64,000 bases of DNA. It comes from Pomacea canaliculata. Its lineage: Eukaryota; Mollusca; Gastropoda; Architaenioglossa; Ampullariidae. The position numbers and the translations under genes were made by a program. Location of the stretch: the NCBI RefSeq assembly GCF_003073045.1, contig NC_037591.1, positions 24,461,319-24,525,318 of the forward strand, given 5' to 3'. The notes beneath the pieces were generated by a model. It was not told the origin of the DNA, searched no databases, and was given only the letters and a program-made list of their open reading frames with translations. Shown here piece by piece: positions 1 to 64,000 of this stretch; position 1 is the first letter of the stretch; each line of letters starts with the position of its first letter.

Positions 1-527
1 ATTATAATGGTCAATAATTTATTTTACTGTTATTCTAGATAGCTGGCTGCTGGCATTTTAAGATGAAAGTGGTCACAGGGTGTGCAACTTCCCACCACAA
101 TCTGTTGAACCAGATCTCTGACCAGATGCAAGCTTCATTAATTAGAGCTATAAAGCTGATTCCTCATGTCCTATGCTTCCAGTTCTCCTGCACAAGTCAT
201 TAAGTAAGTGCAATTTACTTTTTGATTCATAATATTCATAATCCTTGTGCAGAAAGAAAATTTATGAAGCATATGTGACCATTAATGGTCAAAATGACTG
301 CTATGTTATTGTGTGCTGCAGATTTAAGGAAGGAGAAAAAGATAATACCTGAACTGTTTGAACACAGTCATTACACCACAGATAGTGTAGCTTTGTTGTG
401 ATGCTGCACTATAAGAGTGTGTTATTATTATACTTTTGATCTTGATTTGTGAAATCTTATTTGCCTTCTATATTTATTTCCATGCAGGTAACTACCAATA
501 ATCTAGCTGAATCTGCAAGGGACAAAA

Positions 528-2753
528 ATGTCGGAGGTGGAGAGTGATGACAAAAATGCTCCCACTCAACCAAAAAGGATACAGATAACTCCGATTAGAT
601 TTCGGTCTGTTTTCATTTCCTCTGCTTAATTTTAGGGAATTTTTTTGGTGGACATCATGTAGGGACACAAGGCTGTGTCCTCTTTCTGGTAAAATAGCAT
701 ACAGTGATAAACAAATTTTGTACAATAACAATAAAATGTTCTTTAAAAAATTTTTTAACAACCTATCAGCAGCTGACAGTTTTAAATGTACTAAGCTGAA
801 AAAGTTTATGCAAATGTATTCATTTGACACAGGGATGCACAGCTAACAGCGAAGGAGAGAAGGATGCCGAGGAATCACTATATGCTGACCATTCAGTTAT
901 GCAGCAATGTCCACCACCATTGCCATACTCTTTGCCACTAGTGGTTGGCACCAGCTCAAGGGTGTCCCCAAGTAGCAGCTTTCAAAAAAGGACTGTTTCA
1001 CCTTTGCCTTCACATCCCCAGCGCCTTCCGATTCCATTGTCTGGTTTTCAGCCTGCCAGCATAAAGACCCATAACCCCTTGGAAGGTAATTTAGAGCCAT
1101 TTTGTTTATATTCATTTTAGCTTTTTTTTTCTTTCCCTTGGCCAAGAGTTATGAACAGTGCTTTTATGAGTTAAACCGGAAGTGGAAAATCCCAGCCTTT
1201 TGCCATAGTGAAAAAATTTGAAACAAATATGGATCACATATCAAATAGATACGACAAATGGAAAAGAGTAACCAAAATTAGTGGTATTTTCCAGGCATTG
1301 TGAACTATAGCAAAGCTAGCAAAGATCAGTATTTTACATGTTTTCTGCTATTGTGTTCTTAGGTTAGAACTAAACTAGAGAAAGTTGTGATGCAACAACT
1401 CTTCTGGAAGAGATGAAGAATGATACAAACGACCTTAAAAGGATGTTTACATGGATGGAGGAACAAGAACAGGAAAGGCAAGTGACACGGCAAATCTGCC
1501 AGAGGGGTTCCAGTCTCCCTTAACAATCAGCAGAAGTTGTAGAGAGTCTTGAGTGAGATATGAAGACAGACCCAGAAAAAAAGGACATGCTTGGTATGTG
1601 CTTTATTCTGATTTGTTAGTAGGAGGAGTCAAATCTTTTTTTGTGATTCCCTTTAAAGGTTTCCATACCATACCATTCATTGTATAAAACTAATGACATG
1701 TTTGCAGTACTAAAAAGGAATAAAGGCATTGTTATGGTGGCATTGATTAGAGCTGATAGTAAATTTTCTGTAACCACTTTTGCTTGGTTGTATGAAACTT
1801 CCTGAATGGTTGCTGTCTTTTTTTGAGGGGGGTGTTGTCTTTAAAGACTAGTTCTCATAACAGGTATTATAATGTTGCCCACTGCAATTTTTTTTAAATG
1901 ATGTGTTTATTTTTGTCTGTTTTCAGGAATGCCATTTGGTGATGTGTGTCGGGCTTCACATTTAATCATGTAGTGAGGGGCATTCTATCTGTGCTATTTT
2001 CAACTGAGTTGGCCTGGTCTTACAACTTCACAGGGACTCAAGAACCAACCCTTCATTTTACAAACAGTTCAGGGTAAGGATTTAAATATTTGACTGTGTG
2101 TGTGTGTGTATATGGTACATTAATACATGCCTGTCATAAAATAGGACTGTTTGGATTGTTTCTTTATCTTTAGTTATGAACCTTAACATTTGACTCTGCT
2201 AGGTGCAGACAAGAATTTCATGAGTCATTAAAAAAAAACATGACAGGAAGATAAATCAGGCCTGGAGAACTGTCCCTACCTCATTTTATTGTGATTGAAT
2301 TACATTGCAAAAATAAAATATGGACACATGTTTACGCTATTTCTAGTGACTGTAGTCCTTTAATCAGCTGGTTAACACAGTGTAGAAAGGAATTAAAATG
2401 ACTGTTTATAGACATCTTTACAGTTCCCATGTATTGGGATTGTTTTTGAAATTAGTATTTCCAGAGTTTTTCTGCCTATAGAAATTCTAACTGAAATTCA
2501 AATGCAGTTCCACTTGTAGTTCCTTTCTGTTTATAACACTTTAAATTTTTATGCCACTTTACATATCAGTATAATTTGCTTGTACCTCTTTTTGTTTCAC
2601 CTTATATTCTGGATTTTAGGGTCAGTAACCTACAATTAAGTGATTACTTTTTTATGCAGACCTCATATTCTTATATTTGTTCTATTTTTAGATGCTGCAA
2701 GAAAAAGTTATCCTGAAGCTATGGATGCTGACTTGGTTAGCTGGTGCTAGGGA
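528..2753 (+). pseudogene. Decayed DUF4806-like gene (multi-exon)
   Basis: No intact gene is readable, but a row of exon-like pieces runs on the plus strand. An ATG at 528 starts MSEVESDDKNAPTQPKR. An exon of about 830-1085 sits between a cag acceptor and a gtaatt donor and is Ser/Pro-rich. A charged helical piece at about 1400-1500 reads LKRMFTWMEEQEQER. Pieces at 1500-1590 (FPLTI, then DMKTDPEKKDML) and 1960-2078 (VVRGILSVLFSTELAWSYNF, then TG) follow, then DAARKSYPEAMDADL at 2692-2740. The order FPL - DPEK - RRIL..L.S.ELA..YNW.G - A.KK.FP resembles the DUF4806 domain of uncharacterised animal proteins. The phases of the pieces do not match and internal stops occur, so I read it as a pseudogene. 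The family call comes from memory of the domain pattern, not a search. Confidence 0.4.
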
Positions 2754-3449
2754 TCAAGAGAATGGCAGAAGGGAAAGGGCTGAGCACAGCCTATACGTCA
2801 GTTAATTGTTCTGGGGTGGAGGACGAGTAAAGCTGTGCAACTTTCTACCTACAGTTGTAAAATTCTTGTACATAAACCTGCATATACTAAGTCTGGATTT
2901 ATATAATTATATAAAACTGTGGTATGATTATTATTTACTCTAACCCGTTAATTTATCAGTGAGGGTATTTTCACCCGATCCAATAAGAGATGTGTTGTGG
3001 TAAATTCAGAATCATTTATATGTTTACAGTTCTTTTCTAATACCTTCTAAAATTCTTGAACATAATTGTGTTTCAAACATGTGTTTGATGGTTTCCTTTT
3101 CTTAGTTATAAAAGTACAATTTAAAATTTTAATCTGTTTTAAAAGATTGTAGTTGATACCATAAGCTGCAATCCAACCTAGAACCTTTTATAGTTAATTT
3201 CATGACTGATTATTTTTAGAAATGTCTATGAAAGCATTGCTCTTTTTTTGACAGCAATTCAGTTTGTACTTATCATTTGATATATTGTCATAGATCTTTG
3301 AACCTTTTCTTTGGGAAAATGTAATTAGTGTTAAGGAAACTGCAATTTAATTTTAATGGTTTTGTCAGTGGATACATGATTTTGCATCGTTCTACAACTT
3401 ATAATTCAATAACGAATGTTGCATTAATATATCAAGAGGAAACATCTTT

Positions 3450-3690
3450 TATGTATACAAACAGACAATGCTTTAAAAAAATTTTGTATATTTTTAAAAT
3501 TATTTTTTTTTATCAGTTTGCTTTTTATCCTTATTTGTGATAACATTTTTACCTTGATAAATGATAAATTGTTTATGTATACAAATGAGACAATGCTTTA
3601 AAAAAAATTTGTATATTTAAAAAAAAATTTTATTAGTTTGCTTTTTATCCTTATTTTTACCTCAATAAACGCCAGTAAATGACAAATCAT
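3450..3690. repeat. Two-copy tandem repeat, ~120 bp AT-rich unit
   Basis: The segment starting near 3450 (tatgtatacaaacagacaat) recurs near 3575 with small differences. Both copies run through poly-A/poly-T stretches into a shared ttagtttgctttttatcc-like tail, then an aataaa-type end. It looks like a simple local duplication. Confidence 0.7.
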
Positions 3691-3788
3691 GTTTGTTTGT
3701 TTTTTTTATAACATTTTGCATTTTTGTGCACTCTTTTGCTGCTTGTTATAATTATTGCAAAATACACCAATTATTAATCCATTTGATA

Positions 3789-3877
3789 ATTGTTGGTATT
3801 TTTTAGGAATTTTAGCATGTCTTGATTTACAAATATGTAAATCAAGATATGCCGAAATACCTAAAAATACCAATAAT
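3789..3877. repeat. Near-perfect hairpin / palindrome
   Basis: The left arm (3789-3831, ending in cttgatttaca) is the reverse complement of the right arm (starting tgtaaatcaag, ending at 3877) with only a few mismatches over about 43 nt and a loop of a few bases. It could be a small foldback transposon or the stem of a structured RNA. No flanking target duplication was recognised. Confidence 0.75.
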
Positions 3878-3950
3878 TTGAAGATATATAAATAGTGGGA
3901 TATATATAAAAAAAAAGAAGAAAAAACAGATGGGACGTACCCAAGAGCCA

Positions 3951-6446
3951 TTAGGGTTGACTAGAGGACACAAGGGGGAGAGTCCCACGGTTGTTTCCCA
4001 GGTAAAACAGACATGACACCCTTGTTACGGCCCGCTTTCACTTTCGCCATGGGTCGGACGCCATTTTGTCATATGGCCCCCGGGTACTCATGACATGTGT
4101 CCCACCTGTAGCCAATATTCCTTTGCTGCTGGGGTTAGTCTCGAAAGTCATGCTAATATAGGAGTATCAAATAAGCATTTTTAATATGTTGACCTATTTG
4201 CAAAATTAAGAAAACTCGATCATCTACGTTTACGTTCATACTGAATGCTAAACCATCTGACCTTTCAAAGCAAGAAAGACGCCTCAGCTCTAAACATGGC
4301 CTTACTTCCTGTGTTCATAACCAGCAAATTCCCCCTTAAAATTTCTCCTTCGTTTGTTTGTCTGTTTTGCTTCTTCCTTTATATCGTAGGTTATTTTTGT
4401 ATGTAAGCATGTAAGCATATAAGCAAACAAATTTAAGTCTTACAAACCTTTTTCGTCATTTCTGCACGTCGATCGAACAGCAAGAATGTGACAAGAAGCT
4501 CCAGTGATCAAACGTTCCTCCCTGTCCGCTGTGTTCCAGGTGACAACGGGTGTTACCTGTCTATGCAGATGAGTAGACCTCTCCTCCGGAAATTCCCGAT
4601 GTGAGTAAAACGTATTACGAGCGATACCTTTCCGCTATTTTTAGCATGTTATCGCTTTGAATGGTGTAAAGTAGAAAAAGGACTTAATCTCTCCTCCTCC
4701 CAACCTTCCCAGGACAGGTATTGCCAGTATCTACGTACAAATGGATGTCACTGCAGGTCTTGTAATACACAATGCCCTTAAAAGTATAAAGAAATGATAG
4801 TCCATCAGAATCTATTTTTAACTCGAAACCTAATTTAATTTTGTGTCAATCTTGTTTCACACTCAACATACTGTCAAGAAATCAAAGTTAAAAGTGTTCC
4901 CCTCACACGACTTGACAAGCATAGTTTAAGATGCCCACCTGACTTTGCAGTTGTAATCTGGATTGACATGCTCTCCGCCTGAACATCAGTATTTTGTTAT
5001 ACAAATAGACAGCTTTCGTTCGCCCAAAGGTGTCTTATCGATACCTAAATAAAGTTTAAAATAAGCCTCAAACCGCCAACGTTCTCTTGAGTACACTAGC
5101 AACCAGAACATAGAACATCCAACTGGTGTGGGTGAAAAAAAACCAAACAAACAAAAAAGCAAACAAACAAGAACTGCTTAAAGCAAATTGAGAAAATGTA
5201 CAAACAAAATTTGCACACAGCAGCAGCTGATTTGAAATGCAATTTGTACACAACAGCATATATAAAATATGTACACACTATTTGGTCTGGGAAAAGAACC
5301 ACAATGATGATTACGATTATAGTCAACCTTGTATGACGAGGACTTTTAGACATACGTAAATTATTAAATAGTCGAATACTTACAACAATTTCTTGTTTAT
5401 CGAAGATAACATGCTGCAGAGTGTAAACAAACACAAACCAAGTCTATTAATGTAACAATTTTCTTTCACATTTTTTAAAATTTCACTATGAACATAAGAT
5501 ACAGTTAGTTGCTGATATAGAGCTCAGTATTCACCAAATGTTATTTCTCTATTTAGATTTTTGAACACGAACTTTAAATAAAACATCTGTTTCAAGTAGT
5601 GCTTAAAGTTCTTGACTACATCGGCTTACTCCTGCTTTTACAAAATTGTCTGTTGGCACGTTTGGAGTCATACTGAAGAGAATGAGCCAACAAAGAGTTT
5701 CATCAAGAAATGACATTATTTTCAGCATTCTTGAAACCAAGTGGCATTCACTTTATTCCACTGTTCATGGACTGGCAACACGTGCTTCAATGAACGACAT
5801 AAAAAAAGAAGCGCGAGCGCGCACACACACACAAAGAAGTGGCACGCGCACACGTTAGCATAATATGTCAGAAACAATACTTACAAATGTTGGCAAATTT
5901 GTTCTCAAATAAAAGAAAACACTTCAGATCTGTTATAGTGACAATTTTCCAGTAATTCCAATTGATGATGTTGAGCGAAGGAAGAAAATGATCTCCGATG
6001 CATTTGTGTTTCTACCTATGCATGATGACACTGTTACAAAATTGTCGAGAATATGGATAATCGTTATTCCCTCATTTACTTCAAATTACAGAGATTTTAA
6101 TGCAGAACTAGTGATTCAGTCTGCTAGCATAGAAGAACATAATAAGTAGTGTAATTAAATATGTTAATGTAACATCAACACAGACGGCATACAAAAACTA
6201 AGTTGTAAATTTAAAGCATTTCTGTGTTGGAAGTATAATGTGTAATTATAATAACAATAATCATCAAGTAATACACTCAAACGTAGATTCATATCTAGAA
6301 TGAAATATTTCCAATTAAGCTCATCATTTGGAATGCTAGAAACTGCTGCTGACTATGATGGATTTCCAATGTTCTGTGGGTGTCGTTCTAATGTACTGCC
6401 TCATACTATACCACATCAAATAGAAAATGTCATCTGGAAATCTGTC
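3951..6446. other. 3' flank of TRIM copy 1, with paralogous 3'-UTR sequence
   Basis: No coding region. From about 4710 to 5960 the sequence matches 32990-35310 in order, with indels. The stretch 5060-5300 also matches the 3'-UTRs of genes 4 and 5 (shared phrases such as ttctcttgagtacactag and cacacagcagcagctgattt). The 4520-4680 part resembles the flanks near 24270, 48750 and 58640. It is therefore an old copy of the array's downstream flank. Confidence 0.6.
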
Positions 6447-8449
6447 CTAGTAGACGACAGGTACTCTCAGGACCCATCCATCACTACATCCAATCAGCAG
6501 CTGACCGTTAAGGTCAAGGTTCAGAGCTGTGGGCCGCACCATGTCACCACTGCCAGGAAGGAAGCAGACAAAGTTGATGCCACGGTGTGATACTGTTGTC
6601 ACGTGCACACAGTCGTTCATCCAATCAGCGATCAGCAGCACGTCTTTGCCATAGAAGCAGACGTCTGATGGGAAGAAGTTCTTTTCCTTGTAGGTCGCTA
6701 TGGGGTCGTCAGATTTGTTAGAATACAGACGTACAACACGGGAACGCCGGCTACCCTCTGTATTCTCGTTTGTTTTCATTGATTTATCATCTGAGTTCTT
6801 ATTCTCATCTTCGTCTACTGCAGCAAAGAACGTCCCTTGCTCGTTTGAATCAAAGTTGTGTGCCCTGTGTAACTGTGGGCTCAATAAAAGAGTAAGTGTT
6901 TCTTTTTCATCTCTTTGTTCATCTTCTATTGAACAGATACTAAACACACCCGTTTCAAAGTCCTGACTTAACAAATGCATACTTTTATTCTTAGAACCAA
7001 GATGACAGAACGATGGCTCTTCCCATGGCAAAATGTCATCCTTACGTGTAACGCATGATATCCGCATTCCGTAGTCTGTCTCAGGTCCTCTTGAACCATC
7101 AGAGTTGACATTTACACCTTTCTCTTTAGAGTAGTCGCCTCCTGTTCCGCCATAAAACACATCGATACTTCCGTCCTTCCTCTGCCTCATAGCATGCACT
7201 TCCCGACATCCTCTATCGCCAAATCGACCCACGCGAACGATGTCTGCGGTTTTCTTGCTTGGAAAAATCTGTTTGACTGGTGACCCGATAAATGTCTTCA
7301 TGTAGCGGTCCTCAATGTAGTTATAGAAGTCACCGTGGAGTACATGGCGGTAAGTCGTGACAGGCAGTCCATCTTCTCGTTCTCTCAGTTGCTCTGAGCT
7401 TCCTTCTCCCCGTGTCATCTCTCTCTCCACCTGCAGGACCTCCGTGTCACAGGTGGAACTCAGCGCGTGTTGAGCGCGGGATTGAAGTTTGAGAAGTGAG
7501 TTGAGCTCACCTTGTACTCGCTGTGTGTCAGCGGCCAGATCTTTCTCCAAATCATCGGAAGCTTTCTTGAGTTCCATAAGTGCTTGGTCGCGATCATTTT
7601 GCTTTTTCCTTGCCAGGCACAATGCACGTCATACCGGACTTGATCTGTCGGACGTTAAATAAAACATGCTTGATTGCTAAACTGTTCATACACTGCAACG
7701 TTACCATTAACAAAGTGTTTTTAAGACCTAAAATACTATGGTTTATTTTTATGACCCCCTTTAATTTTAAATATATCTTTAACTTATTACTAATTTTTCT
7801 TTGTTGTTTATATTTTTTATTCTTCCCAATATTTTAGGATTTAATTACCAATGATGCGAAGAAGACCATTAATTACGTTTTTCCATACAAGGTCGGTATT
7901 GCTATTAGAAGGACCTACCTGTTCCGTATACATGTTTGCACAGCTCGCTTTTCTAGGGCTCTTGTTCGCACTTTGTTTACAAAGATTCCAATTTGTTTTT
8001 AGGCGAGTGATCGCATTCTTTAAAGGATTTAATGTTTTTCAATCGTTTTCTTACAGCGAGAGACGTTTCTGGCAAATCTTCAGTAAACATTACCGATGCC
8101 ATCGTGTTATGAGTTTACATCTGTTATACAGATGCTTTGGTCACATTGTGTACAGTAAATATAACACACCCTCCTTAGTGTGTACAGGACACATGGAGTG
8201 ACTTCCCTCAATGCGCGCCCTCTCCAGAGCTTCCTCCGTGAAGTAGAAGTTGACTTGTAGAGCAGACACACCACCTGGCGGTACAGTAGCAGGAGCTCTA
8301 CAGGTAGGACACGGGATGATGTTTCCATATCTGTATGCCAGTTCCTCAAGACACGGTAGACAGAAGGTGTGATGACAGGGTAGGAATCTGGGCGAGGTGT
8401 AAACTTCTGTGCAAACTGCACACGTCATGTTATCCTGCGTGGCAGCCAT
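6447..8449 (-). pseudogene. TRIM-like RING/B-box/propeller gene 1, damaged
   Basis: The first exon homology runs 8449 down to a conserved gtaggt donor at 7919. The RING reads normally (CAVC, then PCHHTFCLPC, then CPTC), but an indel in the B-box creates a stop at 8141, so the open frame is only 102 aa. The second exon homology begins at about 7644 after a cag acceptor. A small net +7 change relative to gene 2 just inside the exon puts the long frame (6447-7622, 391 codons) out of phase with exon 1. The propeller half is otherwise open to the stop and ends RPTALNLDLNGQLLIG. Exon 2 is most like gene 2, so these two form a subfamily. Either it is a young pseudogene or it makes a RING-only product; I favour pseudogene because both exons carry independent damage. 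Confidence 0.75.
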
Positions 8450-8517
8450 GTTTGATCTTTTTTTGATGTTTCGATGCTCACCAAGTTATAAGCTTTTCAT
8501 TCACCCTCAAACAATCC
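8450..8517 (-). promoter_or_regulatory. 5'-UTR segment with conserved splice acceptor
   Basis: On the minus strand a ttatttcag acceptor precedes ggattgtttgag, ending the intron just upstream of the ATG. The same motif lies ~70 nt above the start codon in genes 3, 4, 5, 6 and 7. It implies an upstream non-coding exon, which I could not locate. Confidence 0.55.
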
Positions 8518-9651
8518 CTGAAATAAAAGCATTACCATAGGAGTGTTGTAGGTAATTTAGACATCCAACTGAGTAAATGGACAGAAAGAAATGAAGTGAC
8601 AGGAGAGAGTTAATCTAATATACTTCTTTTGTGCAAGCGTACCCATGATCATATGACTTGGCAAGCATCTTTGTTATACCTACCATTAGTTTTATCGTGT
8701 CTTATATTTATATTTATATTTAACCCTTATATTTATTTTGCTATGCGGGTCAGAAGAAAACTAAAATATCGTGTGCCCCTAAAGCTACGCCAGCCACATA
8801 AATAAGAACACGCCATTATGAACATACCTTCACACTTTGGTTGAAAATCTCTGGTGTAGAGGGTCTGGCATCAACCACGAACTGTTCCAAAAATCTATCA
8901 ATAGGACTTTTACATAACATTATAAACAACAGACTGAACATTCAGCGTGAAAACGACACATCACGATATTTTTATCATTAATGAACACCTATCAACCTTA
9001 AAAGCTAATACCTGCTCTGTTGCTAACACCACTAGAGAGCAAACCTAAGCAGTCTACTCATATTCGTAGAGTTTTCCCTCCGGATATTCCCGATTGTCTT
9101 GCGCTACTTTCACAAAGACCTTTCCTAGAAATTTTTATTTGTTTAATCTCGGGATCGTGTGAAAGACGAACCTCTCGAAGCACTGCTTGCGATATGCAAC
9201 TTCATTATTTCTATTCACTGATCTAAAACCTTCACCACAAAAAGGAAAAAAATGGCACACATCCGAAAAAATGTGTAAACGTTTGCCACGTAACACAGCA
9301 TTCCTCTGTATTCCTGATAATATGACTCATGTCTGTTCATTCCGTTTGTTACTTTGTCTGTCAATTATTTGTATCGCTCTACTAATAAACAAAGTCCAGT
9401 ATTACATCATCTTTGCCCCCAACCCATTAATTAGTGGAGACACAAGAAATCTTTCAATTATTGTGATATGTACAGTAGGTAGTGAGGTCAGCGATTTTGA
9501 TGCATATTTGAGGTTTTGTTCAATTCTCTAGCCATAGAATGTTTACCGGATAAAGAAACCTGTCAAAGGCCATCATACAATGTGACGCGTGAAAAAGTGG
9601 CCAGCCTCCATGGGAAGGTAGGGATCAGGAAGTGTAAGTCGAAGAGATTAA

Positions 9652-9944
9652 TGTCTACTTCTTCTCTACTGACCTTGTACAAGAGATGTTGAAAGTGATG
9701 CCCGGCTGTGTCAATACACGTTTGTGACCGTCGCTGAGATACTGCGAGTGTTGTTCTTCAGGTCATCTAATATTTTTGGATTATCTGCGTAACTGTCGCA
9801 CTCCCGTTGCCCCACAGGTAAAAGTCACAAGTGGTTAGGTCCAGTGAACTCCGAGGCAACAAACCTTTCACTTTGTTCCTACGTTTCCAGTTCGTCACCA
9901 GTCTTTGCAAGCTCCTATATGATGATGTTGTTTCGTCGTGACTG
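9652..9944 (-). mobile_element. Mariner/Tc1-type transposase 3' relic
   Basis: The minus-strand translation gives LVTNWKRRNKVKGLLPRSSL followed by DLTTCDFYLWGN, the mariner-like pattern PPRSPDLTPCDFFLWG near the last catalytic Asp/Glu. After a frame break it reads LDDLKNNTRSISATVTNVY, the usual C-terminal helix. Only this fragment remains; no terminal repeats were seen. A better preserved copy lies at 56719-56997 with the same left boundary. Confidence 0.75.
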
Positions 9945-10544
9945 TCGCGGGTCGCCCCCAGCGTCGCCAGATGTACACTCACAGCTGCTCACACAGCCAC
10001 ATGAACACACACACACTCGATCAGCCAGAGGTGGGACACGACGTACCTAGCGATCGTTTGATGAACGTAGACCACAACAAACACGAAATGAACGGTACAA
10101 ATACGAAGTTTAATAAAAAAAATGTAGATACAAATCAGAAAAAAGAGACAAAAAAATTTAAAAATACACTTGCACAAAGCAATTGCAATTACACTTGCAC
10201 AAGCAAGAAAACTATCTAGCGGGTGATTCCACCCGTAAATGTAGAGGTCGCCCTCCCCGCCTGTAACTCGCGTGAGGCTCGCTAAAGATGGCTGCTGTAT
10301 ACTTTATGCTGTATGATGCGGAAAGAAATCTTCTCAGAAACAGATTAATTCGCGATCGAACTAATCCCATTGATCCATGGGATCTTTTCTACTCTATCGG
10401 CGACTAAGAATTTGACATAATGACATCGTGGAGATCGTCGATGACATGCCAGTGGACTTAGTAATTACAAATCGGGGGCGCAGTGTCACACCTACATAAC
10501 AAATGTGTCTTGCCCTCCGTTTTTATGCAACGGGTGCCTTTCAG

Positions 10545-10630
10545 AATGTGTATGTGTGTTTGGTGTGTGTGGTATGTGTGTGTGTGTTGTGTGGTGTGTG
10601 TGTGGTCTGTGTTATCTGTGTCTGTGCTGA
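10545..10630. repeat. (TG)n-rich microsatellite
   Basis: A run dominated by tg/gtgtg steps with scattered interruptions. Its Val/Cys-rich translations in two frames are repeat artefacts. Confidence 0.85.
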
Positions 10631-11694
10631 TCTACCAGGCGTCTCCCAAGAACGGCTTGCCGGATTATTAACCGTCACGAGAAACTGAAAAAATACAAAA
10701 CCCTCCAGTGATAGTTGCTTAGTTTTGACACAAGTAACGCTGTTGTGTCCTTCCTCCGAGTAACCACGATATCTTGCCGAGAAGATTAGCAGACGAACTT
10801 GCGTATGACGTAGGACAAAGACAGACAGGAAAAGTCAGTGATCATTGCTAGCTGAAACTCGTGATCGGCAGTGTCTCGTTTGCTAAGTTAGGTTTTAAAT
10901 TGTGCTTTTCAAAGTATTATTTTAAAAATTATAGAAAACAGTCTCACTTGGCAAGCAGTCTTGGTCACATCACGAACTAAATACAAGTTCATGGTCACAT
11001 GTCGTAAGGTCACGTGACGGAGAACGAGACTTCGTCTATGCAAACGAAGGAGTTCCGATGAATTTCTTTTATTAAGCACAACATTCTACAAAACCTTCTA
11101 CTTGTTCTACATGAACAAACGCGAAAATAGACAAGATTCAAATTGATCCTACTCTTTATGAGATTCTAATAAGTTTTATTTTGCTTTGCAATCCCTTCAA
11201 CCGCAGTCTTGTTTTTGCAGCTTAGTTTCTTTTGCCAAAATAAAAACACAACATACTATTAAGACAAGACTCTACATTACTATTCAGCAAACTTCGTACT
11301 TTTTTCTCATACTTTGTAACAGCATGTGTTGTGCGCATGTGTAGCATAAACTTCAATCTGTTTAATCCCTTTGAGAGTCTTATAAGAATATAAACCTTTA
11401 AAGATGATGAAATATAATTGTTATAGTGTTTAGTCACATACTAAAAAGGATTACAAGCTTTTATTTTTTAGCCTTTGCACACAAAGACGGCATAAAGTTC
11501 AGAGAATCTTTGCTGTGCTGCTGTCTTGAGCAATTATTTTAAACCATTAAAGTTTTATTGTTGACATACATTCCACACATTAGCATTTAAATGTATTTCC
11601 TCCTTTTTTGTTCTTCATGTTCTATCGGTTTCATTGTCATGTACTGCCTAGTATAATGCCACACCCGACAGAAAATTTTATCATGAAATCTGTC

Positions 11695-14600
11695 CTAGTA
11701 GTCGACAGGTACTCTAAGGACCCATCCATCCCCACATCCAATCAGCAGCTGACCGTTAAGGTCAAGGTTCAGAGCTGTGGGCCGCACCATGTCACCACTG
11801 CCAGGAAGGAAGCAGACAAAGTTGATGCCACGGTGTGATACTCTTGTCACGTGCACACAGTCGTTCATCCAGTCAGCGATCAGCAGCACATCTTTGCCAT
11901 AGAAGCAGACGTCTGTTGGGAAGAAGTTCTTTTGCGTGAAGGTCGCTATGGGGTCGTTGGATTTGTTAGAATACAGACGTACAACACGGGATGCCCGGCT
12001 ACCCGCTTCACTCTTATTTATCTTTACTAGTTCATCATTTGTGTTCTCACCTTCATCTTCATCTACTAAAGCAAAAAACGTTCCTTGCTCGTTTGAATCA
12101 AAGTTATGTACCCTGTGTGTCTTTGGGGTCAATAAAAAAGAGATACTTTCCTTTTTATCACTTTTTTTCCAATTGATTGAAACTATATGAAGTACACCTG
12201 ATTCAAAGTCCTGAACTAAAGAATGCAGACATTTGTTCTTAGAAGGAAGAGCACAAAATGAGAACTCATCCCATCGGAAAATACTATTCTCACGTGAAAT
12301 GTATGATATCCGCGTTCCGTAGTCTGTCTCGGGTCCTCTACGACCATTAGAGTCAAAACACACGCCTTTCTCTTTAGTATAGTCACCTCCTGTTCCCCCA
12401 TAATACACTTCAATACGTCCGTCCTTTCGCTGCCCCAAAGCATGCACTTCCCGACATCCTCTATCGCCACATCGATCCACTCTAACAATTTCTACGGCTT
12501 TCTTAGTTGGAAAACTCAACTGGACTGGTGACCCGATAAATGTCTTCATGGAGTGGTCCTCAATGTAGTTATAGAAGTCACCGTGGAGTACATGGCGGTA
12601 AGTGTGGACAGGCAGTCCTTCTTCTCGTTCTCTCAGTTGCTCTGAGCTTCCTTCTCCCCGTGTCATCTCTCTCTCCACCTGCAGGACCTCCGTGTCACAG
12701 GTCGAACTCAGCGCGTGTTGAGCGCGGGATTGAAGTTGGAGAAGTGAGTTGAGCTCACCTTGTACTCGCTGTGTGTCAGCGGCCAGATCTTTCTCCAAAT
12801 CATCGGAAGCTTTCTTGAGTTCCATAAGTGCTTGGTCGCGATATTTTGCTGCCATGGCCACAATGACGTCATACCGGACTTGAATCTGTCGGACGTTAAA
12901 TTCAACATGGCTTATTGCTAAACTACTGATATCCTGCAGGTCTTACTAGGAAAGATTTTAGAAATCATATAATACTTTAAAACGTTTACCTATTTATTAC
13001 TTAATTTTACAATACATAGTTTGTAGCAAATTACACTTCTCTGTATTCACTATACAGTGGCGTAGGAACCAGGGGGGCAGCGGGGGCAGCCGCCCCCCCA
13101 AGGAAAATACAGGGGGGGCAGGAATATCCTTTTGCCCCCCCCAATATTTGAGACGTAATTCTCACAAAGAGCAAAGAACTGAAGAAAGGTAGGGGCACGT
13201 AGAGAGGAGACGGTCATCACCGTCACAAAAGCGAGCCCTGAGGCAAGTGGAGGCTCTAACACCTCTGACGATCAGATCGGGGACAGTCCGTTATTGTTTG
13301 CCATGCTAATTGCAGGCTGTGTTGAAGCCTGAGCGAAGAAAGCAGGCGGACAGTACATCGGTACATCGAGTGTGGTCTCCCTCCCCCTCCCCCATAATGC
13401 GACGCCTTTTCTTTGGCGGTTTTCCTTTGACCAACATAAAACATCCCCCATCCACTCGCTGTCACCCTAAAATTATTTGCTATCGCTTACAACCAAAAGG
13501 GGCCGCACTGGCCATCGGGAACACAGAAAGCCAGTAACGAATTAGTTGCATACCAATACCTCAGTATTGCCAATCAGACAGGAACCCTTACACTTTGTGA
13601 AAAGCTAGCGAAACACGAGGACTGCCATCTTACTAGACACCAACGGTTTAGTGCCAATTGACGGCTTTGACTTCACCTAAGTAAGGCAAAGACTCTGAGT
13701 CCCTATATTGGTAGTTTTCTTTAGAGAAAGAGAGACTGGTATTATTGCTATCTACGACTCAGGGGGAAGTGCATAAGTAACATTTCTAAAACTACACAAG
13801 GGCACTCTTTTATCATCAACGACTGTGGCTGGTACTCAACATAAGTTATCTGTGTTATACTGTTTGGTTTGTATATATGTGTCCGTGTTTTGGTAGATGG
13901 CCATTAGAATCGTGTCGCATCGCTGTGCTCAGCACCGTTGGGTAGCTGAGCGAGGAAGGGGTGGCCCGGCCATTCCCACCCTCAGTTTCGTCCCCTGGCC
14001 ACGGTGGTCTGGCCAGTTTATGGCCCTTAATTATAGGGTAGCCTTGCGTCCTTCCTCTCTGGTCTCTTTGATTCTCTTTGGGGTGGATGGGCTATTTTCC
14101 CAGGGTGTGCGGACACCAAGTTCAGGTATAGGGCTGTGTCTCTTTGTAACGTGGATTATCTCGCGGACGCTGGCCCTGTGGGTAGGGAAAGGTTCTGGAG
14201 GTTTCTCGAAGCCTATAGAACCTGCCACACAGGACTGGGAGGACGGCGGAGTTTTTGCGGTGGTGGAGAGACCTGTGCCCGTCTCTGGGAGTTAGTCGGG
14301 GGTTTGCCCGTGCTGTGTGTACTGTCGCTGGAACTGGCGTGGTGTCTAGAAGAGGGTTCCAGCAACCAGCGTATTTTTCCCCGCGTTTGTTGTGAGATAG
14401 AACAAAGCGTGTCACGAGCCGTTGGGTGAGTAGGCTTAATTAACCTTTACCTTTGTTTTTCCACGCAGTTTTTCTTCCTTAAACAAACAAAAAACATACC
14501 TGAGAAGTTCCATGACACAACGCGCTTGAATAACTGTTCTCATTATGCATGTATTTAAAGAGAGGGTTGATCTGCAATGGAGTTCATTAATAGAAATCAC

Positions 14601-15102
14601 AGAAGACGCAGTTTTTTTGGCACACTGACTTGCCAACCTTGATAATATGATTTTATATGATTATAACGTTTTATCACATTTCTTGTGAATGCGTTAGCCG
14701 GGGAGTCATTCTTTAATTTGTTTTTTCTTATTTAATGCTGCTTTGCCTTTTAACAATAAAGCACCGTGTTGTGGATGCTACCACTGTGTACGTGCGTGCA
14801 AGTACCCCCCCCATCCTTTTTTACGTAATGTGCGAGTGCGAACGCCGCTCACTGTCAGCAGGGAGTTTGCCCCCCCAACGCCGAACATCTTCCTACGCCA
14901 CTGCTATATTTTGGATTAAATACAGAAGATGGACATTTGTACCTTTAGCAAGACAAGTTGAATGAACATTACTATTTGAGAAGATCGTTGACTTACCTGT
15001 TCCATTATTGCCGCTCGCTTTTCTTGGACTTGGCAGAAACCTCGGTGACCTGTACACTTCTGAACAGACTGCACACGTCATGTTATCCTGCGTAGCAGCC
15101 AT
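11695..15102 (-). pseudogene. TRIM-like gene 2: intact propeller exon, remnant RING exon
   Basis: The second exon (11695-12885) is fully open, 396 codons plus stop. It starts at the conserved cag acceptor with IQVRYDVIVAMAAKYRDQAL, then has a coiled coil (KKASDDLEKDLAADTQRVQG) and the NHL-like end (PTDVCFYGKDVLLIADWMND; RPTALNLDLNGQLLIGCGDG). The first exon is reduced from 516 to 106 nt (14997-15102). It keeps MAATQDNMTCAVCSEVYRS and PRFLP, then jumps to the exon's distal end and a gtaagt donor. This leaves half a RING, no B-box and phase 1 instead of 0, so the two exons no longer join in frame. A TIR transposon (13055-14903) occupies most of the intron. Possibly still transcribed; a full TRIM protein cannot be made from these two exons. 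Confidence 0.75.
13055..14903. mobile_element. hAT-like TIR transposon (1.85 kb), non-autonomous
   Basis: The left end begins cagtggcgtaggaa and the right end is its reverse complement. Both ends continue into G/C runs (gggggg...gccccccc), typical of hAT-type termini with CAGTGGCGTAG. A ctata pentamer flanks each end, but I do not see a full 8-bp target duplication. No hAT transposase is readable. The interior (about 13900-14430) is GC-richer than its surroundings and has overlapping open frames on both strands with no domain I recognise; it may be captured or nested sequence. The element sits in the intron of TRIM copy 2. Confidence 0.65.
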
Positions 15103-15454
15103 GTTATATGTAGGGATATCTCGCTGCTAAGCAGGTTATCAACTGGTTCAATCGCAAGCTATCCATGATAAAAATCATGGTATAAAGCGGGAGAAAACAG
15201 TTAATTTTTGTAATTTAATATGCGTTTTCTGCACCGAAAGAACTTCTCTAGCCTTTATGTTAAGTGGTATAGTTTTTTCTTTCTTCTCATAATCAGTTTA
15301 GTGTCTTGTACTTAAACTTATCTGTATCTCAAGCTTTGCAAAATCATTTTATAATAGTTTTTACCGTTATTTTTAGATGTATGTCTGTTTCTCCAGTAAT
15401 TTACATACCACTACCGAAGAAGTAAACTTTTTTGGCACTTTTCTCTCGTAGTCC

Positions 15455-15461
15455 CCCCCTC

Positions 15462-15495
<34 letters not shown>

Positions 15496-15500
15496 CATAC
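15455..15500. repeat. (CT)n(CA)n microsatellite
   Basis: Consecutive ct then ca dinucleotide runs. The partner copy at about 60215-60240 is shorter, as expected for slippage after duplication. Confidence 0.85.
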
Positions 15501-17304
15501 ACAATCAATCGTGAATACTGAAAAACATTTCCGTTTTAACGTTTATTATAACTGTCAAAAGAAAGCTATTCTATGGAAGATCATCAAGTAAAGCCGTCCT
15601 GGCGGGTAGTACAGTAAAACCTCTGTATTAAGATTAGGTATAATCCATCGAAATCACCTTTTCTTACTCCTAACAGATAGATAAACCAGTCTGCTTTTAT
15701 TCCTCAAGCCATGACTTCAAACACATGTGCAGTTTAGACAGAAGTTTAGGTTTTGAGCATCAATGAACGAGTAAATATCAAATATAAAGAAAAATTACAA
15801 TTTAGAGTTTTAAGAGACTTTTAGAGCTTTTTTTGGACTTTAGAGTTAGAATTTAGAGTTAGGCTTCTTGATCAATAGGAAAAGGAAAAAAATCATGTAA
15901 TCGGAGTTACCGGTTTAACCTTCATGTACGCAAGACGTACACAAGATTTGTGTGTGTGTGTGTGAGAGTGTGTGGGAACCAGTATTATATTTTTTGGAAA
16001 GCAAATCTTTAGTAAGATTTTTGCCCTTGATAGTTTTATCAACTATCTTTGACAAAACCGTTAGCTTATCCATCATCTGACTGATCTGATAACACTACAA
16101 TGGATCATAATACACACACACAGTCTCTGTTTGTTTATCCATACATTGTGTTTAGCCATCACAGGTGACCGTTGTGACGTTTCATCCATTTTTCGAGCCG
16201 TTCGTGGCCTGGAAATCATTCGATCCTCCAGCCGCTGCCAGACACAGAGTTTTTTTCCGCATGAGTTTTCTTTGTCTTACTCGCACTAGATTGGTACCGC
16301 TTCTCGATTCCGCCATGTTGTACGGTAAGTAACCCTGGGTTAGAGCAATCAGAGGTTTGTAGATGTACATACCTATGGACCAACAGATTCAGGTCCATAC
16401 TCAGGGGCAGGCAGACGAGGAATCTGTGTAGGAGCCAGCGCTTTTAATTAATATGCTAATTAGGCTCCTAATTAATCCCCGTGGGGGCTAAGAGAGGCCT
16501 GAACAGATCATTACGTGTACTGAGGTGGAAAAGCATATCTGTAGTGTAAACAGTTGACCAGAAGTAGTCTTTTTTATAATGTACTATTTTTTTTAATACA
16601 AATTTCTGTCCAAAGTCGATATAGAGCTTAAACTGTCGGTCGTAAGGTGAGTTGTGGAGGTGATCTGATTAGAGATGTTACTTATACAGAGAAATACATC
16701 CAAGAAAAATGTTTGAGTCGTAACTAAGAGTGGGTCTTAATCGGGAAGATTTTTATGGAGAGGTTTTACTGCAACAGCAAACAAATTAGACACAAAAGTA
16801 CAAAAAGTCAAAATTAATAATCATATTTCCATTACTCCTAGTACAATAAAGAAAGAAAATCTGATGTAAACTATGCGTCACTGTGCATAACCATATAAAA
16901 ACATATAACCATAGAAAAGACAACAGCAAGAACACAGTAGCCTTAACACAACAACAGTAGCAACAGATATTTGAATGTTAACTTTACCTGCCTTAAGTTA
17001 TTAAAATAGTACTTAGGTATTAATCCTTCTCTTTCATTTCTTAAGTAATCACAAACTAGAATGTTGTGAGACTTCTGTTCAATATCACAAGTTTTAGTTA
17101 GCATGGTGCAGTTAGGATATCAGTATGCTACAATCACTGTGTGAACTCAAAGAATTGTTATTTAAGATTCCTAACTCATAATAGAGTCATATAGTTTTCA
17201 CATGAGAAAAAGGCTTTATAATATATCATTCGAATAGACATTCCTTTCATACAATTCATAGCACTATAATGTGGATATACATGTCAAATAAACATTTTCT
17301 TAAC

Positions 17305-17845
17305 TTATTTAAGCCAGTTTGTGAAAATGTTCATATCCTCCTGTTGGTCTAAAATCCACGACAGCCTTGAACTATTCAATAAATGTTCAATTGCAGTAAT
17401 ATGATCAGAAATAGTTTTTATAATGACAAACAAGTTGTAAATAAATGGATAACCAATACTAGAAAATCTGGGTACATTTGAAAGATTAACTAAGTTATAC
17501 AGACAGCAGTGTCGTAATTTGTGCAATAACATCTAAAGAAAACCTACTAAACTCCTAAAGTGCCGTTTACCAGGATTTTTGTTGTTCTTGGTAAAAATGC
17601 AAAATACTCATAATAGCACAAATATAATATTATATAATGATTACAAGAACCAAAGTTAACATTTTACAACGATATGATAATATAGGGGCAATATTCTTAT
17701 GAAATAATCCCACCTGTACGTCTGCAGGAAGTAAAAGCTTTCGATATGTATATAGAAGTGAGAATATTGCCTTATGTGTTTGATCATGAACAATTGTACG
17801 CTGTTCAAGCCAGGGATAACTGATGGTTAGGACTGAGTTTAACAC
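17305..17845 (-). mobile_element. LINE reverse-transcriptase C-terminal relic
   Basis: The minus strand reads LNSVLTISYPWLEQRTIVHD, then KAIFSLLYTYRKLLLPADVQ and VGLFHKNIAPIL. This is the post-catalytic thumb/connection pattern of non-LTR reverse transcriptases (QA.KA..SL...LP.D....LFD....PIL.YG). A further open piece (17305-17532), ending SSRLSWILDQQEDMN, continues the same C-terminal domain. The catalytic core is missing. A paralogous decayed copy is at 61645-62170. Confidence 0.6.
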
Positions 17846-18965
17846 CTACAAATAATAAGTCAATCATTACTTTGACACTTTCCTATTAAACAAGCAGTGT
17901 ACATGTTTTCCCTCTTGAAAAGACAATAACTTTAGTTTTCACACTAACATACAAATCCTACCTGGCACAATGTCATGACACAACACTGAGAGCATCTTGT
18001 AATTTTTTCATATTCAGAACATATCATCAGCTTACAAACATAGGAACATCTGGTACAGAATTTTTACATCATCATTTGACACCAGTTGCTATTCATGAAA
18101 AAGATTGCAGACCATCAATGTTTCTGAGCCAAAAGGACTTTAAATCGTTTAAAAAGAAAATCAGACCAATGGCCATAGATTTCCTCTTACCGTAAAATAA
18201 CCTGAAAGGTATTTAATTACCCTGAAGTAAGTGTTGGCCTCGGTGTGCATAGTCTTCGTGGCTTGAAAAAATATCCTCTAATATCTATGTTAAACAATTT
18301 TTAAGAAGAAAAAATCTTTATTTTATCAAATTTTCATAGTCAATAAACGCACAAAAAGACGTTTCCTTCTCTTTAACAGGAAGTTTGTTATACTAAGTAA
18401 ACAAATGATCAAGTGTGGTCCGACTTTCTAGTTATACAGAACAACACATCGAGCACTAAGCTCCCGCACACTATTACTATGTGAAGTTACCTAATTTTTA
18501 TTTACATCAGTCTTTGACATATGTTGCCAATCGTTAGTCATTCTTCTATGTTACCATAGATCACCATCTTTATTTTCTGTGGCAGTAATTTTGTGAGATA
18601 TTTCCGAAATTTCTTTACCAAACTATTTCGATTTTGAGCGACACAAGTCTTCAAAATAAAGTCATAGTTGGATTTCTAGTCATGATTAATTCATTGCCGT
18701 AGAAAATTCCTTGAAATATTCCTTTGCAAAAGACTATGGAAACATTTTCCGCGATGTGACCCACACTTGGTGGACTGTAAGTAAAAAAAAACTTCTGGAG
18801 ACCAAAGTTCTGAGCGGAGCCCGCTTCAAACTATCATGTCACTTTATTTCTTTCCTTGTCTTTCTGTTTAGCAAAATACATTTCACTGCAAGTTGTTCGA
18901 TATATACAGAATGAAAGATATCAGCACAAATTTCAATTTTGACAAAACGGTTTGGCTGACAAAAA

Positions 18966-19583
18966 AATACGAAGGATGTTATTCCAATGTAATTTTAATT
19001 GACATAGAAACGACCTTAAATCTCCTTTTCATATATTTAAAAAAAAAAAAAAACAAAAAAAAAAAAAAACCAAACAAAAAAAAAAAACAGTTAACAGCAC
19101 AATTCTTCTAAAACTTGTACACTTACATTTATACCCTAATGAATGTTAACATTAAGGGATAGTTACATTGTTTTATTCCTTTATAAAACGGAAAAAAAAG
19201 TCTAAAACTAGTCTCAGTGATTCGACTACATGGGATGCTTCACGCACTCGAATGATGCTGGCTATTGTGGGAGAATAAAGAAATTCCTAGCAAAAATATT
19301 GTTTACCATTATTTGTATGAGAAAAAGAAAGAAAGAACTGAAAAAAGAAGACTCTCAAGCACCATACTCTTGCAAGCATTATTTACATCATCAGCATAAG
19401 TTTTGGAAATGCAAAGTGGGAACGGCTTCAGTGCTGTGTTAATTTTTATTAAGAGATCTTTTTTCTTGTTCATAATCGCCCCCAGTGGAGGATAGGGCGG
19501 CAACTTTATCAGGAGATGCTCCCTGTTATTTATTTTATTGAAAATTATTTATTGCTCCATATGTTATTTTGATAGATGTACGA
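18966..19583. other. Poly-A-rich spacer and 3' flank of gene 3
   Basis: A long interrupted A run lies at about 19037-19090; the rest is AT-rich and probably holds the gene 3 3'-UTR. No gene was seen. Confidence 0.5.
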
Positions 19584-21873
19584 CTATTGATAAAAATAGA
19601 AAAAGTTGTATCGGGAAATCCAGCCATCGCCACACCCAATAAGCAGGTGGCCGTAAACATCAACGTTTAAAGCTGTTGGCCGCACAATGTTACCATTGAC
19701 TGGCAGGTAGCTGATAAATGTGATCCCATCGTCATCTACATGTGTAACGTGTACGCAGTCGTTCATCCAATCAGAAATCAACAACTTTTCACCCCAAAAG
19801 CAGACGTCTGTTGGGAAAAACGGTTGTAGTGGTGGTGTGTAGGTGGCTACAGGTTTGTTAGATTTATTAGAATAAACACGTACAACACGACGGGACCTTC
19901 CTTTGCACGTGTTCTCTTCATCTTTTATAATTGATTCATTTGAAGTTTCATCTTTATCTTCGTCTACTACAGCAAACAACATCCCGTGTTTGTCAGCATC
20001 AAAGTTATGTATCTTGTTTACTTCTGGGTTGAGTAAATGAGAACCGAAACACCATGTCTCCTTCTCGTCTCTTTGTTCCAACTTAATTGAACTTATGAAA
20101 CACTCACCTGTCGTACAGTTCTGATTTATACAATACATGCCAGCATCCTTTGAAGCGAGAATTCTCTTCTCTTGTCCTTCCCATTCCACTATGTGATCTT
20201 TTCGTGTCATGGGTGATATTCTTTTTCCGGGTTCAGCAACACCACTTGGAATGTTACGCCTGAAAATAACTGACTTCTCCTTAGAGAAGTCACCTCCTGT
20301 TCCCCCATAAAATACCTCCATACGTTTATCCTCCTTCTGCCGCAAAGCGTGCACCTCGCAGCATTCTCCATCCCCGCATCTAACATTGGTAATCAATCTG
20401 CAACTGTTCTCAATCTGTTTTGTCAGCTTCACTGGCCATCCTATGTACATCTTCACGCAGTTTTCAATGTCGTTAGTGAAATCGCCATGGAGTCCAGGAA
20501 AGTAAGTCACAGTAGGCCGTCCAGCCCTTAGTTCTGTCAACCACTCGGCGCTTCCTTCTCCCCGTGTCATCTCTCTCTCCACCTCCAGGACCTCCATGTC
20601 ACAAGAGGAACTCACCGCCCGTCGAGCTCGTTCTTTAAGCTTTAAGAGGAAGTTGGCCTCGTCTGTTACTAACTGTGTCATGGCGGTAAACTCTTTCCTC
20701 AGACTCTCTGACATTTCCTCAAGATTTCTCATCGCCTGGTCACGATATCTTCCTGCCATAGCCACAATGGCGTCATGCCGGACTTGAATCTGACAGAAAA
20801 CAACTTCATGGTTAAACATGTTTCGGTATTTGAACTTTCCTCTCTCCCCTAAACGGTAAATATGTTCGTATACTAAACTTATTTCGGGGCTGGATGGTGA
20901 GGTTTTACTGCTTCTACTTTTGTGGAGCCAGCATTTTGAGTAAGGAGGGGGGGGGGGGTGCGAAGGTAGTCCCATCTACTCTTACTCGTACTGCTTCATC
21001 TTTCCAAACCTTTTGTGAGGTCAGGTATACATTCCCTCAGCTAGGAGAAGTATGCCCTACATAGGTATGGAACAAACGCGCCTCCGGGTCCGGACACGAC
21101 TGTTCTAAACACTTGACTATTTGCTTTCTCGAAATCACAGAAAAACTTTGAAAAACATTGTGCACTGATTTATTATTTTATTCATAAAATACATAACAAC
21201 CAAAATATGTTATTAAAGGGTTTTAAGGTTATGTATTGAGACCTTAGAGAAACAAAAACATTGATGCAAAAGAAGACAACAAAAACAATAGATGGTCATG
21301 CAAACATCGAGATGCACAAAAAGATTTCAAATTTTATGTCATATATCTGTGACCTACCTGATTTAATAATGCAATTTTTTTTTCTTCTAAATGCGTCTTG
21401 TGTTCTTCAAAACAGAATTTTTGCTTTTCTAGAATACCAATTGAAGTGTCAAGACGACCCAGTTCATGTTCAATCGTTTGTTTACAGCGAGCGACTGCAT
21501 CTGACAGATCTTCTGTAACGTGTCCCTCGTGTTTGGTCAGTTTACACCTGGTACATATGGCTTGGTGACACTGTGTACAGTACAATACAAGACGTTTCTG
21601 TGTGTGTACAGAACACATAGACTGACTTCCCTCACTACGCGCCTGCTCCAGAGCTTCCTCCGTGAAGTAGAAGTTGACTTGTAGAGCACGCACACCACCT
21701 GGCGGTACAGTAGCAGGAGCTCTACAGGTAGGACACGGGATGATGTCTCCATGTATATTTGCCAGCTGCTCAAGACAGTGAAGACAGAAGGTGTGATAAC
21801 AGGGCAGAAACCTCGGTGATGTGTAAACTTCTGTGCAGACTGCACACGTCATGTCAACCTGAGTAGCAGCCAT
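19584..21873 (-). CDS. TRIM-like RING/B-box/propeller E3 ligase, gene 3
   Basis: A two-exon coding gene. Exon 1 is 21358-21873 (172 codons, gtaggt donor, phase 0) and exon 2 is 19584-20789 (401 codons + stop), giving about 573 aa. Exon 1: C3HC4 RING (residues 10-50: CAVC, PCYHTFCLHC, CPTC), then a B-box2 (about 87-118: CSVH, CTQCHQAICTRC, KHEGH). The coiled coil spans the exon join. Exon 2 opens IQVRHDAIVAMAGRYRDQAM and ends in an NHL-like beta-propeller (FFPTDVCFWGEKLLISDWMN; RPTALNVDVYGHLLIGCGDG). By family knowledge such proteins are cytoplasmic ubiquitin E3 ligases in which the propeller binds substrate or RNA; the substrate here is unknown. An open frame runs through the intron upstream of exon 2, but the conserved acceptor sets the true exon start. 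The intron holds a tRNA-derived SINE. Confidence 0.88.
20885..21137 (-). mobile_element. tRNA-derived SINE in intron of gene 3
   Basis: The minus-strand head resembles the A box and B box of a Leu/Ser-type tRNA (tcaagtgtttagaacag near 21115; a decayed B box near 21070). The body ends with gtaaaacctcaccatccagc. The same element lies at the same intron position in genes 4-7, so it was present before those genes duplicated. A long G run lies near 20944-20958. Confidence 0.6.
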
Positions 21874-21943
21874 GTTTGATGTGGAATCTTTATGTTTCAG
21901 TGTTCAGCAAAGTATAAACTCCTGCTTCAATCTCAAACAATCC
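21874..21943 (-). promoter_or_regulatory. 5'-UTR segment of gene 3 with splice acceptor
   Basis: Minus-strand ttatttcag followed by ggattgtttgagattg, 70 nt above the ATG, as in the sister genes. Confidence 0.55.
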
Positions 21944-22379
21944 CTGAAATAAAATCATTACAAAAGGAGTGTTGTAAAACTGTTACACTGGAAATTGGAG
22001 GAATGGACAAAAAGAAACAAAGTGACAGTATAGAGTTAATCTAATTTGACCTTTCTTCAAGCATTATTTTTGATCAAAGGACTTTTTTGTTTTACTTTAC
22101 CATTATTATTAGTATAACAGTTTTATGTTTATTTTGGTGTACATTCAAACTTTCTATGATGAAATGGCTTGTGTTATGTTCTCTATACTCCTCAATTAGA
22201 CGAACAAATAAAAATGTCAGCGCAAAATGAACAATTATCAAAGAGACGATTAGCATCTGATTAATTAATTACAAGATAACTTTTGCAATGATTATTATAA
22301 TGATGAGGAGGAAAAAGAAAAGAAAGGAGAACAGGGTAAACACGCATTTTAATCTGATCAAATAAACCACAAACATTTT

Positions 22380-23720
22380 ATCTGCCTTTGACAGTGATGA
22401 TGTTTCTGGCTGAACTCTACTGGACCGGTCTGCTGTGTTTGACACCATGGACCACTCTCCGTTCCTTCATAGACTACACACCCTCTACGTCGTTTTAGAC
22501 CAAGTTCACCCAAACAAACACGCGCCATGGTAACCCTACATTCATAGCAAAGAGCTAAGGCGGAGCGTGGACGAGGTGAGAGGTTGTGATGGAGGTGTGG
22601 GATGACTGTCTAAATGCTAGATGCTAAATGTTTATTCGGCCAAAACTGAGTTCCTCCTTGCTCACATAAGTCCTTGATGGTCGAGTAGAAGCGTATTTAT
22701 GACCTGCAGCCACCTCATGGGCCGCACAAACAGGCCACAACTGCCCAGTCATTGCACCTGCTTTACTGCCTGAGGCCTTCAGAGAGTTTTTTGTTCACAA
22801 GATTCTTGACCTCCAGGCTAATTTTGATCAACTGCCTGTCCATCTCAACCACCAAATTTCTCATCTTCTCATTTGTTCTGTCTAATCTAGATTATTGCAA
22901 CTGTCTTCTTGCTGGCTGTCCACAGTACTTCATCCACAAGCTTCAGGAAGTCCACAACTCAGCTGCTCGTCTCGTTTTCCGGACTCGCAAATCTGAACAT
23001 GTCACATGCACCACTTCTTCACTCTCTTCATTGGCTGCCAGTTAAAGCTAGAATAGACTACAAGCTCTTAACTCTATGCTATGGATTCTTTTAAGGCTCC
23101 TTCCCACACTACTTCACTGAAATCTTGTCTGTCCACGCTCCTGCCTGAAACCTTCGCTGCTCATCAGACTCCCACATTTGATCCTCCCTCCCACAAAGAC
23201 ACATACGGACAACGGACGCCCTCCGTCTGTGCTGCTAAGCAGTGGAAATCTCTTCCACATCACATTCGCCACTCTGACTACAAGGCTACATTCATCATGT
23301 AACGACTTCATCTGACACTGTTTACAGTATCTACATTCCTTCACACCTTCATCCATTGCTTTACGTTCTACTCTGGTACCTCAACTTTATGTTGTTCAGT
23401 GTGCCTACCTCACTGTCCACTGCTGTTATATTGTAACTCATTGTTATGTTGTTCAGTGTGTCTATACTCGAGATGAAGACATCAATCATCGCTCGTTAGT
23501 CCGCCCAAGCTCGTCAAGGTCATTTGCGTCAGTAGTCAGGAATCTGTGATTCGTTGTCGCTGCTAACCTGACCCTTGATAAACAAGTGACACCTGTTTGT
23601 CAGTCTGTCTGTTGTGGTAAACAAGTGACACCTTTCCACATCCGCCACCTGCCCACTGTTGAATCTTTTAAATATGCACTAAAGACACACTTCTTCCTTG
23701 AACACCACTCTCAACAGCAG
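22380..23720 (+). mobile_element. LINE relic (CR1/L2/jockey-like RT)
   Basis: Plus-strand pieces in several frames. RSAVFDTMDHSPFLHRLHTL is RT motif A (cf. D.SAAFDTVDHSLLL). VHPNKHAPW is the endonuclease-RT linker. LDYCNCLLAGCPQYFIHKLQ and EVHNSAARLVF, then LHWLPVKARIDYKLLTLCY, are the RT C-terminus. YGQRTPSVCAAKQWKSLPHH is the terminal motif. The linker lies after RT motif A rather than before it, so the copy is rearranged. The same odd order recurs near 40.1, 46.7 and 54.1 kb. Confidence 0.75.
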
Positions 23721-24774
23721 TCTATAGTCTACACAATGCTAGTCCCTCCCAAACACATAACTCTTATATATATATATAAGTTATAGTTTTTCTCAAATAT
23801 GAACACAATAAAGGTAACTGGCGATCCGACAGGTTTACACTCATACTGAAATCATCGCATCTCTCTCTCAAAAAAAAAAAAGAGGCTCGTGACCTTTTGG
23901 CTTGACCCTGATTCCTGTACTTGTAAAGAAAAGCTCACGTTAAAGGTTTGCTTGTCTTTTCATTCCATTTCTTTCTTTTTCTCTCAATTTTGTCTCTCTA
24001 TTACAAACAAATGTACACATCTTACATACCTCTTTGTGGTTTCTGAAGAAAACACATTTTTGTTAGTGAGAAAGCACTTTAGCTGGAAAACTTGATGACT
24101 GGACAGACGAAAACAACAAGATTGATTGGAGCTTCTACAATTGTATGTTATGGCACTTTAGTCAAACAGCAAGTGTTGACAGAAAACCTCCAGAGGTCAA
24201 CCTTCCTCCCTGTGTGTTGTTCTATGTGTATACTTGTGGCACGAGACCCATCATCTCAGTCTACTCAGATTACTAGACCTCTCCTCCGGAAATTCCCAAT
24301 ATTAGGATTTCGAGAGGCACCTTCCCCGTGTTTTCAGTGTGAAACTTTAAAATACTTCATAAATAATGTGACCTCATGTGGTTAGATTCACATGCTTGGC
24401 CTTTCAAATATTAAGCAGACTGGGGCCAATGGCCTAATACTAGTGTGGGTATACGGATGTATGTGGGCGTGTGTGTGCGTTGAATATGAAAGAAAAAAGA
24501 GAAGCCGAACGAAGAATAGTTTGGATGAGGGCAGGCGATATGTAATATTATGTCACATTATATTCACCTCCGGCACATCATTTTAGTAGAGTCCATGACC
24601 ATAGCATGCATGACTTTATACGTTGTGATTACTTAGACCTGATGGTCAACTCGTACACAGTGTGTATGTGAGTGTGTGTGAGGATGTATATGTGTACGTG
24701 TACCCACGCGTTCTGGTGTGTGTGTGGAGGGGGAGGTACAAAAATAAATGGTAGAAATGATACGAACGTATACC

Positions 24775-25737
24775 TGTCGCGTAATGCGATCGGGCGTTGT
24801 GGGATTTGCTCTCACAGTCACACTCACAGTCACACACTCACAGTCACACACGACAAGCACACAGTCACACACTCACAGTCACACACGCCCAACGTGAGCA
24901 ACGAAGCCAATCGCTCCTCAGTGAACAGATAAACACACACACAGGGGCTGTACAAAATATATGTTTATTAGCGGTCAATAGATGCGACCGACCAACTCAA
25001 AAAGAGGAAAGAAAGAGAAAAGAAAAGAAAACGAAAAAGATAAGAAAAAAGCGCCAAACATACAAACAAATATCCCCACAAAATAAACAAAGCGAATCAC
25101 CCGGTACCACACAAAGGCTCAACTGCACAAAATAAAAGATAGCCTCTCCTAGACCACTGACTAGGGCAACACGCTGCTAAAAAAAACCACCGCCGTCCAT
25201 CGTCCCCTCCCCACAACACTCCTATGGTCAGCAGCCCACAGCAGTCTGGTGTAAGTACAGTCTGTCCTCAGCTGACAGTTCTCTGACGATTCCACGATTG
25301 AACGACGAGATACTGGTTGCTAGGATCCGTCCCATGCACCAAGCGAGGGACCACACAAAGTAAAATCCTTAGCACTCCAGTATCTCTCAGTACCTAACTT
25401 CTTCTCATTGCTAATTTCGAATCCCTACAATATATACTCACGGTCTAAAGTTCGAGAAAAAAAAAACTTCTACTTTTCCCACACTTCTATATTCTCATCC
25501 TTATTACTATGCAAGACCAGCAATACTGACTCTGCCAGGTGTGCAACCATCCAGTCTCTCACAGCCCATAATCTACATCTCACTACTAAGCGGGTCTCTT
25601 ACCTACTAAATGGTCTCCACCCAAAGATGCGCGGCACCCAGCCCTCTCCCCCACACAAAAGATATAAATAGCTACACTACCCGCCGGGCCCCCCTCCTGA
25701 CCCTTGCACCTTAACCACCCCTGTAGCAAGACACGCG
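24775..25737. mobile_element. LTR-like fossil in 3' flank of gene 4
   Basis: Begins tgtcgcg and ends in a block whose better-preserved version (36263-36276) reads gcgacacgtgaca, the same termini as the LTR at 63015-63579. No internal coding region is attached, so it looks like a solo LTR. It is decayed, and no clear target duplication remains. It carries an internal 14-bp minisatellite. Confidence 0.4.
24811..24892. repeat. 14-bp minisatellite (cacacactcacagt)n, short array
   Basis: Tandem 14-bp units with t/c variation inside the LTR-like repeat. Longer arrays are at 42521-42655 and 49303-49432. Confidence 0.8.
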
Positions 25738-26742
25738 AAAAAAAAACATCTCATTTTTTATGTATGTTTTTTTTTTAATTGATGATATTGTAACAATATT
25801 TCACCCCACTTTGAACGGGTCGTTGACCCATCAAATAAACAGTCCAGTTCATTTCACTCACTGATCACTATTTTACACAATCTTCTTGAAAATCAGCAAA
25901 ATATTTTGAAAGAGATGAGCATCACACCACTCCATCTATTCATCTGTATAGAAACTGACATATTAGTGTAAAAAGTACTCATAAACAATGCAATCTACCA
26001 GTACAAAATGACATATTCTTTGACAAAATACATACACTCATTTATTTGTCATTGTTGACAATACATCTCGACTGTTTAATCAAATACACACTAACTCAAA
26101 ATGTGAGTTCTGGTGCAGGTACAGAACATGTGTATCAGTCTGCCAGTAATAAGAAATCATGTAAAAGATTTCATTTTCCAACAAAAAAAAAGTAATGTAG
26201 TTAATACGATAACTTCATCTATTGCTGGTTTCATTCATCACAAATCCAAGAATCTTATCAGACTTTCGTTCTTTCACTGCTGGTTAAATAAACAAAAGCA
26301 GACCTGCAACACAAAGCTGACACGATGTGACATGGTGACACTGGATTTTCTCACAATCTAAAAACTATCTCTGGGATTATTTTATTCATTCATTAAACAT
26401 TGACAAAGTTCTTTATAGACAAATAACATGTAAGGCAAGTGAATGTAACATAACCTAATGTCGACGATGGTTTTTTGCTTGTTTATCGCAAAGTGGGTAG
26501 AACTCAGACTCTATGTATGTCTGGTTATCATCTTGTGCTTCTTGTCATCAATGCTATCAAGCATAAAACCACCAACCTTCTCTTGAGTACACTAGTAACC
26601 AGAATATACAACCTCTTATTAGTGTGGATAAAGAAAAAAACAGCAACTGGTTAAACACAACTGTTTAAGAAAATGTGTAAAACAAATCTTTGCCCACAGT
26701 AGAAGCTGATTTGAAATAAAATTTGTAATTGTGATACACCTT

Positions 26743-31528
<4,786 letters not shown>

Positions 31529-31598
31529 CTTTGATGAATTTTTGTATGTTCCAATGTTAACCAAGTTATAAACTCCTAGTTAATTTTGAAAACCATTC
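31529..31598 (-). promoter_or_regulatory. 5'-UTR segment of gene 4 with splice acceptor
   Basis: Minus-strand tttatttcag acceptor, 70 nt above the ATG; less conserved in sequence than in genes 5-7. Confidence 0.45.
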
Positions 31599-33899
31599 CT
31601 GAAATAAATAATTACAATATGAATGATGTAAAAATGGTAGACTGAAAATTGAATAAATGGACAGCATAAATGAAGTGAAAGTAGAGAGTTAAAGTAATTT
31701 GATTTTTCTTTAAGCGTACCTGTGCTCAAAGAACTACTCAAGCCTGTTTGTTATACTTACCACTATTATTATTATTTTTTACCGCTCTTGTGTAACAGTC
31801 TTATTAAGATTACTTTGTTGTAAAACAATTCGTTTTAAATGAGGAAATGGTTTGTATTATTTTAATGTCTCCATACTACTAAATTTGGCAAATAAATCTA
31901 AATAATGCCAGTGCTAAAAATAAACAACTTTCAAACAGACAACAATTGTACGACTAATTACACGATTATCTTTGAAATGATAATCGTAATGAGACGGAGG
32001 AGAAAAAGAGGAGAACAGGTCAAAAACACATTCACACTTAATACAATATCACATAGAACCACGGACGTGTATATGTGGATTGCTGTGTGTCTGCCGAGAC
32101 CAACACTTAGCCTCTTGCGAAGTTCTCCGCTGTTAGTCTCGGCGAGCCTAAACAATGAATGTGACTTAACCGGAAGCTTTCTACACACCTGCCTCGTTTT
32201 AGTAGTAAACTGGAAAAAATCGTCTACCAGCAGTCCAGTAATAAAAGTTCGTGATAGAATAGGACACAGCTGTGACAACAAGAATCGTAGAGAGACGGTT
32301 AATAAACTGGGAGGGTGACTAAGAAAAGTCTTTCGCAGCTTTCACCTGCGGGCTCGGTTGGCTGCACATAGGACAACCGTTATGTTGTCTGGTACTGGGG
32401 GATGTTCATGTCTCTGCAGAACTGGTAGTACTCGTTTCAGTGAGCAAGGTACGTACGTATTGTGTTGTCGACAAACGTCGTGGTGTAGTAAGCCGACATT
32501 TCAATGGCCACCTCCTTTTCCAGCTTCGTTGCCGACTGTGCACAAAGATACAGGTGCAACTGGATTCATATATGAACACCCAAAGAGGCTGGGGGCGGGG
32601 AGGCCGTAGTGAAAGAAGGTCATCTGCTGCTGAAATTTGTTTACGTTATCTGGTTCGTGAAATCGAGAGTGTCGGGTACAGAGTTCAGCAAAACAGGACA
32701 TGTATCGCCTTTATATCACAATTTTAGTTGATAGTCTGCCAACACATCTGGCGTAGCAGGTCGCTAACACGGATTTCTGCACCTTCCTTTGTTGATGATG
32801 GCTTTAGTGACTGACCTGTCTGTGTGCACTACGACCATTGGATTCGCCCACCTCTGGGCCCACTGCATGTGTTTCGACTACACTGCACGCTTCTTCATAA
32901 TTAATATGCAAGGTGGAGACAGGTGGCCAGTCCTCGCTGAGCACAAAATAATACTACCAGTCGCCTTCACAAAACATGCCGCAGGCTGTACTGCGAGTAT
33001 CTACATACAAATGGATATCACTGCAATGAAATGCCATTGAAAGTATAAAGAAATTATAGCCCACCAGAATAGATTTTTTTTTACAAAATCGAAGCCTAAT
33101 TTCATTGTGTGCTAACCGTGTTTCATGCGCAAAATTCTGTCAAGAAATCAGCAAAATTCAATCAGTCCTCACTGCATCCTGCCCATCGGTTGCCGTCAAG
33201 TACAAATAGCGACTGTCGCAGAGTTTTATGACCGTTGCGTAGACTCTTCAAGATCACGAAATGATAACTCTTAGCTGTATCTGCCAAGAGAGTTTATCTC
33301 CCTTGTGTATACATGTATATTATACTTTTTTTTTATTATAAAGAACGCAGTTCTGAATGGTCAGAACACGAGACTCAAAGTACGTACACCATTACATTGC
33401 TGCAAGTATGCTCATTCCGTACCAAGTCTGGCTGCATGTCACAAGTTCTGTTTTCTCTTTCATATTCTTTATTTTCCTAAGATCATTACATTCACCGTCT
33501 TCAAAATCAGTTCAGTGTTTTGGACATATTCCTAACTGTACCAGGAACTGCGGACAAATCATTCTGTCACAGTTGTGATCCCGCTTTTTGTGCTGTTACT
33601 ACTGACACAATTAAGACAAGTGTGTAACTGTTTCTTTAGCAATTTACAACAAACTACTGAACTGGTCAACATTTGGTCAGTTCTCTCTGTTTCCTTCCTC
33701 TCTCGTTCATGCACACACAAACGCTCATTAACTATCTTAAATATATATATACATGTATATATCTCTAAACTCACACTAATACACACTCAAACGCTCATTA
33801 ACTCCTTCACATTCATGCACACACACACACACACATATACAAAGCAAGGGCTCACACACGCATACACACACATAACGCACACCAGAGATTAGAAAATAA

Positions 33900-35310
33900 T
33901 ATTTCAAAATCTAAAACGGATTACAGGGATTATTTTATTCACATCTTAAGCACATACATTAACAACACCAGCTAAAGACAGGTAACACTGGTCAACAACT
34001 GTTTACAAAAATCTTGTAACTGAAATGAAATTAGTCATTTCTTATCAACTTTTATGTGCTCGATACGAATATGACAATTAAAATGTAAAATTCGCTGTAG
34101 TTTTTTTTTTGTAATCTGCAATGATTATTGTGTACATCAAGAAATTCATGTTTATAGTAACTGACCTGTTTAACACCTGTAAAACATCGTCATAGCCTAC
34201 ATCTTACATTTCTTTGCCTGTCTCTTGTACAGATGTTCGGGAGCATCTCTGGGTAGTGTCCAGCAGTAGTCAGCCAGCATGGTAGTGGACAATTTTCTCT
34301 GCTATCTTTTTTGCATTGCTGCAATATCTTGATTAAAAAAAATCATCACTAACCATACCACAGTTGTCAGAAAAGAAATCCAGATAGGAATGAAGGAAGT
34401 GAACATTTAGAGACATATTGCAGCCAAGTTTCTCATACTGCGTCAGCATGTCATCAACTACTGCAAACGGCATGGATGAAAAAACAAACAAACAAACAAA
34501 ATACCAACAAGACAAAGAACAAACAAGATCTGGTTAAATGCAATTGAAAAAATGTGCAAACAAAATCTGCACACAGCAGCAGCTGATTTCAAATACAGTT
34601 TGCACACAACAGCATATATAAAATATGTACACACTATTTGGTCTGGGAAAAAAACCACCACGCTGATTACGATTACACTGTATAGTCATCCTTGTGTGAC
34701 GAGGACTTTCAGACATATGTAAATTGTGATACAGTCGCTTACTTACAACAATTTCTTGTTTATCGAAGATAACATGGTGCAGAGTGTAAACAAACACAAA
34801 CCAAGTCTATTAGTTAATGTAACAATTTTCTTTCACATTTTTAAAATTTCACTATGAACATAAGATACAGTAAGATGCTGGTGTAGAAGCCAGTGTTCAC
34901 AAAATTCTATTTCTTTATTTAGATTTTTGAAAGTGAACTACATGGACTTATTCCTGCTTTCCCAAATTGTGTCTGTAGGTACGTTTGGAGTCATACTGAA
35001 GAGAATGAGTCATCGAAGAGTTTCATCAAGAAATGACATTATTTACGGATTTTTCGAAGTCACATGGCATTCACTTTGTTCCACTGTTCATGGACTGGCA
35101 ACACGAGCTAACAATGAACGACATTAAAAAAAATGTAACGAGCGCAGGTACACACAAACAAAGAAGTGGCACACGCAAACGTTTGCATGATATGTCAAAA
35201 ACAAAACTTACAAATGTTTTTCCCATTGCCAAATTTGTTCTCAAATAAAAGAAAACACATCAGATCTGTTATAGCAACAAATTTGCAAGTAATTCCACCT
35301 TACGAATAAT
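33900..35310 (-). repeat. Orphan TRIM 3'-UTR relic
   Basis: The gggattattttattcac polyadenylation block recurs at 33930. The ctggttaaatgcaattgaaa block (34530 on) aligns with the 3'-UTR of gene 5, but no propeller exon follows at higher coordinates. It is the trace of a lost TRIM copy or of duplication of a 3' flank alone. Confidence 0.6.
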
Positions 35311-35509
35311 TTTGCATCTAGGACATACTAAAAGAATATTGTGTCTACACTAAAAATACTTCTTTACATGTAATGTCTTTGTAAAAGTAGTAAATTTATA
35401 TTTGTCATTTTAAAGACACAACAACTTAAAATTATTTTTTCACAGACGCAGCAGAAAAGGTTCTGTTGTTTTCTTTCGACACAAAATCCATCCTATATAT
35501 ATAACCTAA

Positions 35510-36277
35510 AACGAAGCCAACCGCTCCTCAGTGAACAGATAAACACACACAAAATATATGTTTATTAGAAAGTCACAAAGAAATTAAAACGAAACAGAAA
35601 AAAGCGCCAATGAATAGCATTGACAAACATACAAACAAATATCCTTATAAAATAAACAGAACGAATCATCCGGTACTACCACACAAAGATTCGACTACAC
35701 ACAACAAAAGATAGCCTCATCTCAGACCACTGCCAAGAGCAACACGGTGCTAAACAAAACCACCGCCGTCCATCCTCCCCTTTCCCCAACTTCAGCATGG
35801 TCAGCAGCTCACAGCAGTCTGGTGTAAGTATAGTCCGTCCTCAGCTGACAGTTCACTGACGATCCCACGAATGGAATACGAGGTACAGGTTGATAGGATC
35901 CGTCCCATGCACCAAGCGAGGGACCACACCAAGTAACATCCTCGGCACGCCAGTATCTCTCCGTACCTAAGCTCTTGTTAATGTCGAATCCCTACAATAT
36001 CTACTCACGGTATAACGTTCGAGTGAATAAAAACTTCCATCTCTCCCACACTTCTAGATTCCTCATCCTTATAACTCTGCAAGACCAGAAATACTGACCC
36101 TGCCAGGTGTGCGCCCATCCAATCTCCCACAGCCCTACATCTCACTACAAAGCGGATCTTTTACTTACTTACTAGTCTCCCCCGACACCCAGCCCTCTCC
36201 CCCACATAGAACAGATAACACTATCCTCCTGGCCCTCGCACCTCCACCACCCCTGCAGCAAGCGACACGTGACAAAA
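35510..36277. mobile_element. LTR-like fossil, 5' part missing
   Basis: Matches the inner and terminal parts of the repeat at 24775-25737 (acgaagccaaccgctcctca; tggttgctaggatccgtcc-like block) and keeps the best terminus, gcgacacgtgaca. The minisatellite-bearing part is absent. Confidence 0.4.
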
Positions 36278-37276
36278 CCCATCTCATTGTTTATGCATGT
36301 TTATGTTTTCTTTCGATTGATGATCATGTAACAATATTTCACCTCACTTTCAACGGGTCGTTGATCCATCAAATAAACAGTCCAGTTCATTTCACTCACT
36401 AATCACTATTTTACACAGTCTTCGTAAAACTTTGCACAATATTTTGAAAGAAATGGGCATCACACCACTCCATATAATCATCGGTTATGAAACTAACATA
36501 TATAACTGTAAAAAGTACTCATAACCAATGCAATCTACCAGTACGAAATGACATATTCTGTGACAAAATACATTCACTCATTTATTTATCAATGTTGACA
36601 AGACAGCTCGACTGTTTAATCAAATACACACTAACTCAAAATGTGAGTTCTGGTGCAGGTACAGAACATGTGTATCAGTCTGCTAGTGCTAGTAATAAGA
36701 AATAATGTAAAAATATTTTTTATCCCCCAAAAATTAATGTAATTAATACGATAACTTCATCTATCACTGGTTTCATACATCACAAATCCAATAATCTTAT
36801 CAGACTTTCATTCTTTTACTGCTGGTTAAAAAGACAAAAGCAAAGCTGACAGCTGCAGATATAATGTGACCTGGTAACATTGCGTTTGCCACAATCTAAA
36901 ATATATCTCTGGGATTATTTTATTCACATTTTAAACATTGACAGGGTACAAAGCTCGTTATAGACAAATAAGGCAAGTGAATAAACATAACTTAATGTCG
37001 ACGATGGTGTTTTGCCGTGTTTAGCACAAAGCCGCTACAACACAGACTACGAGTGTATGTCTGCTTACCATCTCATCAATGTCATCAATGGTAGCAAGCA
37101 TAAAGGCACCAACCTTCTCTTCAGTACACTAGCAATCAGAATATACAACCTCTTATTAGTGTGGATGAAGAAAAAAGAAACTGGTTAAACACAACTGTTT
37201 AAGAAAATGTGTAAAACAAATCTTTGCACACAGCAGAAGCTGATTTCAAATAAAATATGTAATTGGGATACACCTT

Positions 37277-39565
37277 CTACATTTCATAACAAGAAGCGGT
37301 AAGGAGACCTCGTAGAAACAAGCCATCGCCACACCCAATGAGCAGTTTGCCGTCAACATCAACATTTAAAGCTGTTGGCCGCACTATGTCACCTGGCAGG
37401 TAGTCGACAAATGTGATCTCATTGTTATCTACCTGTGTAACGTGTACACAGTCGTTCATCCAATCAGATATCACCAACTTTTTGCCCCAAAAGCACACGT
37501 CTGTTGGGAAAAACGGTTGTACTGGTGGTGTGTAGGTGGCTACAGATTTGTTACATTTATTGGAATAAACACGTACAACACGACGGGACCTTTCTTTGCA
37601 CGTGTTCTCTTCATCTCTTATAATTGATTCATCATTTGAAGTTTCATCTTTATCTTCGTCTACCACAGCAAACAACATCCCGTCTTTGTCAGCATCAAAG
37701 TTATGTATCCTGTTTACTTCTGGATAGATTAAAGGAGAACCGAAACACCATGTTTCCTTCTCGTCTGTTTGTTCTAACTTAACTGAACTTATAAAACACT
37801 CACCTGTGGTACAGTTCTGATTTATACAATACATGCCGGCATTCTTTGAAGCAAGAACTCTCTTCTCTTGTCCTTCCCATTCCAATATGTGATCTTTTCG
37901 TGTGATGGGTGATACTCTTTTTCCGTACTCATGCTCAGCAACAACACTTTGCCTGTATCTCATGAAAATCCCTGACCTCTCTTTGGAGAAGTCACCTCCC
38001 GTTCCCCCATAAAATACCTGGATACGTTTATCCTCCTTTTGCCGCAAAGCGTGCACCTCACGACATTCTCCATCTCCGCATCTAATATCGGTAATCAATT
38101 TGTAACTATTCTGAATCTGTTTTGTCAGCTTCACTGGCGATCCTATGTACATCATGACGCAGTTTTCAATGTCGTTAGTGAAATCGCCATGGAGTCCAGG
38201 AACATAAGTCATAGAAGGCCACCTATCAATTACTTCTGTCAACCGCTCGGCGATTCCTTCTCCCCGTGTCATCTCTCTCTCCATCTCCAGGACCTCCGTG
38301 TCACAGGCTGAACGCACCGCCCGTCGAGCTCGTTCCTGAAGTTTGGAAATGGAGTTCACCTCGTCTGTGACTGGCTGTGTCATGGCGGTAAACTCTCTCC
38401 TCAGACTCTCTGACATTTCCTGAAGATTTCTCATCGCCTGGTCACGATATCTTCCTGCCATAGCGACAATGGCGTCATGCCGGACTTGAATCTAACAGAA
38501 AACAACTTCATAGTTAATCTTTTTTCGGTATTTGAAATTTACTCTCCCTAAGCCGTAAATATGTTACTTTAGGGGTTGGATGGGGAGGTTTTACTGCTTC
38601 ATCTTTTCTGTAGCCAGCGTTTTCACGGGGTGGTGGTTGTGGTGGTGGTGGGGGGAGGTTCCTATCTGCTCCAACTCGCGCTGCTTTATCTTTATCATTC
38701 CAAATCCTTTGTGGGGTCAGGTACCCATATCCCCGACTGTGAGAAGTCTGCCTACACAGGTATCGAACCAACGCCCATCTAAGTCCGACGTTGACTGTTT
38801 TAGCTAAACACTTGACTATTTGCTTTCTCGAAATCCTCATAAAAACTGTAAAAAGCACTGTGCACTGATTTTTTATTTTATTCATCACAAACAAAACCTT
38901 TTATAAGAGGCTCTTAATGTTATATATTAAGACTTTAGAGAAAAGAAATGCAAACACTGAGGCAAAGGAAGACAACAGAAATAATGGTCATGCACACACT
39001 GCCATACACAAACAGATTACGGATTTTCTGTCATATATCAGTGACCTACCTGCTTCGTTAATGCAACTTGTTTTTCTTCTAAATACTTCTTGTTTTCTTT
39101 AAAACATTGTGTTTTCCATTCTAGAATACCAATGAGATTACCAAGACGATCCAGTTCATGTTCAATCGTTTGTTTACAGCGAGTGACGGCGTCTGCCAGA
39201 TCTTCTGTAACGTGTCCATCATGTTTGGTCAGCTTACATCTTATACAGATGGCTTGGTGACACTGTGTACAGTAAAATACAAGACACTTCTGTGCGTGTA
39301 CAGGACACATGGACAGACTTTTCTCACTACGTGCCTGCTCCAGAGCTTCTTCCGTGAAGTAGAAGTTGACTTGTAGATCACACACACCACCTGGCGGTAC
39401 AGTAGCAGGAGCTCTACAGGTAGGACACGGGATGGTGTCTCCATGTCTCTTTGCCAGCTCCTCTAGACACTCTAGACAGAAGGTGTGATAACAGGGCAGA
39501 AACCTCGGTGACCTGTAAACTTCTCTGCAGACTGCACACGTCATGTTATCCTGCGTAGCAGCCAT
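37277..39565 (-). CDS. TRIM-like RING/B-box/propeller E3 ligase, gene 5
   Basis: Exon 1 is 39050-39565 (172 codons, gtaggt donor). Exon 2 is 37277-38491 (404 codons + stop) after a ctgttag acceptor; total ~576 aa. RING: CAVC, PCYHTFCLEC, CPTC. B-box: CPVH, CTQCHQAICIRC, KHDGH. The exon join falls in the coiled coil (VALTKQ | IQVRHDAIVAM). The propeller has the acidic insert DEDKDETSNDE and ends FFPTDVCFWGKKLVISDWMN, RPTALNVDVDGKLLIGCGDG. Exon 1 is nearly identical to that of gene 6, so that pair or segment duplicated recently. No defects were seen. The role as a ubiquitin ligase is inferred from the family; the target is unknown. Confidence 0.9.
38571..38836 (-). mobile_element. Intronic tRNA-derived SINE, gene 5
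   Basis: The minus strand has caagtgtttagctaaaacag (A-box region) and a good B box, ggttcgatacc, at about 38759-38769. The body ends in gtaaaacctccccatccaac. A GT/GGT-rich stretch lies at 38630-38657. Confidence 0.65.
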
Positions 39566-39633
39566 GTTTGATGAGGAATCTTTGTTCCGATGTTTGGGAA
39601 AGTATAAACTTCTACTTCATTCTCAAACAATCC
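39566..39633 (-). promoter_or_regulatory. 5'-UTR segment of gene 5 with splice acceptor
   Basis: Minus-strand ttatttcag then ggattgtttgagaatg, 68 nt above the ATG. Confidence 0.55.
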
Positions 39634-40089
39634 CTGAAATAAAATCATTACAATAAGAGCGTTGTAAAAATGTTATACTGGAAATTGTATGAATGGAGAA
39701 AAAGAAATAAACTGACAGGAGAGAGTTAATCTTATTTGAATTCTCCTCAAGAGTATCTGTCATCAAAGAACCTTTTTTGTTATACTTATACCATTAGTAA
39801 TAGTAGGAGTTACTGTTCTTGTGTAAAAGTCTTATGTTGTTGTACAATCATTCAAACTTTTTATGATGAAATGGTTTGTGTTGTGTTCGCTGTACTCCTC
39901 AAACAGGCGAACAAATAAAAATGTCAATGCCAAATGAACAATTATCAAACAGACAATTAGTGTATGATTAACTAATTACAAGATTATTTTTTCAAGGATG
40001 ACGATAATGATGAGGAGGAAATGGAGCAGAAAGGAGGACAGGCTAAATACGCATTATAGTCTGATCATATTAACCACAAACATTTTATC

Positions 40090-41400
40090 TGCCCTCGACA
40101 GTGGTGATGTTTCTGCACCTGTCTGCTGCATTGGACATGATGGACCACTCTCTGCTCCTTCATAGACTACACACCCTCTACGGGATTTCTGGACCAGCAC
40201 TAACGTGGTTCAACTCCTGTCTCACTGACAGGATGCAGACTGTTTTTGTTGATGGTCAAACATCTCGCCCTGCTCGTCATTCTTGTGGGGTTGTCTAAGG
40301 CTCAGCACTCAGTCCCATCTTAGTTTATCAGTGACAATGATCTGAACATTATGTTATTAGCTGAAACGTGGCTCAAATATCGTGGTGATGAGAGTGTCTG
40401 TGTTGATGTGACCCCAGGTAACTACAGTATACGGACATTCCCCTAGTGCCTGTCACGCAGGTGGGATCGCTGTGATCTTTAAAACATCTCTCGTGAGTCA
40501 CCTTGCTTTGTGCGCTGATCTCCCTTTTGTAAACTCGTCGTTTGAATTTGTTAATCCAAGACTTTCGTTGCCACACAAAGAAGTTCATCTTATGTGTTTA
40601 AAAAGACCCCTCACGTAAAAATCATATCCAGGTGCACAGACCTGTTGATCATGCCATACTCGTAGTTACTGTCTCAAATGCCCTCTATTCACATCATTAT
40701 TGTGTGTTGTTTGATCTGTCAGCCGTGACATGGACATGTCTATGTTTCGTAATCACTTAGGAACCGAACTATCCCTCCGACCATCAATCTTTGCTGACAG
40801 GCTTGCAACCGTCCTCCGCTCCGTGCTGAAAGCTTACGTTCCTGCTGTATCTACCCAAGTTCACCCCAACAAACACCCGCCATGGTACCCAGTATTCCTG
40901 TTGAGCTGCGGAGAGGTAAGGCGGAGCGTGGACGACCTGAGAGGTATGGATGCAGGTGTGCTATGACTGTCTAAATGCTAGATGCTAAATGCTCCCAAGC
41001 GTGAAGTCATCCACCTTGTTTATTCGGCCAAAACTGAATTCCTCCGTGCTCACTTCAGTACTTGTTGGTCGAGTAGGGGCCTGTTTATGACCTGCTAACT
41101 CTCTGGCAATACTGTCTGTCATGTTAACCATCATGTAACGATTCCATCTTACACTGTTTATAGTATCTACATCCCTTTATACCTTCATCCGTTTTCTGCA
41201 CTGGCTTCCAGTCTGTTCTCGCAATCAAACTGTCCGTGCTGTTTTAATTTCTTTGCTGGCACCTGCCCTGATTATTTCTCTGAACTTCTTTTCCGCTACA
41301 TCCAAGCAAGACCACTAAGATCTCTGTCTGAATCCTTTTAATTTGCACTTAGGACACACCTCTTCCTTGAACACCACTCCCAACAACAGTCTACACAATG
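40090..41400 (+). mobile_element. Rearranged LINE relic (RT, then endonuclease, then linker)
   Basis: RT motif A region at 40105-40300 (LHLSAALDMMDHSLLLHRLH; TLYGISGPALTWFNSCLTDR), followed by endonuclease pieces (NDLNIMLLAETWLKY near 40336; AVIFKTSLVSHLA). The EN-RT linker follows at 40730-40950 (LRPSIFADRLATVLRSVLKA; HPNKHPPWYP). RT lies upstream of EN, the reverse of a normal element. The interior of EN is deleted, as in the copy at 46.7 kb. Confidence 0.75.
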
Positions 41401-42481
41401 CTAGTCCCCCCAAACACAGAACTCCAACAAATGACTACCAGGTATCAATGTCATAGGATCTGTGTTCGACACCCGTCACGTACTTGAACTTGTTCTGCAT
41501 TGTTATAGTTATTTTTTTCAAATATGAACACACTAAAGGTAACTGGTGGTCCGAAAGGTTTACATTCATACTGAAATCATGGCCTCTCTCAAAATAAATA
41601 AGGCTCGCGACCTTTTGGTTTGACCCCGATTCCTGTACTTGTGAGGGAAAGCTCGCGTTAAAGGTTTGCTTGTCTTTTCATTCCATCTCTTTTTCTCTCA
41701 GTTTTGTCACTCTATTACAAACAAGTGTATAAATCTTACATACCTCTTCGTGGTTACTGAAGAAAACACATTTTTGTCTGTCATAAAGCTCGCTAGCTGA
41801 CACACCTGATGGCTGGAAAGACGGAAACAACAGGATTGATTGGAGCTAATAAAACTGTAATGGCATTTCAGTCAAACAGCAAGTGTTGACAGAAAACCTC
41901 CAGTGATCAACCTTCCTACCTCTATGCTGTGTTCTGTGTGACTAAAATTGTGCTGGGAGACCCCCCGTCTCAGTCTACTCAGATGACTAGACTCTCCTCG
42001 GAGATTCCAATGTTAGGTATTTCGACAGAACCTTCCCGTGTTTTATTGTGTGAAACTGGAAATACTTCATGAATAATGTGACCTCATGTGGTTAGATTCA
42101 CAGGTTTGGCCTTTCAAATATTGTCAGACTGGGGCGGATGGCCTAATACTAGTGTGGTGCATGGATGTATCTGCGCGTATGTGTGTGTGCGTTGAATATG
42201 AAAGAAAAAACAGTAAAAACGAAGAATAGTTTGGATGAGTGCAGGCGATGTCTAATACACATTATATTCGCCTCCCGCACACCATGTTAGTAGAGTCCAT
42301 GACCACAGCCTGCATAACTCCATACGTTGTCATCAATTAGATTAGACCTGATGGTCAACTCGTACACAGTGTGTATGTGAGTGTGTGTGAGGATGTATAT
42401 GTGTAGGTGTACTCACGCGCTCTGGTGTGTGTGTGGACGGGGAGGTACAAAAATAAATGGTAGAGTGACACGCATGTATAC

Positions 42482-43475
42482 CTGTCGCGTAGCGCGATCA
42501 TTCTCTGCGGGACTTGCTCTCACAGACACACACTCACAGTCACACATTCACAGTCACACATTCACAGTCACACACTCACAGTCACACACTCACAGTCACA
42601 CACTCACAGTCACACATTCACAGTCACACATTCACAGTCACACACTCACAGTCACACGCGCCCGACGTGAGCAACGAAGCCAATCGCTCCTCAGTGAACA
42701 GATAAACACACAAACGTAGGGTCTGTACAAAATACATGTTTATTAGTGGCCACTAGATGCGACCGACCAACTCAAAAAGAGGAAAGAAAGACAAAAGAAA
42801 AGAAAACGAAAGAGATGAAAAAAAGCTCCAGTGAATAGCATTGACTAACTTGCAAACAAATATCCCCACAAAATAAAAACAAAACGAATCACCCGGTACC
42901 TGCACAGCCCAGCACCGCACAAAGGCTCAACTACACAAAATAAAAGATAGCCTCTCCTAGACACTGACTAGGGCAACACATAACCACTGCCCTCCATCGT
43001 CCCCTCCCACAACACTCCTATGGTCAGCAGCCCAGCAGTCCGTCCTCAGCTGACATTTCTCTGACGACGAGATACTGGTTGCTAGGATCCGCTCCATGCA
43101 CCAAGCGAGGGACCACACCAAGTAAAATCTCAGCACTTCAGTATCTCTCCGTACCTAACTTCTTCTCGTGGCTAATTTCGAATCCCTACAATATATACTC
43201 ACGGTCTAACGTTCGAGAGAAAAAAAAAAAAAACTTCTACTTTTCCCACACTTCTATATTCTCATCCTTATTACTATTTAAGACCAGCAATACTGACCCT
43301 GCCAGGTGTGCAACCATCCAGTCTCCAGAGCCCATAATCTACATCTCACTACATACCGGTCTCTTGCTTCTAAATAGTCTCCACCAAGATGCGCGGCACC
43401 CACACAAAAGATACAACCAGCTACACTACCGCCGGGCATCCTCCTGACCCTTGCACTCCACCACCTCTGCAGCAA
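42482..43475. mobile_element. LTR-like fossil in 3' flank of gene 6
   Basis: Starts tgtcgcgtagcg and ends near gcaagacacgcg, like the copies at 24775 and 49260. No coding interior. It differs from the 49.3-kb copy mainly by single-base losses in short runs. Confidence 0.4.
42521..42655. repeat. 14-bp minisatellite (cacacactcacagt)n
   Basis: About nine to ten tandem units with c/t variation at one position. Confidence 0.9.
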
Positions 43476-44122
43476 GACACGCGAAAAAAAAAAACCATCT
43501 CATTTTTTATGTATGGTTTTTTTTCAATTGATGATCATGTAACAATATTTCACCCCACTTTGAACGGTCGTTGACCCATCAAATAAACAGTCCAGTTCAT
43601 TTCACTCACTGATCACTATTTTACACAGTCTTCGTGAAAATTAGCAAAATATTTTGAAAGAGATGAGCATCACACCACTCCATCTATTCATTTGTATAGA
43701 AACTGACATATTAGTGTAAAAAGTACTTATAACCAATGCAATCTGCCAGTACAAAATGACATATTCTATGACAAAATACATACACTCATTTATTTGTTAA
43801 TGCTGACAAGACAGCTCGACTGTTTAATCAAATCCACACTAACTCAAAATGTGAGTTCTGGTGCAGGTACAGAACATGTGTATCAGTCTGCCAAAGCCAG
43901 TAATAAGAAATCATGTAAAAGATTTCTTTTTCCAAAAAATCATTAATGTAATTAATACGATAACTTCATCTATCCCTGTTTTCATTCATCACAAATCCAA
44001 GAATCTTATCAGACTTTCATTCTTTCACTGCTGGTTAAATAAACAAAAGCTAAGCTGAGACCTGCAACGCAACTCTGACATGATGTGACCTGGTGACACT
44101 GGATTTTCTCACAATCTAAAAA

Positions 44123-46187
44123 CTATCTATCGACGTCTGTTGGGAAAAACGGTTGTACTGGTGGTGTGTAGATGGCTATAGGTTTGTTAAATTGATTGGA
44201 ATAAACACGTACAACACGACCGGACCTTTCTTTGCACGTGTTCTCTTCATCTCTCCCACATGATTCATCATTTGAAGTTTCATCTTTATCTTCGTCTACC
44301 ACAGCAAACAACATCCCGTCTTTGTCAGCATCAAAGTTCTGTATCCTGTTTACTTCTGGATGGATTAAAGGAGAACCGAAACACCATGTCTCCTTCTCGT
44401 CTGTTTGTTTCAACTTAATTAAACTTATAAAACACTCACCTGTCGTACAGTTCTGATTTATACAATACATGCCGGCATCCTTTGAAGCGAGAATTCTCTT
44501 CTCTTGTCCTTCGCATTCCAATATGAGATCTTTTCGGGTAATGGGTGATACTCTTTTTCCGTACTTATGCTCAGCAACAGCTCTTTCATGATAAAAGCCC
44601 ATGAAAATCCCTGACCTCTCTTTGGAGAAGTCACCTCCTGTTCCCCCATAAAATACCTCGATACTTCTATCCTCCTTTTGCCGCAAAGCGTGCACCTCAC
44701 GACATTCTCCATCTCCGCATCTAATATCGGTAATCAATCTGTAACTATCTCCAATCTGTTTTGTCAGCTTCACTGGCGATCCTATGTACATCATGACGCA
44801 GTTTTCAATGTCGTTAGTGAAATCGCCATGGAGTCCAGGAAGATGAGTCATAGAAGGCCACCTATCAATTACTTCTGTAATCCGCTCGGCGATTCCTTCT
44901 CCCCGTGTCATCTCTCTCTCCATCTCCAGGACCTCCGTGTCACAGGCTGAACGCACCGCCCGTACAGCTCGTTCCTGAAGTTTGGAAATGGAGTTCACCT
45001 CGTCTGTTACTGGCTGTGTCATGGCGGTAAACTCTCTCCTCAGACTCTCTGACATTTCCTGAAGATTTCTCATCGCTTGGTCACGATATCTTCCTGCCAT
45101 AGCCACAATGGCGTCATGCCGGACTTGAATCTGACAGAAAACAACTTCATGGTGAATCCTTTTTCGGTATTTGAAATTTACTCTCCCTAAGCCGTAAATA
45201 TGTTACTTTAGGGGTTGGATGTGGAGGTTTTACTGCTTCATCTTCTCTGTAGCCAGCGTTTTTCACGGGGTTGTGGTGGTGGGGGGGGGAGGTTCCTATC
45301 TGCTCCAACTCGCGCTGCTTTATCTTTATCATTCCAAATCCTTTGTGGGGTCAGGTACCCATAACCCCGACTGTGAGAAGTCTGCCTACACAGGTATCGA
45401 ACCAACGCCCATCTAGGTCCGGCGTTGACTGTTTTAGCTAAACACTTGACTATTTGCTTTCTCGAAATCCCCGAAAACTGTAAAAAGCACTGTGCACTGA
45501 TTTTTTATTTATTCATCACAACCAAAACCTTTTATAAGAGCTCTTAATGTTATTATTAAGACCTTAGAGAAAAGAAATGCAAACACTGACGCAAAAGAAG
45601 ACAACAGAAACAATGGTCATGCACACATTGCGATACACAAACAGATTTTATGTCATATATCAGTGACCTACCTGCTTCGTTAATGCAACTTGTTTTTCTT
45701 CTAAATACTTCTTGTTTTCTCTAAAACATTGTGTTTTCCATTCTAGAATACCAATGAAATTACCAAGACGATCCAGTTCATGTTCAATCGTTTGTTTACA
45801 GCGAGCGACGACGTCTGCCAGATCTTCAGTAACGTGCCCCTCGTGTTTGGTGAGCTTACATCTGATACAGATGGCTTGGTGACACTGTGTACAATACAAT
45901 ACAAGACGCTTCTGTGTGTGTACAGGACACATGGACAGACTTTTCTCACTACGCGCCTGCTCCAGAGCTTCCTCCGTGAAGTAGAAGTTGACTTGTAGAT
46001 CACACACACCACCTGGCGGTACAGTAGCAGGAGCTCTACAGGTAGGACACGGGATGGTGTCTCCATGTCTCTTTGCCAGCTCCTCTAGACACTCTAGACA
46101 GAAGGTGTGATAACAGGGCAGAAACCTCGGTGACCTGTAAACTTCTCTGCAGACTGCACATGTCATGTTATCCTGCGTAGCAGCCAT
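44123..46187 (-). pseudogene. TRIM-like gene 6, C-terminally truncated by deletion
   Basis: Exon 1 (45672-46187) is intact: RING CAVC, PCYHTFCLEC, CPTC; B-box CPVH, CTQCHQAICIRC, KHEGH. Exon 2 (44123-45130) is open for 335 codons but stops at PFFPTDVDR. Alignment with gene 7 shows that 589 bp (equivalent to 50923-51511) are missing, with the junction at 44132/44133 and about 1 bp of shared sequence. The deletion removes the last ~75 residues, including the ISDWMNDC and RPTALN blades of the propeller, together with the natural stop and 3'-UTR. The ~507-aa product would keep the RING, B-box and coiled coil and might act as a truncated partner of the paralogues; I score it as a broken copy. Confidence 0.8.
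45210..45470 (-). mobile_element. Intronic tRNA-derived SINE, gene 6
   Basis: Same position and structure as in genes 5 and 7; B box ggttcgatacc on the minus strand near 45400. Confidence 0.65.
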
Positions 46188-46255
46188 ATTTGATGTGGAA
46201 TTTTTGTTTCGATATTTAGGAAAGTATAAAGTTCTACTTCATTCTCAAACAGTCC
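46188..46255 (-). promoter_or_regulatory. 5'-UTR segment of gene 6 with splice acceptor
   Basis: Minus-strand ttatttcag then ggactgtttgagaatg, 68 nt above the ATG. Confidence 0.55.
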
Positions 46256-46709
46256 CTGAAATAAAATCATTACAATAGGAGTGTTGTAAAAATGTTATAC
46301 TGGAAATTGTATGAATGGAGAAAAAGAAATAAACTGACAGGAGAGAGTTAATCTTATTTGAATTCTCCTCAAGCGTATCTGCGATCAAAGAACCTTTTTG
46401 TTATACTTATACCATTAGTAATAGTAAGAGTTACAGCTCTTGTATAAAAGTTTTGTTATTGTACAATCATTCAAACTTTTTATGATGAAATGGTTTGTGT
46501 TGTGTTCTCTGTACTCCTCAAACAGGCGAACAAATAAAAATGTCAATGCCAAATGAACAATTATCAAACAGACAATTAGTGTATGATTAACTAATTACAA
46601 GATTATTTTTTCAAGGATGACGATAATGATGAGGAGGAAATGGATCAGAAAGGAGGACAGGCTAAATACGGATTTTAGTCTGATCAAATTAACCACAAAG
46701 ATTTTATCT

Positions 46710-48240
46710 GCCCTCGACAGTGGTGATGTTTCTGCACCTGTCTGCTGCATTGGACATGATGGACTCTCTGCTCCTTCATAGACTACACACCCTCTACTGG
46801 ATTTCTGGACCGGCATTAACGTGGTTCAACTCCTGTCTCACTGATAGGATGCAGACTGTGTTTGTTGATGGTCAAACATCTCGCCCTGCTCGTCATTCTT
46901 GTGGGGTTGTCGAAGCCTCAGCACTCAGTCCCATCTTAGTTCATCAGTAACAATGATCTGAACATGGCTCAAATATCGTGGTGATGAGAGTGTCTGTGTT
47001 GATGTGACCCCAGGTAACTACAGCATACGGACATTCCCCTAGTGCCTGTCGCGGAGGTGGGATCGCTGTGATCTTTAAAACATCTCTCGTGAGTCATTGC
47101 TTTGTGCACTGATGTGTGTGATGATTCCCTTTTGTAAACTCGTCGTTTGAATTTGTTAATGCAAGACTTTCGTTGCCACACAAAGAAGTTCATCTTATGT
47201 GTTTAAAAAGACCCCTCACGTAAAAATCATATCCAGGATTGGGTGGTGCACAGACCTGTTAATCATGTCATACTCGTAGTTACTGTATCAAATGCCCTCT
47301 ATTCACATCATTATTGTGTGTGGTTTGATCTGTCAGCCGTGACATGGACATGCCTATGTTTCGTAATCACTTAGGAACCGAACTATCCCTCCGACCATCA
47401 ATCTTTGCTGACAGGCTTGCAACAGACCTCCGCTCCGTGCTGAAAGCTTACGTTCCTGCTGTATCTACCCAAGTTCACCCCAACAAACACCCGCCATGGT
47501 ACCCAGTATTCCTGTTGAGCTGCGGAGAGGTAAGACGGAGCGTGGACGACCTGAGAGGTATGGATGCAGGTGTGGGATGACTGTCTAAATGCTAGATACT
47601 AAATGCTCCCAAGCGTGAAGTCATCCACCTTGTTTATTCGGCCAAAACTGAATTCCTCCGTGCTCACTTCAGTACTTGTTGGTCGAGTAGGGGCCTGTTT
47701 ATGACCTGCTAACTCTCTGGCAATACTGTCTGTCATGTTAACCATCATGTAACGATTCCATCTTACACTGCTTACAGCATCTACATCCCTTTATACCTTC
47801 ATCCATTGCTTTATGGTCTACTCTTGCACCTCATCTTTATGTTGTTGAGTGTGTCTATATGTACCTCGCTGTCCACTGCTGTTATCTTGTAACTTATCTT
47901 TATGTTGTTCAGTGTGCCTATACTCGAGATGTGATTCAGTGTGCCTATACTCTCCTTCGTTTTCTGCACTGGTTTCCCTTTCTGTTCTGGCAATCAAGCT
48001 GTCCATACTGTTTTAATTTCTTTGCTGGAACCTGCCCTGATTATTTCTCTGAACTTCTCTTCCGCTATAACCCAGCAAGACCACTTAGTTCTCTGCATGA
48101 CCACCGTATCATAGCTATTCCTGTCACCAGAACATGTGGCCACATGATTTTTAGTTACTGTGCACCAAAACAGTGAAACTCTGTCCCTTTCCATATCCGC
48201 CACCTGCCCACTATTGAATCCTTTAAACGTGCACTAAAGA
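46710..48240 (+). mobile_element. Rearranged LINE relic, duplicate copy
   Basis: Same order of pieces as at 40.1 kb: LHLSAALDMMDSLLLHRLH, then EN fragments including LDWVVHRPV (near 47240), then the linker (MPMFRNHLGTELSLRPSIF at 47350). It retains extra RT C-terminal sequence after 47900 (RYNPARPLSSLHD), which the 40-kb copy has partly lost. Confidence 0.75.
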
Positions 48241-49259
48241 CACCCGTCACGTACTTGAATTTGTTCTGCATTGTTATAGTTATTTTTTTCAAATATGAAC
48301 ACACTAAAGGTAACTGGTGGTCCTAAAGGTTTACATTCATACTGAAATCATCGCATCTCTCAAAATAAATAAGGCTCGCGACCTTTTGGCTTGACCCTGA
48401 TTCCTGTACTTGTGAGGGAAAGCTCACGTTAAAGGTTTGCTTGTCTCTTCATTCCATCTCTTTTTCTCTCAATTTTGTCACTCTATTACAAACAAATGTA
48501 CAAATCTTACATACCTCTTCGTGGTTACTGAAGAAAACACATTTTTGTCTGTCAGAAAGCTCGCTAGCTGACACACCTGATGGCTGGAAAGACGAAAACA
48601 ACAGGATTGATTGGAGCTAATAAAACTGTAATGGCATTTCAGTCAAACAGCAAGTGTTGACAGAAAACCTCCAGTGGTCAACCTTCCTACCTCTATGCTG
48701 TGTTCTGTGTGACTAAAATTGTGCTGGGAGACCCCCCGTCTCAGTCTACTCAGATGACTAGACCTCTCCTCCGGAGATTCCCAATGTTAGGTATTTCGAC
48801 AGACACCTTCCCCGTGTTTTTTTGTGTGAAACTGGAAATACTTCATGAATAATGTGACCTCATGTGGTTAGATTCACAGGTTTGGCCTTTCAAATATTGT
48901 CAGACTGGGGCCGATGGCCTAATACTAGTGTGGTGCATGGATGTATGTGGGCATATGTGTGTGTGCGTTGAATATGAAAGAAAAAACAGTAAAAACGAAG
49001 AATAGTTTGGATGAGTGCAGGCGATGTCTAATACACATTATATTCGCCTCCCGCACACCATGTTAGTAGAGTCCATGACCATAGCCTGCATAACTCCATA
49101 CGTTGTCATCAATTAGATTAGACCTGATGGTCAACTTGTACACAGTGTGTATGTGAGTGTGTGTGAGGATGTATATGTGTAGGTGTACGCACGCGCTCTG
49201 GTGTGTGTGTGGAGGGGGAAGTACAAAAATAAATGGTAGAGTGATACGCATGTATACCT

Positions 49260-50275
49260 GTCGCGTAGCGCGATCATTCTCTGCGGGACTTGCTCTCACA
49301 GACACACACTCACAGTCACACATTCACAGTCACACATTCACAGTCACACACTCACAGTCACACACTCACAGTCACACACTCACAGTCACACATTCACAGT
49401 CACACATTCACAGTCACACACGACCAGCACTCACGCGCCCGACGTGAGCAACGAAGCCAATCGCTCCTCAGTGAACAGATAAACACACAAACGTAGGGTC
49501 TGTACAAAATACATGTTTATTAGTGGCCACTAGATGCGACCGACCAACTCAAAAAGAGGAAAGAAAGACAAAAGAAAAGAAAACGAAAGAGATGAAAAAA
49601 AGCTCCAGTGAATAGCATTGACTAACTTGCAAACAAATATCCCCACAAAATAAAAACAAAACGAATCACCCGGTACCTGCACAGCCCAGCACCGCACAAA
49701 GGCTCAACTACACAAAATAAAAGATAGCCTCTCCTAGACCACTGACTAGGGCAACACATAACCACTGCCCTCCATCGTCCCCTCCCCACAACACTCCTAT
49801 GGTCAGCAGCCCACAGCAGTCCGTCCTCAGCTGACATTTCTCTGACGACGAGATACTGGTTGCTAGGATCCGCTCCATGCACCAAGCGAGGGACCACACC
49901 AAGTAAAATCCTCAGCACTTCAGTATCTCTCCGTACCTAACTTCTTCTCGTGGCTAATTTCGAATCCCTACAATATATACTCACGGTCTAACGTTCGAGA
50001 GAAAAAAAAAAAAAACTTCTACTTTTCCCACACTTCTATATTCTCATCCTTATTACTATTTAAGACCAGCAATACTGACCCTGCCAGGTGTGCAACCATC
50101 CAGTCTCCCAGAGCCCATAATCTACATCTCACTACATACCGGGTCTCTTGCCTTCTAAATAGTCTCCACCCAAAGATGCGCGGCACCCACACAAAAGATA
50201 CAACCAGCTACACTACCCGCCGGGCATCCCTCCTGACCCTTGCACCTCCACCACCTCTGCAGCAAGACACGCGAA
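49260..50275. mobile_element. LTR-like fossil in 3' flank of gene 7
   Basis: Starts tgtcgcgtagcg, ends near gcaagacacgcg. Best-preserved of the three minisatellite-bearing copies. No internal coding region. Confidence 0.4.
49303..49432. repeat. 14-bp minisatellite (cacacactcacagt)n
   Basis: About nine units; the array ends with an acgaccagcactcac variant absent from the 42.5-kb copy. Confidence 0.9.
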
Positions 50276-51285
50276 AAAAAAAAACCATCTCATTTTTTAT
50301 GTATGGTTTTTTTCAATTGATGATCATGTAACAATATTTCACCCCACTTTGAACGGGTCGTTGACCCATCAAATAAACAGTCCAGTTCATTTCACTCACT
50401 GATCACTATTTTACACAGTCTTCGTGAAAATTAGCAAAATATTTTGAAAGAGATGAGCATCACACCACTCCATCTATTCATTTGTATAGAAACTGACATA
50501 TTAGTGTAAAAAGTACTTATAACCAATGCAATCTGCCAGTACAAAATGACATATTGTATGACAAAATACATTCACTCATTTATTTGTTAATGCTGACAAG
50601 ACAGCTCGACTGTTTAATCAAATCCACACTAACTCAAAATGTGAGTTCTGGTACAGGTACAGAACATGTGTATCAGTCTGCCAAAGCCAGTAATAAGAAA
50701 TCATGTAAAAGATTTCTTTTTCCAAAAAATCATTAATGTAATTAATACGATAACTTCATCTATCCCTGTTTTCATTCATCACAAATCCAAGAATCTTATC
50801 AGACTTTCATTCTTTCACTGCTGGTTAAATAAACAAAAGCTAAGCTGAGACCTGCAACGCAACTCTGACATGATGTGACCTGGTGACACTGGATTTTCTC
50901 ACAATCTAAAAACTATCTATCGGATTATTTTTTTCATTCATTAAACATTGACAAAGTTCTTTATAGACAAATAACATGAAAGGCAAGTGAATGTAGCATA
51001 ACCTAATGTCGACGATGGTGTTTTGCTTGTTTATCGCAAAGCGGGTAGAACACAGACTCCAAGTATGGTTATCATCATGTGCTTCTTGTCATCAACTCTA
51101 ACAATCATAAAACCACCAACCTTCTCTTGAGTGCACTAGTAACCAGAATATACAACCTCTTTTTAGTGTGGATAAAGAAAAAACAGCAACTGGTTAAACA
51201 CAACTGTTTAAGAAAATGTATAAAACAAATCTTTGCCCACAGCAGAAGCTGATTTCAAATAAAATGTGTAATTGTGATACACCTT

Positions 51286-53570
51286 CTACTTTCCAAAATA
51301 AGAAGCGGAAAAGTAATCTCGTAGAAACAAGCCATCGCCACACCCAATGAGCAGGTAGCCGTAAACATCAACATTTAAAGCTGTTGGCCGCACTATGTTA
51401 CCACTGACTGGCAGGTAGTCGACAAATGTGATCTCATTGTCATCTACCTTTGTAACGTGTACGCAGTCGTTCATCCAATCAGAAATCAACAACTTTTTGC
51501 CCCAAAAGCAGACGTCTGTTGGGAAAAACGGTTGTACTGGTGGTGTGTAGGTGGCTACAGGTTTGTTAGATTGATTAGAATAAACACGTACAACACGATG
51601 GGACCTTTCTTTGCACGTGTTCTCTTCATCTTTCCTACATAATTCATCATTTGAAGTTTCATCTTTATCTTCGTCTACCACAGCAAACAACATCCCGTCT
51701 TTGTCAGCATCAAAGTTATGTATCCTGTTTACTTCTGGATGGATTAAAGGAAAACCGAAACACCATGTTTCCTTCTCGTCTGTTTGTTCTAACTTAACTG
51801 AACTTATAAAACACTCACCTGTCGTACAGTTCTGATTTATACAATACATGGCGGCATCCTTTGAAGCGAGAATTCTCTTCTCTTGTCCTTCCCATTCCAT
51901 TATGTGATCTTTTCGTGTGATGGGTGATACTCTTTTGCCGTACTCATGCTCAGCAACAGCTCTTTGACGATCACAAGCCATGAAAATCGCTGACCTCTCT
52001 TTAGAAAAGTCTCCTCCCGTTCCTCCATAAAATACCTCGATACTTTTATCCTCCTTTTGCCTCAAAGCGTGCACCTCACAACATTCATTATCTCCAGGTC
52101 TAATACGGGTAAAAAACCATGAACTATTCTCAATCTGTTTTGTCAGCTTCACTGGCGATCCTATGTACATCTTGACACAGTTTTCAATGTCGTTAGTGAA
52201 ATCGCCATGGAGTCCAGGTAGATCAGTCATAGAAGGCCACCCAGCACTTTGTTCTCTCAACCGCTCGGCGTTTCCTTCTCCCCGTGTCATCTCTCTCTCC
52301 ACCTCCACGACCTCCATGTCACAGGCTGACCTTAGCGCGTGTACAGCTCGTTCCTTAAGTTTGAGAAGGGTGTTCTTCTCGTCTATTATTGGCTGTGTCA
52401 TGGCGGTGAACTCCTTCCTAGCACTCTCTGACAATTCCTGAAGATTTCTCATCGCCTGGTCACGATATCTTCCTGCCATAGCCACAATGGCGTCATGCCG
52501 GACTTGAATCTGACAGAAAACAACTTCATGGTTAATCTTTTTTCGGTATTTGAAATTTACTCTCCCTAAGCCGTAAATATGTTACTTTAGGGGTTGGATG
52601 TGGAGGTTTTACTGCTTCATCTTTTCTGTAGCCAGCGTTTTCACGGGGTGGTGGTGGTGGGAGGGTCCTATCTGCTCCAACTCGCGCTGCTTTATCTTTA
52701 TCATTCCAAATCTTTTGTGGGGTCAGGTACCCATACCCCCGACTGTGAGAAGTCTGCCTACACAGGTATCGAACCAACGCCCATCTAGGTCCGGCGTTGA
52801 CTGTTTTAGCTAAACACTTGACTATTTGCTTTCTCGAAATCCTCGAAAAACTGTAAAATGCACTGTGCACTGATTTTTTATTTTATTCATCACAAACAAA
52901 ATCTTTTATAAGAGGCTCTTAATGTTATATATTAAGACCTTAGAGAAAAGAAATGCAAACACTGAGGCAAAAGAAGACAACAGAAACAATGGTCATGCAC
53001 ACATTGCGATACACAAACAGATTACGGATTTTCTGTCATATATCAGTGACCTACCTGCTTCGTTAATGCAACTTGTTTTTCTTCTAAATACTTCTTGTTT
53101 TCTCTAAAACATTGTGTTTTCCATTCTAGAATACCAATTGAAACATCAAGACGACTCAGTTCATGTTCAATCGTTTGTTTACAGCGAGCGGCGGCGTCTG
53201 CCAGATCTTCAGTAACGTGTCCCTCGTGTTTGGTGAGCTTACATCTGGTGCATATGGCTTGGTGACACTGTGTACAATACAATACAAGACACTTCTTAGT
53301 GTGAACAGGACACACGGACAGACTTCCCTCACTACGCGCCTCCTCCAGAGCTTCCTCCGTGAAGTAGAAGTTGACTTGTAGATCACACACACCACCTGGC
53401 GGTACAGTAGCAGGAGCTCTACAGGTAGGACACGGGATGGTGTCTCCATTTCTCTTTGCCAGCTCCTCTAGACACTCTAGACAGAAGGTGTGATGACAGG
53501 GAAGAAACCTCGGTGATGTGTAAACTTTTGTGCAGACTGCACACGTCATGTTATCCTGCGTAGCAGCCAT
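51286..53570 (-). CDS. TRIM-like RING/B-box/propeller E3 ligase, gene 7
   Basis: Exon 1 is 53055-53570 and exon 2 is 51286-52509, joined in phase 0 for ~579 aa. RING ligands C10, C13, C25, H27, C30, C33, C47, C50. B-box2 ligands C87, H90, C99, C102, C107, C110, H115, H118. Coiled coil about 120-260 across the junction after Gln172. The propeller is about 270-579, starting near GLHGDFTNDIENCVKMYIG, with an acidic loop DEDKDETSNDE and NHL-like blades from about residue 502 (PTDVCFWGKKLLISDWMNDC; RPTALNVDVYGYLLIGCGDG). It is the best full-length reference in the array. Start chosen at MAATQDNMTC, which is conserved in all copies. Family knowledge: TRIM proteins with NHL-like propellers are E3 ubiquitin ligases or RNA-linked regulators; function here is inferred only. 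Confidence 0.9.
52590..52841 (-). mobile_element. Intronic tRNA-derived SINE, gene 7
   Basis: Same element and site as in genes 3-6; B box ggttcgatacc near 52770. The GGT-rich stretch is shorter here. Confidence 0.65.
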
Positions 53571-53638
53571 GTTTGATGTGGAATTTTTGTTTCGATGTTT
53601 AGGAAAGTATAAACTTCTACTTCAATCTCAAACAATCC
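53571..53638 (-). promoter_or_regulatory. 5'-UTR segment of gene 7 with splice acceptor
   Basis: Minus-strand ttatttcag then ggattgtttgagattg, 68 nt above the ATG. Confidence 0.55.
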
Positions 53639-54095
53639 CTGAAATAAAATCATTACAATAGGAGCGTTGTAAAAATGTTATACTGGAAATTGTATGAATG
53701 GAGAAAAAGAAATAAACTGACAGGAGAGAGTTAATCTTATTTGAATTCTCCTCAAGCGTATCTGTGATCAAAGAACCTTTTTTGTTATACTTATACCATT
53801 AGTAATAGTAGGAATTACTGCTCTTGTGTAACAGTCTTATGTTGTTGTACAATCATTCAAACTTTCTATGATGAAATGGTTTGTGTTGTGTTCGCTGTAC
53901 TCCTCAAGCAAGCAAACAAATAAAAATGTCAATGCCAAATGAACAATTATCAAGCAGACAATTAGCGTATGATTAACTAATTACAAGATTATTTTTTCAA
54001 GGATGACGATAATGATGAGGAGGAAATGGATCAGAAAGGAGGACAGGTAAATACGCATTTTAGTCTGATCAAATTAACCACAAACATTTTATCTG
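53639..54095. other. Upstream flank of gene 7
   Basis: Collinear with the flanks above genes 5 and 6. It should contain the gene's intron and perhaps its promoter; no TATA box or first exon could be picked out with confidence. Confidence 0.4.
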
Positions 54096-54726
54096 CCCTT
54101 GACAGTGGTGATGTTTCAGCACCTGTCTGCTGCATTGGACATGATGGACCACTCTCTGCTCCTTCATAGACTACACACCCTCTACGGGATTTATGAACCA
54201 ACACTAACGTGGTTCAACTCCTGTCTCACTGACAGGACGCAGACTGTGTTTGTTGATGGTCAAACATCTCGCCCTGCTCGTCATTCTTGTGGGGTTGTCT
54301 AAGGCTCACAACTCAGTCCCATCTGAGTTCATAAGTGACAATGATCTGAACATTATGTTATTAGCTGAAACGTGTCTCAAATATCGTGGTGATGAGAGTG
54401 TCTGTGTTGATGTGACCTCAGGTAACTACAGTATACGGACATTCCTCTAGTGCCTGTCGCGGAGGTGGGATCGCTGTGATCTTTAAAACATCTCTCGTGA
54501 GTCACCTTGCTTTGTGCACTGATCTCCCTTTTGTTCACTCGTCTTTTGAATTTGTTAATGCAAGACTTTCGTTGCCAAAAAGAGAAGTTCCTCTTATGTG
54601 TTTATATAGACTACCACCCAGTAGCACGAACCAATTGACTGACAATATGTTTGTATTAGAATTTCATGATCTGCTTGACCACTGCAACACCCTCAGTGGA
54701 ATACGGGTGGTCGTAGGTCACTTTAA

Positions 54727-55456
54727 ATCATTCGCCACGCGTAGTACGCGGTTGTACTACGGCGCTAAGCGTCGCAGCCCACGCGTAGCCTGAATCTGTA
54801 CTACGCACTGTTGTACCACAGTAGAGTCTTTCGAGTGTTTAGTTCTGTGCGTAAATGAACGAATACATAAGGGGAGAAAATACGGGAACCTTAAGGAATT
54901 GTTCCTCTTTCGATTACTTCCCTTTAAAGTCTGAAAAAATCAACCAATCAGGTATTTTCTCCATGTTAAAACCACGCGAAGGTTTGTTTACTTCAGCGCC
55001 ATTTTGACATTCGTAGCAGGTTACTCAATTCGACGTGGATTTGTACTCAAACAACCGAAAATGAGAAGAAAACAGTAAGTAATATTAAAATTCAAAGGTA
55101 TATTCTCATTAAATATATGCCTGTTTTGAGCTTTTGTGTGTGTATATATTTTATAAATATTTTTTCTGATTGTCGAACTTTTGACCTACGGCCCCATTTT
55201 GTGAGTTCTCGGTCCGATACAGTTACAGTCTTTCAGTTGATTTTACTACAAGACAACAAAACGTATATTTGTTAAAATGTACACCACGTAAATCTATTTT
55301 AAATGATCTTTAAAACGTAGTATCACACATAGTTGTTGTTAATGTAGGATATTAAATATAATTTTTTTGAAAATACCAGTCGAGATTTCATTCGCGGTCA
55401 TTCTCTGCTGCGTATACCGGGGTCGAACGGGCTACCGCAGCTCCGTATTGAATGAG
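54727..55456. mobile_element. piggyBac-like TTAA element, non-autonomous, 730 bp
   Basis: Flanked by ttaa at 54723-54726 and 55457-55460. Removing the insert plus one ttaa gives ggtcactttaatgtccat, which restores the LINE endonuclease frame G-H-F-N-V-H. The ends are weak inverted repeats (atcattcgccacg / ctcattcaatacg). No transposase is present; an ATG RRK start followed by gtaagt at about 55061-55078 might be a vestige of a first exon. Confidence 0.75.
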
Positions 55457-55964
55457 TTAATGTCCATTTTGATGAAAATATCTCTGTCACACACAAGCTG
55501 AACTTGTACACTTCTACACGCACTCACTCATTCAGCTGTGACATTTGCGCATTCTTAAACAAAGACAACACTAAATCTGTCTCTACACAGGCCCTGTCAA
55601 AATTTAATAAAACTATTATCCAACACACTAAACGTTCTTCTTAAAGAAAATTTCACGTCCCCACATTCACCCTCCACTGCACATACTATCTGTAACTGAA
55701 TCTAAAAAAATTGTCAATTTCTTCCCATTTAAAGTCAGCGGCAGTCGCCATAAACCTTTTTACTCACAGTCTGAGATTTGACGTTCCTCGAAGGTAAATC
55801 CAGAGACAACAGTTTTCTTGTTGCTTCCAAATAAATTGAATCTTTCGCTGAAGTCGTCCTGAAAAGGTCGGTACGATGCAAACTTTCGCAAGTCGTGGCT
55901 GAGCACTGACTCTCGGGTCAGTATTCAGTTATGTCAACGGGAGACGGACACCACCCTTGGGGGG

Positions 55965-56147
55965 GGGGGGAATTGGTGTTTTACGCCGTGTCAGCAACTA
56001 AGACTATATTACGGCAAGCAGCCAGCCCTGTAAACAGATGCCACGTGCAGAGAAAGAACAGCGTGCCTGAGATGAGAAATGAACTCAGGGCAGCCAACCT
56101 TCACTGTATTGGTGACAGGCGCTAACCGTTGCGCCACCGGGCCGCAT
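55965..56147 (-). mobile_element. tRNA-derived SINE, copy A
   Basis: The minus-strand head reads ggtggcgcaacggttagcgc (A box) with a B-box-like gagttcatttctc. The body ends gacacggcgtaaaacaccaa, then a C run. Flanking repeats gacaccacccttggggg / gacacccccctggggg are an imperfect target duplication. Confidence 0.75.
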
Positions 56148-56625
56148 GACACCCCCCTGGGGGAAGCAGTGCAACTCTCGTGGCTCCCCGTCGAAGTCTC
56201 TCAGTCAGGTGCCTCTTCTGGGGGACAGGCATCCAAGGTTCTCACATCAGCTCTAGGGTCGACGACGCTGCAGCTAGCGTAGACGCTTCCTCTTGAACAG
56301 AGCTCTCGTTTCTGCTATCTTGATAATGGCCGACTCGCTGTGTAGTCCAGTCCCGCCTTTCTTTCAGTTAGAGTGTCCCGGCACTTCCAGTCTCTCTTTG
56401 CAATGAAGGCCCCGAAGGTTGGCGACTGCTCGCTATAAATTCGTATTCCTAACTCCTCTAGAACATTCTCTCGCAAAAACTAGCTCACATTCAACCGGCC
56501 CGTGCAACCCGTTTTGCCGGCACAATACAGCTCACTACAATTCCGTGCATCCTTCATATCTTTCATTCATCTTGTCATCTGTCTGTGACAATCTCTCTAC
56601 GAAAAAGGATCACGGACCTGCTCGA
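56148..56625. other. Unassigned sequence inside the LINE
   Basis: GC-moderate sequence between the SINE and the resumed LINE endonuclease. I see no recognisable gene or repeat ends. Confidence 0.3.
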
Positions 56626-56718
56626 TATCTTCCATTTCACCCAGTCTGTGACTGAGACCAAGCACATAAAAAATCATGTCCTGGATTGGGTGGTGCACAG
56701 ACCTGTTTAGTCTCTACT

Positions 56719-56997
56719 GAGTTTAGTCTCTACTGACCTTGTACAAGAGATGTTGAAAGTGATGCCCGGCTGTGTCAATACACCTTTGTGACCGTCGCTG
56801 AGATACTGCGAGTGTTGTTCTTCAGGTCATCTAGTATTTGTGGATTATCTGCTTTCACGTTGCCCCACAGGTAAAAGTCACAGGTGGTTAGGTCCAGTGA
56901 ACTCGGAGGCCACAAACTTTTCACTGTGTTCCCACGTTTCCAGTTTGTCACCAGTCTTCGGTGGTCCCTATATGATGATATTGTTTCGTCGTGACCT
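56719..56997 (-). mobile_element. Mariner/Tc1-type transposase 3' relic, copy B
   Basis: The minus strand reads LVTNWKRGNTVKSLWPPSSL, DLTTCDFYLWGN and VKADNPQILDDLKNNTRSI without the frame break of copy A. Only the C-terminal third is present. It starts directly after the LINE endonuclease end and abuts an ORF1-like fragment. Confidence 0.78.
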
Positions 56998-57183
56998 TCC
57001 TTCTAAATCGTCTTCTAGTCTCATTTTGAGCTCCATGTTATATTTTCTCGGTTCATTGTTTTCTTTTTTGAGAGATTTCATTCTGATCACCATATCCTTA
57101 TCTTCAAGGGAGGCAATCCAAACGCTCATAGGGTTTACATTTTCGTTTATTTTGTCAATCTTGGGGTTCATTTTGGATTTCAA
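56998..57183 (-). mobile_element. LINE ORF1-like coiled-coil fragment
   Basis: The minus strand reads LKKENNEPRKYNMELKMRLE followed by DDLEGRSRRNNIII. The LE.RSRRNNI motif at the end of a coiled coil is typical of ORF1-type proteins of L1/Tx1-like elements. Truncated on both sides. Confidence 0.5.
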
Positions 57184-57598
57184 CTCTTTTAAAATAAACT
57201 TACCACATCTTTTGAAGTGGACTCCTGTTTAGAGGCTTGCGAAGTTCAGGTCCATTATTATTTTAGTTTGTCTTGTCTGGAGAAGGACTGACAACACTTC
57301 CTTTAGCAACACTGGTATTACTTATTACTCTGTAATAATATGATTTATTGTTTGTTTTAGTTGTCTTGGGTGGCCCAGAGCTCAATATCATCAGACTGTA
57401 GAAATAAAGTAGCGATGGTGAAAGTCAAGATGAAAGAGTGTCAGACCATTCAGTCACAGTATTCTAACGGTGCGTTGCTTGACCTTTGCGGGTCTGCACA
57501 TGAAGTGAACAAACACCACCGTGAAACATCCGCAACAAGCATGAAACAACAAAGTACTGACTGGCATGTTTCCTCCATCCACAACATAAATGACTTAT
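57184..57598. other. Unassigned plus-strand open stretch
   Basis: An open frame at 57361-57600 (VKVKMKECQTIQSQYSNG...) has no recognisable domain and no supporting paralogue in the window. Treated as non-coding. Confidence 0.3.
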
Positions 57599-57611
57599 AA
57601 CTACTTTTGCA

Positions 57612-57924
57612 CCGTAACCTCCCTCGTGGGCCCACATGAGCCCCTTCTGGCAACAGTGAAGCGCAAGCTCGCCTGGTTCGGTCACGTCACCCGCCACAAC
57701 ACCCTGTCCAAGACGATCCTACAAGGAACCCTCGAAGGGAGCCGTCGTCGTGGTCGTCCGAGGAAAAGCTGGGTCACCAACATCAAAGAATGGACCGAAC
57801 GCGAGATGCCAGACCTGCTCTCATCTGCTCAAGACAGGAGCGGGTGGAAAATTCTGTCTGTTGCTGCTGCCGGACGGTCCCCCCTACGCCCGGACCGGGC
57901 TTGGGACTGACCTGACCTGACCAG
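57612..57924 (+). mobile_element. 5'-truncated LINE insertion with target duplication
   Basis: Flanked by aactacttttgca at 57599-57611 and 57925-57937. Encodes an RT C-terminal tail: VKRKLAWFGHVTRHNTLSKT, ILQGTLEGSRRRGRPRKSWV, KEWTEREMPDL, ending at a stop in ttgggactgacc. The 3' end is a short tgacc repeat (ctgacctgacctgacc) rather than poly-A. A young, clean insertion. Confidence 0.88.
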
Positions 57925-57937
57925 AACTACTTTTGCA

Positions 57938-58266
57938 ATTAGTGACAAAAACTAGATGTTTGCAACATGGAACCTTCTTCCATGAGTACTGCTCACTTAA
58001 CGTGTTTTGTGGAATTTTTCATTAACTCCAAATGGTGAATAGGAATGGACATTAACAGTTCCCAAACTCTAATAAGTAACACATGCATATATACATCATA
58101 TATTCAGCGAGAAAATCCCATCTTGGTATATTTTTGTTATTGATGAAACCATATCAAACTTAAGGCTAATGCCTTCTCTGGTGCTTATGGTACTTGACAA
58201 AAATAAATCTACGTAGATGTGTAGACTTCTTACTTCGGATATTCCCGATTTTATCTTTTAGGTCGT
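57938..58266. other. Intergenic remnant of array flank
   Basis: No gene. 58090-58250 resembles 8940-9110 above TRIM copy 1. Confidence 0.4.
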
Positions 58267-58281
58267 TGACGGGGGCGGGGG

Positions 58282-58450
58282 GGGGGAATTGGTGTTTTAC
58301 GCCGTGTCAGCAACTAAGGCAAGCAGCCAGCCCTGTAAACAGATGCCACGTGCAGTGAAAGAACAGCGTGCCCGAGACGAGAAATGAACTCTGGGCAGCA
58401 AACCTTCACTGCATTGGTGACAGGCGCTAACCGTTGCGCCACCGGACCGC
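58282..58450 (-). mobile_element. tRNA-derived SINE, copy B, with target duplication
   Basis: Same family as 55965-56147 (ggtggcgcaacggttagcgc head, gacacggcgtaaaacaccaa body). Flanked by tgacgggggcggggg at 58267-58281 and 58451-58465, a perfect 15-bp duplication. Confidence 0.85.
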
Positions 58451-58465
58451 TGACGGGGGCGGGGG

Positions 58466-59577
58466 ATGTGAAGTGTTAGAAACCTCACTTTTCTCGGGAC
58501 CAGCTTCATGCGAGGGCGGTGTCCATCTCCTCTCCCTATTGCCTTAACTTCATGAACCCTATGGAGTGAGGTACCCACTAGCAACAGGTGGTCGACTGGG
58601 CGAAGATTGTGGTGCAATACCTGTCTTATGACTCCACGCCGATTAGTAGATCCCTCCCCTGGAAATTCGCAATGTTAGTAAACGCATTCCGAGCGAAGAT
58701 TTTGAGGGGCACCTTTACCACATTTTCAGTGTGTTCTTATTACATCCCACAGTGTAAAGTAGCAAAACGACAAGCTATAATGATACCTTAATGTACATCT
58801 TGTCGCTATACCAATGAAAGACATGCTGCTAGAGCAGTATAAGTCAAAGTATTTATGGCTATGTTGACTTAGACACACCTAGTCAAGCAAGTGAGCGCTA
58901 CTTATTTCATCTTGTTGACTCTCGTTTACTTTCACTCTGTGATGGTTAGTCTACACGTCTCATATCAAGCTCGAATTTTTAAAAATGGCAGGAATGCAAG
59001 TCGTGTACAAAATCTTACAAAATATTCTCATATTTAGTACACATACTAACAATAATTATAATCTTTACTGCTTGAACTTACCTCTATCAAATGTGAAGAC
59101 TCGTTTCTAATGTTCTTCCCCTTTGCCTTGGTCACTAGTTCACTAGTTGATTACCTCCATGAAGATTCGGTGTACTGCAAAAGCACAGCTGTCAATCCTG
59201 TTTTCAAGAAATACCGAGGCCCTAGTCAGTGGTAGCTAAGTAAATAAAGTTTGGCCAGACTTGTACACAGGTCGTTGCTGCCCTTGTTACTTCCGTCTTT
59301 CCCCTCCAATCATTTCCATTTTGTTATCAGGTAGTCACGAGTTGTTATACGTGGCGCACAAAAGGTGAGACGGGCTGATCACACTCTCGACACCTCTACC
59401 AACTCACACCGGGATTTACGTACGCGCACACTTACACTAAATTGATGAAGAAAGTTGTTAATAATCGAGAGTATTTCAAAAAATTTAGAAAATGAAACAA
59501 TGTCAGATATGACCGTTCTCTATAGGCGTCCCGTTATTTCTCTATCCCTCATTGCCTTAACTACTACACACAGCACA
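58466..59577. other. Intergenic region above the orphan RING fragment
   Basis: 58466-58620 looks like the body of another repeat (cctatggagtgaggtaccca). 58620-58760 resembles the array flanks near 4560 and 24270. The rest shows nothing I can name. Confidence 0.4.
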
Positions 59578-59856
59578 CTACACTCGTGTAACATATATTC
59601 GCCACTCATCTTTCCACACAAAAGTCTCTTGCCACGTGGAGGGCCCTCCGATATTGCAGACGTCGTATCCTCCGTAGATCGTAGCGGCCTTCGTCACGAG
59701 CGCTGAGACTCTGGCATCGACGTGTGTCACCACGTGTCTCGTCCTCACCTCCTCTAGACACTCTAGACAGAAGGTGTGATGACAGGGCAGAAACCTCGGT
59801 GACCTGTAAACTTCTGTGCAGACTGCACACGTCATGTTATCCTGTGTAGCAGCCAT
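59578..59856 (-). pseudogene. Orphan half RING exon (TRIM copy 8)
   Basis: Homology to exon 1 covers only 59750-59856: MAATQDNMTCAVCTEVYRS, PRFLPCHHTFCLECLEE, that is six of the eight RING ligands. It then runs into unrelated sequence; the open frame continues to 59578 without a known domain. No B-box and no propeller exon lie downstream. Its upstream flank is the partner of the 15-19 kb segment. Confidence 0.85.
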
Positions 59857-61644
59857 GTTTGATGTGTGGATATCTCGCTGCTAAGCAGGTTATCAACTGG
59901 TTTATTCGCAAGCTATCCATGATAAAAATCATGGAATAAAGTGGTAGAAAACAGTTAATTTTTGAAATTTAATATGCGTTTTCTGCCTGCAAAAGAACTT
60001 CTCTAGCCTTTATGTTAAGTGGTATAGTTTTTTCTTTCTTCTCATAATCAGTTTAGTGTCTTGTACTTGTACTTATCTGTATCTCAAGCTTTCCAAAATC
60101 ATTTTATAATAGTTTTTACCGTGATTTTTAGATGTATGTCTGTTTCTCCAGTAATTTACATACCACTACCGAAGAAGTCAACATTTTTGGCACTTTTCTC
60201 TAGTAGTCCCCCCCTCCTCTCTCTCACACACACACATACACAATCAAGCGTGAATACTGAAAAACATTTCTGTTTTAACGTTTATTATAACTGTCAAAAG
60301 AAAGCTATTCTATGGAAGATCATTAAGTAAAGCCCTCCTGGCGGGTAGTACAGTAAAACCTCTGTATTAAGATTAGGTATAATCCATCGAAATCACCTTT
60401 TCTTACTCCTAACAGGCAGATAAACCAGTCTGCTTTTATTCCTCAAGCCATGGCTTCAAACACCTGTGCAGTTCAGACAGAAGTTTAGGTTTTGAGCATC
60501 AATGAACGAGTAAATATCAATAATATAAAGAAAAAAATTAGCAATTTAGAGTTTTAAGAGACTTTTAGAGCTTTTTTTAGAGTTTTAGAGTTAAGAATTT
60601 AGAGTTAGGCTTGTTATCAACAGGAAAAGAAAAAAAAATACATGTAATCGGAGTTACCGGTTTAACCTTCATGTCTGCAAGACGTACACAAGATTTGTGT
60701 GTGTGTGTGTGAGAGTGTGTGGGAACCAGTATTATATTTTTTGGAAAGCAAATCTTTAGTAAGATTTTTGCCCTTGATAGTTTTATCAACTATCTTTGTC
60801 AAAACCGTTAGCTTATCCATCATCTGACTGACCTGATAACACTACAATGGATCATAATACACACACAGTATCTATTTGTTTATCCATACATTGTGTTTAG
60901 CCATCACAGGTGACCGTTGTGACGTTTCATTCATTTTTCGAGCCGTTTGTGTCTTGGAAATCATTCGATCCTCCAGCCGCTGCCAGACACAAAGCTTTTT
61001 TCTGCATGAGTTCTCCAGTCACTTTTCTTTGTCTTTCTCTCACTCGATTAGTACCGCCTCTCGATTCCGCCATGTTGTACGGTAAGTAACCCTGGGTTAG
61101 AGCAATCAGAGGTTTGTAGATGTACATACCTATGGACCAACAGATTCAGGTCAGTGCTCTGGGGCAGGCAGAGAGGAATCTGCGTAGGAGCCAGCGCTTT
61201 TAATTAATATGCTAATTAGGCTCCTAATTAATCCCCGTGGGGGCTAAGAGAGGCCTGAACAGATCATTACGTGTACTGAGGTAGAAAATCATATCTGTAC
61301 TGTAAACAGTTGACAAGTAATCTTTTATGAAATGTAAGATATTAAGATATTAAAATAATACTCAGGTATTAATGTTTCTCTTTCATTTCTAAAGTAATCA
61401 CAAACTAGAATGTTGTTCAATATCACAAGCTTTAGTTAGCATGGTGCAGTTAGGATCTCAGTAAACTACACAATCACTGTGTGAACTCAAAGAATTGTTA
61501 TTTGAAATTCTTAATTCGTAATAGGATGATATTGTTTTCACATGAGAAAGAGGCTTAATAATATTTCAGTCGAATAGACATTCCTTTCATACAATTCAAA
61601 GCACTATTATTTGGGTATACATGTCTAATAAACATTTACTTAAC

Positions 61645-62170
61645 TTATTTAAGCCAGTGTGTATAAATGTTTATATCGCCCTGTTGGTCTAAAATCCACG
61701 ACAGCCTTGAACTATTCAATAATTTTTTTTCAATTGCAATAACATGATCTGAATTGGTTGTAATAGTGGAAAACAAGTTGTAAGTAACCCGATAACCAAT
61801 ATTAGAAAATTTCGGTACATTCGAAAAATTAACTAATTCATATCGACAACAGCCTCGTAATTTGTGCAATAACATAAAACTAAAACCTACTAAACTCCTA
61901 AAGTACCGTTTACAAGGAATTTTGTTGTTCTTGGTAAAAATAGAAAATACTCATAGCAGCATAAGTATAATGTTATATGATGATTACAATTACCAAAACT
62001 CACACTTTACAAAGATATGATAATATAGGCGCAATGTTCTTAGAAAATAATCCCACCTGTACGTCTGCAGTAAGTAAAAGTTTAGACATGATCATAGGAG
62101 TGAGAACATTGCCTGATGTGCTCGACCATGTACAATTGTACGTTGTTCAAGCCAGTGATAACTGATGGTT
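61645..62170 (-). mobile_element. LINE reverse-transcriptase C-terminal relic, duplicate copy
   Basis: Paralogue of 17305-17845 within the duplicated 4-kb segment. LNSVITISYHWLEQRTIVH and a decayed LLHKLRGCCRYELVNFSNV region are readable on the minus strand. It is more broken than the first copy. Confidence 0.55.
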
Positions 62171-63014
62171 ATGACTGAGTTTAACACCTACAAATAATAA
62201 GTCAATTATTACTTTGATATTTTCCTATTAAACAAGCGTTTTACATATTTTCCCTCTGGGCACACTAACATACAATTCCACTTGGCACAATGTCCTGGCA
62301 CAACAGTGAGAGCGTCCTGTAAATATTTTCAGATTCAGAACATATTAGTGTCATCAGCTTACAAAACTAGGAACATCTGATACAGACTTTCTACATCATT
62401 ATTATATATTTTGACACCAATTGCTATTCATGAAAAAGATTGCAGATCAATAATGTTCCTGAACAAATAGGACTTTAAATCATTTAAAAACAAAGCTAAA
62501 CCAATGGCCATTGAGTTCACCTTGCCGTACAATAACCTGAACAGTATTGGGTTACCCTAAAGCAAGATTTGGCCTTGATGTGCATATTTTTTGTGGCTTG
62601 AAAAAATATCCTCTAATATCTACGTTAAACAATGTTTAATAAGAAATGTTCTTATAAAATCTTTCATAGTCAATAAATGCACAAAAAGACGTTTCTTTCT
62701 CTTTAACAAGATGTTTGTTATACTATGTAAACAAATGATCAAGTGTGGTCCGACTTTCTAGTTAAAAAGAACAACACATCTAGCACTAAACTCCCTCACA
62801 CTATTACTATGTGAAGTTACCTAATTTGTATTTACATCAGTCTTTGACACGTATTGCCAATTGATCGTCATTCTTCTATGTTACGATCAGATCGCCATCT
62901 TTATTTGCTGTGACATCAATTTTGTGAGATATTTCAGAAATTCGTTTGCCAGACTATTTCGACTTTGAGCGACACAAGTCTTCAAAGTAAAGTCATATCT
63001 TGATTTATAGTTAT

Positions 63015-63579
63015 TGTCGCATGTAGCAACCGATCCAATCACTCTTCAGTACAAAACAAACGACATACACACGTGAGATCACTACAAATACACGTTTAAT
63101 AATAATAAAAAAAGAAACAAAACAAAACAAAAACAACAACAACAAATGATATAAAAGGAACAAGAGAGGAAACAAAAAAAAAACAAAAACAAAAAACAAA
63201 AAAAAAAAACAAAAAAAAAAAAACCGATGGGTCGAGGACAGAAGGGGACACCTACATCTACCACGCACTACTCCCTCCCTTCTCCATTCGTACCCTGAAA
63301 TATCACTCGAATGTTCACAAACATATGCCTCACAGATAAACGTTGCTCCGTTCTATCAACGGATTCTCACAGTTCAGGAAGGCTCCGTTCTCACAACGGA
63401 ATTCCTTTCCCCGCCCATCCTTTCTCCCTGGTGACCGCTCTCCTTCTGTTTCTTTCTTTTCCTTTTTCCCCGCCAAAAAATGTCACAAAACAAAATTGCG
63501 TCAGATTACAGTGAAGCAGCAACCCCCTCCTCCCCTCTAGAACTAAAGCTCGAGCTGAGCCAGCATGCGACACGTGACA
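63015..63579. mobile_element. Solo LTR fossil, 565 bp, with 5-bp target duplication
   Basis: Begins tgtcgcatg, ends gcgacacgtgaca (TG...CA), and is flanked by gttat at 63010-63014 and 63580-63584. Copy A of the segment (near 18675-18685) has the empty site, agtcatgatt. Contains A-rich tracts at 63100-63225. No coding interior; it postdates the segmental duplication. It shares termini with the LTR-like repeats beside genes 4-7. Confidence 0.6.
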
Positions 63580-63880
63580 GTTATGATTAATTATTTGCCG
63601 TCGAAAATTCCTTGAAATATTCATTTTCAAAACAGTATGGAAACATTTTCCGCGATGCAGACCTGTGGTGTAGGCTCGACTGTAAGTAAAAATATTCTTG
63701 AGGAGACCAAAGTTCTGAGCGGAATACGCTTAAAACTACCATGTCATTTTGTTACTGCCCATGTCTCTCTGTTTAACAAAATACAATTAATGCATGTTGT
63801 TCGATACATACAGCACGATAGTTATCAGCACAAATTTCAATTTTTAAATAAACGGTTTTTCTGACAAAAAAACAAAACAA

Positions 63881-64000
63881 AAAAAAAAAAAAAAAAAAAA
63901 CGACAGGTGTTACTCCAATGTAATTTTTAAGAACACAGACACTACTTTAAACATTTATTTTATGAAAAAATAACCTCAGTTGGCAACAGCAATTCTTATA
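63881..64000. other. Poly-A tract and window end
   Basis: A long A run at about 63868-63900, followed by AT-rich sequence resembling 18966-19020. No gene. Confidence 0.5.

What the first reader, a model, noticed from the sequence alone, without database searches (positions are those of the whole stretch)
6447..59856. Tandem TRIM-like array showing birth and death of copies
Eight RING exons and seven propeller exons lie in one orientation within 54 kb. Four are intact, one is C-terminally deleted, two are damaged at exon 1 and one is an orphan half exon. Such fast turnover of RING/B-box/propeller genes resembles immune or conflict-driven families (TRIM expansions in other animals), but immunity here is inference.
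Basis: partly seen in the sequence, partly recalled or inferred. Interest (0 to 1): 0.7.

Follow-up and report, generated by a model that had tools for sequence, protein, structure and literature searches.

The report
Fast-evolving TRIM-like gene cluster
This stretch, probably from an apple snail, is part of a crowded cluster of TRIM-like genes whose target-binding half is changing unusually fast while the enzyme half stays fixed, the pattern expected of genes locked in an arms race.

Summary
In detail: eight RING exons (two are halves) and seven propeller-like exons, all minus strand; four genes intact, one C-terminally deleted, two damaged at exon 1, one orphan half exon. The window is about a sixth of a 378-kb cluster with about 43 exon-2 loci in a 440-Mb animal genome (probably Pomacea canaliculata). 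Of 32 exon-2 loci read, 15 belong to complete two-exon genes (568-587 aa). RING and B-box pass Pfam cut-offs; the C-terminal part matches TRIM2/TRIM3 NHL structures only through a profile widened with two relatives (best E 7e-6, over ~57 positions). The interpretation gains support: in the window's subfamily exon 2 shows strong diversifying selection (about 20% of sites at dN/dS near 4.8; 2dlnL 94.5 against at most 18.9 in 32 recombining null simulations; six of six segments on their own trees). RING+B-box is constrained (0.31; p=0.6). Simple counting averages below 1, and another subfamily shows little. Exon 2 is mosaic: gene G differs from E and F by 2-3% in the intron but 12.5% in the first half of exon 2. 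Best reading: a TRIM-NHL-like E3 family with a diversifying, conversion-shuffled recognition module. Immunity, expression and copy-number variation are untested.

The parts
6447..7592 (-). gene A exon 2 (coiled coil + NHL-like part); its first codons are damaged
8111..8497 (-). gene A exon 1, damaged: frameshifts and stops in the B-box
11695..12885 (-). gene B exon 2, open frame
15031..15111 (-). gene B exon 1 relic: only the first part of the RING
19584..20789 (-). gene C exon 2, intact
21358..21873 (-). gene C exon 1 (RING + B-box), intact, 172 aa
26743..27960 (-). gene D exon 2, intact
27961..31012 (-). gene D intron, 3,052 bp, contains a plus-strand 217-aa frame with a sub-threshold MULE transposase match
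31013..31528 (-). gene D exon 1, intact, 172 aa
37277..38491 (-). gene E exon 2, intact
39050..39565 (-). gene E exon 1, intact, 172 aa
44123..45130 (-). gene F exon 2, last ~74 codons deleted (588-bp deletion relative to G)
45672..46187 (-). gene F exon 1, intact, 172 aa
51286..52509 (-). gene G exon 2, intact
51912..52509 (-). tract of gene G exon 2 that differs 12.5-12.6% from E and F while the adjoining intron differs 2.4-3.3%
53055..53570 (-). gene G exon 1, intact, 172 aa
59734..59865 (-). H: orphan half RING exon (ATG at 59856), no exon 2 found in the window
41468..44132 (.). spacer below F, 98% identical to 48239-50922 below G: recent duplication
15032..18967 (.). spacer above the B relic, shared with the spacer above H (59786-63872; 93, 84 and 82% in three blocks)

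Best explanation
A tandem family of TRIM-type genes: exon 1 encodes RING + B-box, exon 2 a coiled-coil-like helical stretch and a C-terminal part related to the NHL propeller of TRIM2/TRIM3/TRIM71. Shown: copies multiply by local unequal duplication and die by deletion, truncation and frameshift; in the subfamily that fills most of the window exon 2 and the end of exon 1 diversify under positive selection while RING and B-box are held; exon-2 stretches have been exchanged between copies. Inferred: the proteins are cytosolic ubiquitin ligases in which a constant catalytic half is coupled to a varied target-binding half, and the selection comes from antagonists that change (viruses, parasites or mobile elements), as in TRIM5 and the fish finTRIMs but with an NHL-like propeller in place of PRY/SPRY.
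For: Architecture: Pfam RING and B-box over cut-off; 15 complete genes of 32 loci read. Fold: profile with two relatives hits TRIM3 NHL E=6.7e-6 and TRIM2 NHL E=2.5e-4; the distant relative L039 alone hits TRIM71 NHL E=0.004. Selection in 8 exon-2 copies: M1a-M2a p=8e-29 on all 407 columns, 2dlnL 94.5 on 354 gap-cleaned columns, six of six segments positive on own trees, 9.7 to 33.2 each; null simulations with recombination reach at most 18.9 in 32 runs, without at most 6.8 in 16. Exon-1 tail dN/dS 1.86, p=1e-6; RING+B-box control 0.31, p=0.6. Exchange: PHI 0-1 of 500 permutations in four sets; G-E and G-F intron against exon-2 contrast p=4e-9 and 5e-11; conversely G-Z intron 30% but exon-2 pS 12%. 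Copies of one subfamily lie side by side.
Against: Counting by Nei-Gojobori gives pooled pN/pS 0.79 for this exon 2 (28 pairs, 0.46-1.11), so the average is not above 1 by that method. Subfamily 2 (6 copies): M0 0.53, p=0.003, a value (2dlnL 11.4) that 6 of 32 recombining null runs of subfamily 1 also exceed; subfamily 3 (3 copies): p=0.02. Without the two relatives the profile's best TRIM-NHL hit is E=0.055, behind coiled-coil matches to ATP synthase, and Pfam NHL was matched by 2 of 18 members, best E=0.17. Only the last ~60 residues are supported as NHL-like; the rest of the 'propeller' matches nothing. No expression, ligand or ligase data. Own codon-model code, not PAML.
Confidence: 0.6

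Rival explanations
1. Relaxed constraint after duplication: the copies are redundant, many are dying, and exon 2 drifts.
For: More than half of the loci read are broken (17 of 32), and average pN/pS is near but under 1 by counting.
Against: RING and B-box of the same genes are constrained (dN/dS 0.31); relaxed sites cannot give a class at 4.8, and simulated relaxed null data stay far below the observed likelihood gain.
Confidence: 0.12
2. Diversifying selection of another origin: a reproductive, allorecognition or developmental E3 family (for example degrading diverging gamete or egg-fluid proteins), not defence.
For: The sequence evidence names no partner; reproductive and self-recognition families also show duplication, conversion and positive selection (established knowledge, recalled).
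Against: The architecture has no signal peptide or membrane part that I noticed (not tested), which fits intracellular targets; TRIM families with this pattern whose role is known are antiviral (PMC2657112 passages).
Confidence: 0.2
3. The selection signal is mainly a by-product of gene conversion and alignment error among mosaic paralogues.
For: Mosaicism is real, and recombination does inflate the test: 12 of 32 recombining null runs exceed 5.99 nominal.
Against: Observed 94.5 against a null maximum of 18.9; each of six short segments on its own tree is positive; gap-adjacent columns were removed; RING+B-box, also recombining (PHI on exon 1), gives no signal.
Confidence: 0.08

Closest known systems
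TRIM-NHL proteins (TRIM2, TRIM3, TRIM71, TRIM32; also TRIM56, whose C-terminus resembles NHL without clear repeats)
   Same: RING, one B-box, helical stretch, NHL-related C-terminus; profile match to TRIM3/TRIM2 NHL. PMC2533329 (passages) says TRIM56's C-terminus shares similarity with NHL although no clear repeats are detected, as here.
   Different: In mammals the NHL TRIMs belong to the conserved group 1, single genes (PMC2533329 passages); here about 43 loci in tandem with positive selection. No filamin domain and no repeat over Pfam's cut-off.
finTRIM family of teleost fish
   Same: Large lineage-specific TRIM expansion; PAML M2a with 15.6% of B30.2 sites above 1 and no signal in the later RING-B-box part once split at the breakpoint (PMC2657112 passages); here about 20% of exon-2 sites and none in RING+B-box.
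   Different: finTRIM recognition domain is B30.2/SPRY; here it is not SPRY (no SPRY match) but NHL-like.
Primate TRIM5/TRIM22 antiviral genes
   Same: Constant RING/B-box, changing coiled coil and C-terminal recognition domain (general knowledge; PMC2657112 passages for TRIM5 alpha).
   Different: PRY/SPRY, few copies, tested antiviral function.
Other TRIM expansions in invertebrates
   Same: 140 genes annotated as TRIM in the sea urchin S. purpuratus, several induced in coelomocytes (PMC13043383 passages); TRIM listed among expanded families of the snail Gigantopelta aegis (PMC7895826 passages).
   Different: Those passages report no cluster anatomy, positive selection or conversion; Aplysia is given 22 TRIM genes (PMC9334734 passages).

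Membership tests
TRIM/RBCC | N-terminal C3HC4 RING | tested here: met
   Pfam over cut-off in 3 of 3 scanned; ligand pattern present in 18 of 18 exon-1 copies tested
TRIM/RBCC | B-box zinc finger | tested here: met
   zf-B_box over cut-off in 3 of 3 scanned. My own B-box pattern matched none of 18 because its last spacing was set too long; that result is discarded
TRIM/RBCC | coiled coil after the B-box | tested here: inconclusive
   No coiled-coil predictor run; profile of exon 2 weakly matches helical ATP synthase subunits at positions 11-94
TRIM-NHL (class VII / subfamily C) | C-terminal NHL repeats forming a propeller | tested here: inconclusive
   TRIM3 NHL E=6.7e-6 with the widened profile but E=0.055 without; Pfam NHL 2 of 18, best E=0.17; structure prediction switched off
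Group-2 TRIM / finTRIM | C-terminal PRY/SPRY (B30.2) | tested here: not met
   No SPRY or PRY among the matches listed for 18 exon-2 members at E up to 10
Conflict-driven (arms-race) families | positive selection on the recognition part | tested here: met
   subfamily 1; weak in subfamilies 2 and 3
Conflict-driven (arms-race) families | copy-number or allelic variation, induction by infection | not testable with these tools
   one assembly, no relatives held, no RNA-seq
RING E3 ubiquitin ligase | ligase activity | not testable with these tools
   zinc ligands intact only

The most novel reading that the evidence does not exclude
An invertebrate has built, on an NHL-like propeller, the equivalent of TRIM5/finTRIM recognition: a single-locus repertoire of some 40 exon-2 modules in which gene conversion shuffles blocks and positive selection diversifies them, coupled to a constant RING/B-box, giving a large and individually variable set of intracellular pathogen-specific ubiquitin ligases.
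Probability: 0.4. Interest if true: 0.8.

Novelty: new variant of a known kind. Interest (0 to 1): 0.62.

Why it matters
Vertebrate work separates slowly evolving NHL-type TRIMs from fast SPRY-type antiviral TRIMs (PMC2533329, PMC2657112). If an NHL-like propeller has become the fast recognition part here, propellers are a second scaffold for evolvable TRIM recognition, and molluscs, which lack adaptive immunity, would have a compact, testable intracellular repertoire. The single locus makes population tests easy: 173 resequenced genomes of the probable species exist (PMC11417965, passages).

Tried and rejected
Structure prediction of exon 2 was switched off, so fold was judged from profiles only. 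Single-sequence PDB search of exon 2 gave 14-3-3 chance matches at E 0.4 and worse. Amphioxus, coral or annelid origin: GFP and annelid haemoglobin-linker families did not match, but the controls did not ring either, so these are uninformative. Species: size, 40% GC and long-scaffold length fit the P. canaliculata assembly (PMC6129957 passages: 440.07 Mb, 14 chromosomes, GC 40.3%, longest 45.4 Mb), and '24 scaffolds' is recalled; that paper's stated shortest scaffold, 27.2 Mb, does not fit C10 (26.5 Mb) and C11 (24.3 Mb), though its own N90 is 23.7 Mb. A coordinate check failed: the Sqrdl variant reported at Chr2:23,398,320 (PMC11417965) has no recognisable counterpart among five frames of C2:23,396,001-23,400,500 (one sub-threshold P450 match), so the numbering differs or the species call is wrong. 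Whether exon-1 relatives exist outside the cluster did not complete; nor was a whole-genome NHL search (60, 65, 68, 72, 74) or a mollusc haemocyanin search (79, 83, 86). Papers: ten searches listed no report of positive selection or conversion in an invertebrate TRIM-NHL array; the library is partial, and the four-apple-snail genome paper is not held.
Full report
Observation. Four genes (C, D, E, G) are complete, F has lost its C-terminal codons, A and B are damaged at exon 1 and H is an orphan half exon. F's loss is a 588-bp deletion relative to G: F's exon is continuous with G's to position 51511 and then with G's downstream sequence from 50922. The spacer below F is 98% identical to that below G over 2.7 kb, and B and H share the spacer above them, so units including spacers are duplicated.

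The array is larger than the window. The window is C2:24461319-24525318 of a 440-Mb genome. A search with the G exon 2 scored 59 candidates and returned 56 matches: 54 lie at C2:24.192-24.570 Mb, which I merge by hand into about 43 loci (2 on the plus strand), one at C2:19.864 Mb and one weak, partial match at C10:13.656 Mb. A RING family search scored 150 of 357 candidates; 36 of the 150 fall in this cluster (6 in the window), 38 in C11:10.86-11.62 Mb and 16 in C2:30.72-30.99 Mb (my count). One gene read from each of the other two clusters is RING plus B-box in a single exon with no C-terminal family, so they are different families. The outlier at 19.86 Mb is a complete two-exon gene (177 + 445 aa, GT donor, AG acceptor).

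State of the cluster. I read 32 of the about 43 exon-2 loci (21 in a 200-kb stretch, 7 in the window, 4 in flanked hits). Fifteen belong to genes with both exons open, an ATG, GT donor, AG acceptor and a stop, 568-587 aa; the other 17 are broken, truncated or lack a good exon 1 (the judgement on fragments is by eye). Eleven loci were not read.

Domains. RING and B-box exceed Pfam's cut-offs. Exon 2 has no Pfam family over cut-off. A profile of 18 cluster members finds TRIM3 and TRIM2 NHL structures only at E=0.055 and 0.4, behind coiled-coil chance matches. Adding the outlier L040 and the distant relative L039 raises TRIM3 NHL to E=6.7e-6 and TRIM2 to 2.5e-4, over profile positions 330-386; L039 alone hits TRIM71 NHL at E=0.004 and passes Pfam's cut-off for a propeller repeat, Reg_prop. 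I therefore call the C-terminal end NHL-like; the stretch before it is unassigned and the full propeller is inference.

Selection. Codon alignments of 19 exon-2 and 18 exon-1 copies fall into three subfamilies that also lie together on the chromosome. For subfamily 1 (C, D, E, F, G of the window and three neighbours; K, frameshifted, left out of exon 2) my own maximum-likelihood site models give M0 omega 1.13, and M2a puts 23% of sites at 4.65 against M1a, p=8e-29. Removing gap-adjacent columns leaves 354 of 403: M0 1.00, 20% at 4.77, 2dlnL 94.5. Cutting exon 2 into six segments with separate trees gives 2dlnL 14.2, 12.5, 9.7, 16.1, 16.5, 33.2 (sum p=2e-16; last segment without F). In null simulations with no positive selection the statistic reached at most 6.8 in 16 runs on one tree and at most 18.9 in 32 runs with a different tree per segment; the second shows real inflation (12 of 32 above 5.99) but not of this size. 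Control: RING+B-box of the same genes, omega 0.31, p=0.6; of subfamily 2, 0.46, p=0.94. The last 44 codons of exon 1: 1.86, p=1e-6.

Against. Nei-Gojobori pooled pN/pS for subfamily 1 exon 2 is 0.79 (pairs 0.46-1.11), 0.51 in subfamily 2 and 0.96 in subfamily 3. Site tests are weak there (p=0.003 and 0.02, one tree each), and subfamily 2's value lies within what recombining null data for subfamily 1 gave in 6 of 32 runs. So the strong claim is for subfamily 1.

Exchange between copies. Gene G differs from E and F by 3.3% and 2.4% in the intron, 4.2% and 4.8% in 1 kb of 5' flank, but 12.6% and 12.5% in the first 598 bases of exon 2 (Fisher p=4e-9, 5e-11); E and F show no such contrast (p=0.31). 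Synonymous sites rise too (pS 0.11-0.12), so this is not selection on amino acids alone: a diverged exon-2 tract has been brought in, or the flanks homogenised. Conversely Z and G differ by 30% in the intron but 12% at synonymous exon-2 sites. PHI tests reject no recombination in four of four sets (0-1 of 500 permutations). Segment trees disagree.

Mechanism. Most likely a constant RING/B-box half ubiquitylates whatever a varied coiled-coil/NHL-like half binds. Shown: constraint on the first, diversification and exchange in the second, birth and death of copies. Inferred: ligase activity, cytosolic place, and a moving antagonist as the cause. In the two NHL-like repeats, the sites with highest posterior (columns 362, 372, 391, 393) would sit at strand c-d and a-b turns, on one face, if the recalled NHL topology holds; this is a guess until a structure exists.

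Comparison. finTRIMs were tested with the same models: 15.6% of B30.2 sites above 1, little in RING-B-box after a recombination split (PMC2657112 passages). Mammalian NHL TRIMs are in the conserved group (PMC2533329 passages). An NHL-like fast-evolving module is the difference here. TRIM expansions are reported in sea urchin and a vent snail without such analysis in the passages seen.

Species. Probably Pomacea canaliculata by assembly size, chromosome-scale contigs and GC, but one coordinate check failed.

Noticed in passing
29729-30382 (+), inside gene D's intron: A 217-aa plus-strand frame with a sub-threshold MULE transposase match (E=0.12); an insertion probably explains the enlarged intron.
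   Followed up: partly
24811-24886, 42519-42657, 49295-49421: A 14-base tandem repeat (CTCACAGTCACACA) sits in three paralogous spacers with about 6, 10 and 9 copies.
   Followed up: no
42968-43447 and 49867-50331 (+): Two near-identical open frames of 159 and 154 codons in the duplicated spacers; no evidence that they are genes.
   Followed up: no
L041 (C11:11.20 Mb) and L042 (C2:30.96 Mb): Two further large clusters of single-exon RING + B-box genes without a C-terminal family, 38 and 16 of the 150 scored RING matches.
   Followed up: partly
L040 (C2:19863301-19867000): A complete two-exon relative 4.3 Mb from the cluster (exon 2 about 40-43% identical), a candidate for an old single copy.
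   Followed up: partly
L039 (C10:13655001-13657500): A distant relative with one long open frame (433 codons) and a recognisable propeller repeat that links the family to TRIM71 NHL.
   Followed up: yes
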